A stretch of DNA of 64,000 nucleotides, taken from positions 1 through 64,000 of the forward strand of contig JABCPU010000150.1 of the NCBI GenBank assembly GCA_016800925.1, written 5' to 3'. This stretch comes from Suillus spraguei (lineage: Eukaryota > Basidiomycota > Agaricomycetes > Boletales > Suillaceae). The number at the start of each line of letters is the position of its first letter. Position 1 is the first letter of the stretch. Of the stretch, positions 1-64,000 are shown in pieces. The translations under genes were made by a program, and so were the position numbers. The notes beneath the pieces are model-generated. The model did no database searches. It was not told the DNA's origin and was given only the letters and a program-made list of their open reading frames with translations.

Positions 1-54
1 GCAGCGGAGGATGCAAGCCCTCCGCCATTCGAGGAAGACAATTATTATTTTTAA
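1..54 (+). CDS. 3' end of a gene cut by the window edge
   Basis: Frame 1 is open from the first base and ends at TAA 52-54 with the residues AAEDASPPPFEEDNYYF. The acidic, proline-containing tail ending in aromatic residues, followed at once by A/T-rich sequence, looks like a genuine C-terminus on the plus strand. Only 17 codons are visible, so the product cannot be named and chance openness cannot be excluded. Confidence 0.35.
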   Translation, partial: AAEDASPPPFEEDNYYF

Positions 55-884
55 TTATTTTTACAACCCGTTTCGTTCCAACTCCGACATAAGTCTAAGC
101 CTTCCTTGGCCGGGAAGTCACCCAATAACTCAACGCTCAACGGTCACCCTGGCTCTCTGCCGTGCCTAGCGCTGCTCGCTTGTAGTATATACTGCACGTG
201 TTGTATGGCGCAGAAGGAATAGATTATGAATCAGTACTCAGTATTGGACCTGTGCTAGGGCCGATCGCAAGGTTTGCGGGTAGGACGCGAATAAGTGCAC
301 TTCGGCAAACACCAAACAATGGTTCTACCGAATGCTGTAAGACTAGTAGCTGAGCGGAGTGGTATCGGACGCGAGCACGGAGAAGTACTTTTGGTTCGGG
401 TAATCAGCGATCCCGGGCCGTAAGTGTATAAATGACACCAAATTGATTCGAATTGGCTTAAATATGACAATGATTTGCGCTAATTTGCAGGTAAATTTGC
501 ATCGTAATTGACAACCACCATTCCTCTAACTCGTCATCCATCGGTGTCGAGGACAAAGTTGCAGCTTGATCAGCCATTGCTTCTGGTGTCAATAGACCTC
601 CACGAACGGCCATGGGTTCTTGACCAGTTGGACCCAATTTTGGTTTTCGAGGGCTTGAAAGTTGACACTGACGCTGTCATCTATAAATTACAATAAATTA
701 GCAAATTTACCCGGTGTCCCCAAATCCCCTGAACCTTGTGCAATCTACGGATTCACGCTATGACTTACAAGTACTTATTATTTCGTACGAGTAAGCGCAC
801 GTCTAGCCCATTTCCATTTGATCCAGAGCTTATAACCATTTTAAATAAAGTGGTAGCAATTTTGTTGCAATACAGAGTCTCCCA
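55..884. other. Intergenic, upstream of the MATE gene
   Basis: About 830 bases with no coding region I can support. Short open stretches exist on both strands but show no splice logic or family resemblance. The part nearest 884 should hold the promoter and 5' leader of the MATE gene, but I see no clear core element. Confidence 0.4.
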
Positions 885-3296
885 ATGTCTGCGCACTCAG
901 GCACCCCAGATTCTCCGTCCTGCAACCACGCGTTTCTTACTCAATTTGCGGTCTCCATGGGACATGCCTTCAATGAGGAGCACCAGGACAAAGGGAGCCG
1001 CAGCCAGAAAAAGTTCTTGAACGGGACCGAGAATACTCCAACACAAGTTGCAAACGGGGTAGCTCCACAGCGCAGCACCTCCTTCGTATCCCCAGCACCA
1101 GTCATAATGGCCAATCTGCCAACAGAGAACACCCCTCTCCTGCCAACACCGATTCTGAGTCCTCGCATAGAAGAGGGTAGGCACTGTTCGAATGAAAGTG
1201 TCTGTCCCAGTACCTGGGTGATATTCCAGGAGGAACTTGGCGTCCTCGCGAAATATACCCTTCCCGTTTTTACGTTTGTACAAACTGCAGCCTCCCATAT
1301 GTGTAGCTTTCACTAATCTTTGATCATCATAGGACTCACCTATTTGAGTTTAGTTTCAATATTACTTCCGTAGTGGCTATTGGGCACATCTCCACGACAG
1401 CACTTGCTGCTGCAACATTAGCTTTCATGACCGCGAGCGTATCGGGCTACTCAATCATACAGGGTCTAGTATCAGCTCTTGACACACTCCTCCCTGCAGC
1501 ATGGACATCTAGTCATCCACAATCAGTCGGCCTATGGAGTCAACGCATGCGCAAGTATTATTCTAATGCATGCCCCTACATCTAATCATTTCCGCAGTTG
1601 TTGTGACGGCTGCAACCCTTATTGTATGTTTGTCGCCTTTCCCCATTAATCTCTCATTGATATATTATATTTTCAGCCTGTTTTTATGATTTGGCTCAAC
1701 GCTGAATCCATTCTACTCCTGCTCAAACAGGATCCTGAAGTCGCACAGCTAGCTGCTGTTTACTTAAGATGGTCGTCTTTGGGGCTTCCAGCATATGCTT
1801 TCAACTCCATTTCACGGTATGACAGTATACACTATTGCCATATTTACTAACGCTGACTTTCTGAGGATTGTAGCCGCTACTTTCAATCCCAAGGTAGTAA
1901 ATATCACCTTACTAGAATGATTACATATTGATCGTCGATTGCTTTTTGAGGACTCTTTGCTGTGCCAACTAAGATCATCCTGGCCGTGGCGCCAATCAAC
2001 GTCCTCTTGAATTATATTTTCGGTAATAGTCTTGGGTGTTTTTTGCCTTCCAATTCGAAACTCATATGGCCATTCTAGTGTGGGGTCCTGAGTCCTTCAG
2101 GATTGGTTTTATTGGAGCTCCAATTGCGACTGCTATATCCTTCAATCTGATTTCAATTTCATCAGTAATATATGGCATTTTTTATGTCGAGAGGACCGCC
2201 TGGCATCCTATCTCAATGCGGTGCTTTACTGGCTTGGGCTGCCTTCTCAGGCTGGGACTGGCTGGCGTTGGCCAGAGTACGTCTGAATGGTGGTCATGGG
2301 AGCTCAATAACTGTGCGTGCATTGGAATGCAACTTAAGAATCTAGATGCTGATCTGAGTTCTGATAGTGGCCGCCAGTTTGTATGAGACCGAATACATTA
2401 GTAGCCAACCCTGTTAACGTTGCATTTATAGACTCGGGCCTATTGCCCTAGCTACCCAATCGGTTCTGCTCATCTCAAGCACTTTTACATTTCAAGCTCC
2501 GTTTGCCCTCTCCTTGGCTACGTCTGTGCGGTATGTTGTGTTACATCCAACTGGTGTCTTGGCTGACGTTCAGTAGGATTGGGAATCTCCTGGGCGAAAA
2601 GCAAGGGAGACGCGCCAGTGTTTCCGCATACGCCGCCATTGCTCTTGCAGTTGCGATTTCAGTGATGTGGAGGTACGTATGCGCCAGTTTCAAGTCAGGG
2701 AGTGCTGACATCAGGCAAACTCTTTAGCACCATGTTTATATCGTTCAGGAAGTCGTGGGCATATATCGTCAATGATGATCCCGGTAGGATTTCAGTATGG
2801 TGTGCGCTCTGATACTCATCCGGCCTCAGAGGTGGTAACGCTGGTTGCCTCCATTCTTCCACTTGTTGCTATGTACCAGGTCTTCGATGGGATCGCCGCT
2901 GTCACTGCTGGTATTTTGCGAGCACAGGGCAAACAAGTAAGTGTTAGGTTACTTCGTCACACCCTTTGATTTAGTCTTCTTGCAGCTCGTAGGCGCACTT
3001 CTCAATATCAGGTAAGGTGTACGCACATCAACCATGATTCCCTGATAACCCATTTTCGCAGTGCTTACTACGCCATTGGCATTCCTTTTGGTGTCTGGTT
3101 GACTTTCAAGATGGGCGTGGGACTAGTGGGACTATGGGTGGGACTCACAGTTTCCCTCACAATATGCTCTGTCTTGGGCACGTATCTGTGTATTACAGCC
3201 GACTGGCAGAAAGAGGTGAAGAAAGTTTCGGATAGGCTTGCCACTGAGAATAAGAATGCAAACCAGGTAGAGGAAAATGAATCATCGCGTTTCTAA
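885..3296 (+). CDS. MATE family multidrug/organic-cation efflux transporter, 14 exons
   Basis: This is an integral membrane antiporter of the multidrug and toxic compound extrusion family. Such proteins export drugs or metabolites against H+ or Na+, in fungi usually at the vacuole or plasma membrane. Proposed exons: 885-1273, 1333-1550, 1598-1623, 1677-1816, 1874-1893, 1951-2022, 2079-2312, 2368-2380, 2432-2530, 2577-2672, 2728-2783, 2830-2936, 2986-3011 and 3062-3296, totalling 1731 nt (576 residues). The hydrophilic N-terminus contains NTPLLPTP. The core begins FQEELGVLAKYTLPVF and continues with family blocks such as IGHISTTALAAATLAFMTAS, SGYSIIQGLVSALDTLLP, SVRIGNLLGE and GILRAQGKQ. One intron (1551-1597) is GC-AG, and exon 8 is only 13 nt. 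The start ATG at 885 is the first in frame; the ATG at 1108 (MANLPTENTP) is the alternative. It is convergent with snurportin, about 250 bp away. The substrate is unknown. Confidence 0.93.
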
Positions 3297-3549
3297 TGGA
3301 CGGACGTACTTATTACTCAAAAATCCGCTCGCATGCAGATGGAGAAATATTGTTGATATTTAGTTCTTATTTACAGTAGTAGCAAGTAAATGACATTGAC
3401 ATTTGCTGTACTAGGGGTGGGCAGGGCTTGTATGAATGATGATCTACTGCGTCCACAAGTCAATAGATGGGTAATGAATGATGTGTAAGACGATTCGTGT
3501 GTTTATATGTCCATAGAATCTTGTGAACCGAGAACTACATGAAGGTTCC

Positions 3550-5131
3550 TCATAGTGCGCTGCTGGACCAGACTAATATAATGTCATTGTTGAAAAACAT
3601 TATGTAGGAACACATCACGCACCGTTGAAACACATCAAGTGGGCTGTCATGACCTTCAGAACTACTGGGGATTTCTGAGCGCTCTGTGATCGCCTTGTTG
3701 GGTATCCAGCAGCTCAAGGGACTGGTTCCCTCCTCATAGCTTGCGTGAGATACATACAACAATAACCCATCGGAGTCCACGCGCGCAATAACTGACGCAG
3801 TAGATCTTGAGGCCACTGAATCATGAGTGCCATCAACGGCCATGTCATGTGAAGTAAATTCTGGTGGTGAGACATGCACGGGGATATCAACACTAATTTC
3901 TCGTGCTGATCGCGCCATAGGAATGACAAGCGAAGATAGCGAAGTCAATGTCGTGTCCGTGTGATATGGTATTGGGACAAAAGACGTTGGATATGGAAAA
4001 CGGTAGCGCCCACGCTCAAAAGTAGGTATATTTGAAGATGACCCAGCATTTTGAGATGGAGTGTCCGCTGTCGTGTAAGGGGCTGTAAATGAAAAGTTTC
4101 CAGATGGTACAGGGGGCTTTGGAAGTTCTGCTAAGCGTGTATCTCTCCACCAAAACCTACATATAGAAAGTCAAGAAGCAGATCGTTCGCATATAATGCA
4201 TGCCCACCTAAAAGGGGTCTCGCAGTCGCCGACATCTTGACCCTTCCACTTAAGCACGTCCAGGACATGAATGATACCATTGTCTCTCCAGTTGACATCG
4301 AGAATACAATCGAGCACTGTAAGAGGTGGGAGGGAGGATGGAAATCTAGGAAGGAGCATCTTGCCCAATACACGAGATCGAAGAGTCGTATTTGGCGCTA
4401 TCAGAATATGATTAGTTGAAATCTTCATCCGAGAATTTATTGCATACATGTGCCAACTATTCCAGCCGACTGATGAGTAACAGCCAAGCATCGTTTCCCA
4501 GTAGGGACAGGTGCCACCGCAACCCAGGCTGCCTCTAAATCGCGTGGAAGGCCATCGATCACATCACCGGAATGATTGTCCCACAAGTGGGCTTCTTCGT
4601 TCATCTCCAGGAGCTCGGCGTACATGCATTTATCAGCCCATTTTGACGGTTTGGCTTTGAGGCGTTTCCGTCGGGTTTTCCCTCGCCGCTTCCCTAACTG
4701 CGCTGTCTCGTGACTGTGCGCATCGGAGGACAAAGACGGGGTCTCCACAGGTTGTGACACCATCTGCACAAAACCGGAGACGCCTTCACGTATTATCTCT
4801 GGCTCGTCTTCGAGGTCACCGTCATCATCAGAGTTACCAAGATTGAGATCGGCGAAATCATCGAGTTGCCTAGAGGATTCAAACTTTTGAGCTCGTCTCT
4901 GTAAGACAATATCAATATTCGAAAGAAATGGGCAGATTTCCATCACACACACGCGTTTCTGTTCTTCCAAAGCCTAGTAACATACATTCTTAGACAAGGA
5001 TGGTCGGAGATGAGAGTATTTCCTTTGCTTACCTTAGATCGACGCGCCTCTTGGGAGATAAGCTTGTCTGTGAATACAGTTGGTGGAGACTTGAATAGAA
5101 CTTTTCTGTCGGTCTTGGCGAACATGGCCAC
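3550..5131 (-). CDS. SNUPN: Snurportin-1, m3G-cap snRNP import adaptor
   Basis: Snurportin binds the trimethylguanosine cap of spliceosomal U snRNPs and links them to importin-beta for nuclear import. Exons (minus): 5131-5033, 4973-4953, 4898-4448, 4397-4208 and 4156-3550, totalling 1368 nt (455 residues). The second exon is only 21 nt (ALEEQKR). The N-terminal block TDRKVLFKSPP...SQEARRSK is followed by an acidic stretch and a basic KRRGKTRRKRLKAKPSKW segment. The cap-binding domain follows: PVPTGKRCLAVTHQSAG, LTVLDCILDVNW, VLDVLKWKGQDVGDCETPF and FWWRDTRLAELPKPPVPSG. Near the C-terminus DSDGLLLYVSHASYEEGTSP and PLSCWIPNK match the DGLLFYH...GSTPLVGWL region of the animal protein. The start at 5131 gives the shortest leader that keeps the conserved N-terminal block. 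It is convergent with the MATE gene. Confidence 0.9.
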
Positions 5132-5149
5132 TAGTGTTATGAGCGTTGG

Positions 5150-5760
5150 GTCCTAAGTTCAACGAGTAGTTATCAAGTACTGGTGGCAAACGAGAGCTGC
5201 ATGCATGCATGAGTTGGCCAGCGAACAGCCGGAAATAGTATGCATCATCCATAAATGGCTAATTATAAGGGGACTTGCAAGCCGCTTTTAGTGGAACCAA
5301 GTCTGTTACCCTGTTGTAGCCATGCCAATGATGGGCCGCTATGCACAGGTCGGCGCCTTCAACTTCGACGTCAACCACGCCTCCTCTCATCAATATGTAG
5401 TTTAAACGTTCACTGGATCTGGGCGATGAGTTTGTCACTCGGATGGGCCACATGATGTAACCCGCCATCGCGATTGGCACTAGTGTCACTAATGAAGGCT
5501 AGTGTTCACTGTTACAAACTTCTCCCGACAATACTTACGTGGTACTGCACCAGACGATTTCGATGCTGCTGCGGTCTGTCAAAGACTTGTGTGAGAGCAC
5601 TCCGGAACTTAGTTATTGGTTGCAAGTGAACCGCATTCTCGACGGCGGCCACTGAAATCTGCTCGACGGTGCCAACCTGTTGCCTGGTCACGAAAAAGTA
5701 ATGTAACAGTCACTGCGTACTACATACGTAGAAACTTGTCTATCATTTCCTTGCGGTTCA
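5150..5760 (-). CDS. Unidentified protein, internal and 3' exons
   Basis: I do not recognise this protein, but at least three minus-strand segments read like spliced coding sequence. One near 5530-5680 gives EQISVAAVENAVHLQPITKF and continues to RLVQYH before a strong GTAAGT donor. One near 5330-5440 gives YILMRGGVVDVEVEGADLCI then AAHHWHGYN before a donor at GTAACA. One at 5260 downward gives FMDDAYYFRLFAGQLMHACS then SRLPPVLDNY. The end is unclear: the last frame can run to a stop at 5034, overlapping snurportin exon 1, or it may stop or splice earlier. A transcriptional fusion with snurportin cannot be excluded. The start is not located. Confidence 0.4.
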
Positions 5761-6198
5761 ACGTACAGGTAGTATCTGCACGAATTTATCCTCATCCTAC
5801 AAACCCCTATCAGTACACATTACTAACCGGATTCTACAGAGGCTGTACAACTAACAATGGTCGCTGTATGGTATACGGTATACACTAAGAACACCGCAAA
5901 GTTATACTTGAACAAGGAATCTCATTCAAATCAGTGTATCCTGGTAGGCTGTTCAGCACGCAGCTCAGGTAACGAGGCACGTCGTGACATTATCGGAGCC
6001 CAGTGGACGACGTAGATGAATACCAATGACAAGAAAGGAAATATATTGTGAGGTAAGTGACGAAACTTGAACGTTTGAACTTCATCCCCTATGTTCCATC
6101 TCAATTGCAACTTGTTTCATCACTATTCCCCACAGCCTATTTTATTTTCCCATTCATCCATCCTAATTCACGCGAAAGCTACAGTCCAACCCACTTCA
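5761..6198. other. Intergenic between divergent genes
   Basis: This stretch lies between the unidentified minus-strand exons and the glycosyltransferase gene. It should carry the 5' end and promoter of both. It is A/T-rich with pyrimidine tracts near 6090-6180. No protein, RNA or repeat that I can support. Confidence 0.35.
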
Positions 6199-8253
6199 AT
6201 GAAACGACGCGGTCGCTCATCCGTCCCGGCCTTCATCGGCGTGCTAATCGTGTTCAGCATCCTGGCGGGCTTATCACTGAAGATGCTGAGAATCACTGCA
6301 TACCCGGTTCTATTTGCGCACACGACATTGGACAATTCGCAGCCTCCCTCTAATATCACCTCAGAACAGGGCGGGTCCCCGGAAATCGATCCCGAGCTCG
6401 ACGCTCTCCGCCATATGGTCTCTCAAACCAAAGGGTTTTATGCACGCGACTACAGCCTCTGGTTAGGCTGGAATAATGTATGTCCCACATTCTTTTTCAA
6501 GTCATGGCTAACTCCCGATAGATGCGGTACATCATCGAGGCAGCTGTTCTCCACGGACGTATTCTAAACCGTACAACAATCATACCCTCTTACGTCTACG
6601 CTCGTGCTTGCGAGTTCGATAAGTACGTGCTATTCTCGTATCGATCACCACATTTTAAGATTTTGCCAGCTCCGTATGCGCTGCGTATGCTACTATGGTT
6701 AATAGGGGGGATGCAACCGGCAGAGATGAATGGCGTGAACTTCCCATAGAAGAACAAATGGCCTGGAGGATACCCGTGTCTCTTATGTTCAACTTGACCC
6801 ACCTGCGTGAGACACATGCAGTCATCACAGTATCTGATTATCTTCGTTTGCACAACATTTCGGCCGATGTGGAAACTACCGACGGACACTGGGATACCGA
6901 TTTATATCACCGCGGCGTCAATATCTTCTCTGATAGCAAGTCGGAACCCAGCCTCTACGTTATCAAGAATGAGGGATACGACGATGGCGTTATACGGGTC
7001 GATCAGCTGCCACAAACTATGCGGGAGAGGGGTGGATGGAACATCACTCATAGACAAGTCGGGTCCTGGGCTATCACAGAAGACACCCCTCTATCGAAGG
7101 CGTTGTACGACGCAACGACATCTGGCGAATCAGTGCTCGACTGGAACACTGTCCTCGTAGTTGTGGGAGATGATAAAGACCCGATAGAGACTGAGTCGTC
7201 ATCAGCTGACGGTATCATAAGTATATTGGAGGAGAATGGCTGGGAGGTGCTTTACACTTACGGCGGCGTGTAAGTCTATTCCCTTGTTTCCTTGGCTATG
7301 AGAATAAGACTATTTGCATAGCTGCGGCTCAGTCTTAACGAAAGATGTCGTGGTTCCAATCCGACAAGCAGCCCCGCGAAGCCTACTGCGTGGATTATAC
7401 GACGACTTTGGGTTCATAGAGCAAGATGTTCTTCTCCTCCAGGGTGAGGTGCATTTGGGACGCAAGCCGGTGATTTTTTTGTCTTTTTATCCATGACGCT
7501 TTAATTACACCCAGTGAATAGGGCTTCCTCAGTTTCACCACCCTTGAAAGTCGAGAAAGATACACGCAGACAGTCCTGTATGACTTTCGTCTGATAGATA
7601 ATGTGATTGAGCTGGCGGATCAGCTGTCTACCCGCATGGTCAAGACGGTTGGCGGACGAATGTGGATGGGAGCTCATATGCGACGGGGAGATTGTCAGTT
7701 CCTATATTTTCTCGAATACAGTGACGCTTACAACAGGTTATCTAGTTGCGACATTGAAATGGAGTATGGAGCCCAGTTTCGAAGCTCATCTCGCCCGAAT
7801 CAAGCGTCACCTACGCGACGGACGTGACATCCTACATTTTGTACATCACGGGCCTCTCTACACTTACAAGGTTCCTCTTGATCAAGCCGATCGCACGCCA
7901 CTACTTCTACATCCTCCCGCAGATCACGACCGGTGAGACATCTAGCTTGGAAAAAAAAAATCACACTCAATTTTTTCAGATTCTACATCGCCACTGACGA
8001 ACGCGATCCCACAAACGTCGCACACCTACGTGATCAAGGTGCCGTTTTGATTTCGGACCTGCTAACAATAGACGATCGCCGAACCTTTGGATGGCCCCTG
8101 ATGCTCACTGACGTCCTCAGTGTGGTTGAGCAGGCAACCCTTGCCCACGCAGCGTACTTCTATGCCCATGCGCATAGTTCAGTCGCTGGTGGTGTCGTGA
8201 ATCTTCGTGCTTCTCATGGAGCTGATCCGCGAACTGCGTTGCTGGAGATTTGA
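6199..8253 (+). CDS. Type II membrane protein, O-fucosyltransferase-like glycosyltransferase
   Basis: This is probably a Golgi/ER-resident sugar-nucleotide-dependent transferase of the fucosyltransferase superfamily. Exons: 6199-6477, 6522-6622, 6670-7269, 7322-7469, 7522-7693, 7737-7932 and 7980-8253, totalling 1770 nt (589 residues). A short basic N-terminus (MKRRGRSS) precedes a single hydrophobic anchor, VPAFIGVLIVFSILAGLSL. The luminal part starts with YSLWLGWNNMRYIIEAAVLH, the usual position of the donor-binding loop. Later WMGAHMRRGD resembles the HxRRGD-type motif of O-fucosyltransferases, and the C-terminal FYIATDERDP and AHAHSSVAGGVV blocks fit the same fold. Acceptor and donor specificity are inferred only from the fold, and I recall basidiomycete homologues mostly annotated as hypothetical. 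All introns are GT-AG and 43-55 nt. The in-frame ATG at 6091 would add 36 residues; I prefer 6199 because it places the anchor normally. Confidence 0.75.
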
Positions 8254-8522
8254 CGAGTTTGACAGATTTCAGCATACTAGATTAGATGTGATATTGTGCT
8301 CGTAATGACTAGAGTAATTTGCTGGAATCAATGACGAACCATACCTAAATAATCAAGTGACAGATCGAAGGACTGCATTAGTTGAAATTTTCACAGTTGT
8401 TTCAGTTCTAGCGTTGATGTCATGAGTAGTACGATCAGATAACATTGTCAAACATTGTTACAACATTAGGGCCTAATTTTTTTTGTTTCAGAATGGGTCC
8501 TTTGGGATCATAGACCTTAGTC
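8254..8522. other. 3' flank of the glycosyltransferase gene
   Basis: A/T-rich downstream sequence with several TAA/TAG triplets in every frame. No gene seen. Confidence 0.4.
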
Positions 8523-9241
8523 TTTCTTCTGTGCATTTGAAGTCACCGTCAACACACCCGTGCAAACCAACAACGTCACCACAAACGCGGACCCCTGTGA
8601 ATAATACCCTTTGACTTATATCCGGTACATTAATGTTTTAATCCCCTGGACAACCCATAGGGCACCGCGTCTTAATAGTTTTAATTGCTTGTTGCGGCAA
8701 TGTTATGGTATATTCTATATCTCTCTCTATCTGATAGGACGCCGAGATAACGGTCAAGGTGAGCTATTTTAGTGAGAGTCATCATGCGGACAGGAACATA
8801 ATAAAAGTCTCATTGGCAAAAGTGCTTGTGTATGTTCGCCACGGTGTTCACTTTGGTGGAGATGAAGGTGATATTTTCGGCCAAAATTCGAAGCATAGAG
8901 TACAATGACCGACTGACACATGATGCTTAGTTTTCAAGAAGTAAAAAGCAAACACTCGATGACATCGCAGGCCTAGGCAGGGCTTGACCTCCATCGCTAG
9001 TGCGGTGAGATTGTACTTACGGGGATCAGGAAGTCGATCGGTATCAGTGGCGGGAGGAGAGATGTCAACCTGAGAGAAAGAACAAGGAAGCAAGGCTCCG
9101 CATGTCGTTCTTACCCCCTACCTAGATCATGACGGGACTTGTTAGTTCAAGGTTGAGCAACCTCATATGATCACCGCTGTCAAACTCAGTCTGCAGTTTG
9201 TCTCGACCTTTTGAAGTCCTAAATTTGAAACTACTCGGCAT
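8523..9241 (-). CDS. Possible small tail-anchored protein, model unresolved
   Basis: Three minus-strand pieces look like exons of one short gene. An ATG at 9241 opens MPSSFKFRTSKGRDKLQTEF. A pyrimidine-rich acceptor near 9072 leads into VDISPPATDTDRLPDPRK. An acceptor near 8596 leads into GSAFVVTLLVCTGVLTVTSN followed by AQKKD and a stop at about 8523. The last piece is a hydrophobic segment with a short basic/polar tail, as in tail-anchored proteins. The join between the first two pieces contains a TAG in the obvious frame, so either the model is wrong or the gene is dead. No family recognised. Confidence 0.25.
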
Positions 9242-10703
9242 AATGTTCGATTCGAAGCACGGGAGTTTATGACGGAAGGTTCGATATGAAAGTAAGGGCC
9301 TTGTCCACAGCCTGAGCGGAGATTAGGAGAGGGCACGAATGAACAAGTACTAGCATACTCTTCTCATTTCACTGATATTAAGAATCTCCGAGACGTCATC
9401 GCGGAACGTACCACGACAAAAAAAAAGTGCTATACAAGGTTATTCCGGCGCGCGAATAAGACTCCTGGGAAGCGATTTCTTGAGAGGACCTGCCATTTGG
9501 AATCGATTGAAGTTGTTCGAGCCGTAAGCCAAGGGAGGTACGTCCGTACGTCATTCCGAACATCGGGCGCTATCCTATCAGAGACGAGATAGGCGCTGTA
9601 AGATCGCAATAGTGTAGGGTTCTTGAGTAGCGTACACTTGATCAGCAGGCGGAAATAGGTTCTGTAAGGGGAATTCCGAGTTGTAGATCAGAAGTTGTAT
9701 AGCGAAACTTGTCCTCGGGCAACCGATAAGCAAAATGACCTGATGTTCGCGGACCCACATGATTGAGGTACTGAGATATATGATTCATAGCCCATTGAGT
9801 GTAGCACTTCTTCATTGAAGCTAGGCAGGCTTGGCAGTATTGTGCGCGAAAACCGGCACGAGAAATCGGGGCGGGTATTAGTCCGGGCGTGAGTAAATCG
9901 TTGAAGGTGTTGCTCAGCGGAGGGCGATAAGGAGAAGCCTGTCGAACAATAGTGGTCTAGTCGGACAATAATTCTTTAGGCAGGTATTCGGAAGTGAGCC
10001 CGCAATATTAATATTGGCTTCAAAAATGAGTGCTATGTTGCCAGCAATTCGAATGCCGCGGTCCACGATCATTGCAAGCGCCATGACCAAATACGGTTCG
10101 AGCGCCCTCGAGCGCTTGGCCGAGAGCACGGACTGTACAGGAGACCAATCGAAACTCTTGAGAGAATGATATACCCGTTCCGAACAGTATCTATGATGTG
10201 TTGGTTCCACTCTACGGCCGCAGGCAAGTCCCAATTATTAGGTCTAACGTTGATGATGAAGAATTGATTTGTGTGAAATGAATGATCAGGTTATCAATGT
10301 CGTGCCTCTTCCGCAGCTAACCACAGCCAACCACAATAGAGATATTTGAACCACAGTGGTATGAGCATAAGGATAGACATCGGTGGGCAGGATCAATCCA
10401 TTGGATGGCATCATATACGTTTCCGCCGATACAGTGAGTACTGGTTTCCGAGAACGGTAAATCGCGATGAATTTGAAAACATACTTATGGTTCGTTATGA
10501 TATTGAAACAGCTGAATCTGTATGCAATAAGTCATTGACTTCAAATTTTAGGCATGACGAAATACCTGTTATCCGGAGTTGTAGCGGGTCTTCCCCTGAT
10601 GAATGCCGCAAAAGTAGCGCCACGAAGTAATGGATTTTCCCCGCCCATTGGCCATTATGACTGCGCATCCTAATACATATCCCAAAATTAACTCAAACTT
10701 TGG
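9242..10703. other. Gene-poor stretch
   Basis: About 1.4 kb with only short scattered open frames on both strands (longest about 106 codons, minus, 10234-9914) and no recognisable family or splice logic. I see nothing that I can call a gene or mobile element. Confidence 0.4.
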
Positions 10704-10872
10704 TTATATTTCATCTTCTTCCTTCCATCCCCTTCTACAAATGCAGCGATGAGTAAGTAATATGCAAGTAAATGTAAATGTATGCGTTATGACCTGAGTA
10801 CAATTGCTATCTATGCGCAAAAGATTGTGGCGTTGAGGTTGAGCGGGTTCGAAGTATGAACAAGAACGGGAA

Positions 10873-11259
10873 TCACCAGAATAATGACGTATAAACAAGA
10901 TGCAGGCGGAACACGACAGAATTAGGGCAGAAACGCAGGGGGGACACCAGCGAGACGAAATTGACTTGAAGACATAGGTTGAATGCGACAGGAAAGGCAA
11001 GGAATGTGAGTACATGTATAATTCCACAACAAGTAGTGCAGATGGAGGACGTGAAGGATGAGTTCCACGAGTAATGAGCGGAAATCCAGAGGAACCGTAC
11101 GAAAGCCGGAATCAGGAAGGTAGCGAACAAGCGTAAGAGTTGAGTAATGACCAAGGTATACAATTCAATAATGAGTGTGATAGGCTGAGAATAACCAATA
11201 GATAGTATGAGATTGACGAAAACGCATGCCGAGGTGTTGAGCAGAAAGAAGCGGCCCAC
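10873..11259 (-). CDS. Hydrophobic reading frame, possible membrane-protein exon
   Basis: An open frame of 128 codons is strongly hydrophobic, with several potential membrane spans such as LNTSACVFVNLILSIG, LIIELYTLVITQLLRLFATF and GIIHVLTFLAFPVAFNLCL. It lies just downstream of the Ser/Pro-rich gene on the same strand. It has no ATG start (it opens at GTG), and an acceptor-like CACAG lies just upstream near 11298. It could be an exon of a separate small membrane protein, or the chance translation of a T/C-rich 3' region. Confidence 0.25.
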   Translation of the reverse strand: MGRFFLLNTSACVFVNLILSIGYSQPITLIIELYTLVITQLLRLFATFLIPAFVRFLWISAHYSWNSSFTSSICTTCCGIIHVLTFLAFPVAFNLCLQVNFVSLVSPLRFCPNSVVFRLHLVYTSLFW

Positions 11260-11356
11260 TCCGCGTCCTGATGCCCATGATCCCCCATTTTTGGCTGTGA
11301 AACCATGTTAAAGGCTAGAAAGACGGTCGAACTAAACTCGCATACCTGAATGGCAT

Positions 11357-13950
11357 TCACTGTGCCCTGCGCCAAAAACCCCTCACGGTGTTAGTGCGAG
11401 ATGCCTTCATTGCCGAAGGCAGTGGAAGCCTCGAAACCACCGCAGTTGGTTCGTCAAACATAGGCGACTTTGGTTCCATAGTCGAAGGACTCGCTTGTGG
11501 GAGGTATGGTGTCCGATGAGTCGGCACTATAATTTTTGACGGCGGAACGATCTTCGACGGTGGAGATGGAAGTATGGATGTTGGTGGCAAGTTGAAAGAT
11601 GTCGGATGAGGAAGCCGTGATGAAGACTGCGAAGCGAGCATGGATGCTAATTTTGAAGGGGGAGTGAACTTTGTTGGCGGTGGTGGGATCTTCGACGCAG
11701 TTGGGCTTGCCCCGTTTGAGATGCTGGAAGAGATAGCTACCGTCCGGGGAAGAGGAAGTTTCGAAGGAATTGACACGGCCCGAACCTTGGGTGTTTTTGG
11801 TCGCGAAGATAGCTTGAAGATCGACTTGGTCCTACTGGGCGTCGAGCTTGGTATGGGGTGAATAGAGATGGGCGCGTCCAATGTTGTAGATGACACAACC
11901 GAATTCCTGGAAGATCCAGCTGCCAACAGTAGAGACAACCTTGATGTACTATGACTTGGAATGGGCGACGGAAGCAGGGAGAGCTGTGACGCTGAAGCCG
12001 AAGGAGGGGTACCACCCTGTAAAGAAACCAGAGACGCACTCCGGAAGGATGCAATAGTTGAAGCAGATTGGGGAATAGGCGGCAATGTGTCGTCGAGCGC
12101 GGTGGCGAAGGAAGGGATCCTCGATAACGATATGGTCGGTACTGGTGGTACCGCCTCTCCATTGCCCATCGCACCATCGGCTACGAAAGACATGCATGAT
12201 GCGCCAAATGACGTATGAGTAGGCGACAACGGGAGTGGAGGCACCTCCGCCACGGACGACACTAGTGGACGCTGAGATGCAAAAGAAGCACGGGACAGAG
12301 AGAAGGATGCACGCAGACTGGCTAGAGATGATTTCTTTCCAATCGTCTTTGCGGATTTGACAACTTTCTCATCTGTATCCGACTCATATTCATATTCGGT
12401 TGAGGCTGTGACATTGCTATCTGAACGACCCGGGGATAGTTTCGAGATGAAACTAATAAGACGGGTGCGCTTGCGTGGAGTTTTCACCTCTTTTGATACC
12501 TCCTTGTCCTTTTTGCCCCTCGAAGGAGTTCTGGATCTTAAGAATGTTCCTGAGGGAGTCGGCGTTGGATCGGAAGGTGAGGGAGTTAGTGATGCCGTCG
12601 TTGCAACTGACCATCTACTCTGAAGATCTCCCGAGCTATTAGTGGACGAGCGTAATCGCTGAGATTGTGCGGTATTATCATCTGCACAGTCCTTGGAGTC
12701 CGAAAGGGTAGCGGGAAATACTGTCAAAGAAGGTGACGTAGGAAACGCAAGTTCGGGCGGAGATGTGGAAAATATAGTGGTACTCGGTGATATAGGAAAT
12801 GCGGATGACGAGGGATACACTGAAAACGTAGTTGTCGATAGTGATACGGGAAGTGCCATGTCGGATGGAGATGTCGGAAATGAATCCGTACCGCGATCCT
12901 CGGAATGAGGTTCCTCCGGGAAGCGCTCAGCATCAGGGGATGCTGGCAGTGCGATATTTTCCGGCCCCGGTAAGCAAGGAGCGAAGGTCGCGCTCGCAGG
13001 CGACGCAGGAAAACTGGTGCAAGGACTCGTAAGCGCAGTTTCGCGAGATGGTGTGTATGAAAAATTGGAAGTGTAGGGGACGGGTACCATGAATCACGAT
13101 CATCATGGACGGGTGACAGCAGAGAAAGCTCTTGATCATCCTGGACTTTCATATTTAAAGATTCCATGCGTCTAAGGAAATTTGGATCGGAACGCTTGAG
13201 GTCCGAAATAAATTCGTGTTGAGTGTCTCCGTGCACAATCACGGAGACAGGCAGTGGAGGCGTAAATATATCTTGCGGTTGGCTTTGATCAGATGACAAC
13301 GTGCTTGTGAAAGAAGGTAGCCGTGAAATGCGGGTTGATGAGGAACGTGAGCGCATGACACGCGACGGGGTGGACTGCGTCGTGGATGTCGCCGGCGAGG
13401 GTGGCGGAGGAGATGGTAACGGCTGAGTAACCAAATTTTAACTCGATAGATAGCGGATGATAAAACGATATACCTTGTCCACGTTCTTGCGTGGAGTGGT
13501 AGGACTGGACTGCATTTTCCAGTGTGACATTTCCTGCACGAGGAAACGAAGTGCGCGCTCCCGTTCGCGCTCTTCCCTTACCTCATCCTCAGCCAAAGTC
13601 TGGGAAGGCGAGACGGGGAAAAATAGAGCATCGTAAGATGGACAAGACTCTGGTATTGAAGAACATTCTACTGATGACCGGGGTAGAAGGGGAGAGTCGG
13701 GTCTGTCGGAACAGAACGTACGGTGGGCACCCAATGAGGAGGACGGTGAAGGTGACGGAGCGCGAGAACAGCCGAAAGAGAGACTATCATCGTCGTTGAC
13801 TCGGGCGTCTGACTCTGAGAGAGCAAAATCATACTGGTGCTCTATCCAAGAGTGGACACGGGCGTTGCGTGTAGATGAGTTGTCAGATAGTAACTGGCGG
13901 AGGAGGGCAGTGTAAGCAATATCGTCTTCCGACATGGTGGCAGCCATCAT
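11357..13950 (-). CDS. Ser/Pro/Thr-rich protein of unknown function
   Basis: Exons (minus): 13950-13474, 13422-13088 and 13013-11357, totalling 2469 nt (822 residues). The N-terminal part (about residues 1-160) is the most protein-like: MSEDDIAYTALLRQLLSDNS, then a helical EEREREREALRFLVQEMSHWK-type segment. That pattern suggests a short globular or helical head. The rest is low-complexity: many S/T-P pairs, basic SRTPSRGKKDKEVSKE patches, and repeated SRLSLL/SSRLPHP motifs. This is typical of phosphorylation-rich, cytoskeleton- or cell-polarity-associated fungal proteins, though that is inference. The protein ends RGFWRRAQ at TGA 11357-11359. Intron 13087-13014 removes a stretch that is also open in another frame, so an alternative start at 13090 exists. 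No catalytic domain seen. Confidence 0.7.
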
Positions 13951-16900
13951 GACTGGGGACGAAAATGAAGAAAGGAGAATCGGGTCGGTGCATTTTATTA
14001 GAGGTGCGGCAACTTGCAGGGCAAAGTTTTTGTTAGGAAAATCACATAAAAGTTTGGTTTGAAAAAAACGTAAGATTGGCCTTCTAATCTTTTCAGATCT
14101 GTAGCGGTGCTGTCCAACACCCATATATTATTTTTGCTTCTAGACTTTCCTTTTTGGATTCTCAACTTCCGACTGGTCTTCGTTACCGTTCGTGGGTTCC
14201 GTCGCTAACATAAGCGGAACCCCGAATTTATGTGTCTGGGATCATCCGTACTGCGCCCCTGCACCATCCCTGGAAGAAGAAGTCACGACGCGAGGCAACG
14301 TGGCGTATTCCTCCGACCATCCAACTTCTTTCCTCGTCGAGGGCATGTCGCAGTCGACAGAACCTGCCATGAAAAACGAGCTAAGGCAGAATTTCCTTCA
14401 CCGAGGACATCACCATGCACCAGATTCAATCTTATGTACAACAAGCACCAGGTTGTCAGTGATAAGCAACAATCTTAGTTGATGGATTAGATGGCAACAG
14501 TCTACACTCAATGTCACACGGCTTTATATATTTTGCTGGCAGCGGCTCAGTGTTTCACCCCAATATTTTAGTGGTCAACCCAGCTTTCAGGTCGTCCTGT
14601 ACCTTTCTCAAGTCTGGTCTTCGAGCATGACCTTCTTAAACTTCCAATATAGACACGCGGTCCAGCTGCACAAGGCAAATCAACATCTGCCCTGACCTGC
14701 CCTTACTAGCTATAGTTTCGGCCTCGCAAACAGCGGTGACTTCGATTTCACGGCCCGTCTCCATCATAACTTATTTGCACCTCGAAAGTTTTTAACCTCG
14801 CAGCGCCTTGTAATATGTCCCCACAGCAATCGCGGGGCCCTACAGGGTCCTAGATCTAAGTCTTGACAAACTGTTACCTCTCCATGCCAATGACAGCTCT
14901 CAGAAAACCCTGAAAGTCAGAGCTTCAGGCATAAATTCACGTAAAGCAACCGCTTGTAATCTAAGATGCCGTTCAGCCGGGTCCGAGCGCTCGACCGTGT
15001 GCTGAAAACATACGTTAACATTCAATATTGATTGTCCACAATGATATAGTATCTCCCTTGTCTCCCGGTCCACCAGCTACTTACCAGTGAAATGTATTTC
15101 GTGATCGCCGTCTCGTGCTGCAAGTCACGACCCATTGTTGCAGACTTGAGGCACCATTTGGCACTTAGGAACCCCTTCTCTCATGCGAGCACTCATTGGT
15201 GAGTACGTTGCAAAAGTAATTATTTAGGACGAGTGGTTTGCAACTGATCTAGAAATTCAGAATATAGCAACTTCAATTAAGCAGAACAAAATTACCACTC
15301 CACAGGCTGCAGGTCCCACAGGTGTCATTTTGTGTGGTGGCGGCCGGAACCAGCAAATGTTTAGGTTCGTCATGTAATTTATGCCATCATTACTATGAAG
15401 TAATTACTCAGGACTACTCTCAAGCGTAACTTGTTGCTGACCAGTTCGTGATTTTCCATTCCCGCCTACCACAAACGGTCAAAGTAAGGAGCCCATCTAC
15501 AATGCAATTAACTACCCTGACAAGTATTTTATTATCAGGACCATGTGGTACTAGGCTCTACGGTGCTTTTGACAACGCTTAGCCAAGACATGAAGTCAAA
15601 CAGCACAGCCAAGCATGTTCCGCAACTCGGTAGGGATGCAATTTTTTTTAGTACGTCCACACCTAAGTATTCAACAAAGATACTAGCTCCATATGACGCT
15701 AGTCCATCAAGGCAGACACATATGATCGTCTTTGAGCAAAACTCCACTCCCCGGCTAGGACATAAATACTGGCTGATTGCCATTACCCAAGTTTCGTTTC
15801 GGTCCCGGGATAATTGACATTTTAACATCTTCTTGCTTTCGACTAATGGATGGCACTACGCGATTACAATGTATTGATTCAATCCTTCCCCATCATATGT
15901 GACATGGTCAGGATCATGATAAGCTCACACGCTAAAACCCGGCTGCAATGCACATTCCCATATTGTGACGTTGTTAACGATCCGCTAGAACCTAAATGAG
16001 ACTAGTGTTCGGGTATGCGGGAGACGTGAGGCCCAAGTTGAGGAGAGACCTTTCGATCTGAGGCGGTGTCGCCCACTGTCGCCCACAACTCGGGATTAAT
16101 CGCGTAGTCTACGACGTCCGAACATTCCGCGGACCCAATTGTTTGGGGTAAGCAATTTGTGTAAGCCGTTTATCCAGGAAATTAACAAGGCCTGGCCACT
16201 GCGCTCGCCACGCTAGAGCTCTCGCTTATTGGCACTGCGATAGTCGCGGGACGACTTGAAGTGTAAGTGTTATGTAATCACAAATTACCGCAACGTGCAG
16301 GCTGCCCTCTAATACACACTGCTCAGGAGTTGGATGCGGTCTGCTGCGGATATAATAGATATAAGTATCAATCATATCATAAACATGAAAACTCAGCTGA
16401 GGCACCGATACCAGCCGTGTACCTTGTTTTGTTGTTCTACTCGGGGTTAAGAATACTGAAACAAGTTTCAAACAACGCAGTCCTCGACAGAACCTTTCTT
16501 TCTGTATGGCTTCTACCCGAGAAGCAGACTGATTACTGAATTTCGGAGATTTCAAGAAAAGTCAGCACTGATAAGCCTGGTTGCAGATGGCGCAGAACCT
16601 AAACGGTGCCCGAGTCGCGGGGAACTCAGAATTTTCAATACCAGTCCCAGATCTACAACTAGAGGTTCCGACATCGCAACAACTACTATCTCTGATGAGT
16701 CTATTACACTTCCCTCGGAGTCGACCTTCATATGAAATGTCAGTCCGGAAATAGTGACCTGCAGGCCACATAGAGAAGGAGCGTATCGAAGACAACGCCG
16801 ACCTTGCCGCGAATTGAGTGGTCCTTCGGTACATCACCATACGAGGTTCCCGCTCAAGCTGAATCAGATGATGACCCCAGGAACTTGATGGATGCTGGAT

Positions 16901-18274
16901 TTGCACTTCCAACTCCATTTCTGTCCATCGGGGCTTCGCGACGGGTGCAGTTTGCTATCTCATCAGGGCGGTGTACAGTGTGCTCACAAACCTTGTATAT
17001 CCCCGAGGGAACCAACTCTCCCCGGTAGGTTGGTTATACGAAGAAGACCAACATTCCTTCTTTATTACCTGTCCACAGTTTCTACTGATTCTCACCTTAG
17101 TTACACCCAACCCAACCCAGACTATTGAATAATGTGGACAGTACGGTCGATATCAGATGACAAGGTTCAAGAAGACCCGTGTTAGGTTTGCGCATATGGA
17201 GGTTTGCGCGAACACCGACTCGGATGCTGTGACTTCATCTAAGTACTATTGTCGCACACTACGAAGTAATTCAATGGATCTCCAATAGAAATGAAATTAC
17301 GAACTTCATTTTCAAGACTTATCCGGACATCTGGGATTGTATACGTAGCACAACCATGCTGTCCTGGTCCAGACTCGGGGTATGGGCGGCTGGGCGCTGT
17401 CGAATTAGATGTAGATGTTGCTCATGGCGGCGTTTTATTTGCAAGGCATCGTATTGGCTCCTAGTAGTTACAGATAGACCAGAATGTCCAATATCAAGAG
17501 CTGTAGTATCATGCTTTGCTTGTGCACAACGTTGCGGTGGTGTCGGGGACCGCGGGATGAGATGAATAGATTGATCAGGCGCCGTATTGATTAGTAATGA
17601 TCGTAGTCTTCCCCAGTCTATCGAAGGAAAATAATAGGTAAGCCCTGCAGCTAGACCCTGCCATGTAGTCACAGTTAACATAAAATCAAGCACAGGCAGC
17701 CATGGTTTAGGACTAGTAGGTGCGCCATTAATGCGGGTTTTTTTTTCTACTGCTTTTTAAATCCTAAAGTCAATGATAGTTGTAGCTTCGCAGGTTATCA
17801 TGGCCTTAGTCGGCACGGTGTTTTGCATCATACAATTTTTTATCCCCTGAGCCTGAGAGGCCCAGCTGTGGTAAGTGAAAACGCGTGTTCGCTCACTACC
17901 AGTCCATTGAACTTTCACTGGCGCTCGTAAAACTCTAAAACACGATTTTCAGGTTTCAGTGCTGTCAATTCATTAGACTCTGTCAACATCATCATGGTCG
18001 TACAATTCAGGAACGACTACTCGACCAACACACCTGATTGTGTCTAGTTTTTCCAATCCTGTAGAGCGACAATTATTCAGGGCCTGAACGTTTGCCGAAA
18101 GTGAGCCCACCCTTTCATCTCCAGGTTGCCTCACTATATATCGCTATTAATTGCAGTATGTAAAACGTTTGGTTCTTCGGTATCGCGATACCACGAGAGG
18201 TCATCCCTTTACATAGCGTCGAAGCCAACCTTGCATAAGCTGAAAGTTAATACGAGATGGCAGCTCCTCGTAAC

Positions 18275-18366
18275 GCATAATATGAGCGGCGATGTCCATG
18301 ATTGCTTCTTATCTTCATAACCCGATAACACTCCCTCGTATGAACGGTGATGTCCATGATTGTGTT
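18275..18366 (+). repeat. Short direct duplication
   Basis: The block TGAGCGGCGATGTCCATGAT at about 18281 recurs at about 18340 as TGAACGGTGATGTCCATGAT, with 18 of 20 bases identical. The repeats are about 59 bp apart, which suggests a small tandem duplication that has since diverged. Confidence 0.6.
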
Positions 18367-19449
18367 TCAACTCCAGTTCTGTCCGCTACTAATTGTAGTT
18401 ACATCTAGAGAGAAGAAATGTACCTTTCCTCATAAGCAACTGGTTGACTACAATTCGCTCTTCGGTAGTGTACCGAGGAATACCGGAATGCCACTGGCAG
18501 GTGCCCATTCAGTATGTCGACAACTCACAAGGGTTATGGAGCTCCCATTTTCAACGTGATTCCTGTCTGGAGTGCAGCGTGCCACCCGAGTCGGTACAAC
18601 ATACAAGATCCGCCAAAATGACACACAATCACTTCCTGACCATGTTCAGCGTAGACATCCAGTCATCTATGGCCTCACTTGTTTGGTGGCAAGTCTGACA
18701 ACACTTCTCGCGAAGGATCTACTTCGTGTGATTCAGTGAATAGTGACGTTCGTGAGCGTCGATGTTTAATTGTTACTGACATAACTTTCTTGCCTAATGA
18801 TTTTGCATGATTCATTGAGCTCGGACAATATCGGGTGAGCCGTCACTAGCACACGTATCGCAGGGATAAAATGATGTAAGGGGGTATTAGTCCCCTTCCG
18901 TTGGACAGATTATCTGCTTGATCTACAACGCCGAGGTCGCAATTAATTATGTTCGGCACGGGTGCACTTGCACTCGTGATTGATAGGAATCTTATCGCTC
19001 TTCGCTTGCTTGCGACTTTACGATGCTCTCAGATAGTTATGATTATCCGTTCATCATTGCCGGCACCGATCCCCATCATGGTGTCATGCTATGAAAGCGT
19101 TTCGTTATGCTTATCTCACTGTAAGGGGCATTCCTACGTATACCAAATCGAAGAATCAAAACCTTGATCTCGCCATGGTCAAACAATATTGCTAAATCGA
19201 GTTCTGCAAAATTTTCAGCCGGGGGGTCCACAGACCGAAAGCGCTTCAGAAGTATTCAACTCGACTTGTATAACCTTATCATTTGGCAGTGAGGTCATCA
19301 GTGCCTCTAGGGGTGCTTGTCCTACAGTTGTCAGGGGAAAGCTATCAGCGCCCTGTTGTCGTGATCCATCCATCTATAACGTCTGAATCAAAGATGCCAT
19401 CGTTGACCGACCTAGCATGCTCCGCATGACAAGCACACCATGAAGGTGG

Positions 19450-19478
19450 AATGATTCTTTCTCCAGAAAAGAATCATT
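19450..19478. repeat. Perfect 11-bp inverted repeat (hairpin)
   Basis: AATGATTCTTT at 19450-19460 and AAAGAATCATT at 19468-19478 are exact reverse complements around a 7-base loop. There is no T-run after it and no adjacent gene, so a structural or transposon-derived origin is more likely than a terminator. Confidence 0.6.
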
Positions 19479-20161
19479 ATTCTCTTGGTATGACGCAGGC
19501 AGCATTTGCAAAGCAAGTACTTCTGCAGCCCTCAGGTCCCTCCAGGTTCATCATTCGCATAGCCCCAATATCAATTAATCTTGACAGGATGCTGATTGGT
19601 ACTGAACAAGGGGCCGACCAAGAAGCGCCATTGCAAATGAGAATACCAACGTCTGGGTTCGATTAAAGATCAATATGCAATAGCCGCAGCTAAGGAGGTT
19701 GACTAAAAACAACAGCGGTTCAAATATCATATATCCGGGAGAACGGTCACGCACCAAGTTGCTGCGATCTTCTCGAGGATCAAAAAATTGTCCTCATCAT
19801 CAGGAAGGTTCAAAACGAATCCAAAAGTTCGAATACAAGGCCTATCAGAGCGTCTGCATGTGAACCGAAGTCCTCCGGGAGGGTGGACCAACGGAGTCCC
19901 TCGAGATGTCGAAATGGAGGAAGAGTTCGGAATATATATGAGGCGCGTGGATGCTTGGCGCTTCGCAATGACCGTGGTGGTGGTTTGTGGCAATGCAAAT
20001 CAACATGAAATAAGAATCATAGGATGTGGTCTAAGTGAACTGCCACGTTGTAATCATTGTTCATCGTGGGTTCCCCACGGGGCACGCGTGACGACAACCT
20101 ATTCATATCACAGACACACCTATGTGATGAAGACAGGATTTCATGTAACAGTCTCGAGGAA

Positions 20162-20229
20162 CCTGGACTCACCATAGTTAACTCTAGCCAACTCGGCGCA
20201 ATATACTTCCAGTGAAAGGTGAGTCCAGG
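20162..20229. repeat. Perfect 12-bp inverted repeat, 44-bp spacer
   Basis: CCTGGACTCACC at 20162-20173 and GGTGAGTCCAGG at 20218-20229 are exact reverse complements separated by 44 bp. This could be the ends of a tiny MITE or a relic palindrome. I do not see a clear target-site duplication. Confidence 0.55.
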
Positions 20230-20855
20230 ACTGACCAGTATTATTGCAAAATCCCGCCGGCTTTCTAAATGCTTCCGCTAAGCGCGATCAGTCACCGGCG
20301 GCGTATATTCTCACGTTGACATCGCCGGAATTTTGGCTCAAGTTGACTCGGAAAGACATGTCGACAAAACCCTCGACTGATCACATCATGACAGACGTAC
20401 ACTTCAAGTTCCGACAAATCTAGGTTGTTGTCGTGGCTCGACGGGGGTAGTATGACGGGGAGAATGACTAAGCGCGTGGAGCACGCAGGCTTGGCGTAGT
20501 GCGCGCTCGTCGTCGTCAGCGACGTGTGGGAAGGGAGATGAGGGCAAGGGTACTCAGCCTCTACAAGTGGCTATCATTGGGTTGAGCAAGCGATAAATGC
20601 GTGCCGTCATACTAAAAATATAATAATATAATATATTTGGACAATTCAAAGTTGAGTTTTCGAGTCTATTCTCAAATATGTTTTTTTTTTTTTTCAATTT
20701 TCGGCAACATAGGCGACTCTGAAATTCGGCCTGAGCCGAGCCGTTAAAAATATTAAACCTTGAAAGAGTCTAGCTACAATTTTTCTGCGACTCGGAGACA
20801 AATGTTTTCTCCCCCCGAATTTTCATGTGACTAACAAGGAAATTGTGGATATATT

Positions 20856-20881
20856 ATGTAATGTCCACTCCGGGACGTTAC
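20856..20881. repeat. LTR-end-like palindrome
   Basis: TGTAATGTCC and GGGACGTTACA face each other across ACTCC. Read on the minus strand the block starts TGTAACGTCCC, with the TG start and inverted ends typical of LTR termini. I cannot find a matching partner LTR or any gag/pol coding sequence nearby, so this is at most a solo-LTR fragment. Confidence 0.25.
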
Positions 20882-21273
20882 AGCCAAAATTTCCATATCT
20901 AAACGTTACTCATCTCCTTTGAAGTAACAGTCACTTGACATTGCGACTTGAACCGTGCCTCGATATTGACAAATACACTTGACTTGTGACTCAACAACCT
21001 CCATCCACCAGCTCATGCACGACTTGACCTGCATCATGATCAGAGTACAAGTTCTCATTTTTGCACACCAAGATCGACACCCAATCATCGATAAAAAAAC
21101 AACATCAATATTCAAATTCTCATATACAATGTCATAAACCATGTAAATCCGTGTGCAGCATACAAATGATTGAGCGGGGTATCATACATGTGAAAGAGCT
21201 ACATCGAAAACATCAAGTCAGCACGCTTGCAAAATCGTACAACACAGAGGTACGTGCTTACTCCGTATGTATC

Positions 21274-24200
21274 TCAAGAAAATTCTTGCGTGCTGGAACG
21301 CAGAAGATCGTTCAGTACCCTCACTACAGTGCCAGCAGCTTCTCGCACGATGTCTCTGTCGCTCTCCTTGACTTTCGGCAGTAGCTGGGTCTCGAACCGA
21401 TCAGGATGCCATCGTCTGATGTTGTCCTTGATTCGGTCCTTTGGAGACTTGTCGGCGGGATGAAGAGCCGATAACATGTAGGCCGTGATGCAAGGTGTTG
21501 TCACGTCATCGGGGCCATTTGGCCGTTTGAACACAGGCCACGGGAAATCATCCCAATTTAAAACGCCCAACACACCAGATGTCAATTTATCCCACTGACC
21601 ACGATGGTGCTCGAAGAGCTTGATGGTGTCCTGCTTTCCCAAGGCCTTTCCAGCCTTCAAGAGTCTTTCCTGCTCTAACTTGGCTTGCTCCCGACGGAAT
21701 TGTTCCTCGCGCTGTTGAGCTTGTTCAGCCTGACGGCGGTGGAACTCCGCTTCTGAAAAGGGGGTAGGTGGAGGACCGGGTGCTGCTTTGGCGTTCTGCT
21801 GGGCTGATGGCGTTGGTGGCTTGGGTGTGCTCGGTGGTTGCGAACTAGCCGTCGAGCTCGGCCGAGTCGAAGATGTCCAGGCAGCACTGCTACGACTAGT
21901 GCCGGTCGATCCGAAGCTGCTCCTGTCCGTGGGCGGACTTGGTCCAGGCATGCTACGCTCGTTTCGATTGGGGATTGGCCAAGGTCCTGTAGAAGACGAA
22001 GAAGATTGAGAGTGAGAGGAAGTCATCTGGGGAGGTGGCGTAGGTCGACTAGGTTCCGATGGGTAATAACTTCCCCAGGTTTCCCATTCAAACTTTTCCT
22101 GTTTCCTCTTTTCTTCTGCGCGCTGGCGGCGTATCTCTTCTTCGCGCTTCCGAAATTCATCCTGCTGAACCTTCTGCTTGTCGTCTGATCTGCGGATCGC
22201 CTCTGCCTCTCGACGAAGCAACTCTTCCTCCCGGCGAAGCAGTTCTTCCTCCTTCCTCTGGATCTCTTCCTCTTTGGCACGCGCGGCCTCTTCTTTGAGC
22301 CTAGCGTCCTCCTCCTTGCGTTTAACTTCATCTTCCTTGCGTTTTGCTTCCATAGACTTTCGCGAAATCTCTAGCGCGACACGTCTCTCTTCTTCTTCTA
22401 ACCGCCTGGCCACTTCCTCCTCCTGTTTTCGGAGATCATCCGCCCGCTTCCTAGCCTGGGCTTCCTGCCTCCTAACTTCCTCCTCTTTCTTCCTCGCAAG
22501 CATCTCCTTCCGTTGGATTTCGTCTTCCTTTCGTTTGGTTTCCTCTTCCTTCTTTCTCGCCTCCTCCTCCATTCTCCGGACTTCGAGTTCCTTGCGATCA
22601 GCCTCTTCCTGTCTCCGCTTAGCTTCCACCTCCTTGAGTCTGATTTCATCCTCCTTCCGCCTAGTTTCTTCCTCCTTACGTTTAGTTTCCTCCTCCTTGC
22701 GCTTAAGCTCCTCCTCCTTCAGCTTAGCCTCCTCCTCCCGTTTCGCATCCTCCTCCCTCCTCCTCAACTCCTGCTCACGCCGAGCAACCTCCTCCTCCCT
22801 TCTCCTCAAACTCACACTATCCTCTCTCTGACGCATCTGGCGTTCATCATACACCCGCCACTCAGCATCGTCAAGATCTACATCATACTCTCCCTCCGAC
22901 ACCTCATGATGCGTATGAACAGGTCTAGCAGCATAATACCCACCATCGCCCGCATTATACCCATAGCGCATATCCTGCGACGACAGCCTCGCGCGCAAGC
23001 TGGAAGATTGCCAACTTCGCGGGATTTCTTCCGGTGTCTGGGGAGAGCGAGAGGTTTCGTAGCGGGTGTCGTATGGTGAGCGTGAAGGACCGGTCCAGCC
23101 TTTGGGACTTGGGCTGGATTGGAAACCGCCGTCATCGAACGTGAGAGATTTCTTGGTCGCAATGGGTCTGCTGGCTGAGGGTGGGGGGCGGGTACTGTCT
23201 GAGGAGCGGGTGTAGCCAGCGGAGATTGGGCTGTCTGCGGGGCGAGAGTATGCGATGGGGGCTGCAGAGCTTGGGCTCTCTACGGGGCGAGTGTATGAGA
23301 TTGCGGAGCTGATAGGTGTGACTGAGGATAAGGGCGCTGGGTAACGGTCGTCCAGCCGCTGAGGAGTGGTCACGCCAGCTCGAGCTTCAGCATAAGTGTA
23401 CGACGTCGTTCTCTCTCTATCTCTCGCTCTATCCATAGGGATCCATTCCTGTTCGATAGCTGATATACGTTCTCTCTCTCTCTCCAACATCGTATCATGC
23501 GGGTCGGAAGAAAACGGGATGTTGAGCACTGATGGTGCCCGATAGGAAGAGGTGGTGCTCGCTGTGCTCCCACGACGGGCCATACTGAAAGTGCGAGACA
23601 TCTGAGCGTCTTGTTCGGGCGTGATAGAAGGGTGCCAGAATTCTGGGAGCTGTCTTATAGAAATGCTAGTTTTGCGACGAAGGCTTCCGCGTCTGATGCT
23701 GTCCTGAGCATCCGTAGGTGAACGAGCAGATCTAGGCATGTCGTCTAGTTCGTCAATGGTGGGTGAAGGCTTTGAACGCTCGAAAGCTCTGTCTGTTGTA
23801 TCCAACGTGAATGGTGGTTTGTAAGATCCGACTACACTACTAACGGACCCTGCACGAGCCTTGCCGGTGTCGCGAGGTGGTGGTACGTGGTCTTCCTCAA
23901 ACTCCCGACTCGGTACACGGTGAAAGTAATCAGCCTCGTGCTCGAATTCGTTATGCTCGTGTGGGGTCCAAACACGTTCCGGAGAACGGCTAGAATGGGA
24001 CAATGAAGGATCCGCGATAGGCTGAGATGAAGAAGACGAATGAGCAGCAGCTTTATCTTTGCGTTCTCTTTCAATCTTGTCTAGGATAGCTTGTTGTTCC
24101 TTTATCATGGTATCTGACCATTCCTGATCCAAGACCTGACCAGCAGCCCAACGGCGTTCTTGGCGTTCACGTTCTAGGGCGATACGGAATTGTTCCTCTG

Positions 24201-24441
24201 CGAGATTGCGGATGTTCTTCATGGTAGCAAGGTGTTCCTCGGTCAAGCGTTCGCGTTCGACAGCGCTGACTGGGGCTTTCTTCAATGTGTCGTGTAGGCT
24301 CTGTTTAGCTTCGTCGACCATGGAGCGCAAGTTGTCCTCGATATCGACTTTGAGGCGACTCTTCCATTGTTCGTCAGGCTCGAAATCGGCGGCTGATTGA
24401 TTTGTGGGGGGTTCGGTGGTGGATTGAAACAAGGTTGTCAT
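21274..24441 (-). CDS. Long coiled-coil protein with NFKBIL1-like, HPD-containing C-terminus
   Basis: A single-exon gene of 1055 residues. The start is the ATG at 24441 (MTTLFQSTTEPP); a longer frame to 24471 is possible, but an acceptor-like TTACAG lies just upstream, suggesting a leader intron. Residues about 20-150 form a charged helical region. Residues about 150-540 are Ser/Pro-rich. Residues about 540-800 are an almost uninterrupted Arg/Lys/Glu coiled coil built on KRKEEE/RRKEEE repeats. After a second Ser/Pro linker, the C-terminal about 110 residues form a compact domain: HRGQWDKLTSGVL, LNWDDFPWPVF and IRRWHPDRFE, ending VVRVLNDLLR. The WHPDRF motif contains the HPD triplet of J-domain proteins, and the whole tail resembles the C-terminal region I associate with NFKBIL1-like fungal proteins. 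Function unknown. A decayed relative lies at 57.8-58.9 kb. Confidence 0.85.
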   Translation of the reverse strand: MTTLFQSTTEPPTNQSAADFEPDEQWKSRLKVDIEDNLRSMVDEAKQSLHDTLKKAPVSAVERERLTEEHLATMKNIRNLAEEQFRIALERERQERRWAAGQVLDQEWSDTMIKEQQAILDKIERERKDKAAAHSSSSSQPIADPSLSHSSRSPERVWTPHEHNEFEHEADYFHRVPSREFEEDHVPPPRDTGKARAGSVSSVVGSYKPPFTLDTTDRAFERSKPSPTIDELDDMPRSARSPTDAQDSIRRGSLRRKTSISIRQLPEFWHPSITPEQDAQMSRTFSMARRGSTASTTSSYRAPSVLNIPFSSDPHDTMLERERERISAIEQEWIPMDRARDRERTTSYTYAEARAGVTTPQRLDDRYPAPLSSVTPISSAISYTRPVESPSSAAPIAYSRPADSPISAGYTRSSDSTRPPPSASRPIATKKSLTFDDGGFQSSPSPKGWTGPSRSPYDTRYETSRSPQTPEEIPRSWQSSSLRARLSSQDMRYGYNAGDGGYYAARPVHTHHEVSEGEYDVDLDDAEWRVYDERQMRQREDSVSLRRREEEVARREQELRRREEDAKREEEAKLKEEELKRKEEETKRKEEETRRKEDEIRLKEVEAKRRQEEADRKELEVRRMEEEARKKEEETKRKEDEIQRKEMLARKKEEEVRRQEAQARKRADDLRKQEEEVARRLEEEERRVALEISRKSMEAKRKEDEVKRKEEDARLKEEAARAKEEEIQRKEEELLRREEELLRREAEAIRRSDDKQKVQQDEFRKREEEIRRQRAEEKRKQEKFEWETWGSYYPSEPSRPTPPPQMTSSHSQSSSSSTGPWPIPNRNERSMPGPSPPTDRSSFGSTGTSRSSAAWTSSTRPSSTASSQPPSTPKPPTPSAQQNAKAAPGPPPTPFSEAEFHRRQAEQAQQREEQFRREQAKLEQERLLKAGKALGKQDTIKLFEHHRGQWDKLTSGVLGVLNWDDFPWPVFKRPNGPDDVTTPCITAYMLSALHPADKSPKDRIKDNIRRWHPDRFETQLLPKVKESDRDIVREAAGTVVRVLNDLLRSSTQEFS

Positions 24442-24642
24442 GACGTAACTGTAAGAAAGAGAGATCAGCAAGGGTATGATTAGAATAAGTAGAATAGATT
24501 GAATACAGTGAATGAAAGACGATGATTGGCGGTTTGAGGAGAATAGTGAAATGGGCTTGGAAATGAGGTGGGGTAGGAATGAACTCGAACACTCTATTAG
24601 AAGACGGCTAAGTCTGATTGCGACGAGCCTGTGATGTGATTA

Positions 24643-25640
24643 TGCCTCGTGTTAGGACACGCGTTGGGGAAGACTGAATATAATATAGGCGGACGGACTT
24701 ACGCAGGTGGTAGAGGACCAGGAGCATTCACGATGAAGCTGGTATTAGATAGAATTGAAGAAGGGTAGTACAGCGGTGAGATGATGTAGTAGGCTGGACA
24801 CTGATCAGTGATTACAAGACATGAATGAGCGATGATTATAAGACTATGTACGTTTAGATCTTTTGATCTGAGAACGAGAGATGGCTTACCCCGAATGACG
24901 TTAGGAACGGTCAAGCCGATGAAGTCGAGCGTAGTACTGGACTGCTGAGAGCAGTACGTGTAGAAGAAGTCCGACTGGAGCTCGATGAAGTGACCACAAT
25001 TAGCAGTATCCAAGGTAGCGCACACGCTTATTATCGTTGTATCATTTTTTTCTCTCGGCACTTCTTACATTGAAGTCTGATCAAGTGCCGCGAAGCTTAG
25101 ACTCACAAAAGGAACAAGGGTGATAGGGAATGCATGCACTGTTGTAAATAACCTTGAGATGGCTTGAAGATAACGTGGTGTTCTTGGGGGGTAAAAACGA
25201 GGCTCACGGGAAAGGCAGGGAAATTGTCAGGGACTCCAAGTGAGACATTGCTTGAGGAAGTGCTATGGCAATACGTTGGAAAAGTGAATAACAAGCTAGA
25301 TTTTTTATTCACTTGTACAACGTAGATGGAAGAAGTGTTCGAGTCTCTTTGGTTTATAAGTTTTTCAATGAATGAATGAATGAGTCACCTCGTGTAACAC
25401 GAGGCAAGAGAATTACTAAAACTTTCCCATGACAGCAGACTGCGGCCAGTGACTGTAGACCTGTCCTTTGGGATACCTCTCTGATCAGCCTTTCGGTAGC
25501 CAATACTACAAGCTAAGCTGGGGTGACTTAGCTTGATCGCGATGGTTTCAAGCCCAAGCTGCGGTGATTAGCTTGTATGCATCGGCTAAGTTACGAGAAT
25601 TTTGATCTAAATGAGACTGCCTCGAGGTAAACACGAGGCA
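24643..25640. repeat. Three copies of a TGCCTCGTGTTA-type half-site, two in hairpins
   Basis: TGCCTCGTGTTA occurs at 24643. Its reverse complement TAACACGAGGCA occurs at 25395-25406, where 25388-25404 is a palindrome (CCTCGTGT, one base, ACACGAGG). A third near-copy, AAACACGAGGCA, lies at 25629-25640 inside a second hairpin (TGCCTCG 25618-25624 and CGAGGCA 25634-25640). They could be terminal repeats of a small element or binding sites between the two flanking genes. Confidence 0.5.
24650..25270 (-). CDS. Possible small secreted or membrane-associated protein, multi-exon
   Basis: The minus strand carries exon-like pieces: ATLDTANCGHFIELQSDFFY followed by TYCSQQSSTTLDFIGL up to a GTAAGC donor near 24888, then after an acceptor AYYIISPLYYPSSILSNTSF and IVNAPGPLPPA to a GTAAGT donor near 24702. 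An upstream ATG near 25240 opens MSHLESLTISLPFP. Three cysteines and hydrophobic segments would fit a small secreted or membrane protein, but I cannot close the model at either end and recognise no family. Confidence 0.3.
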
Positions 25641-25910
25641 GATTGAACCGGTTTCTCACTCTTTTAAAAAATCACTGGTAAGTGGATCAACAAACCAGTT
25701 CATAGGCTACCACCCATAAATTTCCGAACAGCCGTATCTTCCCTGATCTTCTACTTTCTACATTCCTATCATGGATCGATCTTGAACATCTTTTTCTGGT
25801 AATCGCCATCCTGAAGCGCTTCATGCCGCACGAGTCACCAATCGAACCATATACTTCTCAATAACAAAAAACAAAAAACACACACACATCTTTCGTCTAC
25901 TCTATCAATA
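25271..25910. other. Intergenic region between divergent genes
   Basis: Apart from the CGAGG hairpins I see no gene. There is a repeated AAGCTAAGCTGGGGTGACTTAGCTTG-like patch at about 25510-25570. C/A-rich and CT-rich sequence at 25800-25910 is typical of a fungal promoter just before the ATG at 25911. Confidence 0.4.
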
Positions 25911-28900
25911 ATGCCTCCAAAACGACGAGCAGCAGCAAAGAGCGCTCCTGCGCCAGCAAAGCCACCTCCAGCTCAACCTAAACAAACGCCCCCACCAGTT
26001 CAGCCTAAACAAACGCCTACCCCTCCTCCTCCAGCCCCTCCCCCACCTCCCCCACTCGCCGAATCCCCTTCAGCCAAAGTCCGCAAGGAATGGCTACTTT
26101 CATTTCAACATGGTACGATCCAGAGAAGAAAAAACTCGTAGACCAACTCACAAAGGAACTCGACGTCAAATACAAGAAATCTTCCTCTAGAACTCAACAG
26201 AACGCTCGTCACTCAGAGATGGAGAAAAAACTCTCCGAGATCACAACTCAACTTGCAGAACCCGCTCATGAAGAGTGGAACAATCGTCTCGCTGCTCTCC
26301 AGCTCCGCGTAGACGATTGGACAGATATCACAGAACAGGAACAGCAGTCTGTCATCAACGTCTTCAATGCTTTTTATGAAGATAACGAAGATGACGACGA
26401 TTCAACTCCCCTCGACTCTAATGAATTAGTCGAGTCGGTGGCGTCAGTGGCGTCACTCGTCAAAGAGCCTCAGCTTGGAGATTCCTCTCCATTCTTCACA
26501 GTCCGTCAATCGCCACCCACCCCCTTGACAGCCAATTTCGAGCTCGTCAATCCCTCGTCCTTCTTCACGGACACTATTTCCCCCGCCAAGCAAGCTAGAA
26601 AACTTCCGGAGCTTGCCATGGTATGCCTTCAATTCGTTATCATGACGTGTCATCCTCACATGATGCTGCACAGGATAACTTGGCAACCCTCAATAACCTA
26701 AACACGGGTCGCACCTCAGCTGACCCTGGTACAAGTACCAGTGCGGTATTTGGTTTCCAAGGTTGGGTCTCCGAAGCTGGCTTAGCAGTCCCCCAAACTG
26801 CCTCATCCACCAGCCGAAATCGCGCTACGGATAACATCTCCCGTCAACCATCCGCAGCATCCTCCCCTTCTCCTCCCCTGTTTTCTTCCCAAACTTCCCC
26901 CCCAACCAAAATATCTCCCCTAACTGTCACTCACACACTCCTTCCTGGAAAACGCTACATCGGACCTGTTATCGCCGAAGAGGAAGCCGAACCGATCGAT
27001 GAAGAGCTTCTCAGAGCAAAAATGGCCGCCGATTTCCTCGAGTTCAAGATGGAGGTGCGGATTCAGATGATCCAGCAATTCCACGCCAAGGCGTCTGCTA
27101 TCGAGATTGAACTCGCGAGGCAGCTCGAGAGCAGTAATAGCACTAGCTCCAAAGAGAGCAGACTGCTTATATTGCACGAACACGAGGAGAACATGATGTC
27201 GCTTCGCGAATCAAAGGAGTTGGAGAGGAAGAAGCTGTGTGATCAGGAACGCGACCGCAGGTTGCAGGAACACAAGTTCCTGCAGCAGGTCGCTGCTCAG
27301 AAGGCGATTAATCAGACCCGCTCGAACGCGAGCGCTTCGTCTTCCAAGATTCCTCCCGCCTCTCAGTCGGGATGGAGCACTCATCCAGCTCCTAAGCTCG
27401 CGAGCCAAAAAGAGAACCTCTCTACGGGCAGCTTACCTACAAAGCCTGATCCTCCCAGCATACTCAAGAAGTCTGCCAGCGCACGCTCTCACGATATCAT
27501 ACCTGGCTTTGACGAAGCCGCATTCGTAAAGGCTCAAGCCGAAGCTGCGAATTTGGCCAAAGGCAAACAGCCAGCAACGTCCAGCCGACCTAGCGCGCTC
27601 AAAAAGACAGACAGCTCAAGCTCGCACGACGAACCTGTCGAGTCCGTCGTTCCACCTACCACAAAGGGCAAGAAGGGCAAAAAGACGCCAGCTGTCACTC
27701 AACAACACAAATCCGTCACTTTCAACGAAGAGCCTGATGCTGATGCGGAGCCTCCTCCAGTTCGGGGTGCGAAAGGCGCTCGGGCTTCCAAGTCCGTGAT
27801 GATCGAGGAAGAGCCGGATGAAGACGCTGATCCCTTGTTTTCTGCGTGGTCTAAACCCGCACGAGCCACTACGCCTGCACCTGCACCTGTGCCGGCGCTT
27901 TCCAAGAAGGGTAAGGCTGCAGTTGTCGCTGAAGAGGTGGTTGAGCCAGCTCCTCCTGTGGGCTGGGGTTCGGCAGCAGTGGGGAAGAAAGGCAAGGCTC
28001 CGATGGTGCCCGCAGAACCTACGGAAGACCCCTTCCAGACGTGGACCGCGCCGAGCAAGAAAGGCAAAGCCCTTGTCGTATCTTAGAACCCACGGAAGGC
28101 TCATTCCAGACATGGACCGCGCCGAGCGGTGCATGGGGCTCGGCATCGACTAAGAAAACAAAGGTCACTGTCATTGAAGAGCCTGATGGAGAAGCTGAGT
28201 TAATGGCTGCAATGTCGATGGCTTGGGGTTCTGAGCTCAAGGGTGCGTCGTCGAACAAACAGGCGAAGAAGGTGGTACCGCAGTTAGAGACGCAGCTAGA
28301 GGCTCGTCGTGGTACTCAATCTTCGAAGTCTGTTTTGGTCCAAAAGGTTGTTGATGATGATGATGACGACGACGAAGAAGAAGAAGAGGAAGAGGAAGAA
28401 TGGGACCGGATCGACCCGCGTCTGCCATACCAGGAGGGCTGGATACCACTAGTGAAGCCGAAAGCGACGGATGGGGATCTTCCTACTGGAGCAACCTCGC
28501 CAAAGGGCAGCCCATCCCACAAACCACAGACGAATCCGTCCAACACATGGTGTGGACGCCATCAATGGAAGCAGAAGAGAGCGGCGACGAAGACTTAGGC
28601 GAGAACATGGAGAGCGCCCTCTGGATGCAATACGCCATCAGCGGTGGCGATATCGCTGGCTTCGAGGCGCCTGACCCGCAAGAGAATGCCCATGCACGCG
28701 TACACGCTCCTGTGAAAAGTACCCCCGCTGCTTCCCACAAAAAAACCACCAACGACCCAACCACGAGTATCTGGGAGCAAGGGAAAGAAAAGAAAAAATC
28801 AGCATCCGTGAATGAGACCAAGATAGAAACGACGACTCGTGCGTCCAGCGCTCGAACGGCCCAATGGCCAAAGGGCAAGATTGAAATGGAGAATTGGGCT

Positions 28901-28942
28901 TCGCGCCTGGGCCAAAGCTCAGGATCGGCCCGACACCTCTAG
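25911..28942 (+). pseudogene. Charged low-complexity protein broken by three apparent single-base losses
   Basis: The coding potential is continuous but changes frame three times. It starts MPPKRRAAAKSAPAPAKPPP and runs to KVRKEW (about 26090). It then continues as ATFISTWYDPEKKKLVDQLT, with a helical N-terminal domain to about residue 160. A GT-AG intron lies at 26621-26673. The protein then runs through Ser/Pro and KKGK-rich repeats to KKGKALVV and TAG 28084-28086, resumes in the next frame as LEPTEGSFQTWTAPS, becomes poly-Asp/poly-Glu (about 28355-28400), and shifts again near 28444 to DTTSEAESDGWGSSYWSNLA, ending SGSARHL at 28942. At each break the addition of one base restores the expected continuation (for example the paired EPTED/EPTEG...FQTWTAPS repeats). 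Sequence error and recent decay are both possible. No known domain; I infer a nuclear or scaffold-like protein. Confidence 0.6.
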
Positions 28943-29544
28943 TTTTTTTGTTTGAGGGGGAGAGAAGAAGGACGATTTGCGATTGCGATTATTTACTCTA
29001 ATGCTGTGATGTTTTTTTTTGCTCTATTGTCTTTGTTTTCACGGCTTACCGGTTGAGCCCTTGCTTTTTACCATAGTAGTTTGTTCTGCTTGAATAATTG
29101 TCGAGTTTTATGTGTATCTGTCGTCTATCATTTGCATCGTCGTTTCTGTGAACGGGAGTGAGGGGGAATGGGTCGACGAGGGTTTAGTAACGGTGCATGC
29201 ATTACATAGCTACGGCGTTTTACATTGATACTTTAACAGGCGTTCTAACACGCGTTGAGGAGATACGTGACGGGCCTCGTGCTATATGTAATACGTTGGA
29301 TCGCAGTGTGGAACTAGCGGTGATCGATGTTCCAATCCAGCAAGGAAGTCTGGTTATCAAGGTTGAATTCAAACCTGAGAGCACGTGTATGTATTTGCAA
29401 CTTTGCAAAAACTTCACTACCCCGTATTGTCAGCACATGCGAGCCTCTTTTTTTTGGGGTTCTAGCATAGTCAATCAACAAAAAAACGTCAAAATCAAAC
29501 AGTAAGATACATGGCGAACACAGGACGAAAAGTAAATCTGATAC
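28943..29544. other. Intergenic, convergent gene ends
   Basis: T-rich 3' flank of the plus-strand gene followed by the 3' flank of PEX13 on the minus strand. The open frame at 29197-29505 has no family resemblance and I do not call it. Confidence 0.4.
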
Positions 29545-30690
29545 TCAAACCACCTTCTTGTCCTCTTCCGCGGGTTTCCTGCGCTCGAGGACCTCAACCC
29601 ACTTCTTCGGGAACCAGCCTTCGCGGCCCTCCCGCGTCCGACCTTTCCACCACTCACTCTCCACATCTAACCGTGGATCTACCTCCACACCGGTGCTGGG
29701 ATCCAACTTTCCCATGATAGCGACGATTTCATTCTCCTTGAGTGCGAGCTCAGATGGAGATGAAGATGTGAATGGATATAGTGCGCGTGCAAAACTAAGA
29801 GTAGACGGATCAAGGGGGCCTAGTGGTCCACCAGGACCGATTTGTGCTTGCTGCTGTTGCATCGCATGCTCATTGAGGATTTTTATAAGTTTCGTCATAG
29901 CGTATGGAATACCGAAAATAGCAAGCAAAAATATGATGAGGGGTTTTCGGCTGGGCTTGATAGGAGGAGGGCCCATTGGGCCCTGGACGGGCTTGCCACT
30001 GATAAACTCTCTAAATTCGCCCTGGATACTTGTAGAACTGGGGCGGCCCGTGATGAGCTTCTTCATCCACCGCAAAAGGCCAAAGAGGCCTAGTACACTC
30101 CCCAATGCATTGCGGAGGTGACTAAACTGTTCGACGACGCCGACCATGGCGAAAAATGAGCTGTGCGTCGCCATAAATGTTGACTCGAGCATTTGTGCTA
30201 CGCCCGAGAAGGTCTGGACGATGGAGTGGAGGAGGGAGAAGGTATGTTGGGTTGTGGCCTCGAGACTCTGGGAAAGGGAAGGATTATTGGAATCCATACC
30301 AGGATACATGCCCATTCCACCCATTCCGGGCATTCCAGGCATGGCGCCATACATGCTATTCATGCTGTTCATGCTATACCCGCCGTATCCGCCGCCGTAC
30401 CCAGCGCCATAACCGCCACCCATTCCGCCATAACCACCGTACATACTTGAGCCATATGGTGAGGAGTATGTGGAACCAAAGCGGGAATATGGTGAATATG
30501 GGGTATTATAGGATGGTGTGAGGGAAGATATAGATGGATTAGAGAGTGCTGGGGGACGTGCAGGCACTGAAGGTGGTTCTGAGGAGGATAAGTTTGTCAT
30601 AGTTGATGATGAGGCAGCAGGGATTGTCGCTGCTGGGGCTGCTGCTGCTGCTGCTGTGCCCCGCTCCCAGGGTTTGGGTGGTGAAGCCAT
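29545..30690 (-). CDS. PEX13: Peroxin-13, peroxisomal docking-complex membrane protein
   Basis: PEX13 sits in the peroxisomal membrane with PEX14 and docks the PTS receptors PEX5 and PEX7 during matrix protein import. Intronless, 381 residues. The start is the ATG at 30690 (MASPPKPWERG), the canonical PPKPWE opening. Residues about 75-125 are a Tyr/Gly-rich segment (YGGYGGMGGGYGAG), as in other PEX13 proteins. The central conserved region LEATTQHTFSLLHSIVQTFS through FGLLRWMKKLITGR spans the membrane-associated part, with a second hydrophobic segment, PLIIFLLAIFGIPYAM. The C-terminal SH3 domain starts ARALYPFTSSSPSELALKEN, contains the SEWWKGRTREGREGWFP core, and ends KKWVEVLERR. Length and domain order match the fungal family. 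Confidence 0.95.
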   Translation of the reverse strand: MASPPKPWERGTAAAAAAPAATIPAASSSTMTNLSSSEPPSVPARPPALSNPSISSLTPSYNTPYSPYSRFGSTYSSPYGSSMYGGYGGMGGGYGAGYGGGYGGYSMNSMNSMYGAMPGMPGMGGMGMYPGMDSNNPSLSQSLEATTQHTFSLLHSIVQTFSGVAQMLESTFMATHSSFFAMVGVVEQFSHLRNALGSVLGLFGLLRWMKKLITGRPSSTSIQGEFREFISGKPVQGPMGPPPIKPSRKPLIIFLLAIFGIPYAMTKLIKILNEHAMQQQQAQIGPGGPLGPLDPSTLSFARALYPFTSSSPSELALKENEIVAIMGKLDPSTGVEVDPRLDVESEWWKGRTREGREGWFPKKWVEVLERRKPAEEDKKVV

Positions 30691-31199
30691 TAGTCGTGCT
30701 CACCGTTGCCGACAATGACAAGAGACAAGGTATGACACCGGCTAACGCCGGGCTACGGCGATGCTGCTGCGGCAACTACCGTGACCACTGTGGCGCTACC
30801 AAATACTAGTGGAAACGTCCCGATCCCTGTCTCCCGAGCCATAGACTCGAGCGTACGTCGATTCCTTATTTTTATATCCACACTCACAAACTCGCGGTAT
30901 CATCAAGATTCACACAAGTACTCCCACTCTGCAAGTCAGTCAGGTCTTGCACATACTATTTCAACGACTGTCGTCTTTCTCGCCCAACAATCTTTCATAT
31001 TATGTAAATTGTAGTATGATTCCTATGCATACAATATTATTTTCATTCTTCCACACGAGTGAGCGCGCAGTTGCGGGCATAATCTCAGGATGCAGCGAGT
31101 GTGATCTTTCTTCGCTTTCTCGGTCCTCCATGAGATTTTATTACCTGTCGCTTCTGAGATTCTGATGCATGTTACTCGATACTGTCGCTGTCACTGAAA
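30691..31199. other. Upstream region of PEX13
   Basis: Contains the PEX13 promoter side on the minus strand, with no distinct element recognised. No gene supported. Confidence 0.35.
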
Positions 31200-31921
31200 T
31201 CTGGCCCGCGCTAATGTGATTGTGATTGTTAGCATTTCGAAAGTCGGAAAGCATAGCACCTCGAGCTCATTTTCATCATAACCAGGATCTCCTTCATTGC
31301 GATCCCCGTGGTTCCAGTGGGATGGAAGCCCATCATGTGGACCCCAGCAATGTTGATGGTCTCCAGCATTCAGATCCCACTAATAGTTCCCTGCAGAGCC
31401 CGACTGAGCCGAGTTCTCAGACAGGCGCTGTTCGAAGATTGACAGACATTCTATGTCAACGTCCGTGTGGATCATGTCTGTGCTACTGCCGGTCTCCTTC
31501 GAAAGGACCGTCCATGCAGCTTCGAGAAGGAATTCGTCCTGCGACTCCGCGCTGCCATCTCTGAGGTAGTTGGGATCTGCCTCCAATATACTGCGCTTGT
31601 TGTACGCGAGTGTGATGCTGAGTGCGTGAGTAAATGTCCTGCAACCAACAATTGCATCACAGTCTCTTTCGCCTCTTCGATGTCATCATATATCCAATGG
31701 GCGACTTGTGCTTGCTGAACTGCAGTTAGATTACCACAATACTTAATAGTGTAGCCTCCAGTTGACGATGCTTTTATTTTATGTTGTTGTAGATGACGAC
31801 CGTCAGGTAAACGTTGGATATCCTCGAGGTGAGGCAGGCTGATGAAGAGCTGTATCATAGATCTATGTGGCGCAAGTGTAGTGTTCATTTTTGAGGGGAT
31901 AAGGTATGTCGTGGAAGGCAT
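31200..31921 (-). CDS. Unidentified minus-strand coding candidate, possibly broken
   Basis: Three minus-strand stretches read like protein. An ATG at 31921 opens MPSTTYLIPSKMNTTLAPHR, followed by QLFISLPHLEDIQRLPDG and VAHWIYDDIEEAKETVMQLL. In another frame EADPNYLRDGSAESQDEFLL then EAAWTVLSKE runs to a stop near 31380. Beyond that AGDHQHCWGPHDGLPSHWN and DRNEGDPGYDENELEVL run to about 31200. The first two join across a place without a convincing GT-AG pair, so this may be a decayed gene. No family recognised. Confidence 0.3.
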
Positions 31922-33278
31922 AGATTATATCCTCGCCTACAGGAACGCCATGCGCATGCGTCCATTGGCCCAACTAGTCTCATATGTTAGTGTGTGAATG
32001 CAGCTGCACACGGGCAACGCACCCGGATTGCACGCCTCTCAGCCCTGTCTTGCCATAACTCGTCAACCAGATCTGTTGTTTGAACTATGGACTACAAGTC
32101 CACAGGTCTGTCTGCTGAAAATTTGCACCTGTGCCACCACTGCACCCACCATGCATCCGTCTCCCCGCGAAATTGAACGAGTCTGATGGGATACCAATAT
32201 TTGTCATGGCGAGCGAGCGCTCCTTTTCCTGCTCTGCGGTCATGTCAACATTCCATGCGAGACAATGGCTATGATGTCTGCTTACAGCAAACGTTTAGCC
32301 AATGAGATATTTGATGCCTTTCCACGACGGCTCCTGGGCTCAGAAAGTCAAAGATATGACTTGGTGTTAGCCTGAGATAGAAATGATGAAAAGTAAGTGC
32401 TGCACGCATCGTGGAAGGCAATTGAGACTTCTCGCAGCAGTAGCTTCCCGCTGGTCCAGCTAACAGATCCCTATCCTAACCTAGGAGGTACTAAGGAGGT
32501 GGTCAGGCTCGATGACACTCTGCTGGACGCTTCTGACATGGATTTCGCTTCCATGCCAGTTCGCTGATTCTTAGGCCTGGCCTGATTCAGGTCCCAAGGC
32601 CAGGCCCAATGCCAGCACCTTTCAGAGCGCCCGTTTTGCCTCCGCATTCTACTATCTTGAGGGACGTCAAGGCCATATAATATGACAGATTTACCACAGA
32701 TATCCACACTCAAATATATGATAGGATCTTCCTCTCAGAAACTCTCCTATAGATGCGCGTTGTTCATCATGATCTGTCTCTTTTTGATCTCCTTGCATGT
32801 GATAGCAGTGTTGGTGGCCTTCGTCAGTGCAGTCTCTGCAGGACAGTAACGCGATAAATTATAATCGCCCACATGGGTCATCGCGGAACTAATTCTACTC
32901 GTTACAATACGAGGAGTTTGCGTGCTGTACTTGTGAATTGTTCGCAATGACCTTCAGCATACCAACTACCACCCACAGACTTAGTTGTACCCCTCGTGAA
33001 CGTTGCTTGCTCAACTTAATTTCCCTGTCCTACGCTACTTCAAATTCTTGACAACGCCAGTGCGCCGATTAGACTGCTCTATCACTGAACCTTGGATGCC
33101 GTTCCACACAACCCATTCCAACAACACCTCACAGTACAGAAACCAGTCAGCATTCGTTATCGATCAAAGCATTTATACATGATATACAAGTACAGAACTA
33201 TAAACATCCCCTGTAAAAGACCTAAACGTCTAATATGCCACAAGTGTTAATGTGTCTCGACTATCGAACGCAGTCCAG
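31922..33278. other. Gene-poor, contains a segment duplicated at 38.8-39.1 kb
   Basis: No gene called. Bases about 32630-32960 match about 38800-39110 at a level visible by eye (shared CCGCATTCTA, GAGGGACGTCAAGG, TAGATGCGC and TTCTACTCGTTA blocks). Bases 33060-33278 are the 3' flank of FAD oxidase copy 1 and share CAAAGCATTTATA and AGACCTAAACGTCTA blocks with the 3' flanks of the other copies. Confidence 0.6.
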
Positions 33279-35286
33279 TTAGAATTTCCATCCTCCCGCA
33301 AGTCCCATCACATCAGATGGATCCGTGGCAATCCTAATTAAACCTAGCTTATCCAAAGCAGCCTGGGAATACATATTCACCAAAGGCGTGCCAGGAGCCG
33401 CAGCATTGGGATATTGTAGTGCATTCGAAACGTTCTGGCCGGCGTCCACGGCAAACTGCTTCATGTAGGCAGCGCTCTCTGTACCAGCCTGGAGCATCAC
33501 CTCATCATAGCTCTCATTCGTCCATCCATATATAATCTCGATAAACGAGTGCCCCTGATCTGGACCCCGTAAAGAAGGGAAAGCAGACGGCGCCTCGGAG
33601 TGATTATAGAGTGATGGCAGGAGAGGGACCAAGTCGTATGAGATCAAAACTGCGCTTGATTCCAACAGCAGGTTGCCATAAAACTGGATGCTTTGATGAG
33701 TGGTGCCCTAATCAAGTGAAAAGTGCGTCTCACCACTGTCTGGTTCTGAATCATCACCAGCATTGGCAACGTGAATTCCTCGACAGCCACCCAGAACGTC
33801 ACAATCCTGTCCACGACTCAGCCACCCAAATCAATTGCTAAGCACCAAATGACGTACCTTAGGCTAGGTATCAAAGGTATGGTCTCAGCAAGGCTCACAA
33901 AAGTCCTCGTTGAGATGTTTTTCTCGATGCTTGGGATCGCCAAAAAATCGTCGTAAATGTCACCTGGGTTCGGTCCATCATAAAATAGAATGGCCGTTAT
34001 CACCGTCTATTGTGAAATTAGTTACTCGAATATGGTTCTCACAATTAATCGTAACGCACTGGCTCCCCTATCACGTAGTCGGTTGAGATGTACACAGCGG
34101 CTTTGGGATCAGTGACAGTCGACACCATATTGACTGTAGCATTATTGAATGCATCCCATTCAGCCTCCGCGTACGAGATAAGTCCGCCCTGTAACCAGTT
34201 ACCATTAGGGATTGTACCAGTACAGAAATACAGCGCATACCCAAACTTCAGACTGAGGATGTGCCTTCATGGTCACTGTGGCAACAATTCCCTGCAGCAG
34301 ATCAGCACGTGCACTGACATTTATGAAGCAATATCATTGCGCACAAAATTGTTGAATCCTCCCTGAAAGAAATCATCGTAAATGAGATGCTGACTATCTG
34401 CATGTCAAGATACTTACCCGAAGGGCATAGAATAGACCTGGATTTGAAGATTTTGTGACATTCGTGACTTGGCCATTAGGCAAAACAAGCTCCAACGATA
34501 CGATATTGTCGACCGACAAACCATACTCATTGCTGATGAATGAATATCCTGATCAGAAAACAAAACGTTCAATCGCCAATGTTTTCCACGAGTGGGTGAG
34601 CCTACCTCCTCCAAGGACGAAGCCGCCGACTCCAACACCGAAAGACCTTCCTCCTACAACGGTCACGTTGTATTGTAGGAGGGCAGAATAGACATCTTCC
34701 CAAACTAACCCCATGCCAAAAGTTACTGTCTGAGCATTCTGGTCGTATACGACTTCTGAGAACAGTCTCATAGCAATTTGGACTCCAAGGGTCGATGAAA
34801 ACCCTGGATTTGGTGAATGACCACCGCCCTTGACCTTTAACACAGCCGCCGCATGTGAAGATCAGATTAACCAAATAGTTGATGGACTCACGCCAAATGG
34901 GGTTCGGTTCACGCCCAATATTTGGAGCTAGTCTTCGTTAGCAAGCAGAATCGAACTTGGTATTTTTATTAAACTTACAGCGATTCCGACGTCCTGAGCG
35001 TTCGCCGGCTCAAAGGAGCATGTAGAATTTTGACTATTGGTAAAAGACCAATTCGCTGTATCATTGCCGAATTGGGGCGACCCTACAGATTGTTTAGTCC
35101 CTCTTGCGGCAATGAGTACTGAATGCACTCACCGTAGTAATATACATTGGATGCAGAGGAGACAGAGGCAGCAATCTCCTGGCAGGTCGCATTATAGTCA
35201 ACTCCTGAGCCTGTCCACAGTCCTGTGGACGTGAAGAGGTTGATGAGGCCTGAGATAACTGACAAAGGAACTTGAAGGAGCGTCAT
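33279..35286 (-). CDS. Secreted FAD-linked (berberine-bridge-like) oxidase, copy 1, intact
   Basis: This is a predicted secreted flavoenzyme of the VAO/PCMH FAD-binding fold that oxidises a small substrate (sugar, alcohol or alkaloid-like) with O2. The actual substrate is unknown. Exons (minus): 35286-35133, 35082-34979, 34927-34892, 34834-34606, 34548-34418, 34362-34345, 34291-34241, 34188-34060, 34006-33858, 33806-33734 and 33683-33279, totalling 1479 nt (492 residues) with no internal stop. A signal peptide (VPLSVISGLINLFTSTG) is followed by a mature N-terminus with conserved Cys pairs. The FAD region has VKGGGHSPNPGFSST, whose His is the usual covalent flavin anchor, then GMGLVWEDVYSALLQYNVTV, VGVGGFVLGGG and NEYGLSVDNIVSLELVLPNG. 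The C-terminal substrate/BBE-like part ends DPSDVMGLAGGWKF. I do not see the second (Cys) flavin link. Exon 6 is only 18 nt (GGFNNF). It is the leftmost of five related copies. Confidence 0.9.
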
Positions 35287-37335
35287 TTGCTTTGACGAGA
35301 GAATAAAACATCAGCGGTTTTCAGCATGACTCTTCAATTAAATCAGAAAATTCAGAAGGCATGAGAAAGCCGCCGCCACCGGATCGAGAGAATAATAGCA
35401 AAGCTCTGAATTGGGTTAGAGTCAGGAGCGAGTGGATCAACTACATGATGATGATGCAAGAGCCGAAGCGCTCACCTCAACGACTGTTAGACCCATCAAA
35501 ACACCGCTAGTGTGTATAGCCGGTTACTGCCTTATATGCGTATGGCTTACAAACCCTCCAGGATCGTTCATTCTTGATGATTATATGGATGCATCGTTTG
35601 ATATGACAGATATGTCTCTTGCAATCCTCATTGCCTTTTAGTTGAGTTTCAAAGGGTTTGTTTGTTTCCCGAATACACGAGGACCCCTACAATATTTCTC
35701 GCATTGGGGTCCACCATTTGCTGACTAGACCCTCGTCTGCGTACCCACGAGACTTAAGGATAATTAGACAAACTCAGCTGGGCTGAGCCCAAGAATTGAG
35801 GAGTCCTACTAGTGCACTCCTTGATTTAACATCTGTGTATTTAGCGGTTGAACCGCTACAACCGTCACTGTCACCCTGCCGCAGCCAACGTCACACCTCG
35901 TCGAGGAACAATTGTATGTATTTTTAACTGTTCTCCGTTGTTCTGATTGTCTTCATTCTTAAGTTTTGTGACATCCAAATGCAGTCAATGTCGAGCATGA
36001 GGCACCTAATTGGAGTGTAGTTCCGGCCTCATTAATCATTGGTTCAATACTACACCGGCTCACTGCGCGAGTTCTCCGCCTTTCTTCGCTTTATTCATGT
36101 GAACCATACATCTGATAGTACTGTCCATGAGACCGTTTGACGGACATGAACCTTGTCTCTAAAAGGCATGGTATGATTTGTGTTCGACCGGCTGACAATT
36201 GTCAACCCCAGACTCATCAATCCCTTGATAAGCGCCCATATTCTGATAGCCGTGTTACCCGCAGTGACTTGTTTCGTACTGCTGCCTTCAATGTCTGTTT
36301 GCGAGTTACTGCAAGTCGACGAAGGCTGCGCGGGAGTGTGGCAATCGAAACTTCAACTTTCTTTGCTTCAAGCAGCTACTCTCGAATTTCGTCGAGAAAT
36401 AGGGATGGCTTGACATCAAGAATATCTAATATCTCCACGCTCAGCACCTCGCCAATGAGCTACTAGTAGTTTACCATACGCTATTTCACAGCTACTAACA
36501 CCTCCGTCTCAGGTCAGCGCTCCGTGCCGCTTGTCATGCCTACATTATTGTGTCATAGGATGAAGGTGCGCTACAGCTAGGTATAGTGGTATTTATGATC
36601 TATTTCCAACTTACATTAACATCAAAAATATCCAAATCCACCGTAGACATACTTTGATGTATCCGTCAAACTCGACTTAAGGACGACGAGGAGATACAGA
36701 CAGGCAGCGGCTATCCGAGTCCCATAATCTATAGCATGGGACAGTAGCGTCAACCCAATCTCCGTCACTCATGATCTTCTGCGATCATCGCATCAGAGAA
36801 TTCAGTCCTGTTGTACTATGTACTCTTGCGGTTTAACCTCGACGATTGGAGTAAGAGCCGGTGCTTCTCGAGCCGGAAGCAAGTGTCAACACCATCATTG
36901 CCAGCGCAGATGAGTCTCATCTCACTCTAACCAGAGTAGGTCATGAACCAAACAGTGACGTGCCACCAAATGGTGTCTTTCACCGAGGACAACGGAGTCA
37001 CAGAACAGTGGCAAAATTCTAGAATGTATTTCCCTTTGCCTCATAGGTACGTGTATTGGTGATTGCCGTCCGCAAGAAGTGCTAACTTCAATCAGATTGT
37101 CACGAGTTTTTGACTCTGCTATGATAATGTATGTTAGATGCCACTGTGACCTTAGGAATGGCATTATAGCCACGGCAGCCTGATGTTTTACAGGACTATG
37201 CTAACTGTTGTCTTGGACTATCTCGATGCGTGGAGCTTGCCTTTGTCGTAGGACTGACATGATACATGAAACATATCCCCATCTCAAGGTGCTTCGCTAG
37301 TTTCACTCATGTGAATGCTCTACCTGTAGACCACG
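35287..37335. other. Gene-poor 2 kb between oxidase copy 1 and the WD40-tail fragment
   Basis: The first 200 bases are the upstream side of oxidase copy 1. The rest has short open frames on both strands (longest about 109 codons plus, 36137-36466) without recognisable domains. No gene supported. Confidence 0.4.
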
Positions 37336-37900
37336 CTACGAACATAGTGAAATTGCCATGATACAGAAGGACCTGAATGAACGCTGGAAGCTTGAAGGAT
37401 AGTATGACTGAAGGCGTGAGTCGGCTTGATTGGAATTCTTCGGTACTGAAGCAGAAGACGAGGCTGTAACTTCGGTGAAAACAAAACATGAAAATAGCAT
37501 ATGAAAATGAGATACATACTTCAGGGTGACCAGTTGCATTGAATTATCGGCCTCATTGTCATTCATACATTGTATATCTGTAGTCGCTTCTGCATCAGAT
37601 TCAGGGGTGGTGCAATATCTCTGAATATGTTTGAATAGGATGAAATCGGACCAAAGGCAAGTCACTCGCATCTTCATTGCCAGCAGGAGCTACTTCGACA
37701 GTGCGGCTGGAATTTCCTACGGAAAATAAGTTGAAATTCCAGATGCCAAAATGTACGGAGCCAAGTAGATGGGTAAATGAATGAGAGATAATGGACCCGC
37801 AGGTTGAGTTCGCGATAAGACGCATGATTTACATAAATTGTAGGCGAATAAATTATTGCCCTGTATCAAAGTTAGTTGGGCAAGAGCCGAGGAACGAAGA
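37336..37900 (-). pseudogene. Inverted partial copy of the WW-WD40 gene's C-terminus
   Basis: The minus strand encodes FNLFSVGNSSRTVEVAPAGN followed by EDASDLPLVRFHPIQTYSEI, nearly the same as FNLFSVGNSSRTVEVAPAHD and the residues after it in the gene at 45-47 kb (plus). The next exon-like part, TPESDAEATTDIQCMNDNEA, also matches TPESDAEAAAAMQRTNDNES there. Upstream there is LNLRVHYLSFIYPSTWL-type sequence in a shifted frame. No WW or WD40 repeats are present, so only the tail was copied and inverted. Confidence 0.7.
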
Positions 37901-39147
37901 AAATTCTACTGACATATCTCACTGAGCCTCCAGTATTCAATCCTGTTTGAAGTGCATTGAAAATCTAGCAAAAAGCTACCGAGCAAGTCGATGCCGCTGT
38001 GATTGGATTTCTTCAGACATGTGAAGTACTATAGACAGTGTACATGTGCATAGCTTGAAAGTTGAGAACCTTGTCGCTGTGTCGGTGGAGGATGCAAAAC
38101 TGATACGGGAAACCCCGGACCCGCGACTTCTCTTCCCACTGACTCCCTCTTTTTACATAAATATGAATTGTCTAAACTTCAAGTTCAAAGCGCTTGGCTT
38201 TTCAAATTCACGACCCAACAATTGTTACTCGGTAACTGGCCACCTAGCCAGGCTACGAGAGACATTGATTTGAGTTTCATATATATGCAAGCCAATGTAA
38301 CATGGTCAGACCGCCGCCCGCATAACCGTTACACCAAAAGGTGAAATACTGAAAGCTTAGCTTTCAGCATCAGCGGCGGTATATGTACTGATTATGGGAA
38401 CTCAGGTAAGCCAGTGTGCTTACAGCCAAGTATCATAATTTCCCTCAGTTATTCCTGACCCTCATGATGCTGCGGTTTTTCGCCATTTTACTCCAATGGT
38501 CGATCGACAGTCAGCGCTCTGGTGTAACCTCAAGACATGTTGCCGTTTAGCATTTTCATACATGATACACTAACATTATTTGTAGCATGATCCATAGCCT
38601 TCTGGGTCATGTCCGTCCGCTTCAAACGGGAAATGATCTCGGAGGTTCAGATAAGGATTCATATTGGAGGAACATCCTAATTCGACTTGTGCTCTTGCCA
38701 GCTGTTGGCTTATGCATTGTGGTTGCGACAACCATTGTACTCACGACAAGGCCACCAGTCTCTTCCAAGGCTATCGCCGACTAGAAGCAGTTACGACCTT
38801 TCAAAAACCCCGTTTTTGCGTCCGCATTCTACCATCCTGAGGGACGTCAAGGTTATTACGGTACAGGTACTTACCACAGTTGTCCATGCTTGAAAATATG
38901 ACAAGACCTTTAATTTCCGTTTCAGAAACTCTACTATAGATGCGCATTGTTCGTATTTGGCTCTTTTGATATCTTTACTAGTATATAGCAGCAGCGATAG
39001 TGGCTTTCGTCTGTGCGGCCTTGGCAGGATAATCGCCCACACAGATCACTGGAACCAATTCTACTCGTTATGATACTAAGGGTTCGCATGCTGTACTTGT
39101 AAGTTGCTCGCAATAATCTTCGTGTACAAGAGTTATATGCTTCTCGA
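37901..39147. other. Gene-poor, with one membrane-anchor-like frame
   Basis: At 38587-38784 (plus) a short frame gives IRLVLLPAVGLCIVVATTIV, one clear hydrophobic span, then ends. It may be a leftover exon of a membrane protein. Bases about 38800-39110 duplicate 32630-32960. No complete gene. Confidence 0.35.
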
Positions 39148-39900
39148 ATGTCCAGTCAGAATTTCCGTCCTCCCACATGTTTCATCACATCATGTGGGTC
39201 CACAGCCCTCCTAATGAAACATAACCTCACCAAAGCATTCCCATACATATCCACCAAAGGTGTACTAGGAGCCGTAGCATTGGGGTATAGTAATGCATTC
39301 GCAACGTTCTGGCCAGCGTCCACAGCAAACTGCTTTCATGTAGGCAACGCTCTCTGTGCCATTACCTTATCATCTGTCGGATGCACCATCCACATATCAT
39401 CTCAATAAACAAGTGCCCCTGTCCTGGATCCCGTAAAGAAAGGAAGATGGCGCCTTGGGGTGATCATAGTTGATAGACTCATTGTAAATAGGGTCTGTTC
39501 CTTGGCCAATATTTGGAGCTAGTCTTCGTTAGCAAGGAGAATTAAACATTAAACTTACAGCGATTCCGACATTCTGAGTATTCGTGGGCTTAAAAAGCAT
39601 ACAGGTTTACAGGAGTGTCACTATTGGTATAAGACCAATTCTCGATATCATTGATGAATCGGGATGACCCTATGGATTGATTGGTCCCTTTTGCAGTAAT
39701 GAGTATTGAATACAGTCACCTTCGTAATACATATTGGACGCAGGGGAGACACAGTGAGCAATCTCATAACAAGTGTTGATATAATGAAGTATCTCGGGCC
39801 ACATATCGTTCCACATCGAGAGAATAAAAGCTCTGAATCAGGTTAAAGTCTGCACAACTATTACACGATGCAAGAGCTCACCTCGGCGAGAGTTTGGTTG
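39148..39900 (-). pseudogene. FAD-linked oxidase copy 2, internal-deletion relic
   Basis: The region at 39148-39465 matches the last exon and stop region of the other oxidase copies (shared blocks GCATTCGCAACGTTCTGGCC and CAGCGTCCACAGCAAACTGC), with small indels that break the frame. From about 39505 the sequence jumps straight to the part found around exons 1-3 (the TTGGCCAATATTTGGAGCTA and GTCTTCGTTAGCAAG blocks, then the exon 2 equivalent to about 39800). Everything between, including the FAD-binding region and the VGVGGFVLGGG segment, is gone. The upstream flank at about 40040-40160 matches that of copy 3. Not functional. Confidence 0.85.
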
Positions 39901-40552
39901 GTATTAAACTCGGACTTGCCCTGAGCATGGTTTCGAGAAACTCGAACGAACAGAGTCGGATCCGAGGGTAGAAAATCACTGATATGAACACTTAACTTAG
40001 ACGCCTTACGGACGCTTTACAGATGCCAATGTTCAGCTCACCACATCTGACTGATGGACGCAAACACTTGAACCATTGTCTATACAAACTCGGTACTGAA
40101 CATATGATAACCACCGATGAATTCTCCGCAAGGTGGCGCTGTCCGCAACATTTCTAGTATTCTCGATTCTTGAGGCCGTTGAAAGACGATGTTGTGTAAT
40201 CAACGTCAGGTCATAACAAGCTATCTTCCATTCAGTGATGTGTAACCCTCACTTTTTCCTGCACAAGAGCACGTTTAGACTTGTGGCAACAACAGGAAAA
40301 ATGACTGAATGTAAAAGTGCTATCGAATAATTATGCATCCGAATGCGAACACGTCTGAAGCTCAACTTGTGTCAATTCATGCGTCAATTGAGAGTGTGCG
40401 GTCCTGGACTGAGTAGATAAGTCGCGGACCTTGGTGGTGCAAAACTGTAGGTGCATCCGGGTAACGACGATCGTGTGCATGATGATTTGAAATGTCGCAA
40501 ACATGTTCGAGTAGCTGAACTACGTAAAAATTATCAGGACACTCAGCCGATA
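39901..40552. other. Upstream flank of oxidase copy 2
   Basis: Contains CATCTGACTGAT, TATACAAACTC and GGCGCTGTCCGCA blocks shared with 49680-49800 upstream of copy 3. This shows that the duplicated unit included promoter-side DNA. No gene. Confidence 0.55.
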
Positions 40553-41899
40553 TCAAGTTGGATTCGGATTTGCACGCACTAAGAAATACTCAATGGCTAA
40601 AATATTGACCACCGATAAAGCTAGAATTGAAAGATTAATTCCGTTTTGACAGCCATAAAGGTAGTACTTGCTTAGCCCAGTTACGAAGTAAAAAATATTG
40701 TGTTGTAGAAGGATATCAAGTAGCAGACACCCTCTTTTGCGGTATGCCCAATACACGCGAATCATGGTGAGTACTATGATCTCTGAGGCAAAAAGTGAGC
40801 ACTCGACCACATCCACAGCTTGACGATCTCACCGGTCTCAAATGCTACCAGAAGTATCCAAGGATATGCAGCCATTTTGTCGTAGGATAGTGAATAACAA
40901 CCGCCGCCCATGTCTGACAGTTGGACTGTCATCAACCTGCATTGAGAAATTTACATGTAGCTCTTCTTGATGAGACTCACGTTTCAACCGACGCGAAATT
41001 TTCATTGTCATTATCACGTTCAAGATCGCCAGACACTGAAATGAGGTGCGTCAGGGTACAGAATATGGAAACGCAACTGTGTACGTACGAGTATCGTTGA
41101 CAACATAAGGGCTAGAATGGATTTCTTGTGTCCCCATAATGCATAGGTGCGGAGGACGAAAATGCCTGGAGATCCTGTCAGTATTCTGCATGAATACACT
41201 GTAAAAACGTAATACCTTCTGCACAAGTTACGCAGAATGCAGCAGCACCTAAAGGACGAACTTGAAGCGGAACAGGTAATTCCATGATTGCGATGCTTAC
41301 AAACCCATGTTGTATGTAGAAATTTACAGGTCTGAATCGGCAAATCCTCAAAACGGCAGGTAACATCATTTCTGATAAAATGCTTACTACGATTCTTTCA
41401 CTCTGGAGATATGCACTTCCATATCCTGGTTAACAGCGAGCTGACAATAGAGCATGCAAAAGGGACCCACTGTACAAGTGTACACAGAGCAAGAAAACTG
41501 GCAAGTATCTCGCCATGACATAAAGGATACTTCCTTTCTTCCACGGTGGCCCATAAATCAAAGATACCTATACACAACAGTTAGCCTGTGGATGACAAGC
41601 CACATCTCGAAAGATCAAATCACCTCCCGGTCCAAGGTCAGGAAACAATCGTAGACCTGTGAATTAATGTTTGTGAATGGTGGCAGGACAAATGACAAGA
41701 GCGCGCACCCACAAAACCGCTAGTGATACTGACACGAACCTTGTTAGCTGTGAGATATTACTATGGTTGAAATGATAGCACCGGAAAAATACTGTCAGTG
41801 CCAAGATCATAAATGAGTGGAGCACGAATACCAACAAAAATTACTTACATTCTGGAACTGAAGGATGATTAAGAGGTCAATAAAGTTTTGCAAATCCAT
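40553..41899 (-). CDS. DUF6533-type fungal multi-pass membrane protein
   Basis: This belongs to the family of seven-helix-like membrane proteins that is highly expanded in Agaricomycetes; function unknown. First exons (minus): 41899-41849 (MDLQNFIDLLIILQFQN), 41792-41763 (YFSGAIISTI), 41656-41624 (VYDCFLTLDRE), then from 41567 VSLIYGPPWKKGSILYVMAR and YLPVFLLCVHLY. This reproduces the YDxxLTLxREV...W...K...RYLP pattern of the domain. Further exons give FVLRTYALWGHKKSILALML, LAILNVIMTMKISRRL, LSYDKMAAYPWILLVAFET, then from about 40810 CSLFASEIIVLTMIRVYWAY and the last helices, ending FLVRANPNPT at 40553. Middle splice sites around 41180-41450 are not fully resolved, so the exact length (about 300 residues) is approximate. 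Confidence 0.75.
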
Positions 41900-42719
41900 G
41901 CTTAGAGAGCTGGATGAAGAAAGGCACTACTATCGCTGATCACGGTAGTGTAAGGCTTGCGGTGGTTCGAAGGGGAAAAGAGAATAGAACGAGAGAGAGA
42001 TAAGAGAGGTGAGAGGCGATAGCGGCGAGGGACGGATCGACGTAGTTAGGACACGAACTGGACTATACTTTCGAGAGAGGTTAGCAGACAAGACGTTCTA
42101 AGGACTTTCTAAGGTGCTTTTTGAGCGGGGAATCTAGGATAGAATTCGCTGTCAAGTAAGGAATGTACATGCGCTAGTTATACTGCGAAATGGTAAGGGT
42201 CCTCGGCGACGGATGAGCCGAACGATTAGGTGAGAGCGGAGGCAGAAGAGAGTGGCGTCGCGCTTGACAGGGTAGAGTAGAACGGAGAGAATGAGAGTAC
42301 GAAAATTTGAATGAGTGGCGATATAATGACGAGAGTTGCATAGCATGTAGCATGTGGTCGGTCTCGAACGTTCCTAGTTTGAAGCGTGGTCCGCGCGTAG
42401 AGCACGTGCGGTCCTTACAGTAGGCAGAATATATAGCAACCAACAAAATTCCAATCAGGGTCATTATCCATAATGTCAAGCGTGATTCACCAGGACTCAC
42501 GCTGTATAGCAACATGATAAGTAACCATGTCAAGCAAGGGAAATGAAGGGTCAAAGATCTTTGACTGGTGAGCACCAAGTGCCAAGCACGGGCACCGCAC
42601 GCATAACAAACCTTACATTCAGGGTCGTCAACACCTGCGAGCGTGTAACTATACGGTCCCATACCCTGGTGGTCGACTTATGAACATTTTGTGAAAGTAA
42701 ACATGGTCGTCAAATTGGA
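41900..42719. other. Intergenic, purine-rich
   Basis: A strongly GA-rich stretch (about 41960-42040, with GAGAGAGATAAGAGAGG) upstream of the DUF6533 gene could be promoter or 5' leader sequence. The 162-codon minus frame at 42174-42662 has hydrophobic parts but no recognisable domain, and I do not call it. Confidence 0.35.
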
Positions 42720-43551
42720 CTATCTGTGACAGCTTGCTGTACCCTGGCACCAGGATATGCCAGCACCATCTTTAGCCTTCACAACCTCGTCATCATTAAA
42801 CTGAATGCGGTGGACAAGAGCCTTGTAAGTATCGCCTGTGATAGCCTTTCCGTGTACATTCTGCGAGAGTAAGGGCACAATAATCGCGCCACTGTGACCA
42901 CCGACAACAGTTACCGGAGAGTCTGCGGGTTTGGCTCCTGCAATGCCAGCGGTGAAGCAAGCGGCACGAACGACATCAAGGGTCGTTACACCAAATAAGC
43001 GAGTAGGGTTGTAAACGCCAGCTTTCCGAGAGGTAATAATGGGAACAGTCGAGTTGACACTGAGGATTTGAGATGACAAGAATGTGGGAAGTAGGGGCGA
43101 CACGGTCAATTGCTGCTGCAAGGTTACAGACAATGGAAGACACAAACAACTTGCATTATATAGATCATCACGAGTCATCTATAAAAAGGTATTAGAGTGG
43201 AGTAATAGATGAATTATAAGACTTGCGCCGGGCTGAAAGGCAGGGTCAGGACTAGAAAGCATGAGGATAGAAAGAGGAAACACATCTTTCTTGGGACTCC
43301 AGCAGGGATGACAACGACTTGGACACCGTCAAGGGCTTCGTCAAGCTTGTCTGCAGGATAACCCTTGACCTCGGAAGTTGATTGAATTATTATCCTATGA
43401 TTGACATATGTAGCAAGTAATGTCGTACCTCACTGTGAGCGTCGACATGCCTTACTACATCAGCTGCGACACCAGGTGCGCCACAGATATCATAGAGACT
43501 GAGAGAGGTAACGAAGGGATCAGTCTTGAGAAGGAGTGACAATAAGGGAGT
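42720..43551 (-). pseudogene. mdh: Mitochondrial-type malate dehydrogenase pseudogene
   Basis: Malate dehydrogenase interconverts malate and oxaloacetate with NAD. The minus strand preserves the middle of the enzyme: [51 protein letters not shown] and PAGVPRK, then MTRDDLYN, SHILVISNP, VNSTVPII, GVYNPTRLFGVTTLDVVRA, VGGHSGAIIVPLL (catalytic His) and VVKAKDGAG. The N-terminal NAD-binding GxGxxG part and the last third are missing. Frameshifts separate MTRDDLYN, the ISNP block and VNST. The sequence after KDGAG runs into a stop at 42720. Introns are still present, for example GTGAGG...CCGAG before KGYPADK and a GC-type donor GCAAGT before MTRDDL. It therefore arose by DNA duplication, not retroposition. 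Not functional. Confidence 0.85.
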
Positions 43552-45132
43552 TCGAAGTTAAATGCCCAACACCTCAAGAGATGGGCAAAACAAGAGTTCA
43601 TGACATACACCTGGCGTAACTTCGAACGCCCCCCACCTGCGCTTCCCGATAAGTAAGCCTTAACTCAGAAGGGTCATAGACTTACCTCATGCTCGTGCCT
43701 CGTACTTAGTCATGACAATACCTTACAATAAGTCATTCACGTGACCTCCATAATGTGTCTCTGACCAACGTTGACTCGGAATTCAAATATTGACTCATTA
43801 CACCATATGCTATCGTGATCTTATCTCTCTTCGTGGTCCCTTCAACTCGAGACCGACATTTGTACGCCAAAGAGTTTAGCACCCTCCGCCGCCAGCTTCT
43901 CTTCTTCTTAAACTCCTGCCCAGTTCAATAAAGTACTGAAGGAAAGTGCTCGTCGCCCAAAACTCCATTTTGCGTAGCACCCCAGGCTTTCTATGCGTAA
44001 CAACCTTCTTTCTCATGGGAGACAACCAGTCTTTCCCATTATCGATTGGCAGCGACGATTAGCTTTTGAAGCCGATTTTTATGTGCATATATATATACCA
44101 TGCACTGGTATCATTTGATTGCTCGTCTTCGAAGAAAATCCAGGCCGCTTTGGTACAGGCCAGTCATCTAGCCGTCCATATTTATAACAAGCGGCGTTCT
44201 TTCTTTCAGGAACAATCCTACAATCTTTAAGTATGAGTCGACATGTGTCTCATTTCTGGCGGGGCCTGAGTAGGGGACAGTTGTATAGCTAAATTGTGCA
44301 CAATGGTTGTGGTAGGAGTCAATTTACTCATCACAATACTTTGGATTCATGAACTCTTCCTTGTCATCTCAGCATCATACGATATATAGGTTCAACTTCA
44401 CATCTGCTTCAATCATGTGGTCTCCAATTTGTTCAGCCACGGGCCTTCAAAGCTTCAGGCCTAGGTTCGATTTCCAGTGATACATAGCGGATTATTAGGA
44501 GAAATGGAGGCAGTTTTACTATGCGCCATGTATGGTGTACGGACCGGAGTATTGATATATGCACAGTGGCTGAAGTATATTTCATTAGCAAAACATAACG
44601 AACCAAGATACTTCAGAATGCAATGCCGGTTTATGTAAACGGGAACACCGCCTCTAATGACATGGACATGCAGTGCAAGGGAGGCGCCTGCGAATACAGC
44701 ACAAGAAGCAGAGCATCTGGCAGGTTGCTTCCTTTCTTCCACCATCTTTTCTCGTTCCTGACTTTGATTTTGCTCGTTATTCAGCTTAGCCTCTATCTGT
44801 CCAACCGTCTGCAAGCACAGCAATAATTTCTTTCTCGATCAGAGTCATGCTCAGCAAAGCGAACGAGTCAAGCACATCAGCAAGACCAAGAGGAGCACAA
44901 CAAGAGGCGCTATCAAACTCACTAGCACATGTTGTACCGCTTCGGACGAGCGCGAGGAATCCACCACTCTATGGTGCACAGCACCTCCAGGATGCACTTT
45001 GGGAAGCAACCGCATCGCAGTGATATCCGCCAGCTTACTCACCATGAAGCAGGCGGGAATGAAGCCCTCCCTCCTCTATGGCATCAGCTCAAGGTAGTGG
45101 ATGAAACTCAATACCAAGACAAAAAGCTCACC
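43552..45132. other. 1.6 kb without a supported gene
   Basis: Short frames only. No continuation of the malate dehydrogenase N-terminus is found. The plus-strand frame 44623-44826 ends in a hydrophobic stretch but has no other support. The last few hundred bases should be the promoter side of the WW-WD40 gene. Confidence 0.4.
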
Positions 45133-47132
45133 ATGACTTCATGGAACCGACCTTTACCAGGAGTATGATTAGGTGAGCAAAGAAAGTGTCCACCAAGAGC
45201 GACAAGTTTATGGAATAACATAGACGATCCTGGGGATCTCGTTGTTCCCGGATACGAATGGTACATTTCACCTATTGGTCGGTCCTACTTCGTCGACCAC
45301 AACACCCGGACCACATCGTGGAAGAAACCAAAACCAGAACGTCCGGCAGGAAGCTTGACACCAGAATGCATCATCGAGGGTCACTCAGGATGCATATGGA
45401 ACCTCGCCTACTTGGGTACAAGTGGCAATATAATGAGCACGTCCCAGGATAGTTCAATTCGTCAATGGAAAAGAAATGGAGAGCCAGTGGGAAAGCCTTG
45501 GTATGGTGACGGAGGAGGGATAGGCCCAATGGCAGTATCCCCGGACGAAACAACGGTCATTGGCGGAAGCGTAGACGGCAGGCTGTGGCTGTGGAACATA
45601 AAAGAGGACAGAATGATCGGTGACCCGTGGGAGGGGCATGATGATGTAGTCAGGTGCCTGGATTGGTCTCCAAATGCCCTGGAGATTGTAAGTGGATCTG
45701 AAGATGGTACTATACGACGCTGGGACCCGTATGCTGGTCGACAAATAACGCCACCCATAAAGACCAGTCATAGATGGGTTCTCGCCGTCAAATACTCTCC
45801 CCAAGGCGACAAATTTATGAGCGGCGGGCGCGGTGCGATTTGCGTGTGGTCAAAGGATGGCAAGTTGCTCACCGAGATCAAGGGACACGACCGTGGGGTG
45901 ACGTCATTGTATTGGTCCAAGGATGGTGCATACATCTTCTCTGCCTCACACGACACTACCATCCGGAAATGGCGGTTGACCGATGGCCAGGAGCTCGTCG
46001 TTCTTCAGGGTCATACCAATTCTGTTGCATCCTTCTGTCTCACTCTCGATGAAAGATATATTATTAGCGCATCAAATGACTACTCCATTCGCATCTGGGA
46101 CCTCAAAACCAATCGATTGATCGGTGATCTACTCTTGCATGACGACCAAGTTTTCACTGTTGCTGTGTCCCCTGATGGAAAATATATCGCCAGTGCTGGA
46201 GCAGACAAAAAAATATATGTATGGAGTCTGGAGGCAGCGCTCGATCGATATGGTGGTGATCAAGTGGGTGTACGTATGTGCTTTGGTGCTTCGATCTTCT
46301 TTTCTAGTGGTTTTGATTGTTTACTGTAGGGTGCGAATGATGTCAATGCAAAGCTCTTGAAGGCAAGTCATCTCTGCTTTTCTTTCAAGTTCATCCTCAC
46401 CGTGACTTTTTAATAGGGACGTCCGGCCCAACCGAGAGTTGTACGCCAACCAATCGTGAGCAGCCTTATCCTGTATCATGTCTCGCTATATTCTCAATAA
46501 CCCTCTGCACCTCAAACAACAGGCCAATACCGGAGGCTCAGTGGGATATGTCAGTAAAAAATTTCCTTCTTCAGCTTCTGCCTGTCTGAATTTGATACTG
46601 AAAGGGCAATGATTTTTTACTGGTGATTTAAATGACACACCTCGTCGCGAAGCTCAACGAGCAAGTCTATCGTCCCTCATTCATTTGCGCCATCTGCTCG
46701 GTTCCATACATTTCGGCACACAACCTGCAAATGCATCCGAACCAATTGAACGACACCCCCGACACTGGAATTTCAACTTATTTTCCGTAGGAAATTCCAG
46801 TCGCACTGTCGAAGTAGCTCCTGCTCACGACGAAGATGTGAGTGACTCGCCTTTGGTCCTTTTTCATCCCATTAAAACACATTCAGAGATATGGCATCAC
46901 CCCTGAATCTGATGCGGAAGCAGCCGCAGCTATGCAGCGTACGAACGACAATGAGTCCGATGATTCAATGCAACCAGCTCGCCCTGAAGTGGGGGCACAA
47001 GCATCTCAAGTACGACCGATCCAGACGCACGCACAGGGCTCAACTGGTGGTGCGGAAGACATTGTGTATGAAGGAGTGAGCTGCTGCGGATTCTTCTTCG
47101 GTCGTCGTCGTTCCACCTCGCTTCGGTCATAA
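45133..47132 (+). CDS. WW domain plus seven WD40 repeats protein, ends uncertain
   Basis: This is a scaffold-type protein. The WW domain (about 45246-45335: GYEWYISPIGRSYFVDHNTR then TTSWKKP) binds proline-rich ligands. About seven WD40 repeats follow (45355-46245), with units such as EGHSGCIWNLAYLG, EGHDDVVRCLDWSP, KGHDRGVTSLYWS and QGHTNSVASFCLT. Repeats end in xWD/xWS-like motifs, consistent with one beta-propeller. After a GT-AG intron, short exons give NDVNAKLLK, then a GC-AG intron (GCAAGT donor at about 46363), GRPAQPRVVRQPI and ANTGGSVGY. The tail LNDTPRREAQRASLSSLIHL to SSRTVEVAPAHDED and RYGITPESDAEAAAAMQRT ends at 47132. Two oddities: the likely first exon from ATG 45133 (MTSWNRPLPG) meets TGA before a good donor, and the run of six T near 46613 puts the tail one base out of frame. 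Either the gene is decaying or the sequence has errors. Confidence 0.75.
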
Positions 47133-47527
47133 GATCATCTAGAACCTGTATCACTTGATGATCGTCTTTTTCCTCCCGCGTTTACGAGACCATGTGATCA
47201 TGCAGACTCGATTGTATCCCTCGTGAACGTCGCTAGCCCGACGCAATTTCCTCCAGTATGAGCTTAGCATGGGTTGTACCCCCAGTGCGTTATTGATTAT
47301 TAAGTAATAAATAATAGCTTCGTCTCGACTTTAGATGCAGTTCCGCAAAACAAACTCATTCCAACAACACCTCGTAAGTAATACGGAAACCTATCAGTAT
47401 TCATTATCGATTAAGACATGTATACATAATATGCAAGTGCAAAAAAATGGCTATCCCCTGTACAAGACCTAAGCGTCTAGTACTGTACAAGAGTTAATGT
47501 ATTTTTCGGGTATCCAATGTAGTCTAG
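47133..47527. other. 3' flanks of the WW-WD40 gene and oxidase copy 3
   Basis: Bases about 47330-47527 carry the 3' flank blocks shared by all full oxidase copies (CGTCTAGTA, TATGCAAGTAC-like). No gene. Confidence 0.5.
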
Positions 47528-49502
47528 TTAAAATTTCCATCCTCCTGCGCGTCCCATCACATCACCTGGGTCCACGGCACTCTTAATAGAATGTAACCTG
47601 CCCAAAGCATCCCCATACATATCCACCATAGGCGTGCCAGGAGGCGCGGCATTAGGGTATAGTAGTGCATTCGCAACGTTCTGGCCAGCCTTCACGGCAA
47701 ACTGCTTCATGGAGGCAGCGCTCTCTGCAGCAAGCTCGCCCATCACTTTATCGCTTGTCTCAAGCGCCCACCCACATAACACCTCAATAAACGAGTGTCC
47801 CTGTTCCGGACCCCGTAAAGAGGGGAAAGCAGACGGCGTCTCGGAGTGATTATAGACTGATGGTAGGAAAGGGGTGAGGTCGTATGAGAGGAACGTTGCG
47901 TCTAAATGCGATGCCCGGTCGCCAAGTGCCTTAACTCCCTGGTGAGTAGTGCCTTGATCAGGTGAAAAGTACGACTCACCAGCGCCTGGTTCTCAACCAT
48001 CCACAGCATAGGCACTGTGAATTGCTCAACAGGCACCCAGTGGGTCACAATCCTGTGTACAAGTGAGCCAGTCAAACCAATTGCTAAACATCATGACATA
48101 CCTTGTTAGGGGCGGTGTCATAGGAAAAGACTTGATAAGATTCAAAAAAGTCCTTGTCGTAACGTCTTCTTGATGCGACGGGATGTTCAAAAATTCGTCG
48201 AACATACCGTCCGGACTGGTCGGTGCATCATAAAACAGAGTGACCATCATCGCTGGCTATTGACAAATCAGTCACTGGTATATAGTTCTCATAATCAATC
48301 ATAACGCACCACCCCAACTACCACATGCATGTAGTCGATCGTGATGTACATACAGGCTTTGGGATCGATGACCTGTGATACGAAATTAGCTGTAGCTTCA
48401 TTGACTCGTCCCCATTGATCATAGGTGTACCAGAGACTCCCGCCCTGTAATCAGTTACTATTAGGATCTTACCAACACAGAAATACGGTGCGTACCCAGA
48501 CTTGAGACTGGGGATGCGTCTTCATAGTCACTGTAGTAACAATTCCCTGCAGCAGATCAGTATATGCACTGACGTCTGTGAAGCAACACCATCACGCACA
48601 AAATTGTTGAATCCTCCCTGAAAAAAATCACCAGAAATAAGATGATAGCTATCTGTACTTCAAGACTTACCCGAAGGCCATAGAATAGATCTGGATGTGA
48701 GGAACTTGCGATACTCGCGACCGTGCCATTAGGCATAACAAGCTCCAATGATACGATATTATCGACCGACAAACCATACTCATTGCTGAGATATGAATAT
48801 CCTGATCAGAAAATAAAACGTTCAATCACCGATGTTTCCACGAGGAGGTGGACCTACCTCCTCCAAGGACAAAGCCGCCAACACCAACACCAGAAGACCT
48901 CCCTCCTACAACGGTCATGTTGTATTGCTCGAGCGCAGAATAGACGTCATCCCAAACCAACCCCATGCCAATAGTTGCTGTCTGGGTATTCTGGTCGTAT
49001 ACGACTCCTGAAAATGATGTCATAGCAATCAGGACTCCAGGAGTCGATGAGAACCCTGGATTCGGTGAATGACCGCCACCTCTAACCTTTCACATAGCCA
49101 CCGCGTGTGAAGATCAAAATGCAAGCTAGATGATAGTTGATGGACTCACTGCAAATGGGGTCTGGTCATGGGCTAATAATCCGAGCTAGTCTTCGTTAGC
49201 AAGCTGAATTAAACGTTGAATTCTATTAAACTTACAGCGATTCCAACATCTTGAGCGTTCACCGGCTCAAAGGAGCATGCAGGAATTTCAGTATTGGTCA
49301 TAGACCAATTCTCAACACCGTTGGCAAAATGGGACGACCCTATGGATTGCTTAGTCCCTCTTGGAGTAAACGAGTATTGAATGCATTCACCTTCGAAATA
49401 CACATTGGACGCAGATGAGACAGAGGCAGCAATATCATTACAGGTTGACCGATAATTGGGCGACAAGCCAACGAAGCCTGCTAATGGACCTTGGAGTGTC
49501 AT
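47528..49502 (-). CDS. FAD-linked oxidase copy 3, intact but with a shortened signal region
   Basis: It has the same exon layout as copy 1, and I find no frame break when its exons are read through. Landmarks: VRGGGHSPNPGFSSTPGV, GMGLVWDDVYSALEQYNMTV, VGVGGFVLGGG, GIVTTVTMKTHPQSQVW, TPPLTR, IVTHWVPVEQFTVPMLWMVE, and the end DPGDVMGRAGGWKF. The N-terminus is MTLQGPLAGFVGLSPNYRST, lacking the hydrophobic ISGLIGLFxSTGL stretch of copies 1, 4 and 5. Secretion may therefore be lost or weakened. The segment between the last intron and SYDLTPF (GVKALGDRASHLDATFL) differs from the other copies, showing real divergence. Its upstream flank matches that of copy 2. Confidence 0.85.
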
Positions 49503-50384
49503 TAGTAATGATCAAGCGATTTTCGGCGTGACTCTTTAAACCAGGTATGACAAAGCCGTTGATAGGCCCACGTCGTGAAATGCACCCTTAACTTACGCGC
49601 GTTATGGACGCTTAATCAATTACGAACGCTTACGACTTCAGTAGAAATGGACCCGAACGCCAACGCCAATAACAGTTACTCACCAGCATCTGACTGATAA
49701 TGTGAATACTTAAAGCCACTGTTTATACAAACTCAGTATGTGATGTATGATAACCATTAAGATGTACTTATTCTCAGCAAGACAGCGCTGTCCGCAGATT
49801 CTTGAGGCCGTTATAACACCGCTAGATAAAGGTTGCAATATTACATAACTGAATCATCATGATGGCGCAACTTAGAATGATGGGTAATAGTATATCTGGC
49901 AAAAGTTTCAATCTACAATAATCTTTAGCATGAATCTCGCTGAAGATAATATAGGCTTGATTTGAACTGTGATTGTAGTCGAAGAAACCGACTCATACAC
50001 TTATACCTCAGCGCCTCAAAGGTGATTTCTGTTTTTGGTACTCGGACTCTAATTATAACTCCCCGAAGAACACCCACAACAAAAATACCCCAAATTCTAC
50101 TTATGTTCGCTTCAGTTTCAGTTAGCCATATCATGATATAACAGCCTCAATCAGAAACTTCTATGTGCTGCGGCTCAGACCCCACTGTAATAGAGTATGC
50201 ACACAACCTTTACAAAAGTTGAAGGGAAACTTCCGGTATGTTCTTGACTTACCAACGATATTCTGGTGCCTCTTCGGTACCTGCCGCGTCGTTTCGATTT
50301 TCGGTACCGTGTTATCAGAGTCTAAACCCTGCACGGACAAAGTCCGAACACCCTCACGACTCTACTCGCTTTAGTTCATTGTTG

Positions 50385-50580
50385 CAGCTAGGGCTGCACA
50401 CCGTCACCGTCATAGACGGTTTGTACGGCAGCCGTCGACGGATACGGTTGCCGTACCGTCGGGCCTGCAAAAGGAGGTAGGTGTACGGCCAAACCATACA
50501 CCGTACAAGCCGTCTTCCATACGGTGTCGACGGCACCTTTACGGCATATACGATCGGAAAGGGTGCCGGTTTATCTGGTA
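50385..50580. repeat. CCGT/ACGG palindrome-rich block
   Basis: The motif ACGG or its complement CCGT occurs more than a dozen times in under 200 bases (for example GACGGTTTGTACGGCAGCCG and CGGTTGCCGTACCGTCGGG). The left edge CTAGGGCTGCACACCGTC resembles the TAGGG-type ends of hAT-family elements. I find no transposase and no clear matching right end, so I read it as a MITE or element fragment. Confidence 0.45.
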
Positions 50581-50837
50581 GTTTCTTGCCCTGAACCGCC
50601 ATGCTCTGCACCACCAACGACAGTGACAGTGACGAGTCTGATGGTTTTCTGCGTGCCTTTACACTAACAGAAGCAGCACTGTGAGTATGTTTCTTATAAT
50701 ATTTACTGAAACTTTCTTAGTTTTGTCCCCCAAGCTGGCATTTCTGCCCACAATGTCTTCACCTGTCAATGAGCCGCAATTTCAGTCTGTCCTCGGTCGC
50801 TGTGGCGCGCAAGTCTCAAGCCTGAGACTATCAGAAC

Positions 50838-51180
50838 TAGTGATGTTCCGACCCGGCTTTAAGCCCTTTTTTCAACTCTAGTACTCGTGAATGCCGCCGT
50901 CCTTGCTCCTGGTACCTGCAGCCTAGCTATGCGCTTGCGCCGTCATTCGATTTCTTTTGTGGAAGCCAAAACTGGGCGGCACGTCCACTCCAACATCTAG
51001 TGCCACTGCGCCAGATCATCATCGCGCTCGCAGTCAACCAGTGCTGCCGTGGTCCGGTCCCGAACCATGGTTCGAACCTGACTAATGGTCAGGTTCGTCC
51101 TGGGTTCCACATTTTGGATGGTCCGGTTCACGGTCCGCCGTCTCTAGCACGGTAGTGTGGGTTCGAACCTTTCCGAACCG
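50838..51180. repeat. GGTTCG/CGAACC inverted-repeat block, second possible hAT/MITE fragment
   Basis: Starts with CTAGTGATGTTCCGACCCGG and ends near GGTTCGAACCTTTCCGAACC. In between are nested palindromes such as CCATGG within CGAACCATGGTTCG and CTGACTAATGGTCAG. The AGTGATGTTCCG edge and CGAACC ends are of the kind seen at the termini of fungal hAT elements. No coding remnant seen. Confidence 0.4.
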
Positions 51181-51249
51181 AATCTTGCTTGCAATATCGG
51201 CGACACTTCGACTTCTGCTCTCACTTCTGGAAAACAGATATTGGACGGG

Positions 51250-54200
51250 GACTGTTGTACAGGTCACAGCACCATCGTTTCGTGTTGACTTTAGATGGAG
51301 TTCTGCAAAACCCACCCTCGCACCACAGAAACCTGTCAGTATTCGTCATCGATCAAAGCATTTATATATGATATACTACAAGTACATTAACTATAGCCAT
51401 CCACTACGAAAGACCTAAACGTCTAGTTTGTTAATATATTGTTCGGATACCCAACGCAGGCAGTTAGAATTTCCATCCTCCCGCGAGTCCCATCACATCA
51501 CCTGGATCCACGGCACTCCTGATAGATTGTAGCGTTTCCAAAGCATCACCATACATATCCGCCAAAGGCGTGTCAGGAGGCGCAGCATTGGGATATATTA
51601 ATGCATTCGAAACGTTCTGACCAGCGTTCACAGCAAACTGCTTCATGTAGGCAGCGCTCGCTGTACCAAGCTGGAGTATCGCCTCATCATCGTTCGCATC
51701 CGTCCACCCATATAAGACCTCAACAAATGAGTGCCCCTGCCCTGGGTCCCGTAAAGAAGGGAAAGCAGACGGCGTCTCGGAGTGACTGTAGAGCGATGGT
51801 AGGAGAGGGACGAGGTCGTATGAGACAAAACTGCGCTTGATTCCGACAGCTGCTCGCCATAGAACTGAGTGTTCTGGTGAGTGGTGCCCTGATCAGATGA
51901 AGAGAGCGACTCACCAACGTCTGGTTCTGAACCATCTGCACCATAGACAATGTGAATTCCTCAATAGGCACCCAGAGGAACATAGACCTGTTTCTAACTG
52001 AGTCAGCCAAACCAAGCGTTAAAATAGGACGTACCTTAGGCCCGATATCAAAGGTAAAAGTTCAATAATGCTCAAATAAGTCCTCGTGGAGATGTCCTGC
52101 ACGGATGAGATTGCTAAAAATTCGTCGAAAATGCCATCCGGTGGAGTCGGTGCATTATAAAACAGAATGGTCAATATCGCTCCCTATTGGAAATCAGTTG
52201 CTCGGAGATGGTCCTCACAATCAATCGTAACGCACCACCCCTTCCACGTAGTTAGTTGTACTGTACATGCAGGCTTTGGGATCGGTGACATTCGACACAA
52301 AATTAGCTGTAGCATTATTGAATGCGTCCCATTGATCCTCCGTGTACACGATACTCCCGCCCTGCAATAAATTACCATTAGGATCATACCAATGTAGAAA
52401 TACGGTACCTACCCAGACTTGAGACTGGGGATACGTATTCAAAGTCACTGTGGTGGCAATTCCCTGCAGTACATCAGCATGCGCACTGGCGTCTGTGAGG
52501 CAACACCATCACGCACAAAGTTGTTGAATCCTCCCTAAAAAATTCACCGAAAATGAGATGCTGACTGTCTGGATACAAGATACTTACCCGAAGGCCATAG
52601 AATAGATCTGGACTTGAAGAACTTGTGATATTCGCGACCGTGCCATTAGGCATGACAAGTTCAAACGATACGATGTTGTCTACCGACAAACCATACTCAT
52701 TGCTGAGATATGAATATCCTAGTAATAAAATGTTCAATCATCGATGGTTTTCCACGAGCAGGCGAACCTACCTCCTCCAAGGACAAAGCCACCGACCCCA
52801 ACACTACTAGACTTCCCTCCCACAACGATTACATTGTATTGTTCAAGTGCGGAATAGACATCTTTCCAAACCAACCCCATGCCAATAGTCGCTGTCTGGG
52901 CACTCTCGTCGTATACGACTTCTGAAAATTGAGTCATAGCAATTTGGACTCCAGGGGTCGACGAGAACCCTGAATTCGCTGAATGACCACCGCCTTTGAC
53001 CTGTAACATAGTCGTCGTGTGTGACGATTAAACTGAGAGCTAAATACTAAGTTAGTAGACTCACTGCAAATGGGGTCTGGTCCTTGGCCAACAATTGGAG
53101 CTAGTCTTCGTTAGCAAGCAGAATTGAACTTTGTATTCTATTAAACTTACAGCGATTCCGACGTCCTGAGCGTTCGCGGGCTCAAAGGAACATGCAGAAT
53201 TTTCAGTATTGGTAGTGGCCCAATTGTCGATATCGTCATTGTATTCGGACGACCCTATGGATTGCTTAGTCCTTCTTGCGTAATGAGTATTGAACGCACT
53301 CACCGTTGTAATATACTTTGGACGCAGATGAGACAGAGGCAGCGATCGCCTGGCAGGTCGCATTATAGTTAGTACTCTGCAGCCCCGTGGATGCGAACAG
53401 GCCAATGAGGCCTGAGATAGCTGCGAAAGGACCTTGAAGGAGTGTCATTAGCTTTGACGAGAGAACAGATAATCAAGCGGTTTTCAGCATGACTCTTTAA
53501 ATCAGAAATTCAGAAGGTATGAGAAGATTACCACCAAATATGCTACATGGCGTTCCACAGCTTCGATCGAGCAAAAGTTCTGAATCGAGGGTTATGCAGA
53601 TGAGTCGGTGAAGGGAATCTAAGCTGTTATCGATAGAGTATGGCCGGTAGGAACGGTAGAATGATGGGGGTACGCCTCAACATCGGGAAATTCATTATTT
53701 GGAATGCAAAAGGACACTGGGTATAGACTGGTCTACTCAACCAGGGTTGTTACTAACTTGTTAAAAGAGTTAAAACATTAACTGATTTGCAATTTTGGGA
53801 GGGTTAGTAGAGTTAGTGTACTAGAATTCATTCGAGTTAATAGGACCATAAACAGCATGAGCTGAAGCGTAATGGTTAAAGGAAGCTGAGAGGGTGATCA
53901 TCGTCGTTGGACTGTAATATGGTAGTCTCGGGCCGAGGTGCAGAGCATCGGGTAACGGGCCGTGCCAATTTCCAAAGAAAACATTTGTAAATTCGATTCC
54001 TCGTGTCCGAGTTCAGGAGTCGTCAATCATTATCTTTGATCTCTCTGGTTCTCTACATTCCATTCTCCTAGGATCGTAGTGTCTCTCCAAGTCGATATGT
54101 GGAGAAGCCCTGGCAATGAAATCATTTTCATCAGAGGACTACAAAGGTCGATCAAGTGATAGAAGGCACGTCAACGTGTGGTTTAGGTTGCCCGTGGGAA

Positions 54201-55600
54201 GGTGTTTGCCAATCAATGTATTACATAAGCGCATGCGTCCAGTGAAATCCACAACATGTTCAATTCAATGGCCTGTTGCGGCTGAGTCAATTATCGGACG
54301 AGCTTTGGTTTCGAGGCATGAAAGATTTTATTTTACAAGTCTGTGTGCTTTTCTGTCGTAGAGAAAGCAGCCAAACGATTTGCCGATACTCTGCCTACAG
54401 TATACTCCGCGATGACTCAGTGCATGTACAGCGCCGGAACCGACGGACGCTTCTCGCTGAGGCGAAAGACTCTGGGGATCACTTCCATTGGCTTTGGATG
54501 TATGGTAGACAAGGAGCATATAATCAGGAGGATTCCTTTAACATCGATGCAGACACTGTCACAAGACATTCAATGGTTCCAGTAATAGTCACTTATACTG
54601 GTACAACCGTGCTTCACTTCGGCAGCTTGAGACTCAGTTTACTCCGACATCTTGCCGACAACGCCACTACTACAAATAAACCGTTGTACATGTGGAGCAG
54701 GTAGGCTTCCTTAGTGCATCGGCGTGGCGACCGTGTGCCGCATTGTGTTTCAATCTTCACCCGTCTTACATTCAATGCTAACGGCTTTTGATACACTCAG
54801 GCTTATGACCGGGTCAAGGAGCACAAAGGGGTACAAATTGGTCAACTTAGGGTTTTGGTAACGATAGTGCCACCGTTGCCACTGATAATTTTGACACTAC
54901 CTAATAAGCAGCTGGGGGAATATAATGCTACGTGTTTCTGAATCAGCTGCCTCTCCGTAATCAGTAACTGAGGACTGTACTAACTATACTCCATTGCAAG
55001 GGACGGTCACTACATCAAAGTAGCTGTCGAGCGAGAATTGGCTTATCAAGGTGGCGCAAGAGGCACTGGCAGCAAAACATCTGGATTGAGTTCTATAATT
55101 GTATGCCACTCGGTATAACGATCCGGAAGGGAAAGTCCTGCTAGTGATCTATAGAACTTTCCTTGAATCGTACGAGTGTAATGTGGTGGACGTAATGTGA
55201 AAGGTGTGAGCGCCTGGCTGAGGTGTTAGATATTTTGTAAAACACAGTCAAGGTACGTCGACTATGTAGTACTCGGGCATGTAGAACATAAGATCAGGTT
55301 GCACCATCCCTGTTTCTCTCGAGTTATATATGTAATGTCCGAGGGAATCGCAGCTCACAAACGTGTTACTTATCGCTGTCAACTTGGGTTTTGATTGGTA
55401 TGGATGCACACTCGAGCGCAGTTGGCTGAATACACACTCAAGGGCAACCGTGACGGCGTCGAAGGTGCGTTTCAGACCATTGATATCAAATATAGATCCT
55501 GTTCCGAGGGATAATCATAGAATGCTATACAATCCATATGTGGCGAGTGCGCAGCTTGTGCCTATATACGTATTACATTGAGTATATCAACAATAATATT
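51250..55600. repeat. Segmental duplication, left copy
   Basis: This segment, holding oxidase copy 4 and its upstream DNA, is related along most of its length to 59580-64000. Shared blocks beyond the gene include GGAACGGTAGAATGATG (about 53655 and 62020), AAAGGACACTGGGTATAGACT (about 53708 and 62081), TTTTGATACACTCAG (about 54786 and 63288) and AACATAAGATCAGG (about 55286 and 63809). The stretch of about 54130-54750 has no counterpart that I can see. Confidence 0.8.
51464..53448 (-). pseudogene. FAD-linked oxidase copy 4, frameshifted in the last exon
   Basis: All exons correspond to copy 1: signal peptide FAAISGLIGLFASTGL, VKGGGHSANSGFSSTPGV, GMGLVWKDVYSALEQYNVIV, VGVGGFVLGGG and GIATTVTLNTYPQSQVW. 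In the last exon, copy 1 reads TGAGATCAAAAC on the plus strand (33640s), whereas here it is TGAGACAAAAC at 51821-51831. One T is lost. This shifts the frame after ESSAVL and leads to a stop at 51643, dropping the normal end (which still exists out of frame as MKQFAVNAGQ to AGGWKF at 51464). The BBE-like C-terminus would be lost, so the product is probably inactive unless the base is a sequencing error. Confidence 0.8.
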
Positions 55601-55666
55601 ACTGATGCTAGTTCATGTTGAGATATGCCTTCCTAAGCTACAGGTTTCGAACAGACCACACTACCC
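53449..55666. other. Duplicated non-coding DNA upstream of copy 4
   Basis: Mostly shared with 61795-64000. A plus frame, 54343-54585, gives VVEKAAKRFADTLPTVYSAM and RRKTLGITSIGFGC. It lies in the part not shared with the right copy and has no family that I recognise. No gene called. Confidence 0.4.
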
Positions 55667-56713
55667 TTAGATAACATCAACCAAAATGGTAGGTTGCCTC
55701 GTTAGAGGCGATAACCTCATGCTCTTTCGAGGTTTACGCGTCCTGGGTTGCACAGGAGACGACCTGATAATTCGGGGTTGTCCGTCCTTCTTAGGCCTCA
55801 ACGTTTTGTAGACCTGCCATTCCTTCCCCTCAACGGTGATGCTACCGAGGTGCTTGGTGTTCTCTTGGTCCGCAGGTTCAGTCTGTATCTGCGGGGCTCT
55901 CAGGGCAGGCAGCGTCGATCGAACTTGGGGCTTGAACGTGGGGTCGATTATGACAGTCCCGTGTGGTCCGAGCATGGGAAGACCTTGTGAATTCAATCTC
56001 TCACCCGTAGGTCCAACTCCAAACTTTGATACTTCCTCTTCCTCTTCGATAAAGATAGACGGCGCGGGTGAGGCAAAGTGAACTTGTCTTGCAGTGCCCA
56101 CACCAGCAGACGCATCCACTATTGGCAATATTGAATTCAATTCTCTTGCCACCCGTTCTCTCTCTTCGTGGCCTAGTAATTTTCCCACTTGAGTCAAAAA
56201 GGTCTCCTGGTTCCTCTGGAACTCGTACTCGAGAATTTGCTCTTTTGTCAAGTTCGTCACAGAGCCCATGGGTCTCTGCAATACATATCTCATGCGAATA
56301 CCAGAGCTAGTCTGCTCGATAGTGTGAGTTCCCGGTGAATGGTTGTGCCAGAAATCGATCCCTTCAAAGCCGATGCGCTCGGGGCTGCGCTGAAGCGGCC
56401 GGGGCCTCTTGACGGGTGTGCGAAGGACAGAGCCCGCGTCGAACGCATGCTGGGTCATAGGAGTCTGAGGAAAGCACTTCGTAGTGCTCGGAGGTGGCGT
56501 GGCGTCCCCCTCCACATCCATATCCATGCTAGTTTCTTCTTCATTGTCGTTGGTGTCGTGCTCGGGGTAGATCCAGCGCGTATGAGCACCAAGACCAGTA
56601 GCAGTTTGTGTGATCATAACAGACGTGCCATCTACATCACGGCATCTGAGGTAGTAGCCCTTGAGTTTGCCACCCTTGGTCTGGCGTGTGACATTGTAAA
56701 TGCGAGATGGCAT
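55667..56713 (-). CDS. Unknown charged protein, probably nuclear
   Basis: Intronless frame of about 348 residues from ATG 56713 (MPSRIYNVTRQTKGGKLKGY). A longer frame from 56818 would add a hydrophobic, less protein-like leader. I recognise no family. Visible features: a compact N-terminal segment with GYYLRCRDVDGTSVMITQTA and RWIYPEHD; an acidic linker; a basic TPVKRPRPLQRSP patch; a helical middle, LTKEQILEYEFQRNQETFL, with LGHEERERVARELNSI; an EEEEEVSKFG patch; and a very basic tail, RTRKPRKSMRLSP. The charge pattern suggests a nuclear or chromatin-associated protein, which is inference. It lies between the two arms of the segmental duplication and is itself single-copy in this window. Confidence 0.65.
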   Translation of the reverse strand: MPSRIYNVTRQTKGGKLKGYYLRCRDVDGTSVMITQTATGLGAHTRWIYPEHDTNDNEEETSMDMDVEGDATPPPSTTKCFPQTPMTQHAFDAGSVLRTPVKRPRPLQRSPERIGFEGIDFWHNHSPGTHTIEQTSSGIRMRYVLQRPMGSVTNLTKEQILEYEFQRNQETFLTQVGKLLGHEERERVARELNSILPIVDASAGVGTARQVHFASPAPSIFIEEEEEVSKFGVGPTGERLNSQGLPMLGPHGTVIIDPTFKPQVRSTLPALRAPQIQTEPADQENTKHLGSITVEGKEWQVYKTLRPKKDGQPRIIRSSPVQPRTRKPRKSMRLSPLTRQPTILVDVI

Positions 56714-57816
56714 TGTAGAGTATCGCGACGCGTGATAGGGGTGTAGGTATTGAAAACGAAGCAAATGGTTCAGTAAAAGTAGAGGGTGTTGGTAAACCTG
56801 GAAAGCTCGTTCAGCCACTCAAATACGTTTCCTCGCAGGCCTTGCTTTGGCGGGAATGTGGGTGAAAGAATCCTTTGGGGCTTTGTCCACGGCGACTGGC
56901 CGCTTTGTCCACCCTTTATCTTCGCTGCGCATGAGCTACCATTTCAGGACAGTTGTCCCCAGGGGCGGTCACATGCTGGTTCTCTGACTCAGCTAGTTGG
57001 GCGCACCTGGCGTGGTCACAGCCTAAGCGCTGATAGGCGCGAAATTTGCTAGCGAGGTGACTCAGTGGTTTGTAGCAGACTGGCGTGGGAACCATGAGTG
57101 CTTGAGCATGAAGTGGCGTCCAACCAGAATCACCGCCACGTGGACAACTTCAAGTCTTTCGGAGTCTATTGAATGGCTGAGGGAAGTTTCATCAGCTTTA
57201 CTTCGTTGTCATGATCATGTGGACTAATGTTCTACCATTTCAGAGACTCGAGTGGATTCCTCAAGCAGATTCTGCAACCAAGTTCAAACACGCGTACGGC
57301 CTTCGAACCATTAACACGTCATGAGACAGGTTACATGTCGGTGCGTTGCTGACCGCAAGACTGACTGCTGATGTTTGAGCCTGGTGGCTAGCTAAGGAAT
57401 ATCTGCTGTTACAATAGAAGTAAAAATGCCAAAGAACTTTCAAAGGATCCGAAACTCAGTGGTCACCGATCATTAGCTCTTTGGCACTCTGAAGTTTGAG
57501 CGACTTGTCGTTTAAACTCAAGCGCAGAATGTTATCACGTTCACCACCTCATCGCGGAGTCAGAAAACACATTGATCGATGAGTTGTGGTCATTTACACA
57601 CCCACAACGTCCACAGTTGAAACCGTTAAAGGCCGTACTTCCATACAAGCGCGATGTTCCAAAGCCAAGATCTGAACACAGCGCCTCAAGACACTTTGTC
57701 CACGCCCAACCACCTGCAAGAAATATGTTCTCCAAGTTACTATACCGTCATATCTCCTTCTTCCCGCAAACACCTGCTGGATTCAGGATGTTGAACCCCC
57801 CGAAAAAGCCTTACTT
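56714..57816. other. Intergenic
   Basis: No supported gene. The plus frame 57572-57841 shows no domain. Its end overlaps the beginning of the pseudogene that follows. Confidence 0.4.
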
Positions 57817-58912
57817 TTGTCCCTCCATTTTTTTCGCGTAATCCTCTACCGTGCGTCTCCTCCCCTTCGAGTAGCCCTGCCTCAGCTAACATTTCTCGTG
57901 TCAGTCGTCTACCCAAGAATGCTGCCTCAAAGCTCTTCAATAAGAGCGTTTATACCAAGGCAAACTCTGGCACAAACGCTTCACTTACCATCTGACAGTC
58001 ACTCACCCTGGACTCCTTCGCAAAGGCCCTCGGTTCTGCAAGCCAGCGAAACTCAGGCGCAAAAAAGCGACAGTAGCTCTCGATGACCTCACAAATGTCG
58101 CCCTCAAGACTATGCTGATCAGCTGCGCAAGCACACACTTGGAGATGCTAGAGAGATCGTCGCACGGGCTGTAGCGTTGGGTCCGCAACGTGAGTGAGTT
58201 GGAGCACGCAGAGCGCGACCGCCGAGCTGCTCTCCGATTAGAGGAGGACGCACGGAGGATGAGAGAAGAGGAGGAATTTCGCCGTTTGGAGGAGGAACGT
58301 CAGCGGTGACAGGAGGAGAAGCGTAAACAGGAGAAATCAGGCGCAGACTTGAAGAATCTAGGCGCCGCGCAGAGGAACGGGCAGGTCTTCAGGAGCAGCG
58401 TGATTTCCAGGCCAAACGAGAGGCTTCGCGTAAAGCCCAGGAGGAAGCTGAATGTCGGGCCCGTGAGCAAGCAGGGCAGCGCCTTTGTGAAGAAGCTCAA
58501 CGGCAAGAGAGGCAGCACCAAGAAGAATTTCGTCGCAACAAAGTTCAAGGGGATCTAATCGCCTTTTTCTAGCTCTACGACGCAAAGTGGCAAGAGCTCA
58601 AACTGAGCAAGAAGTTTGCTCTGCGAGATGCCGTGGCCCACCTTTCAGCAAGGTTGCGCATCCCCAAATGATATTTCCCGCGGCAACATGGAGGAATTCA
58701 TTTTCCACCTCCTCCGCCCAGGGATGGAGACCAAGTCGCAGATGGACCGACTGAAGGCAGAGATACTTCGATTCCATCCCAATAAGTTTAACTCGCACAT
58801 CGTGCGGAAGTTGCGGGAGTGTGATAGAGAAAAGGCGATCGAAATTGCGGAAGCGTTGGCTAGAGTGCTGACAGACATGATGGTTGAAGAGATTGAGAAA
58901 GAGACAGGTTAA
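57817..58912 (+). pseudogene. Decayed relative of the 21-24 kb coiled-coil/NFKBIL1-like gene
   Basis: A Ser/Pro-rich start (PRQTLAQTLHLPSDSHSPWT) is followed after an in-frame TGA by DYADQLRKHTLGDAREIVAR, then EHAERDRRAALRLEEDARRM and EEEEFRRLEEERQR to TGA 58307-58309. A shifted frame continues the coiled coil (RLEESRRRAEERAGLQEQRD) to TAG 58570-58572 and LYDAKWQELK. The first frame returns for the C-terminal domain: LLCEMPWPTFQQG, MDRLKAEILRFHPNKFNSHI, VRKLRECDREKAIEI and ALARVLTDMM. This tail aligns with LNWDDFPWPVF, IRRWHPDRFE and VVRVLNDLLR of the intact gene, with HPD replaced by HPN. Overall order (Ser/Pro, coiled coil, tail) is conserved but much shortened. Two or more stops and two frame changes indicate a pseudogene. 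Confidence 0.75.
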
Positions 58913-59797
58913 TACGTCAATATACTTATACTGGTGGTTAGAAATTCTATGCGGCGTAGTCAGAATATGTCTAATATGCAATCATATGGCTACGAAACCG
59001 TATTTAACTTTGCAGGTGACAAGCAAGTCCTCACGGTAGCACAAGTCTCTAAATTACAAGACATGATGAGGCTGACAAAGTTTCGCCAGCTCAAGTGCCC
59101 GTTTTAGACTGTAGTGAGGGTAGGAAGCTTCAGACCTCGAGGCTCGTGGCTTTAGCACATCAACCCACTTACCAAGGGACCAGAGACGGCCATTTCCTAG
59201 CCAAACAGAAATTTGGTATCTCCGTGCAGAGGCGATGCTGGACTTCAGCATCAGCAGTTTCAGACGCCACCGCCGTAACGCAACGTTAATGTCATCATTA
59301 GAAATGTAGTATACATAGTCTACGTGTGGCCCAGAGTTTCGCCAACCTGGAAAAACAACCAGCCTCATACACTATCCAGGCTGCGTATGCTACTGAGAAT
59401 TGATCTTGATGAAAAACAGTAGCTAGCAAAACACCGGGAAATATTAGAAAGAGCCATACAAAGTAAACTGAAAAACAAGTTTACCTGCGAGGGGAAAGGT
59501 TAGAAAGATCCGGATAAGCTCAAACTAACAACAGGTTAATTCGGAGAGTCGTTGAAAGTTTGATAGAAGTAATATGAACTGAATTAAACTGATATTGGAC
59601 AGGGACTGTCGGGCAGGACCATCCTCACACCTGGCTTCTCTCAACGTTCTGCAAAACCCACTCCAACCACACCTTACAATACAGAAACCGTCATAGATCA
59701 AAGCATTGATCATATATGACATACAAGTACGTAACTATACCATTCCTTCAAAAAGACCTAAACGTTTAGTATGTTAATGATACCAAACGCAGTCCAG
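58913..59797. other. Intergenic; start of the right duplication arm near 59580
   Basis: A minus frame of 104 codons (59368-59054, ending KRALELAKLCQPHHVL) has no recognised family, and I do not call it. From about 59580 the sequence matches the 3' flank of oxidase copy 4 (TTCTGCAAAACCCAC and AGACCTAAACG blocks). Confidence 0.4.
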
Positions 59798-61794
59798 TTA
59801 GAATTTCCATCCTCCCGCGAGACCCATCACGTTATTTGGATCCACATCACCCTTAATAGATTGTAGCGTACTCAAAGCATCACCATACATAGCCTCCAAA
59901 GACGTGTCAGGAGGCACACAATTGGGGTATAGTAGTGCACTCGAAAAGTCCTGACCAGCCGCTGCAATAAATTGATTCATGTATGCAGCGCTTTCTGCAC
60001 CAAGCTGCATTATTGCATCATCATTGCTCGCATCCGTCCACCCATATAGGATCTCAATAAATGAGTTCCCCTGTCCTGAATCACGTACAGAAGGGAACGC
60101 AGACGGGGTCTCGGAGTGATCGTAGATTGATGGCAGAAGAGGGATGACGTCGTATGAGATGAAAGCTCCGCTCAAGTCCCACACTGCCGCGCCATAAGAC
60201 TGAATGCTTTAGTGAGTGGTGCCCTGATCAGGTGAAGAGTGCGACTCACCAGCGTTTGGTTCTCAATCATCTCCAGTATAGGCACCGTGAATTGCGCAAG
60301 AGGTACCCAGTACCACGCAAACCTGTCGCCAACTGAGTCAGTCAAACCAATTGCTGAACACCATATGTTGTACCTCAGGTCCTGTATCGGAAGTAAAAGC
60401 GAAAGAATGCTCAAATAAGTCCTCGTGGAGATGTCCTGCACAGATGATGGGATTGCCAAAAGTTCGTCGAAAATGCCATCCGGTGGAGTCGGTGCATTAT
60501 AAAACAGAAGAGTCGCCATCACTGGCTATTGGGACATCAGTTGCTCGGATATGGTCCTCACAGTCAATCGTAACGCACCGCTCCAACCACGTAGTCAGTT
60601 GTACTGAACAGGCAGGCTTTGGGATCGGTGACAGTCGACACAAAATTAGCTGTAGCATTATTGAATGCACCCCATTGATCCTCCGGAAATGTGATCATCC
60701 CGCCCTGTAATCAATTACCATTAGGATTGTACCAATACAGGAATAGGGTGCGTACCCAGACTTGAGACTGGGGAAACGTATTCAGAGTCACTGTGGTAGC
60801 AATTCCCTGCAACATATCAGTATGTGCACGGACATCCGTGAAGCAACACCATCACGCACAAAATTATTGAATCCTCCCTGAAGAAATTCACCGAAAATGA
60901 GATGCCAACTACCTGCGTGTCAAGACACTTACCCGAAGGCCATAGAATAGATCTGGATTTGAAGAGCTTGTGATATTTGCGACTGTGCCATTAGGCATGA
61001 CAAGCTCAAACGATACGACATTGTCAACCGCCAAACCATACTCATTGCTGAGACATGAATATCCTAATCGGAAAACAAAACGTTCAATTATTGATGTTTT
61101 TCCACGAGCAGGTGACCTACCTCCTCCAAGGACGACACCGCCGACACCAACATTAGTATCCTTCCCTCCTACAACGACCGTGTCGTAATCTGCAAGTGTG
61201 GAGTAGACATCTTCCCAAACCAACCCCATGCCAATAGTCGCTGTCTGGGCACTCTCGTCGTATACGACTTCTGAAAATTGAGTCATAGCAATTTGGACTC
61301 CAGGGGTCGACGAGAACCCTGGATTCGCTGAATGGCCACCGCCTTTGACCTTTAACACATCCGCTGTGTGTGACGATCAAAATGCAAACTAAATAGCTGG
61401 TGGACTCACTGCAAATGGGGTTTGGTTCTCGCCCAATATTTTGAGCTAGTCTTCGTTAGCAAGCAGAGTTGAACTTTGCATTGTAATAAACTTACAGCGA
61501 TTCCGACATCCTGGGCGTTCGCGGGCTCAAATGAACATGTAGAAGTTTCAGTATTGGTAAGAGCCCAATTGTCGTTATCGTCGTTGTATTCGTTCCCTAT
61601 GAATTGCTTAGTCCCTCTTGCGGTAACGAGGGTTGAATGCACTCACCGCTGTAATACACGTTGGACGCAGAGGAGACATTAGCAGCGATCGCCTGGCATG
61701 TCGCAGTATAGTCAGCTCTCCGCAGCCCTGTAGACACGGAGAGGCCAATGAGGCCTGAAATAACTGCCAAAGACAGGGTAGGAAAGAATGCCAT
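59798..61794 (-). CDS. FAD-linked oxidase copy 5, intact
   Basis: It has the same exon plan as copy 1, with every exon I read staying open. Signal peptide: LSLAVISGLIGLSVSTGL. FAD region: VKGGGHSANPGFSSTPGV, GMGLVWEDVYSTLADYDTVV, VGVGGVVLGGG and NEYGLAVDNVVSFELVMPNG. Later exons give GIATTVTLNTFPQSQVW, PIQDLR, FAWYWVPLAQFTVPILEMIE, and the last exon SYGAAVWDLSGAFISYD to DPNNVMGLAGGWKF. The C-terminal exon differs from copy 4 at many positions (for example AGQDFSSALLYPN), so the two are not a very recent duplicate. Unlike copy 4, the ISYD junction keeps the frame. Confidence 0.88.
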
Positions 61795-64000
61795 TAGCTT
61801 TGATGAGAGAATAAGACATCAAACGGTTTTCAACATGACTCTTTAAATCAGAAGGTCGAAAGGTATGAGAAGGCCACCGCCAAATATACTACATGTCGTT
61901 CCCTAACCTCGATTGAGAACAACCAAGGCTCTGTATTGAGTGTCTATTTGGATCACCGAGTCCGTGAAGGGAATCCAAGGTATTACTGTGCTATCTTATC
62001 AATAGAGGGTGGCCGGAGGGAACGGTAGAATGATGCGAGCATGCCTCAACATCAGGGCATTCGTGATTTAGAATATGCCAAAGGACACTGGGTATAGACT
62101 AGATTAGTGTTGTCACTAACCCGTTAAAAGAATCAAAATTTAAATAGATCAGCAATTTTTGGAGGGTTGGCAACGTTAATGTACCAGTAGTCATTTGAGT
62201 TAATCAGAACTTGACAGCATGAGCCTGAGGCGTGATGGCCAAAGGACGCGGAGAGGGTGATCATTGTCGCTGGTAGTCTCTTCCCGACTCGGAGTTCTCC
62301 CAGAGCGCCTGATAACGTGTTGTAGGCTCCGTATTTGATGCGATCAAATTGTCACATCCCTCCAGTGTGTCCTGTGGCTCTGAGTCTTGTGATCGCTAGA
62401 CTTTGAATCATTTTCGTTGATCACTCCAGTTCTCCGAGCTCTCCGCGCCATTCTCTCGGGACCATATTGCCTCTCCAATCTGCTTCGATGTGGGGGAGCT
62501 CTGGCTATGGGATCATTTTTATCAGTGAATAAAGTGCACTGGCAAGCATGCTGTGTTGTGTGAAAGTGAAGGATCTCGCAGATGCTCAGCACTAGCCCAG
62601 ATCAGGCATGGTGCCGCATTGAAAGTGGTCACCGAGGATCAGCTGTTGATAGATTACATGAAGAGGCATGCAAAACTAGAGTTCGGCACACCTGTACCGC
62701 GTCGCTTAGTCACAACTTGGGACAAAAACTTTGCAACTTATCGGATAAGTTTAACCTTTCATCAAGCTACTTTTTAACTTAGAGCAAAAAATACATAGAG
62801 ATTGTTTTACTCTGGCACAGTTTGTGCAGGCACGAGAATCCCATGCATTCCGAGGCAACAGCCGTGACCAGCTCTAATTACCATATTTAGCAATTCCGGC
62901 CAAATGAATATAATGAATGAAAACTAGTATGTAGACGATTTGCATAAGTCAGTAAGATAAAGCACATTAAAACAATCAAGCACCGAGTGTAGAGAGAACC
63001 GTCGGAACAGTCCTTCTTTGAAAGACGAGATGAGCCGGACCTGCCTTCGCCCAATGACATCCGGTCATCAATTTCGGGTTGATTTCTTACATAAGTGAAG
63101 CGTTCATTTCGCGGCACTTTTAAATTAAAAATGCACTTACATAAACTGCTACTCAACAGCAAATAAATTGTTATGGAGTAGAGTTACGTATAGGCCTGCT
63201 CTCCTCGTGTAGTAAACCGACGCGGTTCACGGCGTGCTACATGCTTCTTAAATTTTCACCATTTTCGCTGGTTCAAAGCTAACGGTTTTTGATACACTCA
63301 GCTGATGGACTCAGGGAACGTAACATGATGATTGAAAGGGGTAGTACAAATTGAGTTTCCGGCTAGCTTGAAGGTTTTGGTATTGTGTCACCGTTACTCG
63401 GGCTGCACTATGCCAAACGGGAAGCAACTTGGGATTCAACTGCAAGAATATTAGAATTTTCCGTGTGTATGAATCAGCTGCCTCTCCGCCACTCGCAATA
63501 TGCCCCATTATCAGGCACGATCATTGTGCATCAATAGTAAATGCTGTTAGGCGTTTGGCTCGTGGCGCATGAGGCAGTACAGCTGCTGCTGCACAAGTTC
63601 TAGTTTGAGCCCTATACAATTGACATGTCACTCGTTACGATGATCCGAGGAGCGAATAATCCTGCTAGTAATTTATAGAGCTTTCCTTCAATCATACGAG
63701 CATGATGTGAAAGGTGTGGGCGCCGCCTGACGTGTTGGATAGTTTGTAAAACGCAGCCAAGGCACGACTACGATTAGCACCATGTAGTATGCTCCGAGCG
63801 GGGATGTAAAACATAAGATCAGGCACATGTAATATCAAAGGGGATCGCGATTTGCTGTTAACTTGGGTTTCGATTAGCATCGATACACTTGAAAGTTGAA
63901 CGTTGAGGAATACCACGGAAGTGGATGAATGCACACTCAAGGGTTATGGCGTCCAAGTTAGCTCTGATAATTATAATTAAGTTCAAAAGGTGTGGTATCA
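61795..64000. other. Duplicated non-coding DNA upstream of copy 5
   Basis: Counterpart of 53449-55600, with several conserved blocks separated by unrelated stretches (about 62530-63260 is not matched on the left). Short frames only; no gene or RNA that I can support. Confidence 0.45.

Follow-up and report, generated by a model that had tools for sequence, protein, structure and literature searches.

The window, by which we mean the whole 64,000-nucleotide stretch analysed here, lies on contig C315 of the Suillus spraguei assembly (86.2 Mb in 1256 contigs) and carries, on its minus strand, a tandem series of genes for FAD-linked proteins. The initial annotation had described it as a five-member array within 28 kb, built on one 11-exon plan. 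Splicing of copies A, C, D and E by hand and by script confirmed that plan, with ten introns of 41-64 nt, all bounded by GT..AG. The tandem copies are likewise real, but the array is not confined to five members, as it runs past the window on the same contig to 98 kb. The features are as follows.

33279..35286, minus strand: copy A, 11 exons, 492 aa, intact ORF (public model P0023)
39153..39474, minus strand: copy B relic, piece holding most of exon 11 (gene positions 1670-2006)
39466..39751, minus strand: copy B relic, piece from the end of exon 1 to intron 3 (gene positions 123-408)
47528..49502, minus strand: copy C, 11 exons, open ORF, hydrophobic N-terminus shortened (public model P0024)
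51464..53448, minus strand: copy D, 11 exons, one nucleotide short in exon 11 (public model P0004)
59798..61794, minus strand: copy E, 11 exons, 488 aa, intact ORF (public model P0001)
61121..61349, minus strand: exon 4 of copy E, with the GGGHS histidine block at its start and including the flavin loop
60250..60704, minus strand: exons 8-10 of copy E (60579-60704, 60374-60525, 60250-60322), covering a large part of the substrate-binding domain
78.6-80.3 kb, beyond the window: copy F, two opposed 5' fragments
96.0-98.0 kb, beyond the window: copy G (public model P0010)

The frames of A, C and E are open through to the conserved ..GGWKF end, and to this extent the three copies reported as intact are so. 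The protein of copy C (484 aa, or 481 aa with the acceptor of P0024) lacks most of the hydrophobic N-terminus, which P0018 and P0026, its relatives in S. decipiens, have retained. Judged by hydropathy only, an N-terminal hydrophobic stretch is present in A, D, E and G and hardly in C. Secretion of A, D and E is likely on this basis, whereas a signal peptide in C is doubtful despite the open ORF, because most of the stretch is gone; the description "intact secreted" was too generous for this copy. The frameshift reported at 51.5 kb (copy D) corresponds to one missing nucleotide in exon 11, which puts the gene out of frame there, but the public model P0004 uses a later intron-10 acceptor, stays in frame and is shorter at this place. 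Copy D is therefore perhaps impaired rather than dead, and its lesion may be an assembly error. Copy B, at 39.2 kb, is indeed a deletion relic in two pieces, devoid of exons 4-10 and of the start of exon 11. P0001, the public model of E, retains intron 9 as coding (505 vs 488 aa); splicing of this intron is backed by the S. decipiens orthologue P0002.

Among ten neighbouring ORFs scanned with Pfam (seven taken from the 88 that reach 105 aa or more, and three shorter ones), there was no sign of a biosynthetic cluster. A piece of a peroxin-13 gene with an SH3 domain, a housekeeping neighbour, lies at window positions 29548-30699 (minus strand). Between B and C are fragments of a malate/lactate dehydrogenase gene (42723-43429, minus strand; Ldh_1_C at 55 bits, Ldh_1_N under its cut-off) and a repeat of about 380 bases (41945-42330) with 86-92% identity at 13 listed places on other contigs, the latter probably a transposable-element remnant within the array. 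The gene at 45169-46326 (plus strand) encodes WD40 repeats, preceded in our own reading by a WW-like stretch at the N-terminus, and belongs to a large repeated family with copies on contigs C406, C722, C491, C754, C672, C418 and C420, of which C406, C722, C418 and C754 bear a more distant FAD oxidase as well. Sequence similar to a 210-nt inverted repeat (37533-37742 and 46765-46974, 87% complementary) occurs on contigs of this WD40 family.

A whole-genome search with copy E returned at least 17 matches. Copy G, as modelled here, loses its reading frame from exon 7 onwards, a frameshift that P0010 avoids. Further copies or pieces were found with the same query on C307, C727, C516, C609 and C865, and weak matches on C406 and C722. 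Three haplotype pairs were recognized: C307/C727 (99.0% identity over 7.4 kb), C516/C609 (99.2-100% per block) and C865/C315 (98.5% over 10.4 kb), the longest blocks being 98.5-99.3% identical. The C609 allele (at about 26.4 kb) is without some 2.37 kb that hold most of the oxidase in C516 (about 29.1-31.5 kb), and the C516 copy carries an in-frame stop. The allelic copies at C307:120581-122560 and C727:21030-23008 are, respectively, open and frameshifted in exon 1, the frameshift being either a haplotype-specific null or an assembly error. Genome searches with copy E and with 35.8-47.3 kb as queries did not find a second haplotype for either. Six loci or alleles are broken or doubtful (B, D, F, G, c516/c609 and c727).

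The tree with related genomes that the initial annotation had proposed places these copies in time. In a 43-row tree a single 12-row clade (100/100) unites the copies from S. spraguei and S. decipiens; within it, one group holds D, E, G and c307, and the other A, C and c516. A, D and E have one S. decipiens partner apiece, and C groups with two proteins of that species; the S. decipiens contigs carrying the orthologues of A, D and E are 48,911 and 289,708 bases long. Because of this pairing, the duplications separating at least A, D and E predate, on the sequence tree, the split between the two species. Three relatives from S. lakei, all on one contig, fall outside the 12-row clade. The relatives P0005 and P0011, from contigs of 1561 and 1675 bases with an unbroken 491-aa frame and the source label 'lgn', are probably transcripts, since contigs of that size could not accommodate a ten-intron gene.

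The assignment to an FAD-linked family was upheld by the profile search suggested for it. PF01565 (FAD_binding_4) matched well above the curated cut-off of 26.4 bits in A (69.6 bits, 2.8e-19), C (87.4 bits, 8.9e-25) and E (78.2 bits, 6.5e-22), and in the S. decipiens orthologue of D (83.1 bits). The accompanying guess of PF08031 (BBE) failed, as the orthologue of E scored 15.4 bits, under the curated cut-off of 20.6, and the profile was unlisted for A, C and the orthologue of D. NCBIfam gave matches only far under cut-off, the best being BagK/FevA-type FAD oxygenases. The fold closest to the structure model of copy A (mean pLDDT 90.8; residues 1-26 below 50) is that of EncM (PDB 4xlo, 3w8w, 6fyd), a bacterial FAD oxygenase of the VAO/PCMH superfamily with about 20% identity to the array family; unlike EncM, the array proteins are eukaryotic and have an N-terminal signal-like stretch. 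The bacterial 6-hydroxy-D-nicotine oxidase (2bvf) and McrA (9r43) stand at 17% identity, and the AA7 or BBE-like oligosaccharide oxidases (6y0r, 5k8e, 1zr6, 6yji) likewise have the two-domain VAO/PCMH fold. Homologues were taken as the best 120 of 784, and copy numbers per species are lower bounds. Among them, Agaricomycete 'FAD-binding domain-containing proteins' (e.g. P0073, P0107, P0120) are 46-50% identical to E, with more than 90% of its length aligned, and have the same flavin motifs as the array copies. Our searches found no characterised member of this basidiomycete branch of the superfamily.

The flavin histidine of the GGH motif is present in all 79 letters at that position in the 80 aligned rows, and the Cys of 6-S-cysteinyl FAD in none of the 80 proteins, which departs from the bicovalent BBE/AA7 type; cysteines 35 and 73 are invariant (80/80). 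At the motif level, the histidine without this Cys is the pattern of the monocovalent 8-alpha-histidyl VAO type. Taken together, fold and motifs put the family alongside EncM and other monocovalent (histidyl) flavoproteins of the VAO/PCMH superfamily. The absent Cys alone is not enough to exclude CAZy AA7, because clade II of AA7 (6yji) has a monocovalent histidyl tether, according to PMC8035211.

Residues around the flavin bear on the use of oxygen. The alignment with EncM is free of gaps across the oxygen-pocket loop, and Thr139 in the O2 pocket of the EncM-type N5-oxygenase is absent from all 80 proteins (Val in 63, Ile in 16, Leu in one), the array proteins having Val; EncM-type N5 chemistry is disfavoured by this Val165. 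In BBE-like enzymes, PMC4898691 gives Gly and Val at two gate positions as the oxidase rule. This pair occurs in the seven S. spraguei and five S. decipiens rows of the array clade, and in 54/80 overall, so that the rule would class the array copies as oxidase type. Ala, not Gly, is found at the first gate position in P0009 (S. americanus), P0013, P0014, P0016, P0019 and P0020 from other Suillus, so that their handling of oxygen may not be that of the array copies; in S. subalutaceus, P0006 carries Gly. A re-side His is conserved in AA7 oxidases and its loss accompanies weak oxidase activity in AA7 clade II, according to PMC8035211. None of the 80 family members has this His (Phe in 48, Ile in 14, Val in 13, Leu in four, Thr in one), and EncM has Leu144 there. 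The case for the O2-oxidase step is weakened by the absence of this His, and the residue rules thus give a mixed prediction, the gate rule speaking for an oxidase and the AA7 rule against. Residue 161 of A, at the position of EncM Val135, which lines the EncM O2 pocket, is Arg or Lys in 77/80 family members.

The dN/dS estimates that had been called for gave 0.45-0.97 in 27 non-allelic pairs, and no pair exceeded 1 overall; positive selection was detected by the site models. By exon group, the ten pairwise comparisons among A, C, D, E and c307 gave 0.43-0.61 for exons 1-3, 0.27-0.53 for exons 4-7, 0.61-1.60 for exons 8-10 (the top group in most pairs) and 0.45-1.29 for exon 11. Site models were fitted to the same five sequences with our own GY94 implementation, not PAML (F3x4; M0 branch lengths, then scaled; naive empirical Bayes). 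The likelihood-ratio statistic was 40.4 for M2a vs M1a, 41.6 for M8 vs M7 and 40.8-40.9 (2dlnL) for M8 vs M8a. The last fell to 34.3 when codons near gaps were dropped, to 18.7 when multi-nucleotide changes, whose fitted rate was non-zero, were allowed, and to 19.3 with both measures; for the four open copies it was 34.5, and 14.9 with multi-nucleotide changes. In 150 null simulations (a single starting point for M8, and M0 branch lengths fixed except for their scale) the maximum was 11.1, and 21/150 exceeded 2.71, making the site test mildly liberal; these simulations contained no multi-nucleotide changes, and 18.7 is thus without a matching simulated null.

Across the three topologies compared, the statistic was 13.4-16.2 for codons 1-221 (7.3-8.9 with multi-nucleotide changes), 18.0-19.9 for codons 222-441 (7.4-8.3) and 18.6-19.9 for codons 331-488 (13.4-15.4). 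For codons 222-330 it was 8.6-11.0, and the signal was gone with multi-nucleotide changes (1.5-2.1). One topology was best in all four segments, and gross recombination was rejected as the source of the codon signal; quartet patterns in the first 250 columns hint that E and G have exchanged sequence locally. The posterior exceeded 0.8 at 22 codons, of which the substrate domain (codons 222-441 of E, in our own reading of predicted secondary structure) holds 14, the FAD domain seven and the first 28 codons one. The substrate domain was not significantly enriched in selected sites (32/220 vs 21/240 codons, Fisher p 0.058). Columns conserved to at least 97% in the 72 relatives that do not belong to the array clade number 84, and each of A, C, D, E and c307 deviates at 5-8 of them. 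All five have H62N and S66T relative to the Agaricomycete proteins, and the nearly invariant Phe at position 337, in the substrate domain, is Thr in A, C and c516 and Trp in E, c307 and G, with D retaining Phe; the corresponding codon 334 of E is among the selected sites. Together with the site models, this change indirectly supports the earlier suggestion of diversified substrates or sub-functionalisation. Comparing E with c307 and G, introns differ by 6.6-7.6% and exons by 11.4-12.5%, and the E/c307 flanks by 11-16%. Exons outpacing introns were not accepted as stand-alone proof of selection, since the introns lag behind synonymous sites and those flanks too; introns were slower than synonymous sites in a control pair of second-clade oxidases, C418/C406, as well (dS 0.29, intron 0.18, dN/dS 0.51).

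We favour, with a probability of about 0.62, a lineage-specific birth-and-death array of diversified VAO/PCMH flavoproteins in the ectomycorrhizal bolete Suillus spraguei. Haplotype pairs such as C865/C315, C307/C727 and C516/C609 do occur, and array copies might in principle be assembly duplicates or alleles split by the assembler; comparison with these real pairs rules this out, as their longest blocks are 98.5-99.3% identical and the exons of A, C, D and E only 75-84%. The S. decipiens orthologues of A, D and E and the relatives of C make the copies old duplicates, true tandem paralogues diverged above the allelic level, as had been assumed at the outset, and an assembly origin is scarcely credible. 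Selection for dosage, raised earlier, would have copies kept to increase the amount of one enzyme. Tandem copies on a single strand would suit it, but exons that differ by 16-25%, selected amino-acid change and broken copies do not, and with divergence and decay both speaking against it we consider it very improbable. Relaxed constraint is a more serious contender. Redundant duplicates would simply drift to death, and the site signal would come from multi-nucleotide changes, small alignment errors or gene conversion. The six broken or doubtful loci or alleles, the overall dN/dS of 0.45-0.97, the non-zero multi-nucleotide rate with its drop from 40.8 to 18.7 and the hint of E/G exchange are all in keeping with this, and relaxed constraint can account for some of the elevation in dN/dS. 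Yet 18.7 exceeds every one of the 150 null values (simulated without multi-nucleotide changes), the best topology is the same in the four segments, exons 4-7 stay at 0.27-0.53, and A, D and E have orthologues kept in S. decipiens. We regard relaxed constraint only as unlikely; positive selection detected by the codon models supports diversification.

A different question is what the proteins do with electrons. They may be dehydrogenases, or flavin-N5-oxide oxygenases like EncM, rather than H2O2-forming oxidases. EncM as the closest fold, the lack in 80/80 of the re-side His (by the rule of PMC8035211) and the first-gate Ala of six relatives from other Suillus argue in this direction; the replacement of EncM Thr139 by Val, Ile or Leu in 80/80 and the oxidase-type Gly/Val pair of the array copies argue against it, and we rate it as rather unlikely. 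In the favoured birth-and-death reading, working copies would most likely enter the secretory pathway and bind FAD, presumably covalently, through one histidine (GGGHS). From motifs and fold, a small organic substrate would be oxidised by hydride transfer to the flavin, and the electrons would, on balance, probably pass to O2 to give H2O2. After duplication, the FAD core would be conserved and a minority of codons positively selected, more in the substrate-binding than in the FAD domain. These changed codons make it probable that substrates differ from copy to copy. Decay of redundant copies was observed, by way of frameshift, deletion or rearrangement.

No account of the array, or of selection on it, was found in the open-access literature searched. 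The AA7 galacturonide oxidases of Phytophthora are a possible functional analogy and no more than a lead: according to PMC12537922, they are lineage-expanded, secreted enzymes of a plant-associated microbe that oxidise plant elicitors, with a Cys-tethered flavin and from another branch. Nothing in the array points to pectin substrates. More speculatively, and in our estimate improbably, the array could encode secreted monocovalent flavin oxidases in an arms-race-like relation with host- or competitor-derived small molecules, retuned copy by copy, including Phe to Thr or Trp at A337, with redundant copies dying, partly in one haplotype only. If true, this would make it a basidiomycete counterpart, from another flavoenzyme branch, of the oomycete galacturonide oxidases. 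The array is a good birth-and-death case within a known enzyme superfamily, and its paralogues, sister-species orthologues and short list of positively selected codons form a compact natural experiment. This basidiomycete branch bears on a possible mycorrhizal diversification of extracellular oxidation chemistry and on the role of 'FAD-binding domain-containing proteins'.
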